64,000 nt of DNA, from the NCBI RefSeq assembly GCF_018802605.1, contig NZ_CP069161.1, forward strand, positions 3,720,001 through 3,784,000. Direction: 5' to 3'. The translations under genes were made by a program, and so were the position numbers. Positions 1-64,000 of the stretch are shown piece after piece. Source of the DNA: Paludibacterium paludis (lineage in GTDB: Bacteria; Pseudomonadota; Gammaproteobacteria; Burkholderiales; Chromobacteriaceae). The notes under the pieces are model-generated. The model did no database searches. It saw only the letters and a program-made list of their open reading frames with translations, and was not told the origin of the DNA. Numbering within the stretch: the first letter of the stretch is position 1; every line of letters starts with the position of its first letter.

Positions 1-34
1 ATCCTCTAATGGTATGTAGTTATGGTACGACATG

Positions 35-73
35 AAAAAGAAGGGCGACGTTGCCGAAGCGACGCCGCCCTTC
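35..73 (-). terminator. Rho-independent terminator of potABC
   Basis: Read on the minus strand, a 12-bp stem (GAAGGGCGGCGT pairing with ACGTCGCCCTTC, one G-U pair) is followed by five T. It starts a few bases after the potC stop codon, so potC is the last gene of the operon and any potD must be transcribed separately. Confidence 0.85.
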
Positions 74-79
74 CGGACG

Positions 80-874
80 CTAGCCCTTGGCCCGCAGCGC
101 CGATGGCGACACGCGGGACGCGATGACGATCAGGGCAAGAGTGAGAAGCATCAGCAAGGAAGAGACCGCATTGACCTCCGGCGTCACGGCGATCTTGATC
201 ATCGAATAGATCTCCAGCGGCAGGGTGGAGGCCCCGGCGCCGGCGGTGAAAAAGGTGATCACGAAATCGTCGATGGACAGTGTGAACGCCATCAGCGCGC
301 CGGCGATGATGCCGGGTTTGAGCAACGGCAAGGTCACGAGCCTGAAGGCCTGAAATGGTGTCGCGCCCAGATCGCGGGCGGCCTCGACCAGACTGTCATC
401 CATACCTTGCATGCGCGCCCGCACCACGATGGCAACGAAACCGACACAGAAAGCGATATGCGACAGCAGGATCGTGAGCAGGCCAAGCTCCAGAATGCCG
501 ATCAACTGATTCACCAGCACAAAGAAAATCACCAGGCTCACCCCCATCAGCAACTCGGGAATCGCGATCGGCGTCAGCACCAGGAACGGCAAAAGGCGCA
601 ACTTGTAACGATGCAGGGCAATACCGGCCAATGTGCCAAGCAGTGTCGCCGCCACGCTAGCCAGCAGCGCGATAACCAGCGAGTTGCCGGCGGCGGTAAG
701 CATCTTGTCGTTGGCGAATAACTGGTGATACCACTTGAACGTAAAACCTACCCATTCCGCATTGAGTTTCGAGTCGTTGAAGGAAAACACAACGACAATC
801 ACCAGCGGCAGGTACAGGAACAGATACGTCAGGCTCGCCGATGCCCACAACCAGCGCGATTGTTTCTTAGCCAC
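80..874 (-). CDS. potC: Spermidine/putrescine ABC transporter permease PotC
   Basis: This is one of the two inner-membrane permease subunits of a polyamine-type ABC importer (264 aa). It has about six hydrophobic segments. The EAA loop that docks on the ATPase is visible as EAARDLGATPFQAF around residues 163-176. The start is GTG at 874, preceded by GGAGGAAAG at good spacing. The gene overlaps the end of potB by 8 nt, which suggests translational coupling. A terminator follows directly. The family assignment is firm. The exact substrate (spermidine, putrescine or a related amine) cannot be read from the sequence, because the binding protein that sets specificity is not in the window. Confidence 0.88.
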   Translation of the reverse strand: MAKKQSRWLWASASLTYLFLYLPLVIVVVFSFNDSKLNAEWVGFTFKWYHQLFANDKMLTAAGNSLVIALLASVAATLLGTLAGIALHRYKLRLLPFLVLTPIAIPELLMGVSLVIFFVLVNQLIGILELGLLTILLSHIAFCVGFVAIVVRARMQGMDDSLVEAARDLGATPFQAFRLVTLPLLKPGIIAGALMAFTLSIDDFVITFFTAGAGASTLPLEIYSMIKIAVTPEVNAVSSLLMLLTLALIVIASRVSPSALRAKG

Positions 875-1760
875 GTTTCTTTCCTCCCCGGGCTACCAGC
901 GAACCGATCACGGCAATGCCCAATACGCCGCCGGTCAACATCAGAGACAGCACCGACCCGAACGGCCAGTCGCGCGTATCGAGAATCTGCTGTTTGATCA
1001 GGTTGCCGATCATGATCGAATCGGTCCCCCCCAGAATATCGGGAATGGCGAACATGCCAAGCGCGGGGATGAACACCAGCGCGGAACCGGCGAATACGCC
1101 CGGCAAGGAGAGCGGCCAGGTAATGCGCCAGAAACGCTGCCAGGCGTTTGCCCCCAGATCCTGGGCGGCGTCCAGCAACGACATGTCATGCTTTTCAAGG
1201 TTGGCGTAAAGCGGCAAAACCATGAACGGCAGATGCACATACACGAGGCCCACGATCACGGCGAACGGCGTAAACAGCAGCCGGACCGGAGCGATACCAA
1301 ACACTCCCAGCACCATGTTCACGGCATGACTGAATGCCGACTGGGGCCCGAGAATGATCATCCAGGCATAAATGCGAATCAGAAAATTCGACCAGAACGG
1401 CAGAATCACCATCAACAGCAGCAGATCGCGATAACGCTTGCCGCTGCGCGCGATGAGCCACGCCAGCGGGTATCCCATCAGGATGCAGACTGCCGTGGTC
1501 AACAGCGCATAGCCCGCCGACTTGATGAAAAGCTCGATGTAAAGCGGCTCTTCGACCAGACGATGGAAGTTTTCCAGGGTCAGGTTGAGGATGCGCTTGC
1601 CATCCTCCTCCAGGAAGATCGGCGCCAGGCCGCCGTAATCGCCCGGATAGCGGAACGCGGCGAACGCCATGATCAGCGTCGGGACCAAAAAGAAAACCAG
1701 AAGATAGATCAGCGGAGGCCAGGACAGCACCCACTTGCCGATACGGTCACGCAGCATCAT
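867..1760 (-). CDS. potB: Spermidine/putrescine ABC transporter permease PotB
   Basis: This is the second membrane subunit of the polyamine-type importer (297 aa). It has an N-terminal transmembrane helix, then a typical BPD-transporter permease domain with the EAA-like segment DAAQDLGANAWQRFWRITWP near residues 197-216. The ATG lies 4 nt after the potA stop, and the tail overlaps potC by 8 nt, so the three genes form one operon. It would pair with PotC to form the translocation channel energised by PotA. PotB and PotH families are similar. The placement between an ATPase and a PotC-like protein favours this name. Confidence 0.87.
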   Translation of the reverse strand: MMLRDRIGKWVLSWPPLIYLLVFFLVPTLIMAFAAFRYPGDYGGLAPIFLEEDGKRILNLTLENFHRLVEEPLYIELFIKSAGYALLTTAVCILMGYPLAWLIARSGKRYRDLLLLMVILPFWSNFLIRIYAWMIILGPQSAFSHAVNMVLGVFGIAPVRLLFTPFAVIVGLVYVHLPFMVLPLYANLEKHDMSLLDAAQDLGANAWQRFWRITWPLSLPGVFAGSALVFIPALGMFAIPDILGGTDSIMIGNLIKQQILDTRDWPFGSVLSLMLTGGVLGIAVIGSLVARGGKKRG

Positions 1761-1764
1761 GCCT

Positions 1765-2850
1765 TTACTCCGTCAGGAAGCTGCCTGCGTCATAGCGCCA
1801 GGCGATCTCGACCACGTCATTGTCGTCAAAGAACTTGGCGACCCCCGGAATGCTGTTGGGCAGCATGGTTTCGACCATGACTCCCTCGGCGACTTCGACC
1901 ACGTAGATGGTGACGTCGCCCAGATAGAGGCAGTCGTGCACCTTGCCCTTGAAATGGGCCTCTTCCGGCAAAGCGGTCAGTTCCTTGTCGAGGCGGACTT
2001 TTTCCGGGCGTAGCGCAAGCCAGCCCTGCTGTCCTTCGCGAGCGCCGGGCGTGCTCTGGCAACGCACTTCGCCGCAGCCCTTTATTTCGACCGTCATGAT
2101 ATCGCCGGACACGCCTGTCACCGTACCCTCGAGCACGTTGCACTGTCCGATGAAATCCGCCACGAAACGGTTTTTCGGGAATCCGTAGATCTTTTCCGGG
2201 ATATCAAGCTGCTCGACCTGCCCCTGGCTCATCACCGCGATGCGGTGCGACAGCGCCAGCGCCTCGCCCTGATCGTGGGTCACGTAAACGAAGGTGATGC
2301 CCACTTCCTTTTGCAGATTGATCAGTTCGATCTGCATTTCCTCGCGCAGTTTCGCGTCGAGCGCGGAGAGCGGTTCGTCAAGCAACAGCAGACGCGGGCG
2401 ATCGACCAGCGCGCGGGCGATGGCCACACGCTGCCGCTGGCCGCCGGACAGTTCATGGGGAAAGCGATCGCCGAAGGCCGTCAGGCGGACATCTTCCAGC
2501 AATTCCTCCACCTGGCTGCCGATACGCGCCTTGTCCCAGCCGGCCATTTTCAGCGGAAACGCGATATTGTCGCGGACCGTCATGTGCGGGAACAGCGCAT
2601 AGCTCTGGAACACGGTATGGACCGGGCGCTTCTCGGGGGGAACGCGCGACATGTCCTGGCCGTCGAGCAGAATCTGGCCTTCATCGGGCTGCTCGAAACC
2701 GGCGAGCATCCTCAGAAGAGTCGTCTTTCCACACCCGGAAGGCCCCAGTAATGTGAAAAATTCGCCAGCTTCCACGTTCAGGCTGACGTTGTTGACGGCG
2801 GTATAGTCGCCGAACCGTTTAACAACATTCTTGATTTCAAGAAGAGACAT
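1765..2850 (-). CDS. potA: Spermidine/putrescine ABC transporter ATP-binding protein PotA
   Basis: This is the ATPase of the importer (361 aa). It shows Walker A GPSGCGKTT, the Q-loop QSYALFPHM, the signature LSGGQRQRVAIARAL, Walker B LLLLDEPLSALD and the switch histidine VTHDQ. A C-terminal TOBE-like regulatory domain follows (about residues 235-361). An in-frame ATG exists 14 codons upstream, but I chose the ATG at 2850 because it begins the conserved MSLLEIKNV and is preceded by a GGGGAAG ribosome site. It is the first gene of potABC. Its promoter should lie in 2851-3103, but I see no convincing -35/-10 pair there. Confidence 0.88.
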   Translation of the reverse strand: MSLLEIKNVVKRFGDYTAVNNVSLNVEAGEFFTLLGPSGCGKTTLLRMLAGFEQPDEGQILLDGQDMSRVPPEKRPVHTVFQSYALFPHMTVRDNIAFPLKMAGWDKARIGSQVEELLEDVRLTAFGDRFPHELSGGQRQRVAIARALVDRPRLLLLDEPLSALDAKLREEMQIELINLQKEVGITFVYVTHDQGEALALSHRIAVMSQGQVEQLDIPEKIYGFPKNRFVADFIGQCNVLEGTVTGVSGDIMTVEIKGCGEVRCQSTPGAREGQQGWLALRPEKVRLDKELTALPEEAHFKGKVHDCLYLGDVTIYVVEVAEGVMVETMLPNSIPGVAKFFDDNDVVEIAWRYDAGSFLTE

Positions 2851-3103
2851 TGCGTTCTTCCCCGCCCAGTAAAAAGGGCGCCATTGTAACAAAAATCAAA
2901 CGATGGGAAACCCCAAAATCCCTAGTCAATTCAAGGACTCAGGCGATCCGCCCCTCCCATCGCCCCCATTTTCCCCTCCGGGCCGATAAGTCGCTATTTT
3001 CGTTGAAGAAACCTATTGCCCCTTCAGAAATCCCGTCGTGCAACAAATGTATTTTTTTCTGAAAAAAACGATGCTTTTTGGCAACACTTGACGTTTTTAC
3101 TGT

Positions 3104-4183
3104 TTATTTGTGCGTCGTATCACACGTTCCCCAGTGCCCTTGATAGAAAAACGCACGAAAACGCGGTATCCACGCATCGATATCATGGCCATTCTTCTGT
3201 AGCCAGTTTCTGTCGTAATAACTGTTCAGGTAGCGGTTTCCATCATCGCACAGCAACGTGACAACCGACCCTTCCTTGCCCTCTTTCGCCATTCTGGCGA
3301 TGACCTGGCATACCCCGGCAAAGTTGGTCCCGGTCGAGCCACCGCACTTGCGGCCGAGCACCTCTTCCAGAAAATGAATGGCCGCGTAGCTGGCCGTATT
3401 GGGCACACGCACAACATCATCGATCACGGAAGGAATGAAGGATGGCTCCACCCGCGGGCGGCCGATACCTTCCACGCCCGACCCGCCTTCACAACGGCAG
3501 TCGGTGGCTCCGGCATGAAAGCAGTCGTAAAACACCGAATTTTCCGGATCCACAACACAAATCCGGGTGCCCAGCCGCTGATAACGCACATAACGCCCAA
3601 ACGTGGCCGACGTCCCCCCCGTCCCGGCGCCACAGACGATCCAGTCGGGTACCGGATGCGGCTCCAGAGCCATCTGCCGGAAAATGGTATCGGCGATATT
3701 GTTGTTTCCACGCCAATCGGTGGCCCGTTCGGCATAGGTGAACTGATCCATGTAGTGCCCGCCCAGTTCGAGCGCAAGACGCCTTGATTCCTCATAGATA
3801 AGGGCCGGATCGTCGACCAGATGACAACGGCCACCGTAAAATTCGATAGCCCGGATTTTCTCCCCGGAGGTGCCGCGCGGCATGACCGCGATGAACGGCA
3901 AGCCGAGCAGACGGGCGAAATAGGCTTCGGATACGGCGGTACTGCCGCTGGAGGCTTCGATAATGGCGCAGCCTTCGCGAATCCAGCCGTTGCACAGGGC
4001 GTACAGAAACAGGGAGCGCGCCAGACGATGCTTGAGACTGCCGGTCGGATGCGTCGACTCATCCTTGAAATACAGCTGGATGGCGGGAAATGCCGGAAGC
4101 GGCAAAGGGATCAGGTGTGTGTCGCTGGAGCGGTTAAAATCGGCTTCGATCTTGCGGATAGCGTCTGATACCCAATGATTCAT
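3104..4183 (-). CDS. PLP-dependent cysteine synthase family protein
   Basis: This is a fold-type II PLP enzyme (359 aa) related to cysteine synthase and cystathionine beta-synthase. The PLP lysine is in [18 protein letters not shown] (near residue 50). The substrate loop [12 protein letters not shown] and the phosphate-binding loop [13 protein letters not shown] follow. The start at 4183 is set by a strong AGGAGGTGCT site; the frame is open a further 18 codons upstream. The C-terminal part differs from CysK and CysM and includes an unusual Cys-containing stretch ([17 protein letters not shown]). It may act in cysteine or sulfide metabolism, but the substrate cannot be assigned. It is transcribed alone, between ompW and potA. 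Confidence 0.75.
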
Positions 4184-4230
4184 AGCACCTCCTGATTCCA
4201 TTGGGATCCATTGTACCCGTCCCAATAAAA

Positions 4231-4260
4231 AACGCACCCCGCGCGGGGTGCGTTCTTTCT
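4231..4260 (-). terminator. Terminator of ompW
   Basis: AACGCACCCCGC and its exact complement form a perfect 24-bp palindrome (4231-4254). On the minus strand it is followed by a T-rich tail just after the ompW stop codon. The plus-strand side has only a CTTTCT tail, so termination is probably mainly of ompW transcripts. Confidence 0.85.
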
Positions 4261-4280
4261 ATCGTTCCGGACAACAGGAA

Positions 4281-4883
4281 TCAGAACTTGGTGCCGAAAC
4301 CGATACCGTAGATCCACGGGTTGATCTTCAGCTCGCCCAGCTTGGTGCCATTGAGCTTAACGTCGGTCTTGATGTCGACTTTCTTAACATCGACGTTGAT
4401 GTACCAGCTCTTGTTGATCGCATAGTCGAAGCCGACTTGCAGCGCCGGACCATAGCTGTTGTTCTTCAGATCCAGCTTCTGATCGCCGACCTTCAGGTCA
4501 TTGCTGTAGAAACGGGTATAGTTGATACCTGCGCCCACATACGGACGGAAGTCACCTTGCGGATTGAAGTGGTACTGCAGGGTCAGCGTCGGGGGCAGAA
4601 CGGAAACTTTGCCCAGCGAGGTGCGGCCGCTGTTTACCGTGACTTCATGGCGGGAGGTGCCCAGAATCAGCTCGGCGCCGATGTTGTTGGTGATCATGTA
4701 GGTGAAGTCGACTTCGGGAACCGTCGCATCCTTCACATCGGTCTTCAGTGTCGACAGCGCGCCGTCTTTGGACACGTCCGGGTTGACGTTGATCACGCGG
4801 AAACGCGCCAGGATATCGCCCTGGTCAGCGAAAGCACCAGCGGACAGCAGACCGGCCATAACAGCGAAAACAAGCTTTTTCAT
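4281..4883 (-). CDS. ompW: OmpW family outer membrane protein
   Basis: This is a small eight-stranded outer-membrane beta-barrel (200 aa) of the OmpW family, thought to let small hydrophobic molecules cross the outer membrane. It has a signal peptide (MKKLVFAVMAGLLSAGAFA, cleaved before DQGD), alternating amphipathic strands, the family segment PPTLTLQYHF and YVGAGINYTRF, and a C-terminal aromatic residue (GFGTKF). The start at 4883 fits the signal peptide and the upstream GGAGA; the frame is open 33 codons further upstream, but that part does not look coding. It is divergent from ubiD across 149 nt and ends in a strong terminator. Confidence 0.9.
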   Translation of the reverse strand: MKKLVFAVMAGLLSAGAFADQGDILARFRVINVNPDVSKDGALSTLKTDVKDATVPEVDFTYMITNNIGAELILGTSRHEVTVNSGRTSLGKVSVLPPTLTLQYHFNPQGDFRPYVGAGINYTRFYSNDLKVGDQKLDLKNNSYGPALQVGFDYAINKSWYINVDVKKVDIKTDVKLNGTKLGELKINPWIYGIGFGTKF

Positions 4884-5032
4884 GTAAGGTTCTCCAGCGT
4901 TTGAATTTGAGCTAGTCGCCGCCCGTTGAGCCATCATTGACTTTCTCTCGGACCGGCAGTAGCGTGCGACATCAGTTGCCAAGGTTAGTGATAGCCTGAC
5001 ATAAAAACTTTGCGCCAGATCATGTATAAGTC

Positions 5033-6508
5033 ATGAAATACTCCGATTTACGCGACTTTGTCGCTCGCCTGGAACAATCGGGCGAACTCAAACGGATCAC
5101 CCATCCGGTATCCGTTCACCTGGAAATGACCGAAGTCGGAGACCGCGTGCTGCGGGCCGAAGGACCGGCCCTGCTGTTCGAGGCTCCTCACCGCGATGGC
5201 GAACGCTTCGACTACCCTGTCCTGACCAATTTGTTCGGCACTCCGCGGCGGGTCGCCATGGGAATGGGCGCCGACTCCCCCGCCGCCCTGAGGGAAATCG
5301 GCCGGCTTCTGGCCTATCTGAAAGAACCCGAGCCCCCGCGCGGCTGGAAAGACGCCTGGGACAAACTGCCCCTGCTCAAGCAGGTGCTGTCCATGGCGCC
5401 GAAGATCGTGTCGCGCCCCCCCTGCCAGGAAATCGTGCTGGAAGGGAACGACGTCGATCTGGCGCGCTTGCCCATCCAGCACTGCTGGCCGGGCGATGTC
5501 GCTCCGCTGATCACCTGGGGGCTCACCGTTACGCGAGGTCCGCACAAAAAGCGCCAGAATCTTGGCATCTACCGCCAGCAGGTTATCGGCCGCAACCGTG
5601 TCATCATGCGCTGGCTCGCGCATCGCGGCGGAGCGCTCGACTACCGGGAATTCCGCCAGCAGAATCCCGCCACGCCGTATCCGGTGGCCGTGGTGCTCGG
5701 TTGTGATCCGGCCACCATCCTGGGCGCGGTCACGCCGGTGCCCGACACGCTGTCGGAATACCAGTTCGCCGGATTGCTGCGCGGCGGCCGCACGGAGCTG
5801 GCCCGCTGCATCGGATCGGATCTGCAGGTGCCGGCGCGTGCGGAAATCGTGCTTGAGGGCCACATTCATCCGGACGACATGGCGCTAGAAGGCCCCTATG
5901 GAGACCATACCGGCTACTACAACGAGCAGGATCGCTTCCCGGTTCTGACCATAGACCGCATCACCCAGCGGGAAAACCCCATTTATCATAGTACCTACAC
6001 GGGCAAACCTCCCGATGAGCCAGCGATTCTCGGCGTCGCGCTCAACGAGGTATTCGTTCCGATCCTGCAAAAGCAGTTCCCGGAAATCACCGATTTTTAT
6101 CTGCCGCCGGAGGGCTGCAGCTACCGCATGGCGGTGGTCTCCATCCGCAAGCAATACCCTGGGCACGCACGACGCGTGATGATGGGATGCTGGAGTTTTC
6201 TGCGCCAATTCATGTATACCAAATTCATCGTGGTGGTCGACGATGACATCGATGCCCGGAACTGGAAAGAAGTGATCTGGGCCATCACAACCCGCATGGA
6301 TCCGGTGCGCGACACCGTACTGATCGACAATACTCCCATCGACTATCTGGATTTCGCCAGTCCTGTCTCAGGCCTTGGCGGCAAGATGGGGCTGGATGCG
6401 ACCAACAAGCTGCCGGGCGAGACATCGCGCGAGTGGGGCACCCCCATCGTCATGGACGATGCGGTGCGCCGCAATGTGGACGCGATGTGGAAAGAGCTTG
6501 GCCTGTAA
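5033..6508 (+). CDS. ubiD: 4-hydroxy-3-polyprenylbenzoate decarboxylase UbiD
   Basis: This prenylated-FMN decarboxylase of ubiquinone biosynthesis (491 aa, close to the E. coli length of 497) removes the carboxyl group of polyprenyl-4-hydroxybenzoate. Visible family features are the N-terminal [20 protein letters not shown], the prFMN/metal-binding region around [19 protein letters not shown], and the conserved [18 protein letters not shown] segment seen here as [19 protein letters not shown]. It is followed by yggL and a terminator. No UbiX gene (maker of the cofactor) is in the window. Confidence 0.93.
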
Positions 6509-6566
6509 TGCGGGCGGCAATCGGGCCGACCTGCTATCATCACCGGTTTTTGGTACTGGAGCCGAC

Positions 6567-6935
6567 ATGACTCAACGCAACAATCCCAATTCCGCTCAGC
6601 GCCTCAAGCGTCTGAACACCCGCCAGCGCAAGAAAATGCGTGTCGGTGAATTCTGCGAGCTGGGCTTTCACGTGATCGCCACGTTCAAGGAAGGACTGGG
6701 CGCCGACGTGCAGGACGCGCTGCTGGACGGCTGGCTGACCGCGGTGGATGCCGCCGATGTCAGCTTCGGCGGCCACTTCGATGGCGCAAGCCGGCTCGAA
6801 GGCGTGGTTTTTCCGGTGGGAGGCGTCAAAATCACCGACGACCTGCGTGCCTCGCTGGTAAACTGGCTTGATGCGCGCGCCGAGATCGACAGCGTCGAAG
6901 CCGGCGAATTGATCGACCTGTGGCACACGGCCTGA
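6567..6935 (+). CDS. yggL: YggL family 50S ribosome-associated protein
   Basis: This is a 122-aa basic-to-acidic small protein of the YggL (DUF469) family, reported to associate with the large ribosomal subunit. The N-terminus RLNTRQRKKMRVGEFCELGF is typical of the family. The ATG at 6567 is preceded by TGGAG. It lies 58 nt after ubiD and before a terminator, so the two are probably co-transcribed. Confidence 0.82.
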   Translation: MTQRNNPNSAQRLKRLNTRQRKKMRVGEFCELGFHVIATFKEGLGADVQDALLDGWLTAVDAADVSFGGHFDGASRLEGVVFPVGGVKITDDLRASLVNWLDARAEIDSVEAGELIDLWHTA

Positions 6936-6964
6936 CACGGACCGACCGCCTCATGACTGAGCCA

Positions 6965-6987
6965 ACGGGAGCCTCGCTCCCGTTTTT
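6965..6987 (+). terminator. Terminator after yggL
   Basis: ACGGGAGC-CTC-GCTCCCGT is a perfect 8-bp stem with a 3-nt loop followed by four further T. It separates ubiD-yggL from the next gene, whose start codon is only 15 nt downstream. Confidence 0.88.
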
Positions 6988-7002
6988 CATGGATACCGAC
7001 CG

Positions 7003-8406
7003 ATGAAGCGAGAACGCGAGGGAACACACTGTTTTCGGGAGGCGAACCGGCTGTTCGGCGAAGGCCGCTACGATCTGGCCCTCGACCAGTACTTTCGCGC
7101 GCTCGAATGCCTGCCGGACTCGCCCGAAGTGCGCAACAATCTTGCCGTCCTGCTGCGCCAGCTCGGTGAGCGGACGCTGGCGGAGCAATGCTTGCATGAA
7201 GCCCTGGCCCTGAATCCCGGTTATGTCGATGCGCTCGGCAATCTTGGCAACCTCTACCGGGAGGCCGAAGACACCGGCCGCGCGGAGCAGTGTTTCAAGG
7301 CCGCCCTGGCCCTGAGCCCCGACAATCCTGTTCTGTGGAACAATCTGGGACTCGTCCACAAGATGGCCAACCGTTTCGAAGCCGCCATCGATTGCCTTCG
7401 CCACGCCCAGGCCCTTCCCGGCTGCCCGCCGGAAGCCGCATTCACGCTGGCCGTTGCCCTGTTGCAAACCGGCTCTCGCCGCGAAGGATGGGAACGTTAC
7501 CAGGATCGCTGGCAACTGCCGGGACTGGCGGCAAGACGCCGGCCTTTTGACGCGGTCGCGCCCGAATGGCGCGGCGAACCGCTTGACGGCAAGACGTTGC
7601 ACCTATGGTCGGAGCAAGGCCTCGGCGACACCATCCAGATGGCGCGCTTTTTGCCGGCGCTTGCCCAATGCCACCCTGATGCCGTACTGCAGTTGTCCGT
7701 TCCCGCCCCGCTCTCGCGGCTTCTCGCGCAACTTGACGTGGACATCGTCGACGCGGATACGCCCCCGGCTCCGGGCAGCGCGGATTTTCACCTGCCCATC
7801 ATGACGATTCCCTGGCTGTGGATCAGCCAGAACCGCGCGCCGGTGCCATCCGGCCCCTATCTTCGCGCCCTGCCGGAATGGGAGAACGGCCTTGTCCGGT
7901 TGCCGGAACGCCGCGCCGGACGATTACGTGTCGGCATCGTCTGGACGTCCGGCAACGCCGGCGTGCCGCTTCTGCCAGACAGGGAGCAGGAATCGCGCAG
8001 CCTGGACGCCGCCGCGCTGACTCAGCTTCTCTCGTTCGATGGCGTCGATTGGGTCTCATTGCAATACCAAGGCCAAAGCGTGCTGCGGGAACAAGGTCTC
8101 GAGATTGCCGACCCGACGGAATTCATCGGCGATCTTGCCGATAGCGCTGCCATCATCCGCCAGCTCGATCTGGTCGTCAGCGTTGACACCGTCGTCGCCC
8201 ATCTGTCCGCCGCGATGGGCATCAGAACATTCACGCTGATGCGCTTTGCCGGCGGCAACCTGTTTCCGGCCGACGGAGAAACCTTCTCCTGGTATCCGGC
8301 GATGACAGTGATCCGGCAGCCGGTTTCCGCTGACTGGCAAAGTGTCATAGCTGAGGTTCATCGCCGCCTTCATGAGGCAAGTCAGAATGCAATATCCGGG
8401 AATTGA
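7003..8406 (+). CDS. TPR protein with glycosyltransferase-like C-terminal domain
   Basis: The protein has 467 aa. Residues about 5-170 form four to five tetratricopeptide repeats (pattern A..LxP....WNNLG.....G....A...). From about residue 190 the protein resembles the glycosyltransferase family 9-like domain often fused to TPRs (WSEQGLGDTIQMARFLP; later VSVDTVVAHLSAAMG, typical of ADP-heptose transferase-like folds). No signal peptide is seen. The role is unknown. It may glycosylate a protein or be a scaffold. It sits directly downstream of the yggL terminator with only a weak ribosome site, and upstream of a YdcF-family gene. Confidence 0.7.
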   Translation: MKREREGTHCFREANRLFGEGRYDLALDQYFRALECLPDSPEVRNNLAVLLRQLGERTLAEQCLHEALALNPGYVDALGNLGNLYREAEDTGRAEQCFKAALALSPDNPVLWNNLGLVHKMANRFEAAIDCLRHAQALPGCPPEAAFTLAVALLQTGSRREGWERYQDRWQLPGLAARRRPFDAVAPEWRGEPLDGKTLHLWSEQGLGDTIQMARFLPALAQCHPDAVLQLSVPAPLSRLLAQLDVDIVDADTPPAPGSADFHLPIMTIPWLWISQNRAPVPSGPYLRALPEWENGLVRLPERRAGRLRVGIVWTSGNAGVPLLPDREQESRSLDAAALTQLLSFDGVDWVSLQYQGQSVLREQGLEIADPTEFIGDLADSAAIIRQLDLVVSVDTVVAHLSAAMGIRTFTLMRFAGGNLFPADGETFSWYPAMTVIRQPVSADWQSVIAEVHRRLHEASQNAISGN

Positions 8407-8442
8407 CCTATAATGGCCGATTCATTAGTGAACCGATGACCG

Positions 8443-9042
8443 ATGCCTTATTTGCGACTGATGTTCCGGGGTTTTCTGTGCGCCGTTTTCCTGCTGGCAG
8501 TCGGCATGGGGACGGTGGCCTGGGGCATCGTCGACTACGGTTCCACCGATGACGGGGAAATGGCCGATGCGGCCCTGGTACTGGGCGCCGCGGCATGGGG
8601 CGACAAACCTTCGCCGGTGTTCCGCGAACGTATCCGTCACGCGGTGGAGCTCTATCGCTCCGGGAGAGTCCGCTGGATTGTGTTCACTGGGGGGACGCCC
8701 GTGCCGGGCTACCCGTCGGAGGCCGAGGTGGGACGCAGCTACGCACTCAAGGCCGGTGTTCCGATGACCGCGATGCTGGCGGAAACCGAGTCCCGCACCA
8801 CCTGGGGCAATCTGGAAAACGCCCGCAAGCTCGCCGAACCTTTCGGCATCCATCGTTATCTGCTGGTCAGCGACCCCTGGCACATGCGCCGCGCGGTACT
8901 GATGGCACGGGATCTCGGCCTGAACGCCCACCCCTCCCCCACCGACTCCACACGATTTCGCACCTTTGGCGCGAAATGCTCATTCCTGCTGCGCGAAACC
9001 TGGCTCTACACCGGCTACCGGATTTTCCGGACGCTATCCTGA
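8443..9042 (+). CDS. YdcF family (DUF218) membrane-anchored protein
   Basis: This 199-aa protein has one N-terminal membrane helix (about residues 8-28) and a DUF218/YdcF domain. Typical motifs are VLGAAAWGDKPSPVFRERI near the start of the domain, FTGG, and the conserved ESRTTWGNLENA and LLVSDPWHMRRA. The family includes SanA and ElyC, linked to envelope integrity, but the biochemical role is unsettled. No clear Shine-Dalgarno precedes the ATG at 8443. A TATAAT hexamer lies at 8409-8414 without a good -35. Its end overlaps the convergent gene at 9034 by 9 nt. Confidence 0.75.
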   Translation: MPYLRLMFRGFLCAVFLLAVGMGTVAWGIVDYGSTDDGEMADAALVLGAAAWGDKPSPVFRERIRHAVELYRSGRVRWIVFTGGTPVPGYPSEAEVGRSYALKAGVPMTAMLAETESRTTWGNLENARKLAEPFGIHRYLLVSDPWHMRRAVLMARDLGLNAHPSPTDSTRFRTFGAKCSFLLRETWLYTGYRIFRTLS

Positions 9043-9417
9043 CCCGATAAGGCCACGCTCCCGGCCTTCGCGCCCCAGCGCCACCCAGCCGTCAAGGCAG
9101 GCCGAGCGGCTGCGCATGTTCCAGTCGCAGGCGATACGGGTGTAATCATCAAAGGGCGCGATCCCGCGCACCGTTTCCAGCACTTGGCCGCACAGAATGA
9201 ACTGGGCATCGTTGCTGTCATGCAACAATGCCAGCGTATCGGCGCGCAAACGCCGGCCAAGCCGCTCGACCTTGTCCGGCAAGGCGGCCGGCCCGGCCAG
9301 CACCCGGCCGGCGTAGAAGCATTGCGAGCGCCAATAGGCCTGCAGGCTGCGCATCATGGCAAAGCTGGCCATGACCGGCAGCGAACCGCAGGCAACCCAG
9401 GCACGGACATATGACAT
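9034..9417 (-). CDS. Hypothetical protein
   Basis: This is a 127-aa protein I do not recognise. It looks real because a strong AGGAGGCTTCC site precedes the ATG at 9417. The N-terminus is moderately hydrophobic (VACGSLPVMASFAMM) but not a clear signal peptide. The middle is helical and charged, with four cysteines. It lies 33 nt downstream of the polysaccharide operon on the same strand and overlaps the convergent ydcF-like gene by 9 nt. A perfect 7-bp dyad sits just upstream of its ribosome site. No function can be proposed. Confidence 0.55.
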   Translation of the reverse strand: MSYVRAWVACGSLPVMASFAMMRSLQAYWRSQCFYAGRVLAGPAALPDKVERLGRRLRADTLALLHDSNDAQFILCGQVLETVRGIAPFDDYTRIACDWNMRSRSACLDGWVALGREGRERGLIGSG

Positions 9418-9428
9418 GGAAGCCTCCT

Positions 9429-9445
9429 ATTGTGCAGCGCACAAT
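9429..9445. promoter_or_regulatory. Perfect dyad upstream of the small hypothetical gene
   Basis: ATTGTGC-AGC-GCACAAT is a perfect inverted repeat of 7 bp with a 3-nt spacer, placed between the dehydratase stop codon and the ribosome site of the 9417-9034 gene. There is no T run, so it is a poor terminator. An operator for a dimeric regulator is possible. This is inferred from symmetry only. Confidence 0.4.
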
Positions 9446-9450
9446 GAAGA

Positions 9451-11358
9451 CTATAGGCCGCTAACCAACCCGCCGGCAAGCCCGCGCCGTACGATCCAGT
9501 CGCACGTCGACTTCTCGCCCTTGAATTCATGCACGACCTGCTGCATCAGCGCGAACGCCTGTTCGGCATCGAGTTTTCCGCAGGCCTCGCGCAATTGCGC
9601 CATGAATCCGGTCAGCTCCGCCTCGTCGAGGTGGTACTCCGTCGCCCGCATGATCCGCTCGTGCTCCGTCGGCAAAACACTATCGCCGATCAGCAACTCT
9701 TCGTAGAGTTTTTCTCCGGGACGCAGACCCGAGTAACGGATCTCGATATCGCCATGAGGCGACGACTCGTCGCGCACCTCAAGCCCGGACAGATGAATCA
9801 TCCGCCGGGCAAGATCGGCAATACGAACGGGTTTACCCATATCCAGCACGAACACATCGCCGCCTTCCCCCATGGCCCCGGCCTGAATCACCAGTTGGGC
9901 GGCCTCGGGAATGGTCATGAAATAGCGGGTAATATCCGGGTGCGTCACCGTCACCGGCCCGCCCTGCTGGATCTGCCGCTTAAAAAGCGGCACGACCGAA
10001 CCGGAGGATCCCAGCACATTACCGAAACGCACCATCACAAAACGCGTGCCGCTGCCGCGGGCATGGCGCATCTGCAAACACAACTCCGCAAGACGCTTGG
10101 TCGCGCCCATCACATTGGTCGGACGCACCGCCTTGTCGGTGGAGATCAGCACAAAGGTGGCCACACCGGCCGCCTCCGCGGCCCGGGCCGTCGTATCGGT
10201 ACCGATCGCGTTGTTGAGGATACCGGCAACCGGGTTATGTTCGACCATGGGCACGTGTTTGTAGGCCGCCGCATGGTAAACCGTTTCGACACCGAATGCC
10301 GTCATGGCCTGAAGCACCCGGTCGTAATCCGTCACGGAGCCAAGCAAGGCAACCCGTTCGACATCGGGACAGGTTTCCGCCAGTTCGCGGTCGATCGCAT
10401 AGAGCGCGTATTCGGACAACTCGAACAACACCAGCAGACGCGGCCGGCAACGCGCGATCTGGCGTACCAGCTCCGATCCGATCGATCCGCCCGCGCCGGT
10501 CACCATCACAACCCTGTCCTCGATATTGGCGGACATCAGCGCCGGGCGTGGCGGAACAGGATCTCGCCCCAAGAGATCTTCGATGTCCACTTCCTTGAGT
10601 TCCTCGACGCGCACCTCGCCCGACACCAGATCGGCCATGCCGGGCAGACGTTTGATCGGGATGCGCAGCGGTTCGAGGCTCTCGAGAATTTCCTGCTGGC
10701 GCGCCCGGCTCACCGACGGCAGCGCCACGAGAATGGCCTTGGCGGAGGTTTCCTTGACCAACACCGCCAGTTCATTGGGAGCGTGCACCGCCAGACCGCG
10801 GAAGGTTTTGCGCCACAGCGACGGATTGTCGTCGACAAACGCCATCGGGCGGTACTCGCGGCCGGCCTGCAAGGCCAGCATCAACTGGATGCCGGCGCGC
10901 CCCGCCCCGTAGATGAGCACCGGCTCGCGCGGGGCATCCACAGCGTCGATGCGCCGGATGAACCCGCGCAACACGAAACGGCTGCCGCCGATATACGCCA
11001 TGGCGAATACCCAGAAAATCACGATCGATGAGCGCGGGAACGGATCGCTGCGGCTCATGGTGATGACCGCGGTCAGGATCAGTACCGCCAGGGTCACGCC
11101 ATAGAACACGGTGTAGACGATCTTGTCGTCCACGTACTTGATGACCGCCCGGTACAGACCCAATTTGATGAAGATCGGAATCACCCACAGCGGAATCGCC
11201 GCGAAAATCCACAGGTGCGGATTGAGGCGCGGATCCCAGGCTCCGCCCAGACGCAGCACCACGGCGCTCCACAGCGCCAGCGGCAACAGCAGCGCGTCGA
11301 GCAACATCAGCAAGACCATCTTGTGATGGCGGGAAAACGAAAGGAGAGTCTCGAACAT
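9451..11358 (-). CDS. Membrane-bound nucleoside-diphosphate-sugar 4,6-dehydratase (PglF/WbpM/CapD type)
   Basis: This 635-aa protein has four N-terminal transmembrane helices (about residues 10-125), a first Rossmann region (LIYGAGRAGIQLMLAL) and a second SDR catalytic domain beginning MVTGAGGSIGSELVRQI near residue 288. The architecture is that of WbpM, PglF and CapD, which convert UDP-GlcNAc to the 4-keto-6-deoxy sugar. The catalytic region has HAAAYKHVPMVE and STDKAVRPTNVMGATKR, matching the modified SDR active site of this group. It is the last gene of the polysaccharide operon, 2 nt after the sugar transferase. With the DegT aminotransferase and the PglC-like transferase beside it, it probably builds a diamino-trideoxy or quinovosamine-type first sugar. 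Confidence 0.88.
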   Translation of the reverse strand: MFETLLSFSRHHKMVLLMLLDALLLPLALWSAVVLRLGGAWDPRLNPHLWIFAAIPLWVIPIFIKLGLYRAVIKYVDDKIVYTVFYGVTLAVLILTAVITMSRSDPFPRSSIVIFWVFAMAYIGGSRFVLRGFIRRIDAVDAPREPVLIYGAGRAGIQLMLALQAGREYRPMAFVDDNPSLWRKTFRGLAVHAPNELAVLVKETSAKAILVALPSVSRARQQEILESLEPLRIPIKRLPGMADLVSGEVRVEELKEVDIEDLLGRDPVPPRPALMSANIEDRVVMVTGAGGSIGSELVRQIARCRPRLLVLFELSEYALYAIDRELAETCPDVERVALLGSVTDYDRVLQAMTAFGVETVYHAAAYKHVPMVEHNPVAGILNNAIGTDTTARAAEAAGVATFVLISTDKAVRPTNVMGATKRLAELCLQMRHARGSGTRFVMVRFGNVLGSSGSVVPLFKRQIQQGGPVTVTHPDITRYFMTIPEAAQLVIQAGAMGEGGDVFVLDMGKPVRIADLARRMIHLSGLEVRDESSPHGDIEIRYSGLRPGEKLYEELLIGDSVLPTEHERIMRATEYHLDEAELTGFMAQLREACGKLDAEQAFALMQQVVHEFKGEKSTCDWIVRRGLAGGLVSGL

Positions 11359-11360
11359 GG

Positions 11361-11996
11361 TCAGCGCACCACGATGCGGGCAAAGGTGGCAAAAATGATC
11401 CGGATGTCTTCCGGCAGGGTGTGTCCCTGCGCGTAGCGGACATAATAGTCCAGCTTTTCCGGGAGGATTTCCTCGATATAGGCGCGCTCGGGGTCGGCGG
11501 CGCGTCCGAGGATCTCGTTCTCATCGATCATGCGGATCGAGGCCCAGTCGGTGATGCCCGGGCGCACCGACAACACCAGATCGCGCACCGAGTCGGGATA
11601 ATGGGCGACATAGCGCGGCACTTCCGGCCGGGGGCCGACGAGGCTCATGTCCCCAAACAGCACATCGAGCAATTGCGGCAACTCGTCAAGTTTGGACTTG
11701 CGCAGGAAACGGCCGGCGCCGGTCACGCGCTGATCCGTGCCAACGGTCAGTTGCCCCTGACTTTCCGCCATCAGCTGCATGGTGCGGAATTTGTGGATGC
11801 GAAATAGCGTCCCATGGCGGCCGACCCGGACCTGACGGAAGAACACCGGGCCGGGCGAGTCAAGACGGATCCACAGCGCGATCGCGATGAGCAGGGGGGA
11901 CAGCGCCAGCAAGCCCGCCGCCGAAGCGGCAAGGTCAAAGAGGCGCTTGGCGAGCGCGGAACCGGTCCGCGCCTTTGTCACGGCAACCGACTTCAT
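11361..11996 (-). CDS. Initiating sugar-1-phosphate transferase (PglC/WbaP C-terminal type)
   Basis: This monotopic phosphoglycosyl transferase (211 aa) moves a sugar phosphate from a nucleotide sugar to undecaprenyl phosphate, the first membrane step of glycan assembly. The N-terminus holds [25 protein letters not shown] (re-entrant helix), then [25 protein letters not shown] and [23 protein letters not shown], all hallmarks of the family. The start at 11996 forms an ATGA overlap with the upstream aminotransferase, and the frame open further upstream is not used. It is short, like PglC, and lacks the long N-terminal membrane domain of full WbaP. The sugar is probably the product of the neighbouring dehydratase and aminotransferase. 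Confidence 0.87.
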
Positions 11997-13153
11997 GCCC
12001 CGAGAATCTCCCGGACGGCGGCGATCACGCGGGTCTGGTCCTGGTCGGTCATGCGGGTATAGAGCGGCAAGGTCACTTCCGCCTCGAACGCGGCCTGGGC
12101 GTTCGGGAACCGCGCGGGAGTCAGCTGGTATCCGTCGCGCCATACCGGGTGCAAATGCAGTGGAATGAAGTGAACCGAGCAGCCGATACCTTTTTCGGAC
12201 ATGGCGATGATGAAGTCGTCGCGCTTGATACCGGCTTCCGCGGTCAAACGAACCGGATACAGGTGCCAGGAATGCAGGTCGCCGGCATGAACGGGCCGCG
12301 GAGGCAGAATCAGCGGCAGATCGCTCAGTTCCCGGTCATAGCGGTCGGCCATCGCCTGACGCTTTTCATGAAAACCACCCAGGCGGCGTAATTGGTGAAT
12401 GCCGATGGCCGCGCCGATATCGGGCATGTTGTACTTGAAGCCGGGTTCGATGACTTCGTAGAACCAGGCCGGGGTCTTGGACACATAGCGGTCGAAAGCG
12501 TCGCGGCTGATGCCGTGCAGGCGCATGATCTTGCAGCGCTTGATGATCTCCGGATGCGCCGACACGACCATCCCCCCCTCCCCGGTGGTCATCGTCTTGT
12601 TGGCGTAGAAACTGAATACCGTCACGTCGCTGGCGAGGGTGCCGATACGCCGGCCCTTGTAGGTGGTCGGCAGCGAGTGCGCCGCATCCTCGACGACCTT
12701 GAGGCCGTGCTCGCGCGCGATGGCGAGGATCTCGTCCATCTCGCACGCCAGCCCGGCGAAATGCACCGGCACGATCGCGCGGGTTTTCTCGGTGATGGCG
12801 GCACGGATCGCCGCGGGGTCGATGTTGAACGTGGCCGGATCGATATCGACGATCACCGGATGCGCGCCAAGGTAGCGCACGACTTCGGCCGTGGCGGTAA
12901 AGGTGTAGGACGGCACGATGACCTCGTCGCCCTCCCGCACACCGACCGCCTCGAGCGCGAGGTGCAGACCGGCGGTCGCCGAGTTGACGGCGATCGCCTC
13001 CACGCCGTCGCCCAGGTAAGCGGCGAAGTCCGCTTCGAACTGGCGGGTTTTCGGGCCGGTGGTCACCCAGCCCGAGCGCAATGCGCTGACGACTTCATTG
13101 ATTTCCTCTTCTCCAATATTGGGAAGGGCGAACGGCAGAAATTCTTGGCTCAT
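11993..13153 (-). CDS. DegT/DnrJ/EryC1/StrS family sugar aminotransferase
   Basis: This PLP-dependent sugar aminotransferase (386 aa) has the PLP lysine in [15 protein letters not shown], the aspartate region VVEDAAHS, and the N-terminal [17 protein letters not shown] typical of enzymes that aminate 4-keto sugars (PglE, ArnB and similar). It overlaps the phosphoglycosyl transferase by 4 nt and is two genes from the 4,6-dehydratase, so the three probably form a PglF-PglE-PglC-like unit. The PglD-type acetyltransferase expected in a bacillosamine pathway is not next to it. Confidence 0.85.
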
Positions 13154-13171
13154 AATCTTTTGTCTCGATGT

Positions 13172-14419
13172 TCACTCAGCTTGTCCGGCACCGCCATTGC
13201 ATGCCTGCAAGAAACGATGCGCCAGAACCCGGTAATCGTGCCGGGCCAAAATATACTCGCGACCGGCCGCGCCCATGGCGCGCCGCTCCTCGGAGGAGAG
13301 CGCCATCATGGAGCGCACGGCGCCGGCGATGGCGACAGGATCCTCGGAGCCGATGGACAATCCCGCCCCCGCCTCCTTGACCATATCGTTGCCGGCGTCC
13401 ACCGAATGGATCACCGGTCGCGCCGCCATCATGTAATCGAAAAGCTTGTTGGGGTTGATGCCGAAACGGTAGATCGGCAACTTGCGCCAGCCGATGAACA
13501 GCGCATCCATGCGGGCCAGAAATGCCGGCACCGCCCGCTTCGGGATCGCCGGCAGGAAATGGACATTGCCCAGGCCCAGCGTTCTGGCGGCGGCCACGAG
13601 TCCGGCCTTGTCGGGCCCATCGCCGACCAGCACGAAAGCGACGGGTTCGTCCTTGAGGCTGGCGGCGGCCTCGAGCAGAAAATCCAGCGCATTGGCCAAA
13701 CCGTGGCCACCCGCGTACCCCAGCAAAAACCGGCCTTCGCTTTCCAGCCGGTAAATCAGTTCGTCGTGCTCGCGCGGCAATGGCAAACCATCATCGTCCC
13801 ATTCGGTCAAATCCACTCCGTTTGGAATGACATGATACTTGTCCGGAGCCATGCCGTGGGCTTGCATGTGGTCGCGCGCGCACGGCAGCATGGAAACGAC
13901 CGTATCGGCATTGCGGTATCCATAATCTTCGGCCCACTGCAGAAGCATGACAAAAGGATGGCGCGGCGACATTCCGCCGACTTCGACCGGCGTCAGCGGC
14001 CACAGATCGTGCACTTCATAGGCGAGTTTCGCGCCGCACTCGCGCGCGATCCGTTTGGCCGGAATCGTATCCAGAGGGTAGGTGCTCGACGCGATCACCA
14101 GATCCGGCGAATACGTTTTGCGCAAGGTTCGCCAGGCGCGCATCAGGGCCAACAGGAAACCGAAGATGTTGATCACACGCCCGACGCCATTGCCGTCATA
14201 ACGCGGAGTGCGGCACCACAGGTAGCGGATGCCGTCGATGCTCTGCTCATGCGTCGCGCCCTGGAATATCGGGTTTTTCTGGCGCAAGTGCGACTGATCC
14301 GCCGCCACCATCACCACCTCATGGCCGGCTTTCACCCATTCGCGGGCAAGATAGTAGGGACGGAACTCCATGCCGTGCTCGGGTGAGCCGGCGTAATGAT
14401 TGATATAAAGGATTTTCAT
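13172..14419 (-). CDS. Glycosyltransferase family 4 protein
   Basis: This GT-B-fold glycosyltransferase (415 aa) begins MKILYINHYAGSPEHGMEFR and has the acceptor-side motif YEVHDLWP. The donor-binding half carries GYAGGHGLANALDFLLEA and the GINPNKLFDYMMAARPVI segment typical of GT4 enzymes such as WbuB-like fucosamine transferases. The ATG at 14419 overlaps the stop of the upstream GT4 gene (ATGA). The long open frame above that start is a shadow. The linkage and sugar are unknown. Confidence 0.86.
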   Translation of the reverse strand: MKILYINHYAGSPEHGMEFRPYYLAREWVKAGHEVVMVAADQSHLRQKNPIFQGATHEQSIDGIRYLWCRTPRYDGNGVGRVINIFGFLLALMRAWRTLRKTYSPDLVIASSTYPLDTIPAKRIARECGAKLAYEVHDLWPLTPVEVGGMSPRHPFVMLLQWAEDYGYRNADTVVSMLPCARDHMQAHGMAPDKYHVIPNGVDLTEWDDDGLPLPREHDELIYRLESEGRFLLGYAGGHGLANALDFLLEAAASLKDEPVAFVLVGDGPDKAGLVAAARTLGLGNVHFLPAIPKRAVPAFLARMDALFIGWRKLPIYRFGINPNKLFDYMMAARPVIHSVDAGNDMVKEAGAGLSIGSEDPVAIAGAVRSMMALSSEERRAMGAAGREYILARHDYRVLAHRFLQACNGGAGQAE

Positions 14420-15525
14420 TGGTCGTGTACCTCGAGCGACCGGTAGAGCGAGCACAATTTCTCGGCTTCCGCCGCCCAGCTGTAGCGGGCCAGGACGGCG
14501 CGCTGTCCGGCACGGCCCATCGCGGCGGCGGTGCCGTCGTCCTGCATGAGGGTTCGGATCGCGGACGCGATCGCGGACGGATCCTGCGGATCCACCAGGA
14601 GACCGCAGCCCGCATCGTCGACGATCTCGCGCCACACCGGGAAATCGGACGCGATCACCGGCATGCCCGCGGCCATGTATTCGAACAGTTTGATCGGCAG
14701 CGCATCCACATAGTTGGGCGTCGGAAACAGCGTAACAAGGCCGATCTTTGAGCGCGCCAGCACGTCGGCCACGCCGGCGCGATCCAGCACGCCAAGATCG
14801 TTGACCCGGCTCCAGCCGGGCTGGCTTTCCAGTTCGGCGCGCAGGTCGGATTCGCTCCAGGGCCCGGCAAGATTCAAACGCGCGTCGGTATCCGGCAAGG
14901 CGGCCACGATCGGGCCGATCCCGCGAATACGGGAAATCCCGCCGATATAGCACACCTCGTTGCGGCGGCTGTCCCACGGCGTATCGCGCACCAGCTCTTC
15001 GAGAATGGGGAAATTGCAAATATCCACCGAACGGGCGTTCAAGGCTTCGAAGCGCTTGCGGATATGCGGCGTCGACGTCACGATGGCGTCGAAACGGCGC
15101 GCGGCGAAATGCTCCAGGGTTTCCACCGAACCGGATACGGCAGGACGCAGCCACCCGGGGATCCAGTGCTTGGCCATGACCTGTCGCGGCACGTCTTCGT
15201 GCACATCGTAGACAACCTTGATGCCGGCCTGCTTCAGACGTACCGCGACGGGCAACAGCTCCGGGTCATGAAAATGCGCCACATCCGGCCTTAGCGCCAA
15301 CGTGGCCTGATAAACGCGGCGCACCGTGCCGGTCATTCGTCCAAGACGTCCTCCCGAATGCGCGCCGACATCCACGATGCGGATCGAGTCGCGGATTTCC
15401 TCGCCCTTTCCATCCGCGACGATCAGGGTTACCTCGTGTCCGGCCGCGGCAAGGGCATGGCATTCTTTTACAAATATTCTTATGTCGTAGCGCGGGTGAG
15501 CACTGGTCAGATGTGCGATTTTCAT
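14416..15525 (-). CDS. Glycosyltransferase family 4 protein
   Basis: This GT-B glycosyltransferase (369 aa) has the N-terminal domain MKIAHLTSAHPRYDIRIF...HFHDPELLPVA and the C-terminal donor site with LPIKLFEYMAAGMPVIASDF and the E-x7-E-like region ending GLLVDPQDP. It resembles the GT4 enzymes of O-antigen clusters. It follows the glycosyltransferase at 15541 by 15 nt and overlaps the next glycosyltransferase by 4 nt, so the three glycosyltransferases are translated from one message. Confidence 0.86.
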   Translation of the reverse strand: MKIAHLTSAHPRYDIRIFVKECHALAAAGHEVTLIVADGKGEEIRDSIRIVDVGAHSGGRLGRMTGTVRRVYQATLALRPDVAHFHDPELLPVAVRLKQAGIKVVYDVHEDVPRQVMAKHWIPGWLRPAVSGSVETLEHFAARRFDAIVTSTPHIRKRFEALNARSVDICNFPILEELVRDTPWDSRRNEVCYIGGISRIRGIGPIVAALPDTDARLNLAGPWSESDLRAELESQPGWSRVNDLGVLDRAGVADVLARSKIGLVTLFPTPNYVDALPIKLFEYMAAGMPVIASDFPVWREIVDDAGCGLLVDPQDPSAIASAIRTLMQDDGTAAAMGRAGQRAVLARYSWAAEAEKLCSLYRSLEVHDQ

Positions 15526-15540
15526 GGTATCGGTCCCGTT

Positions 15541-16617
15541 CTATTCGGAGCGGCTTTGCAAGCTGGCATAGATCTCTGCAAAACGCCGCATGTTCGGTTC
15601 GTGCAATGCCTTGGCGGCCACCAGATTGCGGTTGATGGCCGCGATGCGCTCGAGGGCGTTGCCGTCCTCGGCCATGAGCATGGCCTCGCGCAGCGGCACC
15701 GAGAGCGTGGCGATGTCCTCGACAATCTTGCCGTTCAACCCGTCGATCACCCATTCGCCGTTGGCGGGCAAGTTGGAAAGAACCGGCAGGCATCCGTGCC
15801 CCATCGCCTCGAGAAGGCTGATGCTGGTGGCATCGGAACTCGGCACACTGACGAACACCCGGCTATCACGATACAGGCCCGCCAACACATCGGTCTTGAC
15901 GAAACCGGTAAAACTCACGCGCTGGAGCGTCAATGACGCGGCCAAGGCCTTGAGCGAGTCGGTTTCTTCTCCGCTGGCGGCGACCGTCAGGGACCAGTCG
16001 GCAAAACGGTTATCGTTTTCCACATCGCGCCAGGCACGCAGGATCGCGTCGATACGGTAAAGCGGCTTGTGCAGCCGGCAGGACAGCACCCGGCGCGGCC
16101 GGCTGACGAAATCGGGTTCGGGCGGCAAGGCGTCCATACCGAAATTGAGAACCTTGATCGCGGGCCCCTCGCCGGCCAGCTCCCGGATGACGGCGGCCAT
16201 ATGCAGCGAATCGGAGGTGACCACCGAAGCGGCGGCCAGATTCGTGCTCACCATGCGGCGCATCAGCGCATTCTGCCTCGGCAACAGCAGGACATCGGAG
16301 CCCCACGCCGACAGAACCAGGGGAGCGGGACACCCTTGCAGGGCGCGCACGGCATGCCAGGCCACGCTATTGGCCTGATGGACATGAACCATGTCCGGTT
16401 CGATGCGTCTGGCCCAGTCCCGGATTCGTCCGGCGGTTCGCAGCGCCTTGAGGCCAAAATCCACCGTCAGCGTACCGGCCAGGTTGGCCGGACGCCGTTC
16501 CGGCGGCACATCGGTGTTGCACACCAGATAAATCCGGCCAACGTGCGGGGCGATGCCCGCGAGATAGCGCCAGGTATGCACCGAGGCCGAACCGATCAAC
16601 AGCAGCCGTTCTACCAT
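15541..16617 (-). CDS. Glycosyltransferase (family 4-like)
   Basis: This 358-aa protein starts MVERLLLIGSASVHTWRY. It has the N-terminal MVHVHQANSVAWHA and LSAWGSDVLLLP segments and the C-terminal FVSVPSSDATSISLLEAMGHGCLPV motif of GT4 enzymes. The start at 16617 follows GGGAGCTGGC and overlaps the upstream aminotransferase by 7 nt. The frame is open another 101 codons upstream, but that part overlaps the aminotransferase gene and was discarded. The sugar specificity is unknown. Confidence 0.82.
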   Translation of the reverse strand: MVERLLLIGSASVHTWRYLAGIAPHVGRIYLVCNTDVPPERRPANLAGTLTVDFGLKALRTAGRIRDWARRIEPDMVHVHQANSVAWHAVRALQGCPAPLVLSAWGSDVLLLPRQNALMRRMVSTNLAAASVVTSDSLHMAAVIRELAGEGPAIKVLNFGMDALPPEPDFVSRPRRVLSCRLHKPLYRIDAILRAWRDVENDNRFADWSLTVAASGEETDSLKALAASLTLQRVSFTGFVKTDVLAGLYRDSRVFVSVPSSDATSISLLEAMGHGCLPVLSNLPANGEWVIDGLNGKIVEDIATLSVPLREAMLMAEDGNALERIAAINRNLVAAKALHEPNMRRFAEIYASLQSRSE

Positions 16618-17822
16618 GCCAGCTCCCCGATGGCCGTGCGCAGACGGCCCAGTTTGTCGTCGAGACCGCCGTCCCCCGCGAGCGCGATATTGACCGGCAG
16701 ATTGAACACTTCCGCCGCCAGGCGCTCGCCTTCCGGGCAATCTCCGGGCATATAGCCGTGGCGGAACGATCCGCGCGGATGGATCGGATCGTCGAACCAG
16801 ATACCCACCGGCAAACCCGAGGCATCCGCCAGACGGCGTGCCATCGCCATCTTGTCGCCCCGGGCTGCGGCCAGGCGGAAGGGGTAACGCACCCAGTGAA
16901 CATCCGGTCCGGCCTCCCACACGGTGACGCCGGGCAGATCCGCCAGCGCGTTCCGGTAGCGGTCCGCCAGCACCGCCTTGGCCTCGCGGATAGCCGCGAG
17001 GCGCCGCAACTGGGGCAGAATCAGCGCGGCCGACAGCGTGGCCAGCCGTTTTGGCGCATGCACGGCGCCGTCACGCACCTCGTCGTCACCCGAACGGTAA
17101 ATCAGACCGGTGCGCCGCGCCAGCGCCATCCATGCCCGGCCGGCGAGGGCTGTCCGGATGGACAGCAGATGCCCGGCCAGGGTAACGGCAAGACGCCACT
17201 GCCCGAACCGGCTCACCCGCTCGACCGGCATGCCGGCAAACGACATGGAGGCGGGCAGGAGCGCCAGTCCACCGACACCGCCGGTCAGATTCTTGGAGTA
17301 CTCGAAACTGAAAAACGCGCCGTCATGCCCCGTGCCAAGCCACCGCCCCCGGTTATCGAGACTGCCGAGGCCATGGGCGGCATCGTCGAGGAAGCGGACG
17401 CCGGGATAACGCGCGCGCACGGCATCCGGCACCCGCGACACCATGCCGAAATTGTGCGGAACAATGACCGCCCGCGTAGCCGGCGTCATCGCGCGCGAAA
17501 GCGCCTCCCAATCGTAGGAGAGCGTACTTTCCTGTACATCGCAAAACACGATCCGGGCGCCGCGCGCCGCGATCTGATTGGGCACCACGACACAGGTATA
17601 CGCCGGCACGATCACGTCGTCGCCGGGTCCGATCCGGTAGGCGTCGAGCAGGGCGCCCAGCGCGCTTCGTCCGGCATCGAACCAGCGAATCTGCCATGCC
17701 TCGCCGATCTGGGCTTCGACCAGGCGAGAGAGACGCGCCTCAAGCCCGTCGGGGCGAAGAAACGGCGCGGTCAGCAACGCCGACAGGAACGCACCCGGCA
17801 TCAGGGAATTGCAGGTCAGCAT
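16611..17822 (-). CDS. DegT-like PLP aminotransferase, divergent member
   Basis: This 403-aa protein is related to the DegT/DnrJ/EryC1/StrS group. The PLP lysine lies in FSFEYSKNLTGGVGG, and FLDDAAHGLGS holds the cofactor aspartate. PAYTCVVVPNQIAARGARIVFCDV is the usual strand-and-loop before it. It is more divergent than the other two aminotransferases of this operon. The start at 17822 has GAGGAGCC upstream and overlaps the flippase stop by 7 nt; the ORF is open much further upstream, but that region is the flippase gene. It may install a second amino group on one of the sugars. Confidence 0.78.
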   Translation of the reverse strand: MLTCNSLMPGAFLSALLTAPFLRPDGLEARLSRLVEAQIGEAWQIRWFDAGRSALGALLDAYRIGPGDDVIVPAYTCVVVPNQIAARGARIVFCDVQESTLSYDWEALSRAMTPATRAVIVPHNFGMVSRVPDAVRARYPGVRFLDDAAHGLGSLDNRGRWLGTGHDGAFFSFEYSKNLTGGVGGLALLPASMSFAGMPVERVSRFGQWRLAVTLAGHLLSIRTALAGRAWMALARRTGLIYRSGDDEVRDGAVHAPKRLATLSAALILPQLRRLAAIREAKAVLADRYRNALADLPGVTVWEAGPDVHWVRYPFRLAAARGDKMAMARRLADASGLPVGIWFDDPIHPRGSFRHGYMPGDCPEGERLAAEVFNLPVNIALAGDGGLDDKLGRLRTAIGELAW

Positions 17823-19120
17823 GGCACGGCTCCTCGACAACGCCGGTCTTCGCGCCGGCACAATCGCAGCACCCAGATCGTATAACTGGCCAGGTACAAC
17901 GACATCACGACGCTCATCGTGGCGAATGCCCAGACCGTATCGCGCGTCATGACAATCACCGCCGCGAACGCGGCCAAGTTGGCGCTCAACCAACCCAGAG
18001 CCAGAGCGAACGACGTGCGCTGGCGCTTGAGCACCATGGGCACCATGAATGCCGGAGCGCAAGCGAAAGACAGGAAAAAGCTTGGCGCGAGAATGGCCGC
18101 CAATCGCCCGGCCTCGCCCCAGGCGGAACCGAATACCAGGGAAAACAGCCACTCGCCCCGTGCTGCCAGCAGGCCGAAAGGCAGCACGGCCAACGCAGCG
18201 AGCAGCTTCAGGGTCTTGCACAGCACCGGACGCAACGGGCGCCCCCGGGTATGGGCTTCGGCCAGATCGCGGTAAATGACCTGGGACACCGCCTGTCCGA
18301 CGATGGCGGCGGGCAGTTTGAGCACGCGCAACACCAGACCGTAATACCCGACCACGGCCGTGCCGGCGAAATGAGCGATCAACCACAGCAGGAACGAGTC
18401 CTGCAGGGCGACGGCAAACGCATGAGGCGTGTTGACGGCGGGAAACTCGCGGTATTGCCAGGCCAGACGTTTGAGGCCCTCGACCGATACACCCGAGAAG
18501 CAGGCGAACCGTTCGTTCATGTCGCGCCGCCATTCGCCCAGCAGCGCGGCGGCCTGGCCGGCCGTCTGGCCGATGATCAGCGCCGCGACACCAAAACCGG
18601 CGAAACCGCCGGCGATCTGCACGGCGGTCAGCGTCAGGGCCTGGGCGACCCGGCCTTGCGCATTGGCGTCGTAGCGGCGCAAGCGGTTGTTGCGGTTGAC
18701 CCAGATCTGGGCCGCGCCCGCGCACCACAGGGAGACCGGCAAAAACAGCAGCCAGGGCGCCAGTTCGGCCGCGCCAAGCCAGGTGGCGATCGCTTCGCGC
18801 GCGGCGAGCGCGGGCAGCAGGGCCGCGACGGACAACGCCGTGCACACGATCATGGCGAGCGCCAGAAGATGGGTCGCGTCGCGGTCCTCGGCCGGCAGCA
18901 CGACGGCGAGCTCGTAGCGCCCCCCCGCCGCCACGGCGAGATTGGAGAGCCAGGACACGAACAGCGTCAGCAGCGCGAACTCGTTCGGGCTATAGAGCCG
19001 GGTCAGCAGCGGAGAAAACAGCAGCGGGATGGCCATGGCCAGCGTCGCGCCGCCGGCCAGTGTCAGGACGCTGCGCAGGAAAGCCCCGCGCAACATCGAG
19101 GTCAGTCGTCGTGCCGGCAC
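17816..19120 (-). CDS. Wzx-type oligosaccharide flippase
   Basis: This polytopic membrane protein (434 aa, about 12 hydrophobic segments) belongs to the polysaccharide-transport (MOP/Wzx) superfamily. It would flip lipid-linked repeat units across the inner membrane. The N-terminal half has PLLTRLYSPNEFALLTLFVSWLS and later GYYGLVLRVLKLPAAIVGQAVSQV, both typical of Wzx. GTG at 19120 is preceded by GGGG two bases after the WbpE stop; ATG at 19096 is an alternative start. No Wzy polymerase or Wzz regulator is present nearby. Confidence 0.85.
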   Translation of the reverse strand: MPARRLTSMLRGAFLRSVLTLAGGATLAMAIPLLFSPLLTRLYSPNEFALLTLFVSWLSNLAVAAGGRYELAVVLPAEDRDATHLLALAMIVCTALSVAALLPALAAREAIATWLGAAELAPWLLFLPVSLWCAGAAQIWVNRNNRLRRYDANAQGRVAQALTLTAVQIAGGFAGFGVAALIIGQTAGQAAALLGEWRRDMNERFACFSGVSVEGLKRLAWQYREFPAVNTPHAFAVALQDSFLLWLIAHFAGTAVVGYYGLVLRVLKLPAAIVGQAVSQVIYRDLAEAHTRGRPLRPVLCKTLKLLAALAVLPFGLLAARGEWLFSLVFGSAWGEAGRLAAILAPSFFLSFACAPAFMVPMVLKRQRTSFALALGWLSANLAAFAAVIVMTRDTVWAFATMSVVMSLYLASYTIWVLRLCRREDRRCRGAVPC

Positions 19121-19122
19121 GC

Positions 19123-20220
19123 TTACCCCAGCGCGCGCTTGACGGCGGCGACGATGGCGTCCTGGGTTGCTTCATCCAGGAAGGGATGCATCGGCAGGCT
19201 CATCACGCGGCGCGATGCGGCCTCGGCAAGCGGGAAACTGCCTTCCGGCTGGTTCAGGTGCGCGAACGCCGGCTGCAGGTTGAGCGGGACGGGATAATGC
19301 ACGGCGGTCGGCACACCCGCCTCCTTGAGCGCCGCCTGCACGGCCTCGCGGTTGTCCACTTCGATGGTGAACTGCGCAAAAACACTGGTATTGCCCTCGG
19401 CGATCACCGGCACGCGCGCCACGTCCTTGAGCAGCTCGATATAGCGCGCGCCGATGCGGGCACGGGCCGCCACTTCGTCGCCGAACGTCGGCAGCTTGGC
19501 CAGCAGGATGGCGGCCTGCAGGGTATCGATGCGACCGTTCAGGCCGATCACCGGATGGTGGTAACGCCGGTCCTGGCCATGCAGCCGGATCTGCCGCATC
19601 TTGCGCGCCAGTTCGTCGTCGTCGGTGAAGCAGGCGCCGCCGTCCCCGTAGCAGCCCAACGGCTTGGAGGGGAAGAAGCTGGTGGTGGCGATGGTCGACA
19701 CGCCGCACGAATGGCGGCCGCGGTACGTCGCGCCGAAGCTTTGCGCCGCGTCTTCGATCACCGGCAGACCATGTTTTGCGGCAACGGCGTTGATCGCGTC
19801 GAAATCCGCGCATTGCCCGTAAAGGCTCACCGGAACGATGGCCCGGGTACGTGGGGTGATCGCCGCCTCGATCAGGGCCGGATCCATATTCCAGCTGACC
19901 GGATCGATATCGACGAAGACCGGCGTCGCGCCCAGGAGGGCGATCATTTCGCCGGTGGCGATGAACGTGAACGGCGTGGTGATGACCTCGTCGCCGGGGC
20001 CGATGCCCAACGCCATCATGGCGATTTGCAGGGCCGTGGTGCCGTCGGAGACCCCGATGGCGTGCTTGACGCCGACAAGGCGGGCAAGTTCGCCTTCCAG
20101 TTCGGCGACCTCGGGCCCCATGATGTATTGCCCGTGGTCGAGCACCCCCTGGATGCGGGCGTCGATATCCGCCTTCAGATGCCGGTACTGCGCTTTCAGA
20201 TCGATGAAATTGATGCTCAT
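19123..20220 (-). CDS. wbpE: UDP-2-acetamido-2-deoxy-3-oxo-glucuronate aminotransferase WbpE
   Basis: This PLP aminotransferase (365 aa) adds the 3-amino group to the 3-oxo sugar made by WbpB. It begins MSINFIDLKAQYRHLKADID and carries the PLP lysine in the diagnostic SFFPSKPLGCYGDGG. VIEDAAQSFGATY holds the cofactor aspartate. The start at 20220 is the first codon of the conserved region. It lies 17 nt after wbpD. With WbpA, WbpB and WbpD it completes the route to UDP-GlcNAc(3NAc)A. No WbpI 2-epimerase is visible, so the gluco form is the expected end product. Confidence 0.9.
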   Translation of the reverse strand: MSINFIDLKAQYRHLKADIDARIQGVLDHGQYIMGPEVAELEGELARLVGVKHAIGVSDGTTALQIAMMALGIGPGDEVITTPFTFIATGEMIALLGATPVFVDIDPVSWNMDPALIEAAITPRTRAIVPVSLYGQCADFDAINAVAAKHGLPVIEDAAQSFGATYRGRHSCGVSTIATTSFFPSKPLGCYGDGGACFTDDDELARKMRQIRLHGQDRRYHHPVIGLNGRIDTLQAAILLAKLPTFGDEVAARARIGARYIELLKDVARVPVIAEGNTSVFAQFTIEVDNREAVQAALKEAGVPTAVHYPVPLNLQPAFAHLNQPEGSFPLAEAASRRVMSLPMHPFLDEATQDAIVAAVKRALG

Positions 20221-20237
20221 GATGTCGCTATCCTGTC

Positions 20238-20807
20238 TCACAGCAGCGTACAGTGGTTGCCGCCGATTTCGTATTCCAGCCCGCACGCCGCGCAGGCGTG
20301 TTCACCGATGCTGTCGTCCAGCCGCTCGCCGCAACGGCACATCCAGCCAAGACGACGCGCCGGGGTGCCGACCATGATGGCGTGGGCCGGCACATCGCGG
20401 GTCACCACCGCGCCGGCGCCGATGAAGGCGAATTCACCGATGGTATGCCCGCAGACGATGGTCGCGTTGGCGCCGATCGAGGCGCCATGGCGCACGATGG
20501 TGCGGCGATATTCGCTCTTGCGCGACACATGGCTGCGCGGATTGTGCACGTTGGTGAAGACCATCGACGGGCCGCAGAACACATCGTCTTCCAGCGTCAC
20601 CGAGTCGTAGATCGACACGTTGTTCTGCACCTTGACGTTGTTGCCGATGATCACGTCGTTGCCGACGAACACGTTCTGGCCGAACGAGCAGCGCTCGCCG
20701 ATGACGGCCCCGCCGCAGATGTGCACCCAGTGCCAGACGCGGGTGTCGTTGCCGATGCGCGCGCCGTCGTCGATGATGGCCGTGGGGTGTGCCTGGTACT
20801 CGCTCAT
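20238..20807 (-). CDS. wbpD: UDP-sugar 3-N-acetyltransferase WbpD
   Basis: This left-handed beta-helix acetyltransferase (189 aa) acetylates the 3-amino group of the UDP-glucuronate derivative. Hexapeptide repeats run from about residue 8 to 130 ([39 protein letters not shown]). [11 protein letters not shown] is typical of the WbpD/WlbB group. The C-terminus has two Cys pairs (CRCGE and CAACG), a small zinc-ribbon-like tail. The ATG follows CGGAGCCCTC. It sits between wbpB and wbpE. Confidence 0.9.
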
Positions 20808-20820
20808 GAGGGCTCCGTTT

Positions 20821-21891
20821 TCAGTAATCCAGCGGCAGACTGATGCGCCGGCCGTCGCGGGCCGACAGATACATGGCGATCAAGAGCTCCAGCGACTTGA
20901 GACCTTCACGCCCGTCGGTTTCCGGATCGGCCTCGCCGCGCATCACCTTGATAACATTGTCGTAATACAGCGGGTGTCCAAAACCATACACGCTGGTGGT
21001 CGAGTAGCTGGCGTTCTCGATGGTGTCATCCATCGGATGCGGATCGGCGAACTCCCAGTGCTGGATTTCGTTGACCGCCACACCGCCGATCCGCGCGGTG
21101 CCTTTTTCCCCCATGATGGTGATCGAACCTTCGAGGTTTTTCGGGTAGGTCAGCATGGTCACGTTCATGCTGCCCAGCGCGCCGGAGCGCCACTTGATGC
21201 TCACCACGCCGGTGTCTTCCACTTCGATGTTGCGCGCCAGCGTCGCGGTATAGGACTGCACGCTCTCGACCGGACCGATCAGCCAGTCGAGCAGATCGAC
21301 ATAATGGCTCGCCTGGTTCATGAACGCGCCGCCATCGAACTCCCAGGTGCCGCGCCAGGCGGCGGAATCGTAGTACTCCTGCGGGCGGGTCCAGAACACG
21401 TTGACGTTGACCATGTAGATGCGGCCGAAACGCTTCTCCTCGACGGCGCGCTTGAGCAGTTGCAAGGTGGCGTTGCGGCGGTTCTGCTTGACCACGAACA
21501 GGCGCTTGCCGGCATCGTCTGCCGCGCGCACCATCGCCAGACCATCCTCCCAGCGTGTCGCCATCGGTTTTTCGGTCAGCACATGGAATCCCGCCTCGGA
21601 GCATTCGATCGACTGGCGCGGATGCAGGCCGGAAGGCGTGGTGAGGATGATGATGTCGGCGTTGGTCGCGGCCAGCATGTCGGTCAGAGAAGCATGGCCG
21701 CGGGCGCCGGTCCGCTCGACCGCCGCGGCGAGCGCCGCCGGGTCGATGTCGCACACATCCACCAGCTCTGCGCGGTCGGCGTGCTTTTCAAGGGAACCGA
21801 AATGGTTGGCGGCGATCCGGCCGCAACCGGCCAGGGCGAAACGGATCTTGCGATCGGTGATGGGCGTGTGATGGACGGTGTGCATGGTCAT
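20821..21891 (-). CDS. wbpB: UDP-N-acetylglucosaminuronate 3-dehydrogenase WbpB
   Basis: This Gfo/Idh/MocA-family NAD-dependent oxidoreductase (about 356 aa) oxidises C3 of UDP-GlcNAcA. The Rossmann loop is [14 protein letters not shown], and the EKP signature appears as VLTEKPMAT. The start is uncertain. ATG at 21891 or 21885 gives the family N-terminus but has no good ribosome site. A GTG at 21924 has CGGGG upstream but lies inside a perfect hairpin. It follows wbpA by about 60 nt and precedes wbpD by 13 nt. Confidence 0.87.
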
Positions 21892-21914
21892 TTTCAATGG
21901 TCGGTGAACGGCAA

Positions 21915-21936
21915 GGGGCGACACGATGGTCGCCCC
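21915..21936 (-). other. Perfect hairpin between wbpA and wbpB
   Basis: GGGGCGAC and GTCGCCCC form an 8-bp GC-rich stem with a 6-nt loop, centred on a possible GTG start of wbpB. No T run follows on either strand. It might be a remnant terminator, an RNA-processing or stabilising element, or a structure that hides an alternative start codon. Confidence 0.45.
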
Positions 21937-21954
21937 GCTTCGGCATTGAACCGG

Positions 21955-23262
21955 TCAGGCCTTGACGATGTGGTCGGCCGGCTCCAGGTATTTACCGCGC
22001 GAATCGACGATCAGCGGCGCGTGCGCCTTCAACTGCGCGTAATCGAACTTGTCGTGGTCGGTCGCCAGCAGCACGCAATCGTAGGTCTTCAGCGTTTCGG
22101 GCGTCACCGGCACGCTCGACAGGTCGAAACGGTGCTCGCGCATTTTCGGGAACACCGGGACGTGCGGATCGGAATAGCTGACCTCGGCGCCCAGATCGCG
22201 CAGTTTTTCCATCAGGATCACCGACGGACTTTCGCGCATGTCGTCGACGTTCTTCTTGTAGGCGATCCCCAGCACCAGGATGCGGCTGCCGTTGATGGCT
22301 TTCTTGCGTTCGTTCAGCGCCGACGCGATCTTGCTGACCACGTAATCCGGCATAGTGGAATTCACTTCGCCGGCCAGCTCGATGAAGCGGGTGTTCACAC
22401 CGTACTCGCGCGCCTTCCAGGTCAGATAGAACGGGTCGATGGGGATGCAGTGACCGCCCAGGCCCGGGCCCGGATAGTAGGGCACGAAGCCGAACGGCTT
22501 GGTGGCCGCGGCGCGGATCACCTCATGGATATCGATGCCCATGCGGTCGGCGACGATTTTCATTTCGTTCACGAGGCCGATATTCACCGCGCGGTGGATG
22601 TTTTCCAGCAGCTTGGTCATTTCCGCCGCGCGGGTGGATGATACCGGCACGACCTGGTCGATCACCGCGGAGTAGAGCGCCACGCCGATCTCCTGGCAGG
22701 CGGTCGTCACGCCGCCGCAGACTTTCGGAATGGTGCGGGTGGTGAAGTCCGGATTGCCCGGATCCTCGCGCTCGGGCGAGAACACCAGGAAGGCGTTGTC
22801 GCCGACGGTGAGACCGCGCGACTCGATACGCGGTTTGAGCTCTTCGTCGGTCGTGCCCGGGTAGGTGGTCGATTCCAGCGACACCAGGTGTCCTTCTCGC
22901 AGGAAGGGCACCAGCGAATCGATGGTGTTGAGCACGAACGACAGATCCGGCTCGCGGTATTTGTTCAGCGGCGTGGGCACGCACAGGATCAGCGCGTCGG
23001 CCTCGGGAGCGCGCGAGAAGTCGCTGGTCGCTTCGAATCCGCGGCCAAGGGACTGGGCGATGGCTTCGCCCGGGATGTGTTCGATGTACGAGCGGCCGGC
23101 CATCAGGGCGTCGACCTTGGATTGATCGATATCGAAACCGATCACCTTGTAGCCGACCTCGGCGAAACGCAGCATCAGGGGCAGGCCGACATAGCCCAGT
23201 CCGACAATGCCGATGACGGCGGATTTGTCCGCAATGCGGTTAAGCAGTTGCTGCTTGATCAC
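21955..23262 (-). CDS. wbpA: UDP-N-acetyl-D-glucosamine 6-dehydrogenase WbpA
   Basis: This nucleotide-sugar dehydrogenase (435 aa) oxidises UDP-GlcNAc to UDP-GlcNAcA. The NAD loop [20 protein letters not shown], the tight [14 protein letters not shown] segment, the catalytic cysteine in [16 protein letters not shown] and the C-terminal [16 protein letters not shown] are all present. I set the start at GTG 23262, which has AGGA eight bases upstream; the open frame runs 41 codons further up but looks non-coding. It is the first gene of the twelve-gene sugar operon and is preceded by a terminator of the upstream gene. Confidence 0.92.
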
Positions 23263-23334
23263 GATGACAGTCCTAAACAGAAAGAAATTCGTCGGTCGCC
23301 GTCCTTCGACGGCGGCCCGGATAATCGGGAAACG

Positions 23335-23373
23335 GAAAAAGGCAGTCTCGCGCACTTCGCCGCCAGGCTGCCT
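23335..23373 (-). terminator. Terminator after the SpeE-like gene
   Basis: On the minus strand AGGCAG and CTGCCT flank a long GC-rich loop and are followed by TTTTT. It lies about 60 nt downstream of the SpeE-like stop codon and separates that unit from the wbpA operon. Confidence 0.6.
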
Positions 23374-23430
23374 GATCTTGCTCAACCGAGCCGGTATTGG
23401 GCGCCATTATACGCCGCTTGGCCCGCCCCG

Positions 23431-24228
23431 CTAGAGCAACAATTGGCCGCCGCTTGACTGGTTGGACAAGCGCAGGCGTTCGACGAATTCCGGGTACTCC
23501 AGCCCGAAGCGCGCTTCGCGGGCGACGGCGGCCTTTTCCAGCTCGGCGAACGACAGCACCGATGGCGTATCGCGGAACGCCAGCACGGCGACATTGCCGT
23601 GGCTCGCCGAGGGCAGCTCCAGCACACGGCCCTCGAACACCCCGCACAGGCGCTCGAGAAACTGGTGATAACGCTTGTCGCCGCTCCACCAGTTGGTCAC
23701 GAACACACCCTGCGGCGACAACGCCCGTCGGCAATCCTCGAAGAAGGTTTCGGTGGTCAGCGCGTCAACGATCTGCAAACCGTCGAAACCGTCGACCAGA
23801 ATGGCATCGGTCGATCCCCTGAAAATCTTCACGTACTCCGCGCCATCGGCCTCCACGATCTCGAACCGCTCGCCCTCCTCCGGCAATTCGAAGAAGGAGC
23901 GGGCCACGGCGATGACCTGGGGATTGATGTCGATCGCCACACTCTTGGCGTCGCGCAGGTAAAAATCGATATAGCGCGCCAGGGAGCCGCCGCCCAGGCC
24001 GATCTGGAGGATATGGGCGGGGTCGGGATTGAACAACAAAAAACCCATCATCGCCCGGCTGTACGACAGCACAAGATCGGTCGGGTCCTCAAGGTCCATC
24101 GAACTCTGGATGGTTTCCGAACCGAGGTGCAGCGAGCGGATGCCGTCCACTTCGCTGATCTCGACCTCGGGCATGGCATCGACGCCGGGGCGAACCCGGC
24201 GCCGGAAAGGATGTCGGGCCTTGCTCAT
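23431..24228 (-). CDS. Spermidine synthase-like protein
   Basis: This 265-aa protein has the class I methyltransferase-like fold of spermidine synthases. [15 protein letters not shown] is the nucleotide-binding loop, [18 protein letters not shown] the acidic strand, and [10 protein letters not shown] with ILVDGFDG the catalytic-site region. The usual N-terminal beta domain of SpeE is reduced, and the DxxDPxGP motif is replaced by DGFDGLQ, so true aminopropyl transfer is uncertain. The start at 24228 forms an ATGA overlap with ttcA. Similar truncated SpeE-like genes are common in proteobacteria, with no proven role. Confidence 0.7.
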
Positions 24229-25181
24229 TGGCACTCCGGAGCCTTCGGGCGGGAATCGAGGATGCTGATGGTGCGGCGCGGCGCCTCGACGTCATCGGCC
24301 GGCGCGACCGGATCGCGGAACTCTTCCTTGTCGAAGGCGGTGTCGCCACCCGCTTCGGGAACCACGCCCGGCGCGATAGTGGCGAAGTCGTACAGAGCGG
24401 TATCGGCCAGGTGCGAGGGCACGACATTGCGCAGTGCGCGGAACATGGTTTCCACCCGTCCCGGGAAGCGGCGGTCCCAGTCGTTGATCATTTCCTTGAC
24501 CACCTGGCGCTGCAGATTGGGCTGCGAGCCGCACAGATTGCACGGAATGATCGGGAACGCGCGCATCTGCGCGTAGCGTTCGATGTCCTTTTCCCGGCAA
24601 TAGGCCAGGGGGCGGATCACCACGTGACGACCGTCGTCCGAGACCAGCTTGGGCGGCATGGCCTTGAGCTTGCCGCCATAGAACATGTTGAGGAACAGGG
24701 TCTGCAGAATGTCGTCCCGGTGATGTCCCAGGGCGATCTTGGTCGCGCCCAGTTCGGTCGCCACCCGGTAGAGAATGCCGCGGCGCAAGCGCGAACACAG
24801 CGCACAGGTGGTCTTGCCTTCCGGCACAACACGCTTGACGATGGAGTAAGTATCTTCTTCCACGATACGGTACTCGACCCCTATGCTCTCGAGGTAACCC
24901 GGCAGCACGTCCTCCGGAAAACCCGGCTGTTTCTGGTCGAGATTGACCGCCACGATGGAAAAGTCGATCGGCGCGGACTTTTGCAGTCCGAGCAGGATGT
25001 CCAGCAGGGCGTAGCTGTCCTTGCCGCCGGACAGGCATACCATGATGCGGTCGCCCTCTTCGATCATGTTGAAATCATTGATGGCGTCGCCCACGTGGTG
25101 GCGCAGCCGCTTGGCGAGCTTGTTGCTTTCGAAAGCGGCTTTCTGGGCTTTGTCGTCGGAGACGGGAGAGACGTCTTGCAT
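24225..25181 (-). CDS. ttcA: tRNA 2-thiocytidine(32) synthetase TtcA
   Basis: This enzyme thiolates cytidine 32 in the anticodon loop of several tRNAs (318 aa). It has the PP-loop [14 protein letters not shown] near residue 50, the iron-sulfur ligands [10 protein letters not shown] (two cysteines) and the third cysteine in [14 protein letters not shown], as in the E. coli enzyme. The C-terminal tail beyond about residue 275 is variable. It overlaps the SpeE-like gene by 4 nt. Confidence 0.93.
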
Positions 25182-25259
25182 GGCGGCCGTAACAGATTGA
25201 AAAACGGTCGATTTTAGCGCGAAATACCCGGACAGGAGAAGTTTTGCGGCGTTTTTTTG

Positions 25260-26021
25260 CTAAAGAACAATGCTGCGCCCGCCATCGACCGCGAGGATCT
25301 GTCCGGTGATGTAGGAGGCCTCCGCCGACAGCAGGAAGGCCACGGCACGGGCGATATCCTCCGGCGTGCCGATGCGGCCCAGCGGGATACCGGCTTCGAT
25401 CGCGGCGCGCGCGTCCGGAGCGGACAGCACATCGTGCGACTCGGGCCAGATATTCGCGCCGGGCGACACGCCGTTGACCCTGACGCGCGGGGCCAGCTCC
25501 AGCGCCAACGAACGGATCAGCTGGGCATGCCCGGCCTTGGCGAGATTGTAGACCACGTGCGATTTCATCGGCCGTTCCGCGTGGATATCCACGATGCCGA
25601 CAATCGCGCCGGAGGCTTCCGTCAGGAACGGCGCGGCCGCCTGCGCTAGCCACAACGGCGCTTTCAGATTGCTGCCCATCAGATCCTGCCAGACCGCCTC
25701 GTCGATCGCGCCGATCCCGGTCGGAAAGAAACTCGAGGCGTTGTTCACCAGACCATCAAGCCGCCCGAACACCCCCGCCGCCCGCTCGACAAGAGCGGGC
25801 AGCCCCGGGGTGTCCAGCAGGTCGCCCTGCGCGAGCGCGACCGAACCGGGCCGCTCGAGGCGCAGCGCGGCGGCCAGGGATTCGGCCTCGTGCCGCGACT
25901 CCCGGTAGTGAAGGATCAGCAGCGCGCCGCGCCGGTGCAATTCGCGCGCGATGCCCGCGCCGACCCTTCGCGCCGCGCCGGTGACGAGAATCGCCTTACC
26001 GGCCAGATTGCCGGCCGTCAT
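25260..26021 (-). CDS. SDR family oxidoreductase, pteridine reductase-like
   Basis: This short-chain dehydrogenase (253 aa) carries the TGAARRVGAGIARELHRRG cofactor loop, whose RR after TGAA is typical of NADPH-dependent pteridine reductases (PTR1/FolM type). NNASSFFPT and the catalytic YNLAK (Tyr and Lys of YxxxK) follow. The C-terminus GQILAVDGGRSI is typical of the family. It may reduce dihydrobiopterin or folate derivatives; this is inferred. It overlaps the upstream secreted-protein gene by 4 nt. Confidence 0.78.
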   Translation of the reverse strand: MTAGNLAGKAILVTGAARRVGAGIARELHRRGALLILHYRESRHEAESLAAALRLERPGSVALAQGDLLDTPGLPALVERAAGVFGRLDGLVNNASSFFPTGIGAIDEAVWQDLMGSNLKAPLWLAQAAAPFLTEASGAIVGIVDIHAERPMKSHVVYNLAKAGHAQLIRSLALELAPRVRVNGVSPGANIWPESHDVLSAPDARAAIEAGIPLGRIGTPEDIARAVAFLLSAEASYITGQILAVDGGRSIVL

Positions 26022-26578
26022 TTGGCTTCCGCCCGGCAGGCAGAAACAGCGCCCAGCATCGCGCTGGCGTCCTCGGGGAAATCGAACTCCGCTTCCAGCA
26101 CGGGATCGCGCCGTTTCGCCGCTTCGATTTTGATCACCAGATGCGTGCCGGTTACCGGCACACGTTCGAGAAAGGCGTTATCCGGCTTCCAGCCGAAAGC
26201 GAAAGCGTGCTCCCCACTGCGCCAGCCGCTGACACGGTGCCGCGACGTGAAACGGCTGTTCTTCATGGAAACCGTCAGCAGGCTGCGCCGCTGTCCGATG
26301 CCCTGCGGCCCTTCGAAGGGCGACACATCCCAACCCGGAATCGCGTCCGGCACTTCGAGCGCCAGTTGCATCACCGGCTGATCGGCACGGCAAGTCAGGG
26401 TCAAGACCGCGGAGAACTCCGCCTTTCCCGCCTTGCCCTTGCCTGTCAGCGCGGCTTGGCGCAGGGGGCTGCCGGCCACCGGTTCGGTCACGATCCATCC
26501 GGCCGGCGCGTCTTGCGCCCGCAAGAGGCCGCTCGACATCATCAGGGCCATGGCGGCCAGTCGCGCAAAATGCGTCAC
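26018..26578 (-). CDS. Secreted protein of unknown function
   Basis: This 186-aa protein has a signal peptide (hydrophobic to about residue 20, likely cut after LLRAQ or nearby), so it is probably periplasmic. The rest is predicted mainly beta strand, with two cysteines (LTLTCRA and VSACRAE) that may form a disulfide. I do not recognise a family. It overlaps the pteridine-reductase-like gene by 4 nt and is divergent from midA across about 60 nt. Confidence 0.6.
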   Translation of the reverse strand: MTHFARLAAMALMMSSGLLRAQDAPAGWIVTEPVAGSPLRQAALTGKGKAGKAEFSAVLTLTCRADQPVMQLALEVPDAIPGWDVSPFEGPQGIGQRRSLLTVSMKNSRFTSRHRVSGWRSGEHAFAFGWKPDNAFLERVPVTGTHLVIKIEAAKRRDPVLEAEFDFPEDASAMLGAVSACRAEAK

Positions 26579-26639
26579 CCTCTTCTCCTTCCGGTCGGTT
26601 TAGACCACAATCGCCACACATTGTAGCAGGATGTCAGAC

Positions 26640-27791
26640 ATGTCCCATCTCCCAGAACCTTCCGTGGAGGCCCTGGCGGTCAGCCGGACGCTGTGCCGCC
26701 GTATAGCACAGACCATCGGCGACGCCGGCGGCTGGATCCCGTTTCCTCATTATATGGAAATGGCATTATATTCGCCCGGTTGTGGTTATTACGCCGCGGG
26801 CAGCCACAAGCTTGGCAGTGCCGGCGATTTCACCACCGCGCCGGAAATGACCCCATTGTTCGGCCGCACGCTGGCCAGACAGGTCGCCCAGCTGCTGCCC
26901 GAAACGGCGGGAACGATCTACGAGTTCGGCGCCGGTTCGGGCATTCTCGCCGCCGACATGCTCGAAGCGCTGGACGCGGCCGGCAGCCTGCCCGAACGCT
27001 ATGCGATCATCGATTTGTCCGCGGATCTGATCGAACGCCAGAAAGCGACACTCGCGCGCCGCGTCCCGCACCTGGCCGACCGCATCCAGTGGCTGGATGC
27101 GTTGCCCGACCGGCTTGACGGCATTGTGATCGGCAACGAAGTGCTCGACGCCATGCCCTGCGAACTCATCCGCCACGAGGGCACCTGGCGGCGTCGCGGC
27201 GCCACGGTCAAGGACGGCGCGCTGGCCTTCGAAGACCGCCCGATCGACGACGCGGGTCTTGCAGAACGCGCCGCGCGCCTTGTCCCGCCCCTGCCCGGCT
27301 ACACCACGGAAATCAGCCTCGCCAACCTCGCCTTCATCCGCACCCTGGCCGACCGTCTCGAGCGCGGCGCCCTGCTGTTCGTCGATTACGGTTTCCCGGA
27401 AAGCGAGTACTACCACCCTCAACGCCACATGGGCACACTGATCGGACACTATCGCCACCACACCGTGGACGATCCGTTCTTCCTGCCAGGCCTGATGGAT
27501 CTCACCTGTCATGTCGACTTCACCGCCATCGCGCTGGCCGGCACCGAAGCCGGGCTCGATCTGATCGGCTACACCACCCAGGCGCACTTCCTGGTGAACG
27601 CCGGCATCACCGAAGAGCTTCAGGCGCTCGACCCGAACGACCCCGCCCGCTATCTGCCCCACTCGGTGGCGGTGCAAAGGCTGGTTTCGCCGGCGGAAAT
27701 GGGGGAGCTTTTCAAGGTGATCGGTTTCGGGCGCAAGATCGGGTTCGACTGGATCGGTTTCGCCAGCGGCGACCGCTGCCACATGCTGTGA
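26640..27791 (+). CDS. MidA/NDUFAF7-family SAM-dependent methyltransferase
   Basis: This class I SAM methyltransferase of the DUF185/MidA family (383 aa) is related to mitochondrial NDUFAF7, which methylates an arginine of complex I. Motifs seen are MALYSPGCGYYAAGSHKLG, GDFTTAPEMTPLFGRTLARQ, the SAM loop YEFGAGSGILAADML and GNEVLDAMPCELI. I prefer the ATG at 26640, with AGGA eight bases upstream; an in-frame ATG at 26631 is possible. The target in bacteria is not established. Confidence 0.85.
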   Translation: MSHLPEPSVEALAVSRTLCRRIAQTIGDAGGWIPFPHYMEMALYSPGCGYYAAGSHKLGSAGDFTTAPEMTPLFGRTLARQVAQLLPETAGTIYEFGAGSGILAADMLEALDAAGSLPERYAIIDLSADLIERQKATLARRVPHLADRIQWLDALPDRLDGIVIGNEVLDAMPCELIRHEGTWRRRGATVKDGALAFEDRPIDDAGLAERAARLVPPLPGYTTEISLANLAFIRTLADRLERGALLFVDYGFPESEYYHPQRHMGTLIGHYRHHTVDDPFFLPGLMDLTCHVDFTAIALAGTEAGLDLIGYTTQAHFLVNAGITEELQALDPNDPARYLPHSVAVQRLVSPAEMGELFKVIGFGRKIGFDWIGFASGDRCHML

Positions 27792-27821
27792 GAAAAAAGC
27801 AAAAAATCTTCCCGCGAAGTG

Positions 27822-27850
27822 TTGACAGCTCCAAAACAGCACGTTAATAT
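27822..27850 (+). promoter_or_regulatory. Sigma-70 promoter of tRNA-Met
   Basis: TTGACA (27822-27827) and TAATAT (27845-27850) are separated by exactly 17 nt. The discriminator that follows is GC-rich (TCGCCCC), as in stringently controlled stable-RNA promoters. The tRNA begins 36 nt after the -10 box. Confidence 0.85.
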
Positions 27851-27886
27851 TCGCCCCACTTCGACGCAGCAACGCGACGAAGTCGT

Positions 27887-27963
<77 letters not shown>

Positions 27964-27971
27964 CGGAATTC

Positions 27972-28005
27972 AAGGGGTTAGCGCAAGCTAGCCCCTTTTG
28001 CTTTT
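27972..28005 (+). terminator. Terminator of tRNA-Met
   Basis: AAGGGGTTAGC-GCAA-GCTAGCCCCTT is an 11-bp stem with one G-U pair and a 4-nt loop, followed by a T-rich tail. It closes the single-gene tRNA unit and marks the left border of the biosynthetic cluster. Confidence 0.88.
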
Positions 28006-28056
28006 ATGCCCTCCTGGAGTCCGCCCTTCCCCTCGCCGCTTTGGTTCTGTACTTGT

Positions 28057-28070
28057 GCCACTATAGTGGC
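28057..28070. repeat. 14-bp perfect palindrome between tRNA and cluster
   Basis: GCCACTATAGTGGC is self-complementary. It lies in the gap between the tRNA terminator and the end of the biosynthetic genes, where no gene is supported. The role is unknown. Confidence 0.4.
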
Positions 28071-28139
28071 TTTGTCATAGGAGAAACATGGAGTTGGGAG
28101 GGGATTGCCGGAGGCCTGCGCCCCCGGCCGGGTGCTCGA

Positions 28140-28682
28140 TCAGGCGAAATCGCTCAGGTACTTCGACAAGAGATCGGCGACCGCCCGGTCATCCAGCCCG
28201 CGCGATTTGAGTTCATCCCCCAGTTCACCGACATTCACGCTGCCCAACGTCCGGTTTTCGCCCAACGGCCGCTCATCCCGGCGAATGAAGAAATCGTATT
28301 TCCTGTTTACCGTTTCCTTCACTTCGTAATGCATCACCTCGTCAACATGGTTATCCTGGGTGAAGGTCAGCACCACGGGCTGCATAGCGTACAACTCGTC
28401 GGGACGGACATAATCCGACGCGCAGATGATTACCCGATCGCCCTTCTGGCAGGTGCGTGCCGCGGCGCCATTCAGGATGCAGCAGCGCGATCCGGGCTCG
28501 CCATAAATCACATAGGTGGAAATCCGGGCGCCGCTGTCCTTGTTCCAGATCTCGACAAATTCCATCGGGAAAATGCCGGCCTTTTCGCATTGTTCGGGGT
28601 CGAGCGTGATCGAGCCGTGATAATCCAGCTCCGCTCCCGTAATCGTGATGCCATGCAGTTTTGCGCGAACAACTTTAATCAC
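28140..28682 (-). CDS. panD: Pyruvoyl-dependent aspartate 1-decarboxylase (PanD family), C-terminally extended
   Basis: PanD-type decarboxylases make beta-alanine from L-aspartate with a self-formed pyruvoyl group. This one (180 aa) has the cleavage site Gly23-Ser24 in [11 protein letters not shown], the catalytic [11 protein letters not shown] region and the LNGAAAR motif. The start is GTG at 28682 after AAGGATTCAGA. Usual PanD is about 125 aa; this one has some 55 extra C-terminal residues of unknown role. It is the last gene on the minus strand of the biosynthetic cluster, 111 nt after the thioesterase, so it probably supplies beta-alanine to the assembly line, not only to pantothenate. 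That link is inferred from position and from adenylation-domain codes. Confidence 0.85.
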
Positions 28683-28793
28683 TCTGAATCCTTTCCATAA
28701 AAAACCCGGTTCCCGTTCTGTTGCTCTTTTCCCTCGCCGGGAAAACCGGAAAATCATCCCGTGCGGTGAACACTCCGCCGCGCCGTCCTTCGT

Positions 28794-29561
28794 TCACCAT
28801 GCCAGCAAATCCTCGCAGCGATGCGCGATTTGCCGGCGCAGAGCCGACATCAATGCGGTCCGGGCCGGACCGTCGTTGAAGTAAAAATGCCCCCCCGGAA
28901 AACTCGCCGTCCCCTGCCAGCGACGGCTGTACCCTTGCCATTGCTCAAGCTCGTCCGGCGTGAAATCCGGCTCGTCGTCGCCGCCGACCACGAACAGCGG
29001 CGACGCCAGACATGCCTCCCGGCCGAAGCGATAGCCGTCCACCAATGCAAAATCATTGCGCAGCACCGGCATGAACACCTGCAGCAACTCCCGGCTCTGT
29101 TCGAGTTCAGCGGGCAACCCGCCATAGCGGCGCACCTCGTCGAGAAAGGCGGCCTCCGGCAGCGCGTGCCGCTGCCGTCCCGCCTCCGGCGATAAATGCG
29201 GCGGCTCGCGTCCGGAAAGCGTCACCAGGGCGAGGCGCTCCGGTTTTCCCCGCTCTTCCATCTGGCACGCCATCTCATACGCCAGCAAGGCCCCCATGCT
29301 GTGACCGAACAGCGCGAAAGGCCGGTCGTCGGCGTTCAGCACCTCATCCAGCAGATGCCCCGCCAGAACCGTCGCATCGTTGAGCAACGGCTCCCCGAAC
29401 CGTTTGCCGCGGCCGGGCAGCTCAAGCGGCCAGAGCCCCAGCCAATCGGGCAGCAGCGCATCCCAGCCGCGATACATTTCGGCGCTTCCGCCAGCGCATG
29501 GCAGGCAGTACAGGCGCACCGGCGCCGGCTTGGGCGACGGAATGGCGAACACGTCAGACAT
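28794..29561 (-). CDS. Type II thioesterase of the NRPS-PKS cluster
   Basis: This alpha/beta-hydrolase thioesterase (255 aa) belongs to the GrsT/YbtT group that removes wrongly loaded acyl groups from carrier proteins. The nucleophile serine is Ser88 in FGHSMGALLAYE. An acidic residue lies in VVGGDDEPDF, and the histidine is in FPGGHFYFND. The start at 29561 is set by a strong AGGAGGTCTGCC site and overlaps the decarboxylase by 8 nt. No type I thioesterase domain is fused to any NRPS in view, so product release must be done by a protein outside the window or in another way. Confidence 0.87.
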   Translation of the reverse strand: MSDVFAIPSPKPAPVRLYCLPCAGGSAEMYRGWDALLPDWLGLWPLELPGRGKRFGEPLLNDATVLAGHLLDEVLNADDRPFALFGHSMGALLAYEMACQMEERGKPERLALVTLSGREPPHLSPEAGRQRHALPEAAFLDEVRRYGGLPAELEQSRELLQVFMPVLRNDFALVDGYRFGREACLASPLFVVGGDDEPDFTPDELEQWQGYSRRWQGTASFPGGHFYFNDGPARTALMSALRRQIAHRCEDLLAW

Positions 29562-31092
29562 GGCAGACCTCCTGCGTCGCGGCCAGTTCGGCATCGATAC
29601 GCCGGCCGGTCCGGATCACGTCATCCAGCAAACGGTCCAGCAGGGCGTCCTCGCACAACGGGTTGTACATCACCGCCCGCAGCATCACGCGCGCGGGCCC
29701 GGTCTCGCCCGGCAAAACCCGCTCGGTGCGCGACAGCAACGCGCCTTCCGCTTCGCGCAATCGCTTGTGCAGCAGGACATTGCGCCGGTTGATCTCCTTT
29801 TCCCGCTCGGGGCCGGCCTCCCTTTCCCGGCATGCCGCGCCCAGATAGCGGAACACCACCAGATTGCTCACCGGCTCCAGCAGCAACTCCAGTTCGGGCC
29901 GCGCCGCGATACGCCCGGCCAGCGACCGCGCTCTCTCGAAACTTGCGTCGATCAAGCGCCGGTAACCGGTGCGGCCGATCAGATGCATCGCCGCGTGCAA
30001 GTACAGCGCCGAGGCGGGACGGGACCCCTCGAGCGTGAAACGCCCGCTGTCCCACGAACCGGGCCGCACCGCGTACGGCGCCGAGGCCATCACCGCGCGG
30101 GACACTCCACCGTCCCGGTACAGCAACACCCCGCATCCGAGCGGTGTCAGCAACTGCTTGTGCGCATCCAGCGTCACCGTGTCCGCTTCCCCGATGCCGG
30201 CGAGCAGAGGCGCATGACGCCCGGACAACAGAAAGGGGCCGCCCCAGGCGGCATCCACATGAAAATGCGCCCCCTCGGCCCGGGCACGCTCGGCCAGCGC
30301 GCCAAGCGGATCGACACTGCCAAAATCGGTGCCCCCCGCCACGCCGACAATCGCCAGCACCTTGCGCCGCTCACGCCGGCATTGCGCCAAGAGCGCGTCC
30401 AGCAAATCGATCCGCATCGCACCCGCGCCATCCACGTCGACCTTGAGCAACGCCCCTTTGGCCAAGCCCATAAGGTCCGCCGCCTTGTCGAAGGAGTAAT
30501 GCATCAGTCGTGAACCGATGATGACCGCGTCGTCATAGCCCTGATCACGCAATTGCCGCCACCAGGCCCCGGCTCCCGGCAGCGCGCGCTTGCGTGCGCA
30601 CCACATCGCGCCGATGTTGGCCAGCGTGCCGCCGGTGGCGATCACGCCGGCGATGCGTCCGGGATCGTCGCGCAGGGCGCGGTAGACCGCGTCGCTATCG
30701 TTGAAGACCATCCGGTGCAACACCGCCAGCACCCGCCGCTCGAGCAGCGTCAGCGCTCCGGACGACTCGGTTTTCATCATGTTTTGATTGAGCGCCGTCA
30801 CCAGCCGCGCCAGCTGCGGCATGAATCCCGGCAACGGCGAGGTCATGTGACCGAGGCAATCGGGCCGGTGCATGCGGGCCGAGTGCTCGAGCCCCTCGTC
30901 CGCCAGCACCTCCAGATAGTCATCGGCGCTCAGCGGGCGATCGGGGAACTCCACGTCGCCGACCGGCGCCGCGCGCGTCACCGGGATCGCTGGCCGGCCG
31001 GCACGATGCAAGGCAATCAGCTGATCGACGCGCGATGCCCACTCGCGTTCGCTCGACGCGTCCCACATCATGAAATCCGCTGTCTCAGTCAT
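29554..31092 (-). CDS. PLP-dependent decarboxylase, PanP-like (probable aspartate decarboxylase)
   Basis: This group II amino-acid decarboxylase (512 aa) has the PLP lysine in LDAHKQLLTPLGCGVLL, which resembles the HKQL motif of PanP, the PLP-dependent aspartate decarboxylase of vibrios. Other family motifs are the glycine-rich ATGGTLANIGAMW and VDAAWGGPFLLS. The start overlaps the NRPS stop (ATGA) with GGAGGGAAG upstream. Alternatives are diaminobutyrate or glutamate decarboxylases. Beta-alanine supply fits best with the NRPS codes and the nearby panD. Two unrelated enzymes for the same product in one operon would be unusual. Confidence 0.75.
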   Translation of the reverse strand: MTETADFMMWDASSEREWASRVDQLIALHRAGRPAIPVTRAAPVGDVEFPDRPLSADDYLEVLADEGLEHSARMHRPDCLGHMTSPLPGFMPQLARLVTALNQNMMKTESSGALTLLERRVLAVLHRMVFNDSDAVYRALRDDPGRIAGVIATGGTLANIGAMWCARKRALPGAGAWWRQLRDQGYDDAVIIGSRLMHYSFDKAADLMGLAKGALLKVDVDGAGAMRIDLLDALLAQCRRERRKVLAIVGVAGGTDFGSVDPLGALAERARAEGAHFHVDAAWGGPFLLSGRHAPLLAGIGEADTVTLDAHKQLLTPLGCGVLLYRDGGVSRAVMASAPYAVRPGSWDSGRFTLEGSRPASALYLHAAMHLIGRTGYRRLIDASFERARSLAGRIAARPELELLLEPVSNLVVFRYLGAACREREAGPEREKEINRRNVLLHKRLREAEGALLSRTERVLPGETGPARVMLRAVMYNPLCEDALLDRLLDDVIRTGRRIDAELAATQEVCHV

Positions 31093-34000
31093 TCGCTTCC
31101 CTCCTTCCTGACAAAACGCTGCTTGCGCGCGCTCTGATGTTCTCTTCGCGGAACCGGCGCCTCGAACGGCGCGCCGGCTTCCGCCGTTACGTCCCCCGCC
31201 AGGCGCCGCGCGAGCTCACTGAGCGAACTGAACTGGAACAGCTCGGTCAGGGCCAGGCCGGCCGACGGGAAAGCGCGGGTCAGCACGGCATGGACGCTGG
31301 CCAGCGAGAGCGAGTTGAGTCCGATCTCGTACAGTCCGCGGCGCGGATCGATGCTGCCCGGATCACAACCGGCCAGAGGCGCGATCAGGACGGCAAGCTG
31401 CCGCTCCCGTTCGCTCGCGGCCGGCGCCGGATCCGACGAGCGGGCGGACAGCGAAGCCAGCAGCCGTGCGCGGTCGACCTTGCCGTTGGGCAATCGGGGC
31501 AGGGTGACCGGCGTTTCGAAACGGGTCGGCACCATATAGGCCGGCAATCGCAGCAAAAGCGCCGAACGCACCCGCGACACACCCTCGCCATCCATGCCTT
31601 CCAGCCAGGCGACCAGCTGCAGGCCACCGGCCGGATCGGGCACGGCCAGCACCAGGCATTCCGTGCCGGAGAGCTGGCGCAACTGACGGCCCACCTCGTC
31701 CAGCTCAACCCGGTTGCCGCGAATTTTCACGAGATCGTCGCGGCGTCCCTCGTGAATCAGCATCCCGTCATCCCGCCAGCGTCCCCAGTCGCCCATAGGG
31801 AATTCCGGATCGCCGTCCCCGAGCGCTTCTACACGGTTCTTCCCATTCAGATACCCGGCGAACACATGGTCGCCCGCCACGTGAATCTGCCCGCTGAGGC
31901 CCGGCGCCACCGCCTGCCCCCAGCGATCGCGCAACACGATGCGGCAACCGGGCAAGGGCCGGCCCAGCACCACCTGGCTACGGTCGCCCTGTCCTTCGCG
32001 CGGCCACGCATGCGCCGTGACATCGGCCACTTCCGAACTGCCATAGCAATTGACGAACACCAGCTCCGGCACTATCCGGTACAGCGCATCCAGTTCCTCC
32101 ACCCGCGGCGCCTCGCCGCTGCTGAGCAACAGCCGCAGCGAGCGCCAGCGGGCAAGCCATCCCGGAACCTGAAGCCAGGCGCGCATCAGCGCGGGCACGA
32201 TCACCATCCGCGTCACACCCGCCTCGCACATCATCGGCAGCAAACGGCTGCTGTCGGCGGCGACACCGCCCGGCACGATCACGCAGCGGCAGCCGGCCAG
32301 CAAAGGATCGAGCACCTCCCACAAGGCATCGATGAAGTTCAGCGGGGTGCGGATGGCGCAGCAATCGCCGTCTTGCAGGGGATAGGCCGAGGCCAGCCAG
32401 TTTGTGCGGCTTTGCGCCGTCAGCCAGGTGCCGCGCACTCCCTTGGGCTGCCCGGTCGAGCCGGAGGTGAAAAGCAGGTACAGGCAATCCCGCGCCAACG
32501 GACGGCACACCACCGCCTCGCCGGGCGGCACAGCCGCCATCTCGCGCCACACCCTGCTGCGACCGGCGAAAGGTTCGGGCAGACGGTCCCGATGAGCCTC
32601 GTCGCTGATCACGAGGACCGGCCGGGCCAGTTCCAGCATGGTGGCGATGCGCGCCTCCGGATAGTCCGCGTCCAGCGGCACATACACCGCGCCGGTGAAC
32701 AGAATGGCCAGCATGACACCGATCTGAGCTGTGGAGCGCGGCAGGTACACCCCCACCGCCACCCCCGGACCGGCGCCCTCCCGGCGCAATCCTTCGGCGA
32801 GCCGCTGACTGAGCGCCAGAAGCTCGGAATAACGGGTCTGGACACCGTCCTCGACCAGTGCGCACCGCTCGCCGCCCGAACGCAGCGCGTCGTAAAGCCG
32901 TTGTGGCAAATCGATGACCGGGTCGGCCCCGCGCGGCATCGGCGCCGGCCATTGTCCCGGCCAATAGCGCAACGACACGACAGGGCGGTGAGGCTCCGCA
33001 ACAATCGATCCGAGCAAGGTGACATAGTGCTGCAGCAGACGCTGCATCCGGCTCCCATCGAACAGGCCGGTGAGGTAATTGAGCTCCAGCCACAAGCCGT
33101 CCCCCTCCGGCACCGCATACAGATCCATATCCATATGGGCCGCCCGAAGCGGGGGTCGCAAGCGCCGCAGCGTCACGCCGCCATCCAGTTCGGGCAAGGT
33201 CTCGCGCGGCTGCATGGCGAAACCGGCCTGATACAACGGATGGCGGGACGGATCGCGCTCCTGCCCGCTCAGGGCGACCAGACGCTCGAACGGATAATGC
33301 TGGTGAGCGAACGCCGCCAGGATGCGCTCGCGGTTTTGCGCGAGAAACGCGAGGAAAGACTGATCGGGAAACCACCGGGCGCGCATCACCAGATTGTTCA
33401 CGAAGCAGCCCAGCATGTCGTGGCTGGCCTCCTGCTCCCGCCCGGCAACATAGGTCCCGACCACCACCTCCTCCTGCTGCGCATAACGGCCGAGCAACAA
33501 CTGGAACGCGCTGAGCAGCACCATGAACAAGGTGGCCCCCTGCTGGCCGGCCAGGGCGTCGAGCCGGGCCACCAGTTCGCCCGGCACGGCCAGCCCGACG
33601 CTGGCGCCGGCCCAGTCCATCCGGGCCGGGCGCGGACGGTCGGTCACCAGATCCAGCACGGGCAGACCGGCCAGTTCCCCAAGCCAGAAATCGCGGGCCT
33701 CCGCCTCATCCGGCCGGGCTTGCTGCCAGTACGCGTAATCGCCATAGCGGAATTCGCCTGACGGGAGCGTCCGCCCTGCCCGCAACGCGGCATACGTTTC
33801 GGAGACTTGCCTGAGCAGCACACCGAACGACCAGCCGTCGAACACGATATGGTGAAAACTGAGCGCCAGTACATGCCAGTCCGGCGCCACGTTCAGCAGG
33901 ATGGCGCGCGCGCTGAGGCCGGAGGTCAGATCGAACCCCGCCGAGGCGAAATCGCGCAACCACGCATCAAGATCGCCCGGCGCCGGCAAGGCCTCGCGGC

Positions 34001-37000
34001 GCGTGCGCGGAGGCTCCGCATCCGGCAACAGGCAGGGCCGGCTTTCCGTCGAATCGTAAACAAAGCGGCAACGCAGCAGCTCATGACGCGCCAGCACCCG
34101 ATCCACGGCGCGGACCAGCAAGTCGGCATCCAGCGCGCCGCGCAACTGCAACAGCATCGGCAAGGCATACGCCGTGTTGCCCGGCTCGCGCTGCTCGATC
34201 AACCACAAACCGCGTTGCGACCAGGACAAGGGCGCGGCGCCCGCCGGACGCGCCGGGAACCCGACGGGTTCCGCACCACCCCCTTCCAGATTTCCGCCGT
34301 CCGGGCTACGCTCGCGCCATTGCCGCGCAAGGTCCTCCGCCATCTGGTCGAACCGGGGCGCCGCGAAAATCCGCGGCACATCCTGCTCCAGGCCGCTGCG
34401 CCGGCGGATCTCCGCGCTCAGGCGCACGGCCAGGAGGGAATCCCCCCCCAGATGGAAGAAATTGGCGCACCGGTCGGTCACCGCTTGCCCGAGCAGCTCG
34501 GACCAACGCTCGGCAAGCCACACTTCCAGCTCCCCCCGGGGAGCGATGGCCGTCCCCGCCGCGTTGCGCGGCTGCAGCGGCCGGGCCGCCAAGGCCTGGC
34601 GATCGATCTTGCCGTTGCCGCTCAGCGGCCATTCATCGCAGCGCAGCCAGAGCGACGGCACCATCGCCGCCGGCAGGGACAATGCCGCGTGCGCCCGCAA
34701 GGACTCGTCATCGGCGTCGCTCTCCACCCAGGCCAGCAATTGGGGGTGCGGCTCGTCGCGCCTTTGCACCACCGCGCGAACCACACTTGGATGGCGCTGC
34801 AGGACGGCCTCGATCTCGCCAGGCTCGATGCGGTAACCGTGCAACTTGATCTGGCTGTCGCGCCGGCCGACGAATTCGATCTCGCCGCCGGGCAAATAGC
34901 GGCCCAGATCGCCGGTCCGGTAGCTGTGCGCCTCGCGGTTCGCCAGGGGGCCGAACGATGCCTGCCCGGGCTCGGCCGGGTCGAGATACCCGGAACTCAC
35001 GCCCGCCCCTGCGCACACCATTTCTCCGGTCACCCAGTCCGGGCAGTCCTCGCCGGACTCGTCGACGATGTAATAGCGGCTGTTGGCGATCGGCCGGCCA
35101 TAAGGAATGCGGTCGCGCGAGGCGTCCTGAGCGGTCAGACGGTGACTGATGTTCCACACCGTGACTTCGGTGGGGCCTCCGACACTATGAACCTCGACGC
35201 CGGGCGCGAACCCCGCAAGACGGGTACCGATGTCGTTCGGCAGCCAATCACCGCCGAGTGTGACCCGCCTCAGACTGTCCAGCGTTTCACCCCGGGCGGC
35301 GGCGTAATCGAGCAGCATGGTCATCAGGGCCGGCACAGAATTCCAGTAAGTGACACCGAACTCTTTCATCCGCGCCAGCCAGTGGCCCGGGTCCCGCCGG
35401 CCGGACTGGCAGGGCAGCACCAGCGCCGCGCCGCGGCTGAGCGCGCCGAACAGATCGTAGACCGACATGTCGTGATGCAGGGCGGAAATGCCGAACACCC
35501 GATCGCCATCGCCAAGACGCAACCACTCGCCGTTGTGTTCGAGCAGATTCGCAAGCCCGGCTTCGCGCACCACCACGCCCTTGGGACGGCCGGTCGACCC
35601 CGAGGTATACAGCACGTAGATTTCCTTATCGGCCCGCCATGCGGGGAGTGCCGCGCTTCGTGCCGGTGGTTCGGTACGCCAGCGGGAAACCGCCAGAACC
35701 GGCGCCTCGCCAGTCCAGGCCTCCAGGGCGTCGGCGCCCAGCACCAGTCCGACCTCCGCCTGGGCGGCAATGGCGCGCTGCCGCGCGATCGGCTGTTCGA
35801 TATCCAGCGGGACATACGACCGCCCGGCCAGCACGCAGGCCAGCACGGCGATCACCTGCTCCGCGCTCTTGCCGATGCGGATGGCGACACGCCCCTCGCC
35901 TTCCCGCAATTGCGCGGCCAACGCACCGGCCCGCGCGAACAGATCGCCATAGCGGTAGGTGCGGCCGTCGGCAGCCAATGCCAGGCGGTCGGACCAACGA
36001 TCGGCCGCCTCGGTCAAGCGCTGCGCGAGCGGCACGGGAAGCCAGTCGCGCGCTGTGTCATTGACCGCCGCGCGCCGGGCCAATTGCGCGGTCGGCAACG
36101 ACACAACGCTGATCTCATCCAGAACCGCCGCGCCGCCGGGGGCGGCCAGCCTCCCGACCAGCGCCTCGAACGCGGAGAACATGTCGCCGACCATCCCCGC
36201 GGGGAATCGCGCCTCGAGGTAGTCCCAATTGATGCGCAAACCGCCGTTTTCCTGGAAATACTGGCAGTCCAGCCAGACTTGCGGGGTCTGGGTCAGGCTA
36301 TCGACCACCTCGCCCAGCAAGGCGGTATCCGCCGAGAAATTGTCCGTTCCGCCCGCCGCCAGTTCCGGCAGCGACGTGAACACCACCGGCGCCGGCGCTC
36401 GGCTGCGGCCGCCGCTCAATTGGTTGAGTTCGCGCAATACGCGCACACCGGAGACCGCATCGTGCTCCATGTCGCGCCACAGCTGCTGTTGCATGGCGGC
36501 GATTCGCTCGCCAAAACGGCTGCCCGGCTCGTGGTTCACCGCCAGCAAGGTGAACGTCGCGAATTCCCCCAGTACGGCATTGACATCCGGATGCAAAGGC
36601 TTGCGGTTGAAGCGCGGCATATTGAGCAGAAACCGCCGGCTGCCCGACCAGCGCGCCAACACCTCGGCATAGCAAGCGGCAAGCAGCGTGGCCAGCGTCA
36701 AGCCCTGATTCGCGACCAGCGCGCGCAGCGCCTGGGTACGCGATACCGGCAGCGCCATGGCGTAGCGGGCAAAGCGCGGAGAATCGGAATCCCGGAAGTC
36801 CGCGGCCAGGGGCAGGGCCGGAGCGGCGGGCAAGTCAGGCAGGCGGGCACGCCAGTAGGCTAGCGCCCGCGCATAATCCGCCCCGTGCTCCGCCTCGCGG
36901 CACGCCAGCACATAATCCCTGAAGGACAGCCCGATGGCGGGCAGCGCGCAAGACGGGTCGCGGTAGCAGGCGGCCAGCTCATTGATCAGGGTTTGCACGC

Positions 37001-37538
37001 TGTGCCCGTCGATGCACCAGATGTCGAGACTCATCAGCAGGCGGCCTTCGCCGCCGCCCAGATCGCACCAGAGCACGCGGTGCTGCGGCCACACGGCAAG
37101 ATCCGCCTTGCGATGCATCAGCGCCTCGCGCAGACGGGCCAGCTCGTCGTCGGAGGCTCCCGGGTCAAGGGAGCTCAGATCAAGCGCTTCGGGCAAGCCT
37201 TCGCCCGCCAGGAACGGCAGAATCCGTTGCTCGCCGTTTTCCGTCACCACCACGCGCAGCATGTCATGCCGCTCGAGCAGACGCTGCCACGCCTCGCGCA
37301 GACGGGAAAACACCAGACCGCGGGTATGGCGTTCGACGTAATAATGCATGCCGGTCTGGTTGTCGCCCCGGCGGCCGATCCAGTAGGCCTGTTGCATGTC
37401 GTTGAGCGGAAATGGCTCGAACCGGGCCTCCGGATCCGCCTTCAATACCGCCCGGACCGGATCCTCTCCGGCGCCGCGACGCTGCGCCAGACGCCGGCCA
37501 AGCAATCGGCCGGCCTTTTCGGACAACGGGGAGGTCAT
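31089..37538 (-). CDS. NRPS, Cy-A-PCP-C-A-PCP
   Basis: This two-module NRPS has 2149 aa. Residues about 40-465 form a heterocyclization domain: the family DxxxxD motif is DIWCIDGHS (Asp172, Asp177), and SLTQTPQVWLDCQ and PLNDMQQAYWIGR are typical. The first A domain is about 500-985 (code residues D690, M691, Y694, N733, T760, G762, V786, V794, W795, K977), closest to the cysteine code I know. PCP1 has Ser1034 (LGGDSL). The C domain is about 1100-1540 with HHIVFDG (1229-1235). The second A domain (about 1550-2030) has I1736-D1737-W1740 and V1779, like beta-alanine activators. PCP2 has Ser2076 (GLNSL). The start overlaps the PKS stop (ATGA). No epimerase, methyltransferase or thioesterase domain is seen. 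Confidence 0.92.
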   Translation of the reverse strand: MTSPLSEKAGRLLGRRLAQRRGAGEDPVRAVLKADPEARFEPFPLNDMQQAYWIGRRGDNQTGMHYYVERHTRGLVFSRLREAWQRLLERHDMLRVVVTENGEQRILPFLAGEGLPEALDLSSLDPGASDDELARLREALMHRKADLAVWPQHRVLWCDLGGGEGRLLMSLDIWCIDGHSVQTLINELAACYRDPSCALPAIGLSFRDYVLACREAEHGADYARALAYWRARLPDLPAAPALPLAADFRDSDSPRFARYAMALPVSRTQALRALVANQGLTLATLLAACYAEVLARWSGSRRFLLNMPRFNRKPLHPDVNAVLGEFATFTLLAVNHEPGSRFGERIAAMQQQLWRDMEHDAVSGVRVLRELNQLSGGRSRAPAPVVFTSLPELAAGGTDNFSADTALLGEVVDSLTQTPQVWLDCQYFQENGGLRINWDYLEARFPAGMVGDMFSAFEALVGRLAAPGGAAVLDEISVVSLPTAQLARRAAVNDTARDWLPVPLAQRLTEAADRWSDRLALAADGRTYRYGDLFARAGALAAQLREGEGRVAIRIGKSAEQVIAVLACVLAGRSYVPLDIEQPIARQRAIAAQAEVGLVLGADALEAWTGEAPVLAVSRWRTEPPARSAALPAWRADKEIYVLYTSGSTGRPKGVVVREAGLANLLEHNGEWLRLGDGDRVFGISALHHDMSVYDLFGALSRGAALVLPCQSGRRDPGHWLARMKEFGVTYWNSVPALMTMLLDYAAARGETLDSLRRVTLGGDWLPNDIGTRLAGFAPGVEVHSVGGPTEVTVWNISHRLTAQDASRDRIPYGRPIANSRYYIVDESGEDCPDWVTGEMVCAGAGVSSGYLDPAEPGQASFGPLANREAHSYRTGDLGRYLPGGEIEFVGRRDSQIKLHGYRIEPGEIEAVLQRHPSVVRAVVQRRDEPHPQLLAWVESDADDESLRAHAALSLPAAMVPSLWLRCDEWPLSGNGKIDRQALAARPLQPRNAAGTAIAPRGELEVWLAERWSELLGQAVTDRCANFFHLGGDSLLAVRLSAEIRRRSGLEQDVPRIFAAPRFDQMAEDLARQWRERSPDGGNLEGGGAEPVGFPARPAGAAPLSWSQRGLWLIEQREPGNTAYALPMLLQLRGALDADLLVRAVDRVLARHELLRCRFVYDSTESRPCLLPDAEPPRTRREALPAPGDLDAWLRDFASAGFDLTSGLSARAILLNVAPDWHVLALSFHHIVFDGWSFGVLLRQVSETYAALRAGRTLPSGEFRYGDYAYWQQARPDEAEARDFWLGELAGLPVLDLVTDRPRPARMDWAGASVGLAVPGELVARLDALAGQQGATLFMVLLSAFQLLLGRYAQQEEVVVGTYVAGREQEASHDMLGCFVNNLVMRARWFPDQSFLAFLAQNRERILAAFAHQHYPFERLVALSGQERDPSRHPLYQAGFAMQPRETLPELDGGVTLRRLRPPLRAAHMDMDLYAVPEGDGLWLELNYLTGLFDGSRMQRLLQHYVTLLGSIVAEPHRPVVSLRYWPGQWPAPMPRGADPVIDLPQRLYDALRSGGERCALVEDGVQTRYSELLALSQRLAEGLRREGAGPGVAVGVYLPRSTAQIGVMLAILFTGAVYVPLDADYPEARIATMLELARPVLVISDEAHRDRLPEPFAGRSRVWREMAAVPPGEAVVCRPLARDCLYLLFTSGSTGQPKGVRGTWLTAQSRTNWLASAYPLQDGDCCAIRTPLNFIDALWEVLDPLLAGCRCVIVPGGVAADSSRLLPMMCEAGVTRMVIVPALMRAWLQVPGWLARWRSLRLLLSSGEAPRVEELDALYRIVPELVFVNCYGSSEVADVTAHAWPREGQGDRSQVVLGRPLPGCRIVLRDRWGQAVAPGLSGQIHVAGDHVFAGYLNGKNRVEALGDGDPEFPMGDWGRWRDDGMLIHEGRRDDLVKIRGNRVELDEVGRQLRQLSGTECLVLAVPDPAGGLQLVAWLEGMDGEGVSRVRSALLLRLPAYMVPTRFETPVTLPRLPNGKVDRARLLASLSARSSDPAPAASERERQLAVLIAPLAGCDPGSIDPRRGLYEIGLNSLSLASVHAVLTRAFPSAGLALTELFQFSSLSELARRLAGDVTAEAGAPFEAPVPRREHQSARKQRFVRKEGSE

Positions 37539-40483
37539 GACGTCACCTCGCTCTCCGATTCGGCTTCCAGTACGGCGGCGATGGCATCGATGACATCGCC
37601 CAGCGTGCGCATTTTCATCATGTCGGCCATCGGCAGATCGATATCCAGATCGCGCAGGATCGCCGCGCGGATCTGAATCGCCGCCAGGGAATTCCCCCCC
37701 AGCATGAAAAAGTCGCTGCTCCGCGACAAGCGCGCCTGGCCCAGCGCATCCCGCCAGTAGCCGGCCACCAGATCGAACAACGGATCGCCGCTGTCCTGCG
37801 GAGAGTCCGCCACATCCTCCGCGGGAGGCGTCCCTCCTTGCCCGGCCGCCACGGCCATGGTCAGCCCGAAGCGCGTTCGGGCGAACGGGTACCCGGGAAA
37901 TCCCGTCCGCCGCCCGGTGTCGCAAACACCGCAGACATCGGCCAGATACCCTTCGGTGAAGGCCAGGCCGACCTGGCCGAGCCAGGCCACATGGGCATCC
38001 GGCCCTTCCGTCAGGGCCGCAAGGCAACCTTGCGGCAGCACGGGTCCCACCAACCCGGAAAGCAGGGGGCGCGGCCCGATTTCCAGCGCGCGCGTGACGC
38101 CCATCTCCGCCAGGCGGCCGGTCATGGCGCGGAACGCCACGCAGCGGCGCAGGTGCTCGCGCCAGTAACGGGCATCCGGCGCCTCGCGCATGACCGTGCC
38201 GTCAAGATTACTGAGCAGCGGCAGCGTCGGCGCCCGGAACGCGAATCCCGACAGTTCGGCTTCAAAACGGTCGAGAACGGGATCGAGCAGCGCGGAATGA
38301 AACGCGTGCGTGACAGGCAGACGCACCGACTGGACGCCCGCCGCCGTCAGCGCGTCCGCGAGGCGAGCGATTTCGGAGAGCCCGCCGGACAGCACCACCT
38401 GTTCCGGACCGTTGTCGGCGGCGATATCCAGCCCGAATCCCCGATCAAGCCAGGCTTGCGCCGCCTCGCGCGACAGCCTGGCCGCCAGCATGCCGCCGCC
38501 GGCGGGCAGACTGTCGAGCAAGCGGCCGCGCGCGCACACCATGGCCATCGCGACCGGCAGGGTCATCACTCCAGCCAGGCAGGCCGCCACGTATTCGCCA
38601 AGACTGTGGCCCAGCAGCACATCGGGTCGGCTGCCCGCACGCCGCCAAGACGCGGCAAGGCCGTACTGGACCGCGAACAGCAAGGGTTGCAGGGTGGCGG
38701 CCGACTGCAGCGCGCCGCCCATCGGCAACCGCCCGGACAGCCATTCGGCCAGCGGCAGCTCGGCTCCCGCCGGCAGCGCGGCGACGCAAGCGTCGAACGC
38801 CTCACGGAACGCGGATTCGTGCAGGTACAAGGTTCGCGCCATACCGTCGTACTGGCCGCCCTGCCCCGAGAAAATCCACGCCGTCTTGCCCCCCTCCACC
38901 GTGGCGCGGCCGCCTGACGCGCCGGACAGGCCGGCCGCCAGTTCCTCCACATTTCGGGCCACCACGGCAAGGCGGTGGGAAAACACTTTTCGTCCTCTGG
39001 CCGCGGTGAAGCACAGATCGGCGAGCTGCGCCGAACGTCCTGCTTTGCCTAGCCAGTCGCCGACCGCCGCGCGGTAGCGTTCGAGTCCCGCGGCGTCGCG
39101 CGCGCTCAACACGAACAGCCCGGCCCCGCCCGCGGGCGCCGTTTGCGGCCCCGGATCCGGTCCTTCCTGAATCACCAGGTGGGCATTGGTGCCGCCAAAA
39201 CCGAAGGCGCTGACGCCGGCGCGGCGCACGCGCGGGCCGCGCGGCCATGGGCGCAGGACATCGTTGACGAAGAACGGACTGTTTTCCAGTTCGAGTTGCG
39301 GGTTGGGGCGCCGGTAGTGCAGCGTCGCCGGCAGCATTTCGTGGCGCAGCGCGAGCACGGTCTTGATCAGTCCGGCCACGCCGGCCGCGGTGTTCAGATG
39401 CCCAAGATTGCTTTTCACGGCGCCGACCGCGCAGCGCCGTTCGCGCTCGCGGCCTTCGCCGAACGCGAGCCGCAAGGCGCGCCATTCGATCGGATCGCCA
39501 AGACGTGTGCCGGTGCCGTGGGTTTCCACGTAATCGATGCTGTCCGGCGTAACATCGGCCAGGCGGTGCGCAAGACGGATGACTTCGACCTGACCCTCCA
39601 CACCCGGCGCCATGAAATCCATCTTGCGCTGCGCGTCGTTGTTCACCGCGGCGCCAAGAATCAGCGCGTCGATGCGATCGTTGTCGGCGATGGCGTCCTC
39701 CAGCCGCTTGAGCACCACCGCCGCCACGCCATTGCCCATGATCGTGCCGGCCCCGTCGGCATCGAACGGCCGGCAATGGCCATCCGGCGACAGAATGGTG
39801 TCCGGCTGGTGCAGATAGCCTTGCCCGTCAGGCAAGGACAGCGCCGCCGCACCGGCCAGCGCCATGTCGCACTGGTAACCGAGCAGGTTCTGGCAGGCGG
39901 TGGCCACGGCCACCAGCGACGTCGAGCAGGCGGTCTGGATATTCATGCTGGGGCCTCGCAGCCCCAGCTTGTACGAAACCCAGGTGGTCAGGTAATCCTT
40001 GTCGTTGTAGGTAAGGATTTCCAGCCATTGCGCCAGATTGTGGCCCTGCATCCTGTCGATCAGGTGGCGCCACAGATAGGCGCCGGGATTGGAGCCGGCG
40101 AACACGCCGACCCTGCGCGTACCCAGACGCGAGACGTCGTAGCCGGCATCTTCCATGGCATGCCAGCAGACTTCCAGAAACACCCGTATCTGGGGATCCA
40201 TCCAGTGCGCCTGCTTGTCGCTGACCCCGAAAAAACCGGCATCGAAGCACTCCGGGCCGTCCAGCGGCATGCCCGCGCGCACATAGGCCGGGTCGTCCAC
40301 GACCGCGGGGTCGGCGCCATTGGCGATGAGCTCGTCGCGGCGGTATTCGCGCCGGGCTTCGCTTCCCGTGCGCAACAGATCCCAGAACGCGGCGATATCG
40401 GCCGCTCCCGAGAAACGCCCAGCCATGCCGACGATGGCAATCGCATCCGGGTACTGCTCTAACAGTTGTTTTGAAGTATCCAT
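37535..40483 (-). CDS. Type I PKS, KS-AT-ACP
   Basis: This single minimal polyketide module has 982 aa. The KS has catalytic Cys186 (TACSTSL), His322 (ETHGTGT) and His362 (KSNLGHL). The AT has Ser627 (GHSLGEY) and the HAFHS motif at about 726-730, which predicts malonyl-CoA. The ACP attachment serine is Ser932 (LGGNSL). There is no ketoreductase, dehydratase or methyltransferase, so a beta-keto group should remain. ATG at 40483 follows GGGAGCC; an upstream ATG eight codons earlier is less likely. By gene order it extends the acyl chain from the ligase-ACP and passes it to the Cy domain of the next protein. Confidence 0.92.
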   Translation of the reverse strand: MDTSKQLLEQYPDAIAIVGMAGRFSGAADIAAFWDLLRTGSEARREYRRDELIANGADPAVVDDPAYVRAGMPLDGPECFDAGFFGVSDKQAHWMDPQIRVFLEVCWHAMEDAGYDVSRLGTRRVGVFAGSNPGAYLWRHLIDRMQGHNLAQWLEILTYNDKDYLTTWVSYKLGLRGPSMNIQTACSTSLVAVATACQNLLGYQCDMALAGAAALSLPDGQGYLHQPDTILSPDGHCRPFDADGAGTIMGNGVAAVVLKRLEDAIADNDRIDALILGAAVNNDAQRKMDFMAPGVEGQVEVIRLAHRLADVTPDSIDYVETHGTGTRLGDPIEWRALRLAFGEGRERERRCAVGAVKSNLGHLNTAAGVAGLIKTVLALRHEMLPATLHYRRPNPQLELENSPFFVNDVLRPWPRGPRVRRAGVSAFGFGGTNAHLVIQEGPDPGPQTAPAGGAGLFVLSARDAAGLERYRAAVGDWLGKAGRSAQLADLCFTAARGRKVFSHRLAVVARNVEELAAGLSGASGGRATVEGGKTAWIFSGQGGQYDGMARTLYLHESAFREAFDACVAALPAGAELPLAEWLSGRLPMGGALQSAATLQPLLFAVQYGLAASWRRAGSRPDVLLGHSLGEYVAACLAGVMTLPVAMAMVCARGRLLDSLPAGGGMLAARLSREAAQAWLDRGFGLDIAADNGPEQVVLSGGLSEIARLADALTAAGVQSVRLPVTHAFHSALLDPVLDRFEAELSGFAFRAPTLPLLSNLDGTVMREAPDARYWREHLRRCVAFRAMTGRLAEMGVTRALEIGPRPLLSGLVGPVLPQGCLAALTEGPDAHVAWLGQVGLAFTEGYLADVCGVCDTGRRTGFPGYPFARTRFGLTMAVAAGQGGTPPAEDVADSPQDSGDPLFDLVAGYWRDALGQARLSRSSDFFMLGGNSLAAIQIRAAILRDLDIDLPMADMMKMRTLGDVIDAIAAVLEAESESEVTS

Positions 40484-40503
40484 GTAGGCTCCCGTTCCGG
40501 ACG

Positions 40504-42528
40504 TCACAGTCCGGCCATGCGCTGACGATTGCGCTGCTGCGTGGAGCGGGCGCGGTCGGCATCGACCCGCTCAGCCCCGCTCTGCCCGGCTCCGGCAATG
40601 CGGCCGGCCAGCAAGGCCAGCGACGGATACTGGAAAAGATCGGTCAGATCCAGCTTCCACTCCGGATGACGGCGATGCAGCAATTCGTAAAACCCCGTCA
40701 GGGCATTCGAGTCGAGGCCCTGTTCGAACAGACTGCGTTCCGTTTGCACGCCGGCCCTGCCGACGCCCAGGTGATCGGCCAGCAATCCGGCAAGATGCGC
40801 TTCAAGAACGGCGGCCGTTTGCCGCCCCGGCCTGGCATCGCCGCCGGGCGCGGACCGGTGATGCAGCAATACCGGCAAACGGCCTTCGCGCAGCAAGGTG
40901 CGGCACAGGCTTCGCTGAATCTTGCCGCTGGAGGTTTTCGGCAGACTGCCCGCCCGGATGAAGACGATCTCGTCCAGCGCCAGCCCCAGCGAGGCGGCAA
41001 CGGAGGCCTGGATCTGCTCCGCGTATTGTGGCAAACGCTCCGCCGGGCAGGGCTTGTCGGCCTCCTGAACCAGCACGAGACGCGGGGACAGTGCGTCGCC
41101 GTCGGCGAACGCGGCACCGGCATCCACGCGCAGATCCGGGCGGCCGGATTGGGCGAGCCATTCGATATCCGTGGGCACGATATTGCGCCCCTGATAGATG
41201 ATCAAATCCTTGAGGCGGCCGCTGATCACCAGCTCCCCCTTGTTCAGGTAGCCCAGATCGCCGGTGCGCAGGAAACGCCCGGAGCCATCCGCCAGCGTGG
41301 CCTGGAACACCTCGCGGCTCAACTGCGGTTCGTTCCAGTAGCCGGATGACACGCTGCCGCTCTCATCGGCCACCCAGATCTCGCCGACCTGGCCATCCGG
41401 CAGCGGGTGGCGGCACTCCGGATCCACGATGCGCAGACCGATACCGGCGCCCGCCACACCGCACGCCACCGTCAGCGCGTCGCTGTCGCCAGGCCTGACA
41501 GGCATGGGCTTCCACGGTTCGCCAAGCCGGCTGCTGGTCAGAAAAAGCGTGGCCTCGGCCATCCCGTACGCGGCGCGGAACGCCGAGGGATTCAGACCGG
41601 CCGGGGCGAACCGCCGCATGAATCCGGCGACCGTGGAGGACTTGATCGGCTCCGCGCCGCAATGCGCCCAATGCCAGTTAGACAGATCAAGGCCAGCGAT
41701 GTCGGCCTCCTCCACCGCGTCCAGGCACTGCTGATAGGCGAAATTGGGACCGCCGCTGCGCCAGGCGCGGTAATCCGATACCGCCCTGAGCCAGACATGC
41801 GGCGCCCGGAGAATGGTCATCGGTGGCAGGATCACGTGCTCGCCGCCGGTGTAGAGCGCCATCAACAGCCCCTTGACCAGTGAGTAGTCGTGAAAATGCG
41901 GCATCCATTCGACCGATACGATGCGCCCCGGATAGCCCATCTGGGCTTCCATCACACCGACGTTGGCGGCGATGTTGCGGTGAGTGATCATCACGCCCTT
42001 GGGCTCGCCCGTGGAACCCGAGCTGTATTGCAGGTAGGCCAGCCGGTCCAGATCCGCCGCGGGCAGCGGCGCCCCGCTCGCGCACCCCGTCTTTTCGAGG
42101 CCGGACAAGGTCAGCCAGTGATAGTCATCGCGCCCGAACCAGTTTTCCTGATCGCGCGCCTCGGCAAGAAAGGCGTCGTCGGCCAGAATCGCCCCGGCCG
42201 CGCAATTGGCGCAAATCCGTGCCAGTCTTGGCACAGCGCGCTTGAGTCCGACGGCGCCCGGCCGTGCGCTGGGCACCGCGATCTTGCCGGCCAGAACGAC
42301 CCCGGTGAACGCCACCATGAAATCGATGCCGGGAGGAAACAGCAGCAGGATGGCATTCCCCGTTTCCGGCGCGGCGAGCAAGCCTCGTGCCACGGCGCCC
42401 GCCCTCCGCCACAATTGCGCGAAGCTGATCTGCCCGACTTCCTGTCCGCGGCTGTCCAGTTCGCGGTACGCCACCAGGTCGCCGTTTTCTTCGGCACGGT
42501 AACGCATCATGTCCAACAGCGTTTTCAT
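40504..42528 (-). CDS. Fatty-acyl-AMP ligase fused to an acyl carrier protein
   Basis: This is a loading protein (674 aa). The adenylating part (about 1-560) has LQYSSGSTGEPKGVMITH, SVEWMPHFHDYSLVKGL and KDLIIYQGRNIVPTDIEW, which match fatty-acyl-AMP ligases, not aryl-acid ligases such as YbtE. The C-terminal ACP carries Ser607 in EQGLDSNAL. It should activate a fatty acid and load it on its own ACP as starter for the PKS. It is the first gene of the minus-strand operon. A Fur-box-like sequence ends at its start codon and no normal ribosome site is seen. Confidence 0.85.
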   Translation of the reverse strand: MKTLLDMMRYRAEENGDLVAYRELDSRGQEVGQISFAQLWRRAGAVARGLLAAPETGNAILLLFPPGIDFMVAFTGVVLAGKIAVPSARPGAVGLKRAVPRLARICANCAAGAILADDAFLAEARDQENWFGRDDYHWLTLSGLEKTGCASGAPLPAADLDRLAYLQYSSGSTGEPKGVMITHRNIAANVGVMEAQMGYPGRIVSVEWMPHFHDYSLVKGLLMALYTGGEHVILPPMTILRAPHVWLRAVSDYRAWRSGGPNFAYQQCLDAVEEADIAGLDLSNWHWAHCGAEPIKSSTVAGFMRRFAPAGLNPSAFRAAYGMAEATLFLTSSRLGEPWKPMPVRPGDSDALTVACGVAGAGIGLRIVDPECRHPLPDGQVGEIWVADESGSVSSGYWNEPQLSREVFQATLADGSGRFLRTGDLGYLNKGELVISGRLKDLIIYQGRNIVPTDIEWLAQSGRPDLRVDAGAAFADGDALSPRLVLVQEADKPCPAERLPQYAEQIQASVAASLGLALDEIVFIRAGSLPKTSSGKIQRSLCRTLLREGRLPVLLHHRSAPGGDARPGRQTAAVLEAHLAGLLADHLGVGRAGVQTERSLFEQGLDSNALTGFYELLHRRHPEWKLDLTDLFQYPSLALLAGRIAGAGQSGAERVDADRARSTQQRNRQRMAGL

Positions 42529-42546
42529 GTATTGATTCTCATTATC
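42528..42546 (-). promoter_or_regulatory. Fur box at the start of the ligase-PKS-NRPS operon
   Basis: On the minus strand GATAATGAGAATCAATACA matches the 19-bp Fur consensus at 15 positions. It lies immediately before (touching) the ATG of the acyl-AMP ligase, so bound Fur would cover the translation start region as well as the promoter area. This fits iron-repressed expression. Confidence 0.7.
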
Positions 42547-42597
42547 ACCAACAGGTTAAAAAAATATCGCGACACGCCCGGCCACCGGCCGGCCTCC

Positions 42598-43965
42598 TTA
42601 TCCGCGTGGATCGGTGACCGGCAGGCCCGCTACCGGCCGCAACCGGCGATGCGCGCTCCACGTCATAACGGCGCCGGTAATCAGGCATCCGAGCGCCACA
42701 CTCCACCAGACATCGTCCAGCACCGCGCCCGCACCGCTGACGGCGCCTGATAGCAACAGGGGCTGCAGGACGAGGTGGCGCCCCGCCCCCCCGAGAAAAT
42801 TCGCGGCCGGACGCTGAGTGCCCTGCAGCGCCTGGCCCGCGGTGATCATCAGGGCGTAGCCGAACGAGCCCAGGCACACGATACGCAGATAATCCGTGGC
42901 CACGGCGGCCGGTCCCGCGTCGCGCGAGAAACCGCCGGCAAGCCAGGGGGCCGACAGGTACAGCAGCGCCGACAGCGCCAGCGCCAGCCACAGTCCGAGC
43001 CGCGTGGCCACACGCAAGGCTTCGGCCACGCGCGCCCGCCGGCCGGCACCGTGGCTTTGCGCGACCAGCCCCAGCACGGCATACCCCAGCGCGATCAGCG
43101 GCACCAGGAACACTTGCTCGATGCGGAATCCGAGGAGCGCACCGGCCATGGCCGTGTCGCCGAAACGGCCGACAAACGCGAACAGGATGTAACCGCCGGC
43201 GGCAACGAACAGATAGGTCGACCCTGCGGGGAGGGCCAGGCGCGCGAGCTCCGCGCAACCGGCCAGGGTCGGCCGCAGGTCTGACCCGCGCCAACCGCGC
43301 AAGGCCGGCAGCCGCAGCGCAGCGCGCAGCAACCAGCACGCCAGCGCGCCCTGCACAAGACATCCGGTCACGGCAAGGCCTGTCACGCCAAGCGGCGCCA
43401 GCGGACCGATTCCCAGGCTGGCCAGACCGTTCAGGCACAGACTGGCGGCGAATCCGGCGAGCAGCGCGCGGCCGAACACCCGCGACTGCCCCAATCCGTT
43501 GAGCGTGCCGTAAAGTGTCATCAACAGGTAAAACAGCGGCAGTCCGGGCAGCGCCGCCCACAGGTAGCGCGACGCTTCGGCGAGCGCCGCGTCGCGTCCG
43601 CCGAGCAACCCGAGCAGCGCGGGGGCGGCCACCCAGGTCAACAGCGCGAGCCCTGCCGCAAAGAGCACGCCGAGCGCAAGCGCCTGGCCGACGACGCGGC
43701 GCAGCCGCTCGGTGTCCTTGCCGGCATAGGCATGACCGGCCAGCACCGCGGTCGCCTGGCCGATTCCGTGGCTGAACGCGCTCATCACGTACAGCACAGT
43801 ACTGCCCAGCGCCAGAGCCGCCAGCTGCGCCTCGCCCATGCGTCCGGCGAACCACGAGTCGGCGAGCCCGAACAGCAGCATCAGCCCGAGGCCCAGGCTC
43901 AGCGGCGCCACCTGGCCGAGCAACTGCGCGCCGACCTCACCCCGGCTCAAGTCCGTGTCATGCAT
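42598..43965 (-). CDS. MATE family efflux transporter
   Basis: This polytopic inner-membrane protein (455 aa, about 12 hydrophobic segments) belongs to the multidrug and toxin extrusion family. The N-terminal FGLADSWFAGRMGEAQLAAL and the repeated half near GGYILFAFVGRFGDTAMAGALLG are typical. The ATG at 43965 follows AGGAGGAACG; a TTG upstream includes the ribosome site and was rejected. Located between the biosynthetic operon and the uptake genes, it is the best candidate in view for exporting the finished metallophore. A second long frame over the same DNA is a shadow. Confidence 0.88.
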   Translation of the reverse strand: MHDTDLSRGEVGAQLLGQVAPLSLGLGLMLLFGLADSWFAGRMGEAQLAALALGSTVLYVMSAFSHGIGQATAVLAGHAYAGKDTERLRRVVGQALALGVLFAAGLALLTWVAAPALLGLLGGRDAALAEASRYLWAALPGLPLFYLLMTLYGTLNGLGQSRVFGRALLAGFAASLCLNGLASLGIGPLAPLGVTGLAVTGCLVQGALACWLLRAALRLPALRGWRGSDLRPTLAGCAELARLALPAGSTYLFVAAGGYILFAFVGRFGDTAMAGALLGFRIEQVFLVPLIALGYAVLGLVAQSHGAGRRARVAEALRVATRLGLWLALALSALLYLSAPWLAGGFSRDAGPAAVATDYLRIVCLGSFGYALMITAGQALQGTQRPAANFLGGAGRHLVLQPLLLSGAVSGAGAVLDDVWWSVALGCLITGAVMTWSAHRRLRPVAGLPVTDPRG

Positions 43966-43979
43966 CGTCGTTCCTCCTG

Positions 43980-45695
43980 TCAAACGACTTGCCAGCGGAG
44001 ACTGTGTTCATGATTCGCCCACAGTCGCGCGTAAACGCCCGCGGCCGCCAGGAGCGAGGCATGCTTCCCCGATTCGACCAGCCGCCCGCCGTCCAGGACC
44101 AGCACCTGGTCGGCGCTCACCGCCTGCTGCAAGGCATGAGTGATCTGGATCACCGTGCGCGAACCGGACAAGGCGGCAATCGCCTGCTGCACCAGCGCCG
44201 CATTGAGGCTGTCCAGCCCCGAGGTAATCTCGTCCAGCAGCACGATCTCGCTGTCCTTGAGCAGCGCCCGGGCAATCGCCACACGCTGACGTTCGCCGCC
44301 GGAGAGCATGACACCGCCCTCGCCCAGCAGCGTGTCGAGCCCCTGAGGCCAGTCAGCGACAAAATCGCAACGCGCGGCCAGCAAGGCTTCGTGCAGCGCC
44401 GCCTCCCCGGCGTCGGGTTTTCCCAGCAACAGGTTGTCGCGCAGCGTGCCCGGCAACAGCGGCATATCCTGCAATATCACACTCACACGGGCGCGCCAGG
44501 CGCCAAGCGCGATCTGCCGACTGTCGATGTCTCCCAGGCGGACCCGCCCCCGATCCGGGTCCGAGAGGCGCGCGATCAGGGCAAGCAGCGTGGATTTCCC
44601 TGCGCCGTTGCGTCCGACGATCACAGTGTGGCTGCCCGGCGCGAACCGCGCCCGGATGCCGTCCAGCACCGTCGCGCCGCCATAGCCGAAGCCGACATCC
44701 TCGAGCACCAGATCGGTCCGCTCCCCCGGCATGTCGAACTCTCCGCCCCCGCATTGCGCAGGAAGGCGGCTCACCGGCTCGACCCGCTCCAGCGCCTGCC
44801 GGCTCCAGCGCAGCAGGCTCCATTCCTGCCAGGCGCAGAACAGGTGGTGATACACCAGCGGCGCGAGCAACAGCGCCGGCAGCAACGCTGCGTCCGGACG
44901 CCGTGTCCACGCCAGGATCAGCACGCCGGCAAGGGCGGCATCGAGCAGCGCCGACGCGCACTGGTCGCGCAAGGCGAAACGCGGCACGCAGCCGGCCACG
45001 GCGCGATGCTGGGCATCCAATGCCGCGTCGAGGCCCAATCCCCGATGCGGCAGCGCCCGGAACAGACGCAAGGTGCGAATCCCGTCCAGCGTGGCGCTCA
45101 AGGCCCGCTGCACCTCGTCCGCCGCGCGGCTCAGGCCCGAGGCGCGGTTGTCCAGGGCGGCGATGCCGAAACGGGCGCACAACGCACAGACCAGCAAACC
45201 CGCGACGAACGCCGCGGCGAAGAGCGGACTGCGCCAGGCCAGATAGAGCAGCAGCGCGAGCGATAGCAGGACCGAGACCTGCAGGCGCACCAGCACGATG
45301 AACACGCCTTCCTGCACCAGGCGGACATCCGTGCCCAAGCGTTCGATCAGGGCGCTGTCCGCCCAGGCGCGGGTTTTCCATAACGGCGAGGCGAGCAAGG
45401 TGGCGGCCAATTGTTGGCGGTACAGGCCGAATGCGCGAAACACCGTCTGCGCTCCCAGCATGCGCGCCCGCCACTGCACCGCCAGACGCGACACCGGCGC
45501 CAGCAGGGCCGCGCCCAGGCACCACCAGGCGGCCTCGGGCAATGGGTGTCCGGCGATGGCATAACGGAGAAACTCGGCGGCGGCCAGGGGGGGCACGGCC
45601 ATCAGCGCGATATCGAGCCAAGTCAGCCAAAGGTAACGGCGGAAGCCGGCGAGCGCGCCGCTGTCGCGCAACAAGGCGTGAAACCAGGTCATCAT
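43980..45695 (-). CDS. ABC transporter, exporter fold, YbtQ-like
   Basis: This half-transporter (571 aa) has an N-terminal six-helix domain (about 10-310) and an ATPase with Walker A VGRNGAGKSTLL, signature LSGGERQRVAIARAL and Walker B IVLLDE. With the adjacent, overlapping gene it forms a pair arranged like YbtP/YbtQ, which have an exporter fold but import ferric yersiniabactin. The start is the first of two ATGs (45695/45692) overlapping the upstream stop. Import is inferred from the FyuA-like receptor next door; export cannot be excluded. Confidence 0.83.
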   Translation of the reverse strand: MMTWFHALLRDSGALAGFRRYLWLTWLDIALMAVPPLAAAEFLRYAIAGHPLPEAAWWCLGAALLAPVSRLAVQWRARMLGAQTVFRAFGLYRQQLAATLLASPLWKTRAWADSALIERLGTDVRLVQEGVFIVLVRLQVSVLLSLALLLYLAWRSPLFAAAFVAGLLVCALCARFGIAALDNRASGLSRAADEVQRALSATLDGIRTLRLFRALPHRGLGLDAALDAQHRAVAGCVPRFALRDQCASALLDAALAGVLILAWTRRPDAALLPALLLAPLVYHHLFCAWQEWSLLRWSRQALERVEPVSRLPAQCGGGEFDMPGERTDLVLEDVGFGYGGATVLDGIRARFAPGSHTVIVGRNGAGKSTLLALIARLSDPDRGRVRLGDIDSRQIALGAWRARVSVILQDMPLLPGTLRDNLLLGKPDAGEAALHEALLAARCDFVADWPQGLDTLLGEGGVMLSGGERQRVAIARALLKDSEIVLLDEITSGLDSLNAALVQQAIAALSGSRTVIQITHALQQAVSADQVLVLDGGRLVESGKHASLLAAAGVYARLWANHEHSLRWQVV

Positions 45696-47452
45696 ACTGT
45701 CGCCTCCTGTTCGGGCTGTCCGATCATGCGGCGCCACAGCGCGGCATAACGTCCATTCGCCGCCACGAGTTGATCGTGCCGGCCCCGTTCGGCGATGCGT
45801 CCGCCGTCCAGCACGACGATGGCGTCCAGCGCGCGGACGGAAGGCAGCCGGTGCGCGATCACCACCAGCGTGCGGCCTTTGGCAAGACGGCTCAGCGCGC
45901 GCTGGATCAGGACTTCGTTTTCGATATCGCTGAACGCCAGCGCTTCATCGAGGATCAGCACCGGCGCATCGAGCAGCAGCGCGCGGGCCAGGGCAAGACG
46001 TTGCCGTTGTCCGCCCGAGAGATTGCGTCCGCCCTCTTCCAGCACCGTCCGGTAACCGTCGGGCAAGGCCATGATGAAGTCGTGGCACAGCGTCGCGCGC
46101 GACGCCGCGACGACCTCGTCCTCGCCGGCGTCCGGCCGCCCGAGACGGATGTTGTCCAGCACGCTCAGCGCGAACAGTTCGGTGTGCTGGCTGACGAACG
46201 CCATCCGCCCCCACAGGGTATCGCGGTCATAGTCGGCGAGCGGCCGGCCGCCGAACAGAATGTCGCCCTCGGACGGATCGTCGTAGCGCATGAAGAGCCG
46301 GGCGAGCGTGGTTTTACCCGATCCGCTCGGACCGACCAGCGCCAGCGAGGAACCGGACGGAATGGTCAGATCGATGGTGTCCAGAATAGTCCGTCCGCCT
46401 TGCAGGTACGTCAGTTGCCGTACCTCGAAACCATGATCCGCGGGGCGGATGCCGGACGCGCCCCACGCCTGCTCGGGGGCATCCATCAGCGCGAAAAGCT
46501 GCTTCCAGATGGCGTTCAGTTTGCCAAGGCGCAGGAAAAACCCGAAAACATCGCTGTAAAGACTGCCAAGACCGATGGACACCACCAGAAAAAACACCAG
46601 CGTGCTCAGGCTCAGATCCCCGGCATACCACAAGGCGCCGCCGGCCAGCAGCACCACGGACAACGCGCAAGTACCGAGGACCATGAACAGCACGGAATGC
46701 CCCAGCGGTTGCCGCACCGCCTGTTCGGATCGCAGGCCGAATTCGGTCAGGGAGGCATCGACGCGCCGCAACGCCGCCCCGTCCTGATCGTGAATACGCA
46801 GCAGCAACTGGCCGCCGACAAGCCCCCCCAGCGTCCGCATCAGTTGTCCCCAGGCCCGCATCATCGCCTGCCCGGCCTCCTTGCCGACCGCCATGGAGCG
46901 GACACTGAAAAAAATCGCCAGCGCGTAGGGCGCGAGGCACGCCAGCCCGAGCCGCCAGTCCGCCCACAACAGCAAGACGGACAGGACCAGTGGCACCAGA
47001 ATCGCGGACGTCATCTCCGGCAACAGATGCGCGATGGCGTCTTCCAGTTCGTCGGTCTGACGGCCGATCAACTGGGCCGTGACCAGGGCCGGCTGTTGGT
47101 CGAAGTAGCTCAGCGGCACACGATCGAGCTTGTCCAGCAACCAGCGCTTGAGTCCGATGATGGCGTCAAAGGCCAGCCGGTGCGCCAGCACACGCGAGGC
47201 GAACGCCAGCGCATGCCTGAGCACCAGCCCTCCGGCCAGAGCCGCCGCGAAACCGGCGCCATCCAGCGCGAACGCCGAACCGCCCAGCCACCGGTCGGCC
47301 AGCGCCCAGGCCGCCAGATAAGGCAACAGCCCCAACAATCCCGAAGCGGCGGCGCCGGCGCAGGCCGCGCCCACCGCCAGCGGGCGGTGCCTCACCAGCG
47401 CGAAGCTAGCGGCGAATCCCCCCTGGCGCGGCAAAGCGGCGAAATCGGTCAT
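45692..47452 (-). CDS. ABC transporter, exporter fold, YbtP-like
   Basis: This half-transporter (586 aa) has six N-terminal helices followed by an ATPase with Walker A VGPSGSGKTTLARLF, Q-loop SQHTELF, signature LSGGQRQRLALARALL and Walker B PVLILDEALAFSD. In the membrane domain, DRVPLSYFDQQPALVTAQLIGRQTDELE is the coupling region seen in YbtP and IrtA-type proteins. ATG 47452 is preceded by GGAAAGGACGG. It lies 13 nt after the TonB receptor gene and overlaps the next half-transporter by 4 nt. It probably brings the ferric metallophore across the inner membrane. Confidence 0.84.
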   Translation of the reverse strand: MTDFAALPRQGGFAASFALVRHRPLAVGAACAGAAASGLLGLLPYLAAWALADRWLGGSAFALDGAGFAAALAGGLVLRHALAFASRVLAHRLAFDAIIGLKRWLLDKLDRVPLSYFDQQPALVTAQLIGRQTDELEDAIAHLLPEMTSAILVPLVLSVLLLWADWRLGLACLAPYALAIFFSVRSMAVGKEAGQAMMRAWGQLMRTLGGLVGGQLLLRIHDQDGAALRRVDASLTEFGLRSEQAVRQPLGHSVLFMVLGTCALSVVLLAGGALWYAGDLSLSTLVFFLVVSIGLGSLYSDVFGFFLRLGKLNAIWKQLFALMDAPEQAWGASGIRPADHGFEVRQLTYLQGGRTILDTIDLTIPSGSSLALVGPSGSGKTTLARLFMRYDDPSEGDILFGGRPLADYDRDTLWGRMAFVSQHTELFALSVLDNIRLGRPDAGEDEVVAASRATLCHDFIMALPDGYRTVLEEGGRNLSGGQRQRLALARALLLDAPVLILDEALAFSDIENEVLIQRALSRLAKGRTLVVIAHRLPSVRALDAIVVLDGGRIAERGRHDQLVAANGRYAALWRRMIGQPEQEATV

Positions 47453-47465
47453 GACCGTCCTTTCC

Positions 47466-49553
47466 TCAGAATGCGCCGCCGACGGACAGATGGACACTGC
47501 GCCGCTGCCCGTACAGCGCCGTATGGGTACCGGCGAACGGCGAATTGGCGATCACATTGCTGTAATATTCCTTGCCGAACAGGTTGTCGACGTTCACTCC
47601 CAGCCACCAGCCCTTGAACTCGGCGCGGGCGCTCAGGCCGACGGTCTGGTAACCGGCCTGGCCAAAGCTGTTGAGGCTGTCCGCTTCGATGCGCCCCACA
47701 TGATTGACATCGGCTCGCAAGGTCAGATCGGCCTGCGCCAACCGGCCGTTATACTCAAGGCCAAGGCGGCCGGTGTCGCGCGGCACGAACGGCACCCGCT
47801 TGCCGACGGCCGCCGCCAGGTCGCTCTTGTCGACCCGACTGTCGTTGCGGCTGTAACCGGCATTGACCGACCACGACGGCGCGAAACGGTACTGGGCGGA
47901 CAGCTCGATTCCGCGGTAACGGGTTTTACCGAGGTTCTTGATCTGGGTATCCGACATATCCAGGATTTGCTGATCGCGCAGCATGGTCTGGTACACCGAG
48001 AGCGAGTACCCCAGTCCCAGGTCTTTCAGGCGGCCTTTCAGCCCCCACTCCAGGCTGGCGGTTTTTTCCGGGGAATAGCCGAGGTAGGGTCCGACCGGCA
48101 ATCCACCGACCATCTGCGGATTGGTATTGACGCCGCCCGGGGTATAGCCGGTGCCATAACTGATGAAGCTGGTATTGTCGGGACGGAATTCGTAAGCGAG
48201 CGCCACCTTGTAGCTGCCCGAGCCATCCGAGCGGGATTGCTCGGCCAGGCCTTTCTGCACGTCCCTCAACTGTTGCTTGTCATGCTGGAAACGGCCGCCG
48301 CCGGTCAGCGTCCACTCCGGCGTCAGCTTGTAATCGGCCTGACCATAGACCGCCCAGCCGGACGTGCGGTAGCGGGAATGGCTCAGGATATTGCCGAAGC
48401 TGGTCTTGAAAACGTTGCTGTTGTCGGTGCGGTCGCGGTACAGGAACACCCCGCTTTGCCAGTAGAGGGCGTCGGTTTTGCCCACCAGCTGGATTTCCTG
48501 GCTCAGTTGCCGGTGATCGTTGATATAAGGGTCGAAGTCCCAGCGCACCAGCGGATTGCTGCTGTAATCGGCATCACTGACGGTGTAGAGCTTGTCCTTT
48601 TGGTAGCCGGTGGTGGCGTTGAGCCGGAACGGACCGAAGTCGTGGCTGATTTTCACGGTGGCGCCACTGCCGCGGGTGCGGGTATAACCTTGCAGGTCGC
48701 GGTCGATCTCGTAAAACTTCGAGGGCTCGAATCCCATGCCGGCGCGCTGGCGATGAATCGGGCGCAAGGTCGCCGAATCGATGAATGTCTGCAGGTAGGG
48801 CGCGCTCTTGTCGTCGAAGTGATTGAAACCCATCTCCACGCGAGTGCGCGAGGACGGAATGAAGTCGGCCTTGAGCGATACATTGCGCCGGTCGTACTTG
48901 TCGATGTCCCCCCTGGAGCCGTTGGCGATATTGGTCAGCTCGCCCTTGCCCTTCAGCCAGGTCGTGGAAAGCCCGAGCCGGAGCGCATCATCGTAAAAGC
49001 TCGAATGCGCATCCAGTCCCAGTCTGCGTTCGCTGCGGCTGCCGACACCGGCGAAGCCGCTGACGCCACTGCCTTCCGGACGGCGCGTGATGATATTGAT
49101 CACACCCGAGGCGGCATTGCGGCCATACAGCGTACCCTGCGGCCCCTTGAGCACTTCGACGCGTTCGACGTTGTTGAGCAGCATCGGATCCTGCAGCACC
49201 GAATCCAGCTGCGGTACGCCATCCACATACACGGCCACCCGCTTGTTTTTCAGATCGAAGGCATCGCCGATCCCGCGCAGATAAATCCGCGGCTGCCCGC
49301 CCGTATAACTGGAAACGTTCAATCCGTTGACCAGCTTGCCCAGCCCCTCCAGGCTGTCCACCTTGCGCAGCGCGAGCTCTTCCGCGCCGACCACGTCGAC
49401 CGTGGCCGGCACTTCCAGGATGTTTTGCCTGATTTTCTGGGCGGTCACCTCCACCACCCCGAGCGAAACGGGCTCGACGGATGCGCACGCCGGCGCGGCG
49501 AGCGCGCAAGCCATCACGGTCAGGGGAAACGCTGTTTTAACCGGGTACGACAT
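47466..49553 (-). CDS. TonB-dependent siderophore receptor, FyuA-like
   Basis: This outer-membrane receptor (695 aa) has a signal peptide MSYPVKTAFPLTVMACALAA ending near PACA. The plug has IYLRGIGDAFD and VAVYVDGVPQL, followed by VEVLKGPQGTLYGRNAASGV. The YVDGVPQL and GxRVPFVPR segments are shared with FyuA, the yersiniabactin/pesticin receptor. The barrel follows from about residue 160 to a C-terminal phenylalanine (SVGGAF). A TonB box may lie near GVVEVTAQ. ATG 49553 follows TTGGAGA. A long open frame upstream of the start is not coding. It is co-directional with the MFS gene and the two ABC genes. Confidence 0.9.
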   Translation of the reverse strand: MSYPVKTAFPLTVMACALAAPACASVEPVSLGVVEVTAQKIRQNILEVPATVDVVGAEELALRKVDSLEGLGKLVNGLNVSSYTGGQPRIYLRGIGDAFDLKNKRVAVYVDGVPQLDSVLQDPMLLNNVERVEVLKGPQGTLYGRNAASGVINIITRRPEGSGVSGFAGVGSRSERRLGLDAHSSFYDDALRLGLSTTWLKGKGELTNIANGSRGDIDKYDRRNVSLKADFIPSSRTRVEMGFNHFDDKSAPYLQTFIDSATLRPIHRQRAGMGFEPSKFYEIDRDLQGYTRTRGSGATVKISHDFGPFRLNATTGYQKDKLYTVSDADYSSNPLVRWDFDPYINDHRQLSQEIQLVGKTDALYWQSGVFLYRDRTDNSNVFKTSFGNILSHSRYRTSGWAVYGQADYKLTPEWTLTGGGRFQHDKQQLRDVQKGLAEQSRSDGSGSYKVALAYEFRPDNTSFISYGTGYTPGGVNTNPQMVGGLPVGPYLGYSPEKTASLEWGLKGRLKDLGLGYSLSVYQTMLRDQQILDMSDTQIKNLGKTRYRGIELSAQYRFAPSWSVNAGYSRNDSRVDKSDLAAAVGKRVPFVPRDTGRLGLEYNGRLAQADLTLRADVNHVGRIEADSLNSFGQAGYQTVGLSARAEFKGWWLGVNVDNLFGKEYYSNVIANSPFAGTHTALYGQRRSVHLSVGGAF

Positions 49554-49606
49554 GTAAGTCTCCAATGTGCGGCATTGAAATTCGCCCGTTCGGGCAGTTC
49601 GGACAG

Positions 49607-50884
49607 TCAGGTTTGCGGCACGGCCGTCGCGTCCAGGCGCTCCAGTTGCCGCAACCAGCGCGCGACGGGCAGCATGCCAAGCAGCAGCAACGCCGCGCTG
49701 ACAGCGAATACCGCCGGGTAACCGGCCAGCTTCGCGAGGGTGGCGCCCGCGAGCGCGCCCCCGATCGCCAGTGCGCTGTCCAGGCTTTGAAAAACGGTGA
49801 AGTCGGTGCCCGGCTGAGCCGGGCTGCACCACCCCATGACCAAGGCGTAAAACGACACGAATGCCGCCGAGACCGACAGGGACAGGATCAGCACCAACGG
49901 CACGGCAAGCGCCAGTGGCAACGCGCCGGGGCGCGAGGCGGCCCAGGCCAGTCCGATCCATGCCGCGGCCTGGAGCAGGCAGGCGGCGGCCAGCGCGGCG
50001 CGTGCGCCAAAACGCCGGATGATCCACGCCCAGGACAGGGCGCCGGCAAGACTCGCGCCCGTTCCGGCCACGCCCTGCAGCCAGCCGACCGTCGCCAGAT
50101 CGACGCCCCGGTCGATCAGCGAAGGGCCGATCATCGACACCGCCAGCCGCACGGCCAACATGAAGAGCGCGGCCACCGCCAGGCGGCGCCCCGCCCCCGC
50201 ACGGCGCACGAAATGGCGCAGGCTCGCCGAATGCGCCTTCGCCGCGGTGGCGGAGCCGAGACGGCCGACGCGCCATGTCGCCGCCAGACACGCCAACATT
50301 GCCGCGCCGAGCAGGCACTGCGCGGCGGCCCAGCCCCAGCGCGGAATCAGCACCAGCAAAAAGCCGCCCCCGATCAGGGCACCCAGGCTGGCGCCGCCGA
50401 CCTGGGCGGCATTGATCGCGCCATAAAGCCGAGGCGAACTGTTTTCCACGGCGAAACCGTCGACCGCGATGTCCTGGGTGGACATCAGCCAGGAGCCGGC
50501 GAACAGGATGACCGCCAGCGCCTGAACGAATGCCGGGCCGGACAGCCCGTCCAGCAGCGCCAATCCGAAAAACATCAGCGCATAGGCGCCCTGGATGGGC
50601 AGAATCCAGGCGCGGCGCGAACCACGCCGGTCAACCAACGGCGCCCACAGGAATTTGATGACCCAAGGCAGCATGCTCAGGTAAAGAAGCCCGATCACAT
50701 TCAGGTCGTACCCCCGGTCGCGGACCACGGCGGGCACCGCAACGGCCAGAAATCCCCCATACATGCCCTGAGCAAGGTAGAGGAGTGCCAGATGCAGCAG
50801 CAGCGTCGCGGGACGGATGCCCGCGGACGGTGTGTCGGCCGCGTGTCCGGCGGCCGGATTCAGGCTTGCGCTCATGAAAATCAT
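49607..50884 (-). CDS. MFS transporter, YbtX/AmpG-like
   Basis: This is an inner-membrane major facilitator protein with 12 predicted helices (about 425 aa). The N-terminal LYLAQGMYGGFLAVAVPAVVRDRGYDL and MLPWVIKFLWAPLVDRRG, followed by STQDIAVDGFAVE, are typical of the AmpG/RhtX/YbtX group, several of which take up siderophores. The start is uncertain between 50884 (GGA nearby) and 50875. It is the first gene of the uptake operon and is divergent from the AraC regulator across a 179-nt region that holds two operator-like sequences. Confidence 0.85.
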   Translation of the reverse strand: MIFMSASLNPAAGHAADTPSAGIRPATLLLHLALLYLAQGMYGGFLAVAVPAVVRDRGYDLNVIGLLYLSMLPWVIKFLWAPLVDRRGSRRAWILPIQGAYALMFFGLALLDGLSGPAFVQALAVILFAGSWLMSTQDIAVDGFAVENSSPRLYGAINAAQVGGASLGALIGGGFLLVLIPRWGWAAAQCLLGAAMLACLAATWRVGRLGSATAAKAHSASLRHFVRRAGAGRRLAVAALFMLAVRLAVSMIGPSLIDRGVDLATVGWLQGVAGTGASLAGALSWAWIIRRFGARAALAAACLLQAAAWIGLAWAASRPGALPLALAVPLVLILSLSVSAAFVSFYALVMGWCSPAQPGTDFTVFQSLDSALAIGGALAGATLAKLAGYPAVFAVSAALLLLGMLPVARWLRQLERLDATAVPQT

Positions 50885-50909
50885 CTTGTCCGGCTCATGC
50901 CCGGACACT

Positions 50910-50932
50910 CAATTGAGAACGGTTATCAATTG
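50910..50932. promoter_or_regulatory. 23-bp dyad upstream of the MFS-receptor-ABC operon
   Basis: An inverted repeat with arms CAATTGA and TCAATTG and inner AAC/GTT has only one mismatched pair in 11. Its core matches the 7-1-7 Fur pattern at 11 of 14 positions. It lies 26 nt before the MFS start. It may be a Fur site or the site of the divergent AraC regulator. Confidence 0.55.
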
Positions 50933-51002
50933 TATTGTTTGGCAAACAGGACAGGTTTTCCGGAATGCGCAAAAACCGTTTGAGAAATGACCTCGTAATT
51001 AA

Positions 51003-51021
51003 TACAATGGTTCTCATTCTC
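51003..51021 (-). promoter_or_regulatory. Fur-box-like sequence upstream of the AraC regulator
   Basis: On the minus strand GAGAATGAGAACCATTGTA matches the 19-bp Fur consensus at 14 positions. It lies 42 nt before the regulator start, so iron may control the regulator itself. Confidence 0.55.
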
Positions 51022-51063
51022 AATCAGGAAGCCGCCGACTGACGCTTCAGGAATCGACGGGAC

Positions 51064-51930
51064 ATGGACGGACGTTTGCATATCGCCAGGCAATTGAGCT
51101 GGCAGGCCGAAGAAGGGGTGAGCATGATGGGCAGCGAACTGGTCGCGCTGGGCGACGCCATCCTGCACACCACCATGCCCGACGATGGCCTGCTGCTGGG
51201 CCTGACCCTGTATGGTCAGGCCGAGTCGGGGATGCCGGACGGCCCCTGCCGGCGTTTCACCGTGTTACCCGGCCGCTGCTGGGCCTTGCCGGTCAGCCGG
51301 CACAACCAGCTCGAAGGCCGGTATCCGGCGGGCACGCGGATCGCCGGCATCAGTTTTTTTCTCAGCGAAGGATGGCTCGCCCTCCGGCGCAAGGGCGACG
51401 AGACGCTCACGCGGCTGTGCGCGCACTGCGGCGCGGGCGGTCCGGCGCAGGGCGAATTGCCCGCGGCCTTGCGCAGCCATGCCATGCGGCTCTTGCGCAA
51501 TCCGCATCATGGCGAAATGGGGCGCCTTTTCCTGGCGGCCCGGGCTCACGACCTGCTGCTCGGCCTGATCGAAAGCTTCGCGCGTCCCGGCCACACCGCC
51601 GCCGCGCCGTCGGTACCGGGGCTCATGCGCATGAGCCGCGCCCGCGACATTCTGGAGAGCCGCCTGGAAACGCCGCCCGGCCTGGATGAACTGGCGCGTC
51701 TGGCCGGCACCAGCGTCAGCGCCCTGCGCAAGGACTTCAAGGCCGCTTTCGGACTGCCGGTCGCCGCCTATGTGCGCAAACGCAGGCTGGAACTGGCCCG
51801 TGGCCAGCTGGAACAAGGCCAATCGGTCACGCAAGTCGCCTATCAGGCCGGGTACGATTCGCCGGCGAACTTCGCCACCGCCTTCAAACGCGAATTCGGC
51901 CTTCCACCTAGCGAACTGCGCCGGCGCTGA
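51064..51930 (+). CDS. AraC family regulator, YbtA/PchR-like
   Basis: This 288-aa transcription factor has an N-terminal ligand-sensing part and a C-terminal double helix-turn-helix (about 195-288). The second half contains the family signature as QSVTQVAYQAGYDSPANFATAFKREFGLPPSELRRR. PchR and YbtA, of the same group, sense the ferric siderophore and activate biosynthesis and uptake genes. That role is inferred here from its place between the uptake operon and the second NRPS operon. A terminator follows. Confidence 0.87.
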   Translation: MDGRLHIARQLSWQAEEGVSMMGSELVALGDAILHTTMPDDGLLLGLTLYGQAESGMPDGPCRRFTVLPGRCWALPVSRHNQLEGRYPAGTRIAGISFFLSEGWLALRRKGDETLTRLCAHCGAGGPAQGELPAALRSHAMRLLRNPHHGEMGRLFLAARAHDLLLGLIESFARPGHTAAAPSVPGLMRMSRARDILESRLETPPGLDELARLAGTSVSALRKDFKAAFGLPVAAYVRKRRLELARGQLEQGQSVTQVAYQAGYDSPANFATAFKREFGLPPSELRRR

Positions 51931-51938
51931 CCGCTTCC

Positions 51939-51974
51939 GGGGCGCGACGCGCCCTGCGGCAGGCGTTTTTTTTT
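51939..51974 (+). terminator. Terminator of the AraC regulator gene
   Basis: Two small overlapping hairpins (GGGCGC-GAC-GCGCCC, and CGCCCTG/CAGGCG with one bulged base) are followed by nine T. This isolates the regulator from the downstream NRPS unit, which has its own Fur box. Confidence 0.75.
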
Positions 51975-52062
51975 CATACCATCGAAATACCCTCGCAAAC
52001 CAGGCACGGCGTCGATTCGCCGATTCTGGCGCATCATTCTCTCGTTCTTTTTTCTCGCTAAT

Positions 52063-52081
52063 GATATTGACTATCAATATC
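52063..52081 (+). promoter_or_regulatory. Fur box upstream of the plus-strand NRPS-PKS operon
   Basis: GATATTGACTATCAATATC is a perfect 8-bp inverted repeat with a 3-nt centre and matches the 19-bp Fur consensus at 15 positions. It lies 58 nt upstream of the NRPS start codon. Confidence 0.75.
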
Positions 52082-52139
52082 GTTTGAGTTCAGTATCGGC
52101 GCAAAACCGACCTTCGTTACCCTTTGCGACCGAGATGAC

Positions 52140-55100
52140 ATGAGCACCGCCACATTGCCTCCTTCCGGCTCCGAACGCCTTGCCAGTCGACTGAAAACCC
52201 GCTTGCAGAGCACGCGGGCCGAGCGAATCGTGATCGAACCGGATCCGGCGCGCCGTTTCCGTCCTTTCCCGCTCGCCGACATGCAGCATGCCTACTGGAT
52301 GGGGCGGCAGACAGCCTTTTCCCATTCCGGCGCGATCCAGTTCTATACCCAGTTCCGCTGCCGCGATCTTGACGTGGCGCGTCTGGAAGCGGCCTGGAAC
52401 CGGCTGATTGCCCGGCACGACATGCTGCGCGCCACCGTCGGCGCCGACGGCATGCAGGTGGTGGCTCCAGAGGTGCCATACCAGCGCATCGAACGCCGCC
52501 ACCTGGCCGGGCTTGACGCCGACCGGCGTCAGGCCCTGCTCGACGCTACCCGCCGGGCGCTGCAGGATGAATGCGTACCGCTGGAGCACTGGCCGCAATC
52601 CCGCGTTCTCTTCGATGAACTGGACGACGGTCACGGCTACCTGCACATCAAGCTTGACCTGTGGAATATCGACGGACGCAGCCTGCACATCCTGTTCGAT
52701 GAATGGGTGAGGCTTTACCTCGACCCGCAGGCCGACCTCCCCGCCCTGACCATGCAGTTTTGCGACTATATCGACGCCCTGGAACGGCAGACGGCCGGCC
52801 CGCGCTACCAGCGCTCGCTCGCCTGGTGGCAAAGCCGCCTCGCCACCCTGCCGCCGGCGCCGGAATTGCCGCGCCGTCCGGGAGGCCAGGACACCGACCT
52901 GCGTTTCGTCCGCTGGCAGGGCCGTCTGGCTGAGGATCGGTTCGCCGGCCTGAATGACGCCTGCCGGCGCCGTGGGCTGTCGCTCGCGTCCGTAATGCTG
53001 ACTGTCTACGCCAGGACGCTCGCCAAGTGGAGCGCATCGCGGCACTTCACACTGAATGTGCCACGCTTCAATCGTCCCGACTGGCATCCCGATATCGGCA
53101 ATGTGATCGGCGAATTCGCGTCGTTCAGCCTGCTGGAAGTGGATCTGCGCAAGCCGGCGAGCTTCGCCGCTCAGGCCGCGCGGGTGCAGGCCGATCTGTG
53201 GGAAGCGCTCGATCATCAGGACGTGTCGGGGGTGCGCCAGTTGCGCGAACTGGCCCGTCTTCAGGGACTCGCGGAGGTGGCGGCAATGCCCGTCGTATTC
53301 ACCACCACACCGCCATTGCGCGAGTCGGCGGTCCTGACCACGGAAGAGATCGCCTCCGTGTTCGGAGAAACCCTGCACCGGGTCAGCCGCACCCCCCAGG
53401 TGCTGATCGATTGCCAGTACCTGGTCGATGCGCGCGCGCTGCAGTTCAATTGGGACGCCATGCCCGGCGCCTTCCCCGACGGCTTGCTCGATACCCTGTT
53501 CGACGCGTTTTCCGGGCAGCTGGCCCGTCTTGCCGATGACGACTCCGCCTGGGACGGCGACTTGCCGGTTCCGCTGCCGGCCGGGCAGGAAGCGGCGCGG
53601 CGCGCGGCGGAGCGCTCCCGAAACGTGCGCGAAGCCACCCCGGCGCAAATACTGCTGGCCCGCGCCCGGGAAACACCGGCGGCTCCGGCCCTGATCGGCG
53701 CAGACGGCACGCGCCTCGATTATGCGCAACTGGCCTCCCTGGCCGGAGCGCTCGCCGCCCGCCTCGCCGCCGATGGTGTGCGCCCCGGCGACCGGATCAC
53801 GCTGCTGCTGGCGCGCGGTTGGCGCCAGAGCGTCGCGTTGCTGGCCTGCCAGTGGCTGGGCGCTGTCGCCGTGCCGATCGACCGCCATGCTCCCATGGCC
53901 CGCCTGGGCGACCTGCTGCGCCAGGTCGAACCGCGCCGGGTACTTGTCGATCCGGGACAGGATCCCGCGCCCCTGCATCCGTGGGCGATGCTGGAACTCG
54001 ACGCACAACCGCTCCCGGAAAATCCTCCGGCGATGCCGCCAGCGCCCTATCGGGCCGACGCCGTAAGCTGCGTGATTTTCACTTCCGGCACGACAGGCCG
54101 CCCCAAGGGCGTGGAAATTCGCCAGGACGCGTTGGCCAACGCCCTGCAATGGAGTGTTGACGAATTCAGGCTGAACGCCGGCGACACCACCCTGGCCATC
54201 ACCGCCCTGCATCACGACATGGCCCTTTTCGACCATCTGGCCACGTTCTGCGCCGGCGCCGCGCTGGTGGTGCCGGAGGCGGGGCGTGATGCGGATCCGC
54301 GTCACTGGCTCGCGCTGATGCGCGAACACCGGGTCACGGTATGGAACAGCGTGCCGCGTTTCATGGAGATGCTGGTCATGGCCGCTGAAGCGCCCGGCCT
54401 GCCGATACCGGACAGTCTGCGCCTCGCGCTGCTTGGCGGCGACTGGATCGCGCCGGCGCTCGCCGCCGGGCTGATGGAGGCCCTTCCCGGACTCGGGCTT
54501 TACAGCGTGGGCGGCCCCACCGAAACCACCTTGTGGAATATCGCCCATCGCGTCACGCCGGAAGACACCCGCCAGCCGTCCATTCCCTATGGCAAGCCCA
54601 TCGCCAACTGCCGCTATTACGTGCTCAACGAGCAGGCCGAAGAATGCCCGGACTGGGTGGCGGGCGAACTGTATTGCGGCGGCATCAGTCTCGCGCGAGG
54701 GTATCTTGGCGCACCGGAATTGACGGACGAGCGCTTCATTACCCACCCGCGCAGCGGCGAGCGCCTGTACCGGACCGGCGACAAGGGACTGCGCCGCGGC
54801 GACGGCTCACTGATGATCCTGGGACGCACGGATTTCCAGATCAACGCCGGCGGCTTCCGTTGCGATCCGCTGGAAATCGAAAGCGCGATCCTGGCCCACC
54901 CGGGCGTGCGGCGGGCCATCGCGCTGGAAATCCAGCCGGGCGGCGGCGCCGCCATGCTGGCGGTGTGCTACCAGCCGGACAAGACGTCTTCCTGCGATGA
55001 AGAGGCGCTGCGCCGCCTCGCCGCGGAGCGCCTGCCCGCGGCGGCCGTGCCCAGGCTGTTTCTGGCCATTGACGACGTTCCTTTGACCGCCAACGGCAAA

Positions 55101-58100
55101 ACCGACCGGCGCCGGCTGACGCAATGGGCCGAGCAGCGCTGGCAAGGCAGCGGGCCGGGCGCGGTACCCGGGGACGGCATCGAACGGCGGTTGGCGGATA
55201 TCTGGAGCCGGCTGCTGGGCGCGCCGGTCAATGATGCCAACGCCAACTTTTTCGCGCTGGGCGGCGACTCGCTGATCGCCACGCGTCTTCTTCTGCAACT
55301 GGAGGAAGCGTTCGGTATCCGTCCGCCGCTGTCCATGGTGTTCACCCATGCCAGCTTGCGGGCCATGGCCAAATGGCTCGCCGAACAGGCGACGCCGACG
55401 CACGCCGACACCGCGCTGCCGCTGGCGGACCTCCGGCATCCCCCCCTGTCCTGGGCCCAGGAGCGCCTGTGGTTCATGACGCAACTGGCTCCGGACAGCC
55501 CGTTCTTCAACCTCTGCTACGGCCTGCGGCTGACAGGTCCGCTGCAGGTTGCCGCGCTCGGCCGCGCCTTCCGGCGCCTTGCCGAACGCCACGAACCGCT
55601 GCGCAGCCGTTTTCCGGCATCGGCGCCGGCCGGTACCTGCGTCATCGGCGACGCGCCGGACGACCTACCCGGCCTGACCGATCTGAGCGCGCTGGCTCAC
55701 GGCGCACAGCAAGAGCGGCTGGAGGCCTGGGCCGAGCGGGAAAAGCGCACCGGCTTCGATCTGGAAAACGGCCCGCTGTGGCGCGCCAGCCTGTTCCGCC
55801 TCGGCAAGGACAATCACACGCTGTTCTACACACTGCACCACCTCGTTTTCGACGGCTGGTCGGCCGAGCTGTTCACGCACGAACTTTTCGCGCTGTACCG
55901 CGAAGAAGCGGACGGCACACCGGCCCTGCTGCCCGACATCGGACATTACGCCGGATTCGCGCAATGGCAGCGCGACACGCCGCCCACCAAACTCGCCGCC
56001 ACCCTGGATTTCTGGCAACGCAGGCTCGAGGGCGTCCCCCCTCTGGCGCTGCCGTCCGACCGGCCCCGCCCCCCGGTGCAGCGTTTCCGCGGCGCCCTGC
56101 TGCACCATCGGCTCGACAGCGCGCTGACCCGAAGCCTGACCGATCTCTCCCGGCGCTACGACACCACACCGTTCATGATTCTGCTGTGCGCCATGCAGAT
56201 CGCCCTGGGACGGCTGGCCGGCCAGGAGCGGTTCGTCATCGGCAGCGTGGTGTCCGGACGCAGCCATCCGGCCACCGCCGCCATGATCGGCCTGTTCATC
56301 CATGCCGTGTCGCTGCGCGGCGATCTGGCCGGCTCGCCGAGTTTCGCGGAGTTGTTGCGCCGGGTGCGCGACGAATTTCTCGGCGCGCAAGCGGAGCAGC
56401 ACTATCCCCTGCAGGCGCTGGTTCAGCGGCTGAACGCGGGCGCGGACCTGAGCCGCAACCCGCTGCACCAGGTGTCCTTCACCTACCAGCCGGCCGGCTT
56501 GCCGGAAGGAACGACCGGAAACCTTTCCCTGAGCAGCCTGCCGCTGGCGCCGGACAGCACGCATATGGACCTGGAAATCCTGGCCATGCCGCATGGAGAG
56601 GAGTTGCTGCTGACATGGATCTACGCCACCGACCTCTTCGATGCGGAAAGCGTGGAACGCTTTCACCAGGCATTCGAGTGTGCGCTGCGCGCCGCGCTCG
56701 CCAACCCTCTTGCCGTCATCGATGACCTGCCCGTCGCGAGCCTGGAGGACACGCTGCGCTGGGCCTGCCTGGACGGCGGCGAGGCGCTCGAAGGCCTCGA
56801 CCCCTGGCCCCGCCTCGCCCGGATCGCGGCCAGCCGTCCCGATTCGACAGTCCTGCGCCATGACGACGGCCGCAGTTGGCGCTGGGCGGACCTGATGACC
56901 GCGACGGAACGTCTTGCCGGCTGGATCGACAAACACAGCGGGCCGGACACGCCGGTGGCGGTCCGGCTGCACCCCGGCCACGACTACACCGCGGCCATAC
57001 TGGCCGCGCTGCGATTGGGACGCGCCTGGATGCCGCTGGATCCGCGCCGCCCGGAGAGGACCGTCCGCGACATGCTCGAGCGCGCCGGCGCCGGCTGCCT
57101 GGTGACCGAGCATGCGCTGTGGGAAACCGGCATCGCCGATATGCCGCCGGTGCATTACGCCGATGCGCCGGACACCCTGATGCGGGAAACGCCGCCCGCG
57201 TACCGGCCGGCGCCGGATACCGCGCCGGCCCTGATCCAGCATACATCCGGCTCGGAAGGACAACCCAAGGCCGTGGAAATCAGCTACGGCAACCTGCGCC
57301 GGCGCCTCGCCTGGGGGCAAACGACAGCCCCGCTCGGCGAAACGGATGTCGGCTGCCTCAAGACGTCGCCGGCGTTCGTCGATGCCGTCGGCGAACTGCT
57401 GGACAGCCTGCTGGCCGGCATGACCCTTATCGTGCCGGATCCCGACCAGGCGCGCAGTCCGCTGGAACTGGCGCAACTGATGCGGCGCCATCGTCTCACC
57501 CGGCTTGTGTTGACGCCATCCCTGGCCGACGCGCTGCTCGCGGTGCCCGACGCGCGCCCCTTGCCGCTGCGCGTGCTGGTGCTCGGCGGAGAAAAGGTCG
57601 GAACGGAACTGGCGCAGCGCTGCCTCGACGCCCTGCCGGAGCGCGCCCTGCTGCTGAATTACTACGGTTCCACGGAACTGACCTCGGATGGCGCCTGGCA
57701 CGCGATTACCCGCGACGACCTCACGCGGCGGGGACGGCAGGTGCCGGTCGGCCTGCCCCTGCCCGGCAGCCGGATCTGGCTTCTTGACCGGCAGGGCCGT
57801 CTTGCGCCGCCGGGCATGGCCGGCGAGATCCATGTCAGCGGCCAGAATCTCGCCAGCGGTTACCGCGGCGACTCTGGAAGCAGCGCTACCGCGTTCCGCG
57901 AGTGGACACCCCCCGACGGACCCGCCGTCCGGCTTTACGCCACCGGCGATATCGCCACCCGCGATGCGTCGGGACGCCTGGTCTGCCTTGGCCGGCGCGA
58001 CCATCAATTGAAACTGCGCGGCATGCGCGTCGAGGCCGGAGAAATCGAGCATCACCTTCGCTCGCACCCGGCGGTCCGCGACGCGCTCATCGATGTGCAG

Positions 58101-58634
58101 GGTGAAGGCGCCGCGCAACGCCTCGTCGCTCATGTTCTTCTGCGTCAGGATGCCGCAGCCGACTGCCGCCAGTTGCGCGAACATCTGGCGCACGTCCTGC
58201 CCGCCTCGCTCTTGCCCGGTCACTGGAGTCTCGCCCATGACTGGCCCCACACGGCGACCGGCAAAGTGGACCGCCGCCGTCTGCCGCGGCACGGATTGTT
58301 CACGGCGGCGGACCGGCGGCACTTCCTTGCCGCGTCCACTCCCCTGCAGGAAACCATTGCCGGGCTGTGGCGCGGCCTGTTGAACGAGGAACGGATCGGC
58401 ATCCACGACAATTTCTTCGAAATGGGCGGCAACTCGCTGCTGCTGACCCAGGTGCAGCAGAAACTGGCGCACGCGCTGAACACGCACGTGCCGCTGACGC
58501 TGTTGTTCCGGTACCCCACGATCCACGCGCTGGCCGAACGCCTCGGCACGGATCAGGGGGCGGACGCTCCACGACAGGCCGTTCAACAGCGGGCAGCCGC
58601 GCGCCGGGCGGCGCGCGGTCATACCCGCTCTTAA
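52140..58634 (+). CDS. NRPS, Cy-A-PCP-C-A-PCP
   Basis: This two-module NRPS (2164 aa) has the same layout as the minus-strand one. Residues about 41-470 are a heterocyclization domain with DLWNIDGRS (Asp173, Asp178) and PLADMQHAYWMGR. The first A domain (about 500-995) has code residues D693, M694, F697, N736, L764, G766, V790, L798, W799, K987, close to that of the other NRPS. Its A8 motif reads QINAGGFRCDP, unusual at the start. PCP1 has Ser1044. The C domain (about 1100-1540) has HHLVFDG (1233-1239). The second A domain has AFVDAVGELL, so Val-Asp at code positions 235/236, as in beta-amino-acid activators. PCP2 has Ser2099 (MGGNSL). The ribosome site is weak (GAGATGAC). Confidence 0.92.
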   Translation: MSTATLPPSGSERLASRLKTRLQSTRAERIVIEPDPARRFRPFPLADMQHAYWMGRQTAFSHSGAIQFYTQFRCRDLDVARLEAAWNRLIARHDMLRATVGADGMQVVAPEVPYQRIERRHLAGLDADRRQALLDATRRALQDECVPLEHWPQSRVLFDELDDGHGYLHIKLDLWNIDGRSLHILFDEWVRLYLDPQADLPALTMQFCDYIDALERQTAGPRYQRSLAWWQSRLATLPPAPELPRRPGGQDTDLRFVRWQGRLAEDRFAGLNDACRRRGLSLASVMLTVYARTLAKWSASRHFTLNVPRFNRPDWHPDIGNVIGEFASFSLLEVDLRKPASFAAQAARVQADLWEALDHQDVSGVRQLRELARLQGLAEVAAMPVVFTTTPPLRESAVLTTEEIASVFGETLHRVSRTPQVLIDCQYLVDARALQFNWDAMPGAFPDGLLDTLFDAFSGQLARLADDDSAWDGDLPVPLPAGQEAARRAAERSRNVREATPAQILLARARETPAAPALIGADGTRLDYAQLASLAGALAARLAADGVRPGDRITLLLARGWRQSVALLACQWLGAVAVPIDRHAPMARLGDLLRQVEPRRVLVDPGQDPAPLHPWAMLELDAQPLPENPPAMPPAPYRADAVSCVIFTSGTTGRPKGVEIRQDALANALQWSVDEFRLNAGDTTLAITALHHDMALFDHLATFCAGAALVVPEAGRDADPRHWLALMREHRVTVWNSVPRFMEMLVMAAEAPGLPIPDSLRLALLGGDWIAPALAAGLMEALPGLGLYSVGGPTETTLWNIAHRVTPEDTRQPSIPYGKPIANCRYYVLNEQAEECPDWVAGELYCGGISLARGYLGAPELTDERFITHPRSGERLYRTGDKGLRRGDGSLMILGRTDFQINAGGFRCDPLEIESAILAHPGVRRAIALEIQPGGGAAMLAVCYQPDKTSSCDEEALRRLAAERLPAAAVPRLFLAIDDVPLTANGKTDRRRLTQWAEQRWQGSGPGAVPGDGIERRLADIWSRLLGAPVNDANANFFALGGDSLIATRLLLQLEEAFGIRPPLSMVFTHASLRAMAKWLAEQATPTHADTALPLADLRHPPLSWAQERLWFMTQLAPDSPFFNLCYGLRLTGPLQVAALGRAFRRLAERHEPLRSRFPASAPAGTCVIGDAPDDLPGLTDLSALAHGAQQERLEAWAEREKRTGFDLENGPLWRASLFRLGKDNHTLFYTLHHLVFDGWSAELFTHELFALYREEADGTPALLPDIGHYAGFAQWQRDTPPTKLAATLDFWQRRLEGVPPLALPSDRPRPPVQRFRGALLHHRLDSALTRSLTDLSRRYDTTPFMILLCAMQIALGRLAGQERFVIGSVVSGRSHPATAAMIGLFIHAVSLRGDLAGSPSFAELLRRVRDEFLGAQAEQHYPLQALVQRLNAGADLSRNPLHQVSFTYQPAGLPEGTTGNLSLSSLPLAPDSTHMDLEILAMPHGEELLLTWIYATDLFDAESVERFHQAFECALRAALANPLAVIDDLPVASLEDTLRWACLDGGEALEGLDPWPRLARIAASRPDSTVLRHDDGRSWRWADLMTATERLAGWIDKHSGPDTPVAVRLHPGHDYTAAILAALRLGRAWMPLDPRRPERTVRDMLERAGAGCLVTEHALWETGIADMPPVHYADAPDTLMRETPPAYRPAPDTAPALIQHTSGSEGQPKAVEISYGNLRRRLAWGQTTAPLGETDVGCLKTSPAFVDAVGELLDSLLAGMTLIVPDPDQARSPLELAQLMRRHRLTRLVLTPSLADALLAVPDARPLPLRVLVLGGEKVGTELAQRCLDALPERALLLNYYGSTELTSDGAWHAITRDDLTRRGRQVPVGLPLPGSRIWLLDRQGRLAPPGMAGEIHVSGQNLASGYRGDSGSSATAFREWTPPDGPAVRLYATGDIATRDASGRLVCLGRRDHQLKLRGMRVEAGEIEHHLRSHPAVRDALIDVQGEGAAQRLVAHVLLRQDAAADCRQLREHLAHVLPASLLPGHWSLAHDWPHTATGKVDRRRLPRHGLFTAADRRHFLAASTPLQETIAGLWRGLLNEERIGIHDNFFEMGGNSLLLTQVQQKLAHALNTHVPLTLLFRYPTIHALAERLGTDQGADAPRQAVQQRAAARRAARGHTRS

Positions 58635-58652
58635 AATACCGACAGGCAGATC

Positions 58653-61600
58653 ATGACTCACGCATCCACTGACATCGCCATCATCGGCGCCGCGGGACGG
58701 TTCCCCGGCGCGGACTCGGTCGCCGCGCTCTGGCGTCTGCTTCTCGAAGGCAAGGAGCCCTACCGGATCCTCGGTCCCGAACAACTGGCCGCCGCCGGCC
58801 ACGCCGAGCTCGCCCGCTCGCCGCGTTATGTGCCCCTTGCCCGGCTTCCGGACGATTACGACTGCTTCGATGCCGGCTTTTTCGGCTACTCGCCGCGCGA
58901 GGCCGCCTTCATGGATCCCCAGCAGCGTCTGCTGCTGGAGTGTGCCTGGCATGTGTTCGAGCAGGCGGGACACATTCCCGAGGACCGCGACGGCATGCGC
59001 ACCGCCGTGTTCGCCAGCGTCGGCGCCAACGGCTATCTGCCCTTGCATGCCCTCCCCCGGGTACTCGCAGGCCAAGCCGACATGCTCGATGTGCTGATCG
59101 GCAACGACAAGGATTACGCGGCCACCCGCATCGCCTACAAACTCAATCTCTCCGGGCCGGCCCTCAGTGTGCAGACGGCCTGCTCGTCATCGCTGGTCGC
59201 CGTTCACCTTGCCGTGCAGAGCCTGCTGGCGTTCGAAGCCGACCGCGCCCTGGTGGCCTCGGCCTCCCTGGCCGTACCCGCCGAAACCGGCTACCTGGCC
59301 GAAGAATCGGGTATCCGTTCACCGGACGGCCATTGCCGCCCGTTCGACGCGGACAGCAACGGCACGGTCTTCGGGTCGGGTGTCGCCGGTGTTCTGCTTC
59401 GACGCCTGGACGACGCGCTGGCCGACGGAGATACCCCGCTCGCCGTGATCCGCGCCAGCGCCGTCAACAACGATGCCGCCGCCCGTGTCGGCTTCACGGC
59501 GCCTGGACTGCAAGGACAAATCGATGTCATCGCCGAGGCGCTGCAAATGGCGGAACTGGATGCGGCCGACATCGGTTACGTGGAATGTCATGGCACCGGC
59601 ACCCAACTGGGGGATCCGGTGGAAATCGACGCGCTCTCCCAGGCTCTGCGCGCCTGCAGCCGCGCGCCACTGCCGCCCGCCCACTGCCTGGTCGGCTCGG
59701 TAAAAAGCAATATCGGCCATCTGGATGCCTGCGCCGGACTGGCCGGGCTGATCAAGACGGCCTGCAGCCTGCGCGAGGGGGTCATTCCTCCGACCCTGCA
59801 TTACCGCCGTCCCAATCCGCGCCTGGAACTGGACGCCACACCGTTCCGCGTGGTCGACCGGCGCATGCCTTGGCCGGCGGATCGGCCCCGTCTGGCCGGG
59901 GTGAGCGCCTTCGGGTTCGGCGGAACCAATGCCCATCTGATTCTCGCCGCGCCGCCGGCGCCGCCGGCAACCGGACCTGCCCGCACCCAGCATTGCCTGC
60001 CGCTGAGCGCCGCCGACGGCCCCGCCTTGCGGCGTCAGGCCGAAAATCTGGCCGACTGGCTGGATAACGATCACGGCCACGATCTGGCCGACGTCGCCTT
60101 TACCCTGCAAACCGGGAGGAAAGCCCTGTCGCACCGCGCTGTCGTGGTGGCGGCCGACATAGAGCAGGCCAGCGCCGCCCTGCGCCGGATGCGCGGCAGC
60201 GAGGCCACCCTCGACCAGCCATGGCGGGCCCTGTGGCTGTTCCCCGGACAGGGTTCCCACCATCCGGGCATGGCCGCCGCGCTATATCGCGAAGAGCCGT
60301 TGTTCCGGAGCGAACTGGAACACCTGCTCGGCCGAATGGCGGCGCACCGCCACGCACCGGCCATCCGCGCCCTGCTGCTGGACGCCGACGGCGCGACCGA
60401 CGATACCGCCATCGTTCAGCCGGCGCTGTTCGCCTTCGAAGTCGCCCTGGGGCGGTACCTTCTTGCCCTGGGCCTGGAGCCTGCCGCCTTGCTGGGGCAC
60501 AGTCTTGGCGAATTGAGCGCCGCGTGCCTGGCGGGGGTTTTCGGATCGGACGACGCCTGCGATCTGGTCTGCCTGCGCGGCGAACTGATGGCCGGCGCCG
60601 AACCTGGCGGCATGGCGGCGCTCTGGGCGGACGCCGACGACGTGCAAGCCTGGCTCGAAACGCACCACCCGGGCCTGGAAAGGGTGGTCGTCAATGCCCC
60701 CCGCTGCTGCGTCGTGGGAGGGCCCGAAAGCGCGCTCGGCGCCGCGCTCGCCGATGCGGAAAAACAGGGCTGGCCCGCGCGCAGACTGCGGGTCTCCCGG
60801 GCCTTTCACAGCCGCATGATGGAGCCGGCGCTGGCCGTCTGGCGCGAACGGCTGACGACCATCACGCTGTCGGCGCCGCGCTGGCCGATGATTTCCGCGG
60901 AGGACGGGCAGTGCCTCGATGCGCGGCGGGCCTGCGATCCCGGCTACTGGGCACGGCAATTGCGCCAGCCGGTCCGCTTCGATCTGGCCTTGCTCAGAAC
61001 ACGCGAACTGCCGCGCGCCCTGCCTCTGGAAATCGGACCGGGCGGCGGCCTGATCGGGTTTTACCGGGACACCGTGGGCGGCGAGGCGCCCGCTTTCGAG
61101 CTGTGCGGCAGCCGTCACCTTGCCGACTCCGAACGTTACCGCCATTTTCTCGGTACGCTCGGCCAACTGTGGCAAGCCGGCGCGCCGCTGGCATGGCCGG
61201 CGTTCAACCGCGACCATCTGCCACGCCGCAAGGTCGCCCTGCCCGGTTATCCCTTCGCCAGGGAACGCCATTGGCTGCCCTCCTCGCTGCCCGTTCTCGC
61301 CAAGGCGCTGGCAAACCGCGACGTACCCGCCGCCGAGCCGGCGGCGGATCCGGCCGCCGAACGGCCCGTACCGGCCGGGATACGCCACCAGCCAAGGCCT
61401 GCGCAACCGCACCCGTTCCGGGCTCCCGTTTCGGATGCGGAGCGCCTCATGGCGGCGCTGTGGCAGGACTTGCTGTTCATCGACGACATCGGCCTGGACG
61501 ATGATTTTTTCGCGCTCGGGGGCAACTCCATCCTGGCGCTGCGCCTGTGCCAGGAAGCACGCAGCCGCGGCTGGACACTGACGCCTGCCGAGGTGTTCCA

Positions 61601-61742
61601 GTCCCGCACGGTCGCCGCGTTGTGCCGGCATCTGGACGACGCGGCGGCCGCAGCGCCCCACCCGGCGCCCGCGCGCGCCGATATCGATCCGGCCGATCTG
61701 GCCGTCCTGTTGCAACGACTGGAAAACACGGAATCAGCATGA
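58653..61742 (+). CDS. Type I PKS, KS-AT-ACP
   Basis: This is a second minimal polyketide module (1029 aa). The KS has Cys177 (TACSSSL), His313 (ECHGTGT) and His355 (KSNIGHL). The AT has Ser617 (GHSLGEL) and AFHS (717-720), predicting malonyl-CoA. The ACP has Ser959 (LGGNSI). There is no ketoreductase or other modifying domain. It follows the NRPS by 18 nt and overlaps the next NRPS by 4 nt. It should extend the peptidyl chain from the preceding beta-amino acid by one acetate unit, giving a delta-amino-beta-keto acyl chain. Confidence 0.92.
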   Translation: MTHASTDIAIIGAAGRFPGADSVAALWRLLLEGKEPYRILGPEQLAAAGHAELARSPRYVPLARLPDDYDCFDAGFFGYSPREAAFMDPQQRLLLECAWHVFEQAGHIPEDRDGMRTAVFASVGANGYLPLHALPRVLAGQADMLDVLIGNDKDYAATRIAYKLNLSGPALSVQTACSSSLVAVHLAVQSLLAFEADRALVASASLAVPAETGYLAEESGIRSPDGHCRPFDADSNGTVFGSGVAGVLLRRLDDALADGDTPLAVIRASAVNNDAAARVGFTAPGLQGQIDVIAEALQMAELDAADIGYVECHGTGTQLGDPVEIDALSQALRACSRAPLPPAHCLVGSVKSNIGHLDACAGLAGLIKTACSLREGVIPPTLHYRRPNPRLELDATPFRVVDRRMPWPADRPRLAGVSAFGFGGTNAHLILAAPPAPPATGPARTQHCLPLSAADGPALRRQAENLADWLDNDHGHDLADVAFTLQTGRKALSHRAVVVAADIEQASAALRRMRGSEATLDQPWRALWLFPGQGSHHPGMAAALYREEPLFRSELEHLLGRMAAHRHAPAIRALLLDADGATDDTAIVQPALFAFEVALGRYLLALGLEPAALLGHSLGELSAACLAGVFGSDDACDLVCLRGELMAGAEPGGMAALWADADDVQAWLETHHPGLERVVVNAPRCCVVGGPESALGAALADAEKQGWPARRLRVSRAFHSRMMEPALAVWRERLTTITLSAPRWPMISAEDGQCLDARRACDPGYWARQLRQPVRFDLALLRTRELPRALPLEIGPGGGLIGFYRDTVGGEAPAFELCGSRHLADSERYRHFLGTLGQLWQAGAPLAWPAFNRDHLPRRKVALPGYPFARERHWLPSSLPVLAKALANRDVPAAEPAADPAAERPVPAGIRHQPRPAQPHPFRAPVSDAERLMAALWQDLLFIDDIGLDDDFFALGGNSILALRLCQEARSRGWTLTPAEVFQSRTVAALCRHLDDAAAAAPHPAPARADIDPADLAVLLQRLENTESA

Positions 61743-64000
61743 GTATCGATCACTCCGGCGTAGCGGACATCCTGCCCGCCACCGCTTCGCAGCAAGGCAT
61801 GCTCTATCAGGCGCTGGCCGGCAACGATCCGGGCATGTACCTCGAGCAATACGGGTTCACCGTGCGCGGCGCCGTCGACACCGAGCGCTACCGGGCCGCC
61901 TGGCAGGCCACGCTCGATTACCAGCCCGCGCTGCGCACCACCTTTCACTGGGAAGGGCTTGGCAAGGCATACCAAGTCGTGCACCGCCATCTGGTCCTGC
62001 CCTTCGAGACAGCCGACTTGAGCGGCGACGATCCGTCGCGGCAAGCCGCGCGTCTGGAGGCGCTGCGCCAGGAAAAGCGCCAGGCCGGATTCGCGCCGGA
62101 CCGGGGACCGCTATTCGCCGTCACCGTGATCCGGCTCGGACAGGAGCACTACAAGGTCTGGCTGACACTGCATCACGCACTGGCCGACGGCTGGTCGCTG
62201 TCCCTGATCCTGGCCGAAGTGGCGGAGCGCTACCGCGCGCCGGATGCGCCACGCCCGGCGGCCGTGCCGTTGCGGCATTATTGCGACTGGCTGGCGCGCC
62301 AGGACAGCGAACGCGCGCGGCAATGGTGGCGCGAACGCCTGACGGGCCGGGGACTGGCCGGCCAGGCTCCGTTGGCCGACCCGCGGGCGGGCGGCGCCAG
62401 CGTGTTCGCCGAGCAGGTCCTTGACGAAACCGACAGTGGCCGGCTGCGCGAGGGGTGCCGCCGCCAGGGCGTGACGGAAAGCACGCTATTTTGCGCGGCA
62501 TGGGCCCTGCTGATGGCGCGCTATTTGCGCCAGGAGCATGTCGTGTTCGGCTGCGTGGTGTCCACCCGGCCGCCAGGTATCGCCGGCATCGAACGGATGC
62601 TGGGACTGCTGCTGAATGTGTTGCCGGTCACCGCGACGATCGAGCCGGATCGCGCCCTGGCCGACTGGCTGCAGGGGTTCCAGCGGCAGTTGTTCGCCGA
62701 CCGCCAGTACGACTGGCTGCCCTTGCACGAGATGCAGGATCTGGCCGGCTCCGCGGCGGAAACCGCGCTGTTCGGCAGCTTGCTGGTATGGGAAAACCAG
62801 CCGGGCGCGAACATGGCCTCCTCCGGGGAAAACGGGCTGCGCGTCGAGCACGACGAAGCCTACGAACGCAACGACTATCCACTGATGCTGGCCGGTTATC
62901 CGGAACGCCGCATCCGCCTGCGACTGACATTCCGGGAGGACGCGCTCCCCGGCGAGGCCGCGCATAGCCTGCTCAGGCAGACGGCCGCCCTGATGACGAC
63001 CCTTGCAGAGCCGGGAACGCTGACCCTCGCCGATCTGGCTCCCTGCGAAGGCGTCCTGGCCCTGCCCGCCCTGCCGGGCGGCCAGGATAGCGGCCTCGTG
63101 GCGACCGATCCGTGGCAGCGCTTCACCGAGCAGGCTCGCGTCGACCCCGAGGCGCTGCAGTGGATTCAGATCAGCCCGCCCCTGTCCCTTACCCGCGGCC
63201 AGCTGCTCGCGCGTGCCCGCGCGCTCGCCGCGCGGCTGGCGCCCCGGCTGCCCGCGGACCGCACGGCGCCGCTGGCGCTGCTATTGTGGCCCGACAGCGA
63301 CTACGCGAGCGCCATTCTTGCCTCCCTGTGCCTGGGGCGCCCGTGGCTGGCGCTCGATCCGCGCAAGCCGCCGGACGGTCTGGCCGCCCTGCTCGAGCAG
63401 CATCGCCCCGCCGCCCTGCTGACGCAGCCGGCGTTGTGGCCGGATCCTTCGCGCTGGGACGGCCTGACATTGACCGATCTTGCCGCGCCCGATCCGGACC
63501 CGCCGCCGCTTGCCGACAGGCCGCCCCCCGCCCCGGACGACTGCGCCTTCATGGTCCTGACCTCCGGCTCGACCGGTGTGCCCAAATGTGTGCGACTTCC
63601 GCATCGGGCGCTCAGGCACCGTCTTGCCTGGATGGAGCAGGCCTATCCGCCAGGCCCCGACGAGCGCATGCTCCTCAAGACCTCGCCGGTTTTCGTGGAT
63701 GCGGTCTGCGAACTGCTCGGCCCGCTGCTCTGCGGCTACCCGGTGGTCTCGCCCGGGCCGGAGCCGGTGCTGGATCTGGCCGAACTGACGCGCCTCGTGT
63801 CGGACCATGCCATTACCCGCCTGGTGGTCACGCCGTCGGTGCTGGACGGTTTGCTCGCCCTGCCTGCCGAACCGCGGCCCGCCCTGCGCCTGTTGCAAGT
63901 GAGCGGCGAACGTTTCGGCGCGGAGCTGTTCGGGCGAGCCGCGCGGCGCTGGCCCCGGGCGCGCATTCTCAATGTCTACGGCTCCGCCGAAGTGATGGCC
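61739..64000 (+). CDS. NRPS, C-A..., partial (cut by window end)
   Basis: The first 754 codons are in view, and the frame is open to the last base. Residues about 10-430 are a condensation domain (ILPATASQQGMLYQAL; active site HHALADG, His145-Gly151). An A domain starts near 460, with LTSGSTGVPK at about 605-615 and the code segment TSPVFVDAVCELL, so Val-Asp at positions 235/236 as in the second A domain of the upstream NRPS. The window ends just after NVYGSAEV (core A5). The ATG overlaps the PKS stop (ATGA). The rest of the protein, and probably the release domain, lie outside. Confidence 0.9.
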   Translation, partial: MSIDHSGVADILPATASQQGMLYQALAGNDPGMYLEQYGFTVRGAVDTERYRAAWQATLDYQPALRTTFHWEGLGKAYQVVHRHLVLPFETADLSGDDPSRQAARLEALRQEKRQAGFAPDRGPLFAVTVIRLGQEHYKVWLTLHHALADGWSLSLILAEVAERYRAPDAPRPAAVPLRHYCDWLARQDSERARQWWRERLTGRGLAGQAPLADPRAGGASVFAEQVLDETDSGRLREGCRRQGVTESTLFCAAWALLMARYLRQEHVVFGCVVSTRPPGIAGIERMLGLLLNVLPVTATIEPDRALADWLQGFQRQLFADRQYDWLPLHEMQDLAGSAAETALFGSLLVWENQPGANMASSGENGLRVEHDEAYERNDYPLMLAGYPERRIRLRLTFREDALPGEAAHSLLRQTAALMTTLAEPGTLTLADLAPCEGVLALPALPGGQDSGLVATDPWQRFTEQARVDPEALQWIQISPPLSLTRGQLLARARALAARLAPRLPADRTAPLALLLWPDSDYASAILASLCLGRPWLALDPRKPPDGLAALLEQHRPAALLTQPALWPDPSRWDGLTLTDLAAPDPDPPPLADRPPPAPDDCAFMVLTSGSTGVPKCVRLPHRALRHRLAWMEQAYPPGPDERMLLKTSPVFVDAVCELLGPLLCGYPVVSPGPEPVLDLAELTRLVSDHAITRLVVTPSVLDGLLALPAEPRPALRLLQVSGERFGAELFGRAARRWPRARILNVYGSAEVMA

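What the first reader, a model, noticed from the sequence alone, without database searches (positions are those of the whole stretch)
28140..64000. Yersiniabactin-like transport and control genes joined to a different, salicylate-free assembly line
The FyuA-like receptor, tandem YbtP/YbtQ-like ABC genes, YbtX-like MFS gene, AraC regulator and external thioesterase match the yersiniabactin helper set. The biosynthetic enzymes do not. There is a fatty-acyl-AMP ligase-ACP in place of a salicyl ligase, two minimal PKS modules and at least three NRPSs with alternating heterocyclization and beta-amino-acid modules. No salicylate synthase, thiazolinyl imide reductase or methyltransferase domain is present. 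Domain order predicts acyl - malonate - (Cys-like) - beta-Ala - (Cys-like) - beta-Ala - malonate - beta-amino acid. I know no siderophore with this backbone.
Basis: partly seen in the sequence, partly recalled or inferred. Interest (0 to 1): 0.9.

Follow-up and report, generated by a model that had tools for sequence, protein, structure and literature searches.

The report
Iron-scavenger cluster with unusual ending
This bacterium carries a gene cluster, with switches typical of iron control, that looks built to make an unknown iron-grabbing molecule: its uptake genes resemble those for yersiniabactin, but its assembly line is different and its last, reductase-like part has lost the residues needed for reduction.

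Summary
The cluster is real, runs 2.1 kb past the window, and is conserved in four genomes (this one, unnamed G049 of another family, Verminephrobacter aporrectodeae At4, Cupriavidus basilensis OR16). FyuA-like receptor, IrtA/YbtP-like ABC pair, MFS, AraC, thioesterase, FAAL-ACP, two minimal PKS modules and Cy/beta-amino-acid NRPSs are confirmed; the genome has no salicylate synthase. The best Fur-box matches in the 64 kb lie at the cluster's three promoters, so an iron siderophore is very likely. In 4 of 4 clusters that domain has lost the third Rossmann Gly, the Arg after the second strand and the catalytic Lys, which 19 of 19 control R domains keep. Release is therefore probably non-reductive; a Dieckmann closure to a 3-acyl-piperidine-2,4-dione is the boldest reading (the R-type route is described as fungal in the passages I read). 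The Cy-linked A domains belong to the Cys lineage but have Gly where Cys domains have Ser, so Cys is unproven. The product is predicted, not shown.

The parts
28140..28757 (-). PanD-like (pyruvoyl) aspartate decarboxylase with C-terminal extension, Gly-Ser cleavage site kept
   Evidence: PF02261 E 3e-39; TIGR00223 105 bits, cut-off 106; orthologs in 3 of 4 clusters
28794..29594 (-). type II thioesterase
   Evidence: PF00975 E 1e-39; in 4 of 4 clusters
29554..31092 (-). PanP-like PLP decarboxylase, probable beta-alanine maker
   Evidence: PF00282; best NCBIfam TIGR03799 PanP, 396 bits, below cut-off 606; 58-61% orthologs in the other 3 clusters
31089..37538 (-). NRPS1: Cy-A-T-C-A-T (second A has a beta-Ala-like pocket)
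37535..40483 (-). PKS1: KS-AT-ACP
40504..42528 (-). fatty-acyl-AMP ligase with ACP
42528..42546 (.). Fur-box-like site upstream of FAAL, 15 of 19
42598..43965 (-). MATE exporter (in 2 of 4 clusters)
   Evidence: PF01554 E 2e-47
43980..45695 (-). ABC half-transporter, IrtB-like
45692..47452 (-). ABC half-transporter, IrtA/YbtP-like
47466..49553 (-). FyuA-like TonB-dependent receptor
49607..50908 (-). MFS transporter, RhtX/FptX-like (only in this genome's cluster)
51003..51021 (.). Fur-box-like site between the MFS gene and araC, 14 of 19
51064..51930 (+). AraC-family regulator
52063..52081 (.). Fur-box-like site upstream of NRPS2, 16 of 19
52140..58634 (+). NRPS2: Cy-A-T-C-A-T
58653..61742 (+). 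PKS2: KS-AT-ACP
61739..64000 (+). NRPS3, window part (C-A); goes on to L013:2133 (genome 3786133) with A-T and a reductase-like domain (L014:3965-5131)

Best explanation
An iron-regulated siderophore system. FAAL-ACP loads a fatty acid; PKS1 adds malonate and leaves the 3-keto group; NRPS1 adds a residue that is heterocyclised (Cys, or Thr/Ser) and then beta-alanine; NRPS2 adds a second heterocyclised residue and a beta-amino acid; PKS2 adds malonate, again unreduced; NRPS3 adds a last beta-amino acid. The PanP-like and PanD-like enzymes supply beta-alanine from aspartate. The enol of the 3-ketoacyl group beside the azoline nitrogen stands in for the phenolate-thiazoline pair of yersiniabactin. 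The terminal reductase-like domain no longer works as an NADPH reductase, so release is non-reductive, most likely a Dieckmann-type closure of the 3-ketoamide carbon on the last thioester. The FyuA-like receptor and the IrtAB/YbtPQ-like pair import the ferric complex. Shown: gene and domain content, conservation, loss of redox motifs, Fur-box-like sites. Inferred: module order, substrates, binding groups, ring closure.
For: Twelve genes (receptor, two ABC, AraC, FAAL, PKS1, NRPS1, PanP, thioesterase, NRPS2, PKS2, NRPS3) in 4 of 4 clusters. Every match of 14 or more of 19 to the Fur consensus in the window lies at three cluster promoters; also 16 of 19 in G049 and 15 of 19 in C. basilensis between receptor and araC. 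FyuA/IrtA/YbtP relatives. Beta-Ala-like pocket beside PanP-like gene, also in Oscillatoria L054; the window genome and C. basilensis have a further, shorter PanD elsewhere. PKS1 and the first half of NRPS1 share one open frame in C. basilensis, which fits PKS1 feeding NRPS1. Third Gly, Arg and Lys lost in 4 of 4 R-like domains, kept in 19 of 19 controls; long invariant runs cover the altered motifs.
Against: The R-like domain keeps the Tyr that R* domains are said to lack (PMC8949500 passage) and passes the thioester reductase cut-off (215.7 of 213.4 bits). Dieckmann activity, substrates and metal binding are untested. NRPS2 and NRPS3 beta-amino-acid pockets differ from the beta-Ala code, so the last residue may not be beta-alanine. 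V. aporrectodeae has no PanD match and no Fur-like site above shuffles between receptor and araC (11 of 19); upstream of NRPS2 the other three genomes reach only 12-13 of 19 (shuffle fractions 0.055-0.075).
Confidence: 0.45

Rival explanations
1. Same line, but the R-like domain still reduces (perhaps with NADH or with Arg in place of Lys), giving an aldehyde that closes as an imine or by Knoevenagel condensation on the 3-ketoamide (a 3-acyl-dihydropyridinone with beta-Ala).
For: Tyr and the upstream Ser are kept; family models still call it thioester reductase.
Against: Third Gly, Arg and Lys lost in 4 of 4, kept in 19 of 19 controls.
Confidence: 0.22
2. The R-like domain is inert or a holding domain, and the type II thioesterase or water releases a linear acid.
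For: A thioesterase is in 4 of 4 clusters.
Against: The domain is 57-70% identical between clusters, with long invariant runs over the altered motifs, which speaks for a retained function. Type II thioesterases usually edit (established knowledge; YbtT, recalled).
Confidence: 0.22
3. PKS1 acts several times, as recalled for the FAAL-primed iterative PKS of micacocidin, and makes an aromatic (resorcylate-like) starter, so that a phenolate is present after all.
For: FAAL-ACP start; yersiniabactin-type uptake genes.
Against: No KR and no cyclase; PKS1 has the same KS-AT-ACP make-up as PKS2. No KS phylogeny against known iterative PKSs was made.
Confidence: 0.12
4. The metallophore serves another metal (zinc, copper).
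For: Azoline ligands bind several metals (recalled for yersiniabactin).
Against: Fur-box-like sites at three promoters; receptor and ABC relatives are iron-siderophore proteins.
Confidence: 0.06

Closest known systems
Yersiniabactin system (FyuA, YbtP/Q, YbtX, YbtA, YbtT, HMWP1/2)
   Same: FyuA-like receptor, YbtP-like ABC protein, MFS, AraC, thioesterase, Cy domains, malonate inserted between NRPS modules
   Different: No salicylate synthase or aryl ligase; FAAL start; beta-amino-acid modules; two aspartate decarboxylases; R-like end; receptor and ABC proteins match IrtAB about as well
Micacocidin (recalled, not compared here)
   Same: FAAL-ACP start, Cy NRPS, yersiniabactin-like uptake
   Different: Micacocidin uses an iterative PKS with KR to make an alkylsalicylate; PKS1 here has no KR
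Bacterial thioester reductase (R) domains: MxaA 4u7w, MxcG, CAR
   Same: Sequence family and place at the end of C-A-T
   Different: Third Rossmann Gly, Arg and catalytic Lys replaced in 4 of 4
Fungal R* / Dieckmann cyclase domains (CpaA/CpaS, EqiS, TenS)
   Same: Reductase-like, redox motifs damaged, at the end of an unreduced ketide plus one amino acid
   Different: Bacterial; Tyr kept, Lys and cofactor motifs lost; beta- instead of alpha-amino acid; no direct sequence comparison made
Oscillatoria sp. HE19RPO cluster (L054)
   Same: PanP-like gene (40%), VDWVVSLAD A domain, KS-AT-ACP, Cy-A-T with Gly301, thioesterase
   Different: In the stretch held no FAAL, receptor or ABC pair was matched; ends in C-A-MT-T-R with intact redox motifs (L135); class III aminotransferase
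Fabrubactin and anachelin (recalled; search failed, paper not held)
   Same: PKS-NRPS siderophores without salicylate synthase dependence on Ybt enzymes
   Different: Not compared; domain order could not be checked here

Membership tests
yersiniabactin-type aryl-azoline siderophores | salicylate (isochorismate) synthase | tested here: not met
   PF00425 genome-wide: 2 hits, TrpE and PabB-like
yersiniabactin-type aryl-azoline siderophores | aryl-AMP ligase starter | tested here: not met
   FAAL-ACP instead; aryl ligases elsewhere in the genome not sought
yersiniabactin-type aryl-azoline siderophores | FyuA-like receptor | tested here: met
   4epa best PDB match, E 4e-38
yersiniabactin-type aryl-azoline siderophores | YbtP/YbtQ-like importer | tested here: inconclusive
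   ABC1 matches YbtP and IrtA equally; ABC2 matches IrtB, YbtQ not in the rows shown
yersiniabactin-type aryl-azoline siderophores | thiazolinyl imide reductase and MT domains | tested here: not met
   not among Pfam matches of the cluster proteins scanned; not sought elsewhere in the genome
thioester reductase (R) domains | TIGR01746 / PF07993 membership | tested here: met
   215.7 bits, cut-off 213.4; PF07993 E 4e-42
thioester reductase (R) domains | Rossmann GxxGxxG, Arg after the second strand, YxxxK | tested here: not met
   all three altered in 4 of 4; kept in 19 of 19 controls for third Gly, Arg, Lys
R* (Dieckmann) domains | R-like fold with lost reductase residues (Tyr, per PMC8949500) | tested here: inconclusive
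   other reductase residues lost, Tyr kept
R* (Dieckmann) domains | 3-ketoacyl-aminoacyl thioester as substrate | tested here: inconclusive
   module order KS-AT-ACP then C-A-T-R-like fits; the substrate itself was not observed
R* (Dieckmann) domains | Dieckmann cyclase activity | not testable with these tools
   needs protein and substrate
Fur-regulated siderophore clusters | Fur boxes at promoters | tested here: met
   three places, 14-16 of 19, the best in 64 kb; consensus recalled; weaker in V. aporrectodeae

The most novel reading that the evidence does not exclude
A bacterial siderophore family in which the terminal reductase-like domain has become a non-reductive Dieckmann cyclase acting on a 3-ketoacyl-beta-alanyl thioester, giving a six-membered 3-acyl-piperidine-2,4-dione iron-binding head, with a 3-ketoacyl-azoline as a second, phenol-free binding site; convergent with fungal R* release.
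Probability: 0.33. Interest if true: 0.82.

Novelty: new variant of a known kind. Interest (0 to 1): 0.66.

Why it matters
It predicts a siderophore without genes for the usual catechol, salicylate or hydroxamate groups in the cluster, yet served by uptake proteins of yersiniabactin/mycobactin type. If the terminal domain closes a ring, bacteria have a reductase-derived release route that the passages read here list for fungi only, and four clusters make it directly testable.

Tried and rejected
Rejected: the 42545-43855 frame as MFS; the protein read in the neighbouring frame (42598-43965) is MATE. Rejected: PanD relatives in G299 and G381 as further clusters; none of the cluster's biosynthetic proteins matched in the 40 kb around them. 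Rejected as members: L057 (no KS, FAAL or receptor among 7 ORFs scanned) and the plasmid loci L149 and L150 (by their listed annotation only). No plasmid record has NRPS2 at 60% identity or more (353 records with a match); PKS1 likewise (701 records). AlphaFold on the C. basilensis R-like domain alone failed (mean pLDDT 37.3) and is not used; no fold search was made. Papers: 0 hold 'yersiniabactin-like' and 'aspartate decarboxylase' from 2015 on; 1 holds siderophore, heterocyclization, fatty acyl-AMP ligase and beta-alanine, 3 without beta-alanine, 9 hold Verminephrobacter and siderophore, 6 hold siderophore, tetramate, Dieckmann and nonribosomal; of these only PMC8669486 was looked into (passages). 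So absence from print is weakly tested; MIBiG and most subscription papers were not available.
Full report
Setting. The window is G000:C1:3720001-3784000 of a 4.07 Mb single-contig genome. I fetched the 40 kb to its right; of these, nine ORFs of L013 (2393-11811) were scanned with Pfam besides NRPS3. The cluster runs from 28140 to 2133 bases beyond the window. To the left lie a PF02636 methyltransferase, a pteridine reductase and TtcA; to the right an LRR-kinase gene, NUDIX, SDR and LysR genes.

Gene content. Leftward: FAAL-ACP, PKS1 (KS-AT-ACP), NRPS1 (Cy-A-T-C-A-T), PanP-like decarboxylase, thioesterase, PanD-like decarboxylase; upstream of FAAL on the same strand MFS, FyuA-like receptor, two ABC half-transporters and MATE. 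Rightward: AraC, NRPS2 (Cy-A-T-C-A-T), PKS2 (KS-AT-ACP), NRPS3 (C-A-T-R-like). KS Cys, AT GHSxG and carrier Ser motifs are present in PKS1 and PKS2. PanP and PanD are below the curated NCBIfam cut-offs (396 of 606 and 105 of 106 bits), so the names are 'like'.

Conservation. A genome-contig scan with NRPS2 gave 38 loci; two carry the cluster, V. aporrectodeae At4 (58%) and C. basilensis OR16 (62%); the other 36 match at 25-39%. The scan finds only genomes that share short exact peptides, so it is not a census. G049, unnamed, of another family of the order, has all genes but the MFS (NRPS2 53%). Twelve genes are in 4 of 4 clusters; PanD in 3 of 4 (no match in the V. aporrectodeae draft), MATE in 2 of 4, MFS in 1 of 4. 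In the two drafts the cluster lies on more than one contig. Rarity: PanP relatives at 59% or more in 2 of 399 genomes of the order (3 others at 37-41%) and the same 2 of 398 of the phylum (17 others at 37-41%); none of 5 same-genus genomes has a full-length NRPS2 relative (two partial ones at 37-38% in G005). The patchy spread suggests horizontal transfer; GC is 67.5% in the cluster, 62.5% to the left.

Iron. With a recalled 19-base Fur consensus, all seven site-strand scores of 14 or more in the window fall at three places: 52063 upstream of NRPS2, 42528 upstream of FAAL, 51003 between MFS and araC. G049 (16) and C. basilensis (15) have a site between receptor and araC. Against: V. aporrectodeae has 11 of 19 there (40% of shuffles reach it), and upstream of NRPS2 the three other genomes have 12-13 of 19 (5.5-7.5% of shuffles).

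No salicylate. Two PF00425 proteins in the genome: TrpE and a PabB-like one.

Beta-alanine. NRPS1-A2 reads I/V-D-W-V-L-S-C/L, then A-D read by eye because the aligner printed the last two letters one place on; the beta-Ala code VDWV(I/V)SLAD is recalled. The PanP-like gene follows NRPS1 in 4 of 4 clusters and lies beside a VDWVVSLAD domain in Oscillatoria L054. The three cluster PanDs keep the Gly-Ser cleavage site; the window genome and C. basilensis have a further, shorter PanD elsewhere, G049 none that matched. NRPS2-A2 (VDGVVGYSD; VDGIVGYSD in C. basilensis) and NRPS3 (VDCVQSVAD or VDCVQSLAD in the three read) are beta-amino-acid-like but may take something larger than beta-alanine.

Heterocyclised residues. 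The best solved relative of NRPS2 Cy-A-T is 6lta (that it is FmoA3, taking alpha-methylserine, is recalled). Pockets: D-M-Y/P/V/A-N/S-T-G-V/T/I-V-W (NRPS1) and D-M/L-F-N-L/I-G-V/S/I-L/V-W (NRPS2): Gly301 in 8 of 8. BmdB, PchE and FmoA3 have Ser301. Among A domains with the WN[ST]xP motif in the loci then held, the 9 outside these clusters and L054 all read SGDW, the 6 from the clusters and L054 GGDW. Thr codes (recalled) combine Asn278, Ile299 and Gly301, so Thr is about as likely as Cys.

The terminal domain. By family it is a thioester reductase. I took every R-domain match outside the clusters from three searches (6, 4, 9; none dropped) as controls. The four cluster domains read GxQGFIN, CLAPG and GYLQARW. 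The third Gly, the Arg of the [VCI]R pair and the Lys of YxxxK are kept in 19 of 19 controls and lost in 4 of 4 cluster domains. Three controls have Ser for the second Gly and one has Phe for Tyr; some controls are close relatives of each other (L145, L146, L148; L141, L142). MxaA 4u7w, 8v1x, two CAR sequences and 4dqv, the five best solved relatives, also keep the three residues. Invariant runs in the cluster domains cover the altered motifs (Q13-D26, C34-G38, G170-T180). That the Arg holds the NADPH phosphate is recalled.

What is in print. R domains have a Ser/Thr-Tyr-Lys triad, R* domains lack the Tyr and do Dieckmann closure, with fungal examples (PMC8949500, passages). Of four listed tetramate release routes the R-domain one is fungal; bacterial ones use TE, TrdC-type cyclases or PyrD3/D4 (PMC9685919, passages). 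CpaA R* releases non-reductively (PMC10890092, passages). Products of a fungal line with a Dieckmann cyclase domain chelate iron, there after oxidation to N-hydroxy-pyridones (PMC8669486, passages).

Reading. An unreduced ketide next to an azoline gives an O,N pair like phenolate-thiazoline; an unreduced ketide before a beta-amino acid and a non-reducing R-like domain is set up for a six-membered Dieckmann ring. Both are inferences from domain order. I put siderophore function at about 0.9, non-reductive release (ring closure or hydrolysis) at about 0.6-0.7, Dieckmann closure to the dione at 0.33.

Noticed in passing
L013:3547-5700 (just right of the cluster): Leucine-rich-repeat plus protein-kinase protein (LRR_8, PK_Tyr_Ser-Thr).
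   Followed up: no
G000:C1 about 677-695 kb: A second large NRPS region (open frames of 4201-4470 and 2290 aa) in the same genome.
   Followed up: no
L057:9699-14087 (Cloacimonetes MAG): A PanP-like PLP decarboxylase lies inside an NRPS ORF, between the AMP-binding domain and the AMP-binding C-terminal part that begins the next ORF: a decarboxylase inserted at an adenylation domain.
   Followed up: partly
L096:7513-16846 and L040:1758-8239 (C. basilensis): PKS1 and the first half of NRPS1 share one open frame, while the second halves of NRPS1 and NRPS2 are in separate overlapping frames: real splits or draft errors.
   Followed up: no
window 28140-28757, C-terminal third: The three cluster PanD proteins share a C-terminal extension of about 60 residues that the shorter PanDs lack; two non-cluster relatives in G299 and G381 are 63-66% identical over the core.
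   Followed up: partly
L054:7229-22330 (Oscillatoria sp. HE19RPO): Distant cyanobacterial NRPS-PKS cluster with the same PanP / KS-AT-ACP / Cy-A-T(Gly301) / thioesterase set but an MT domain and an R domain with intact motifs.
   Followed up: partly
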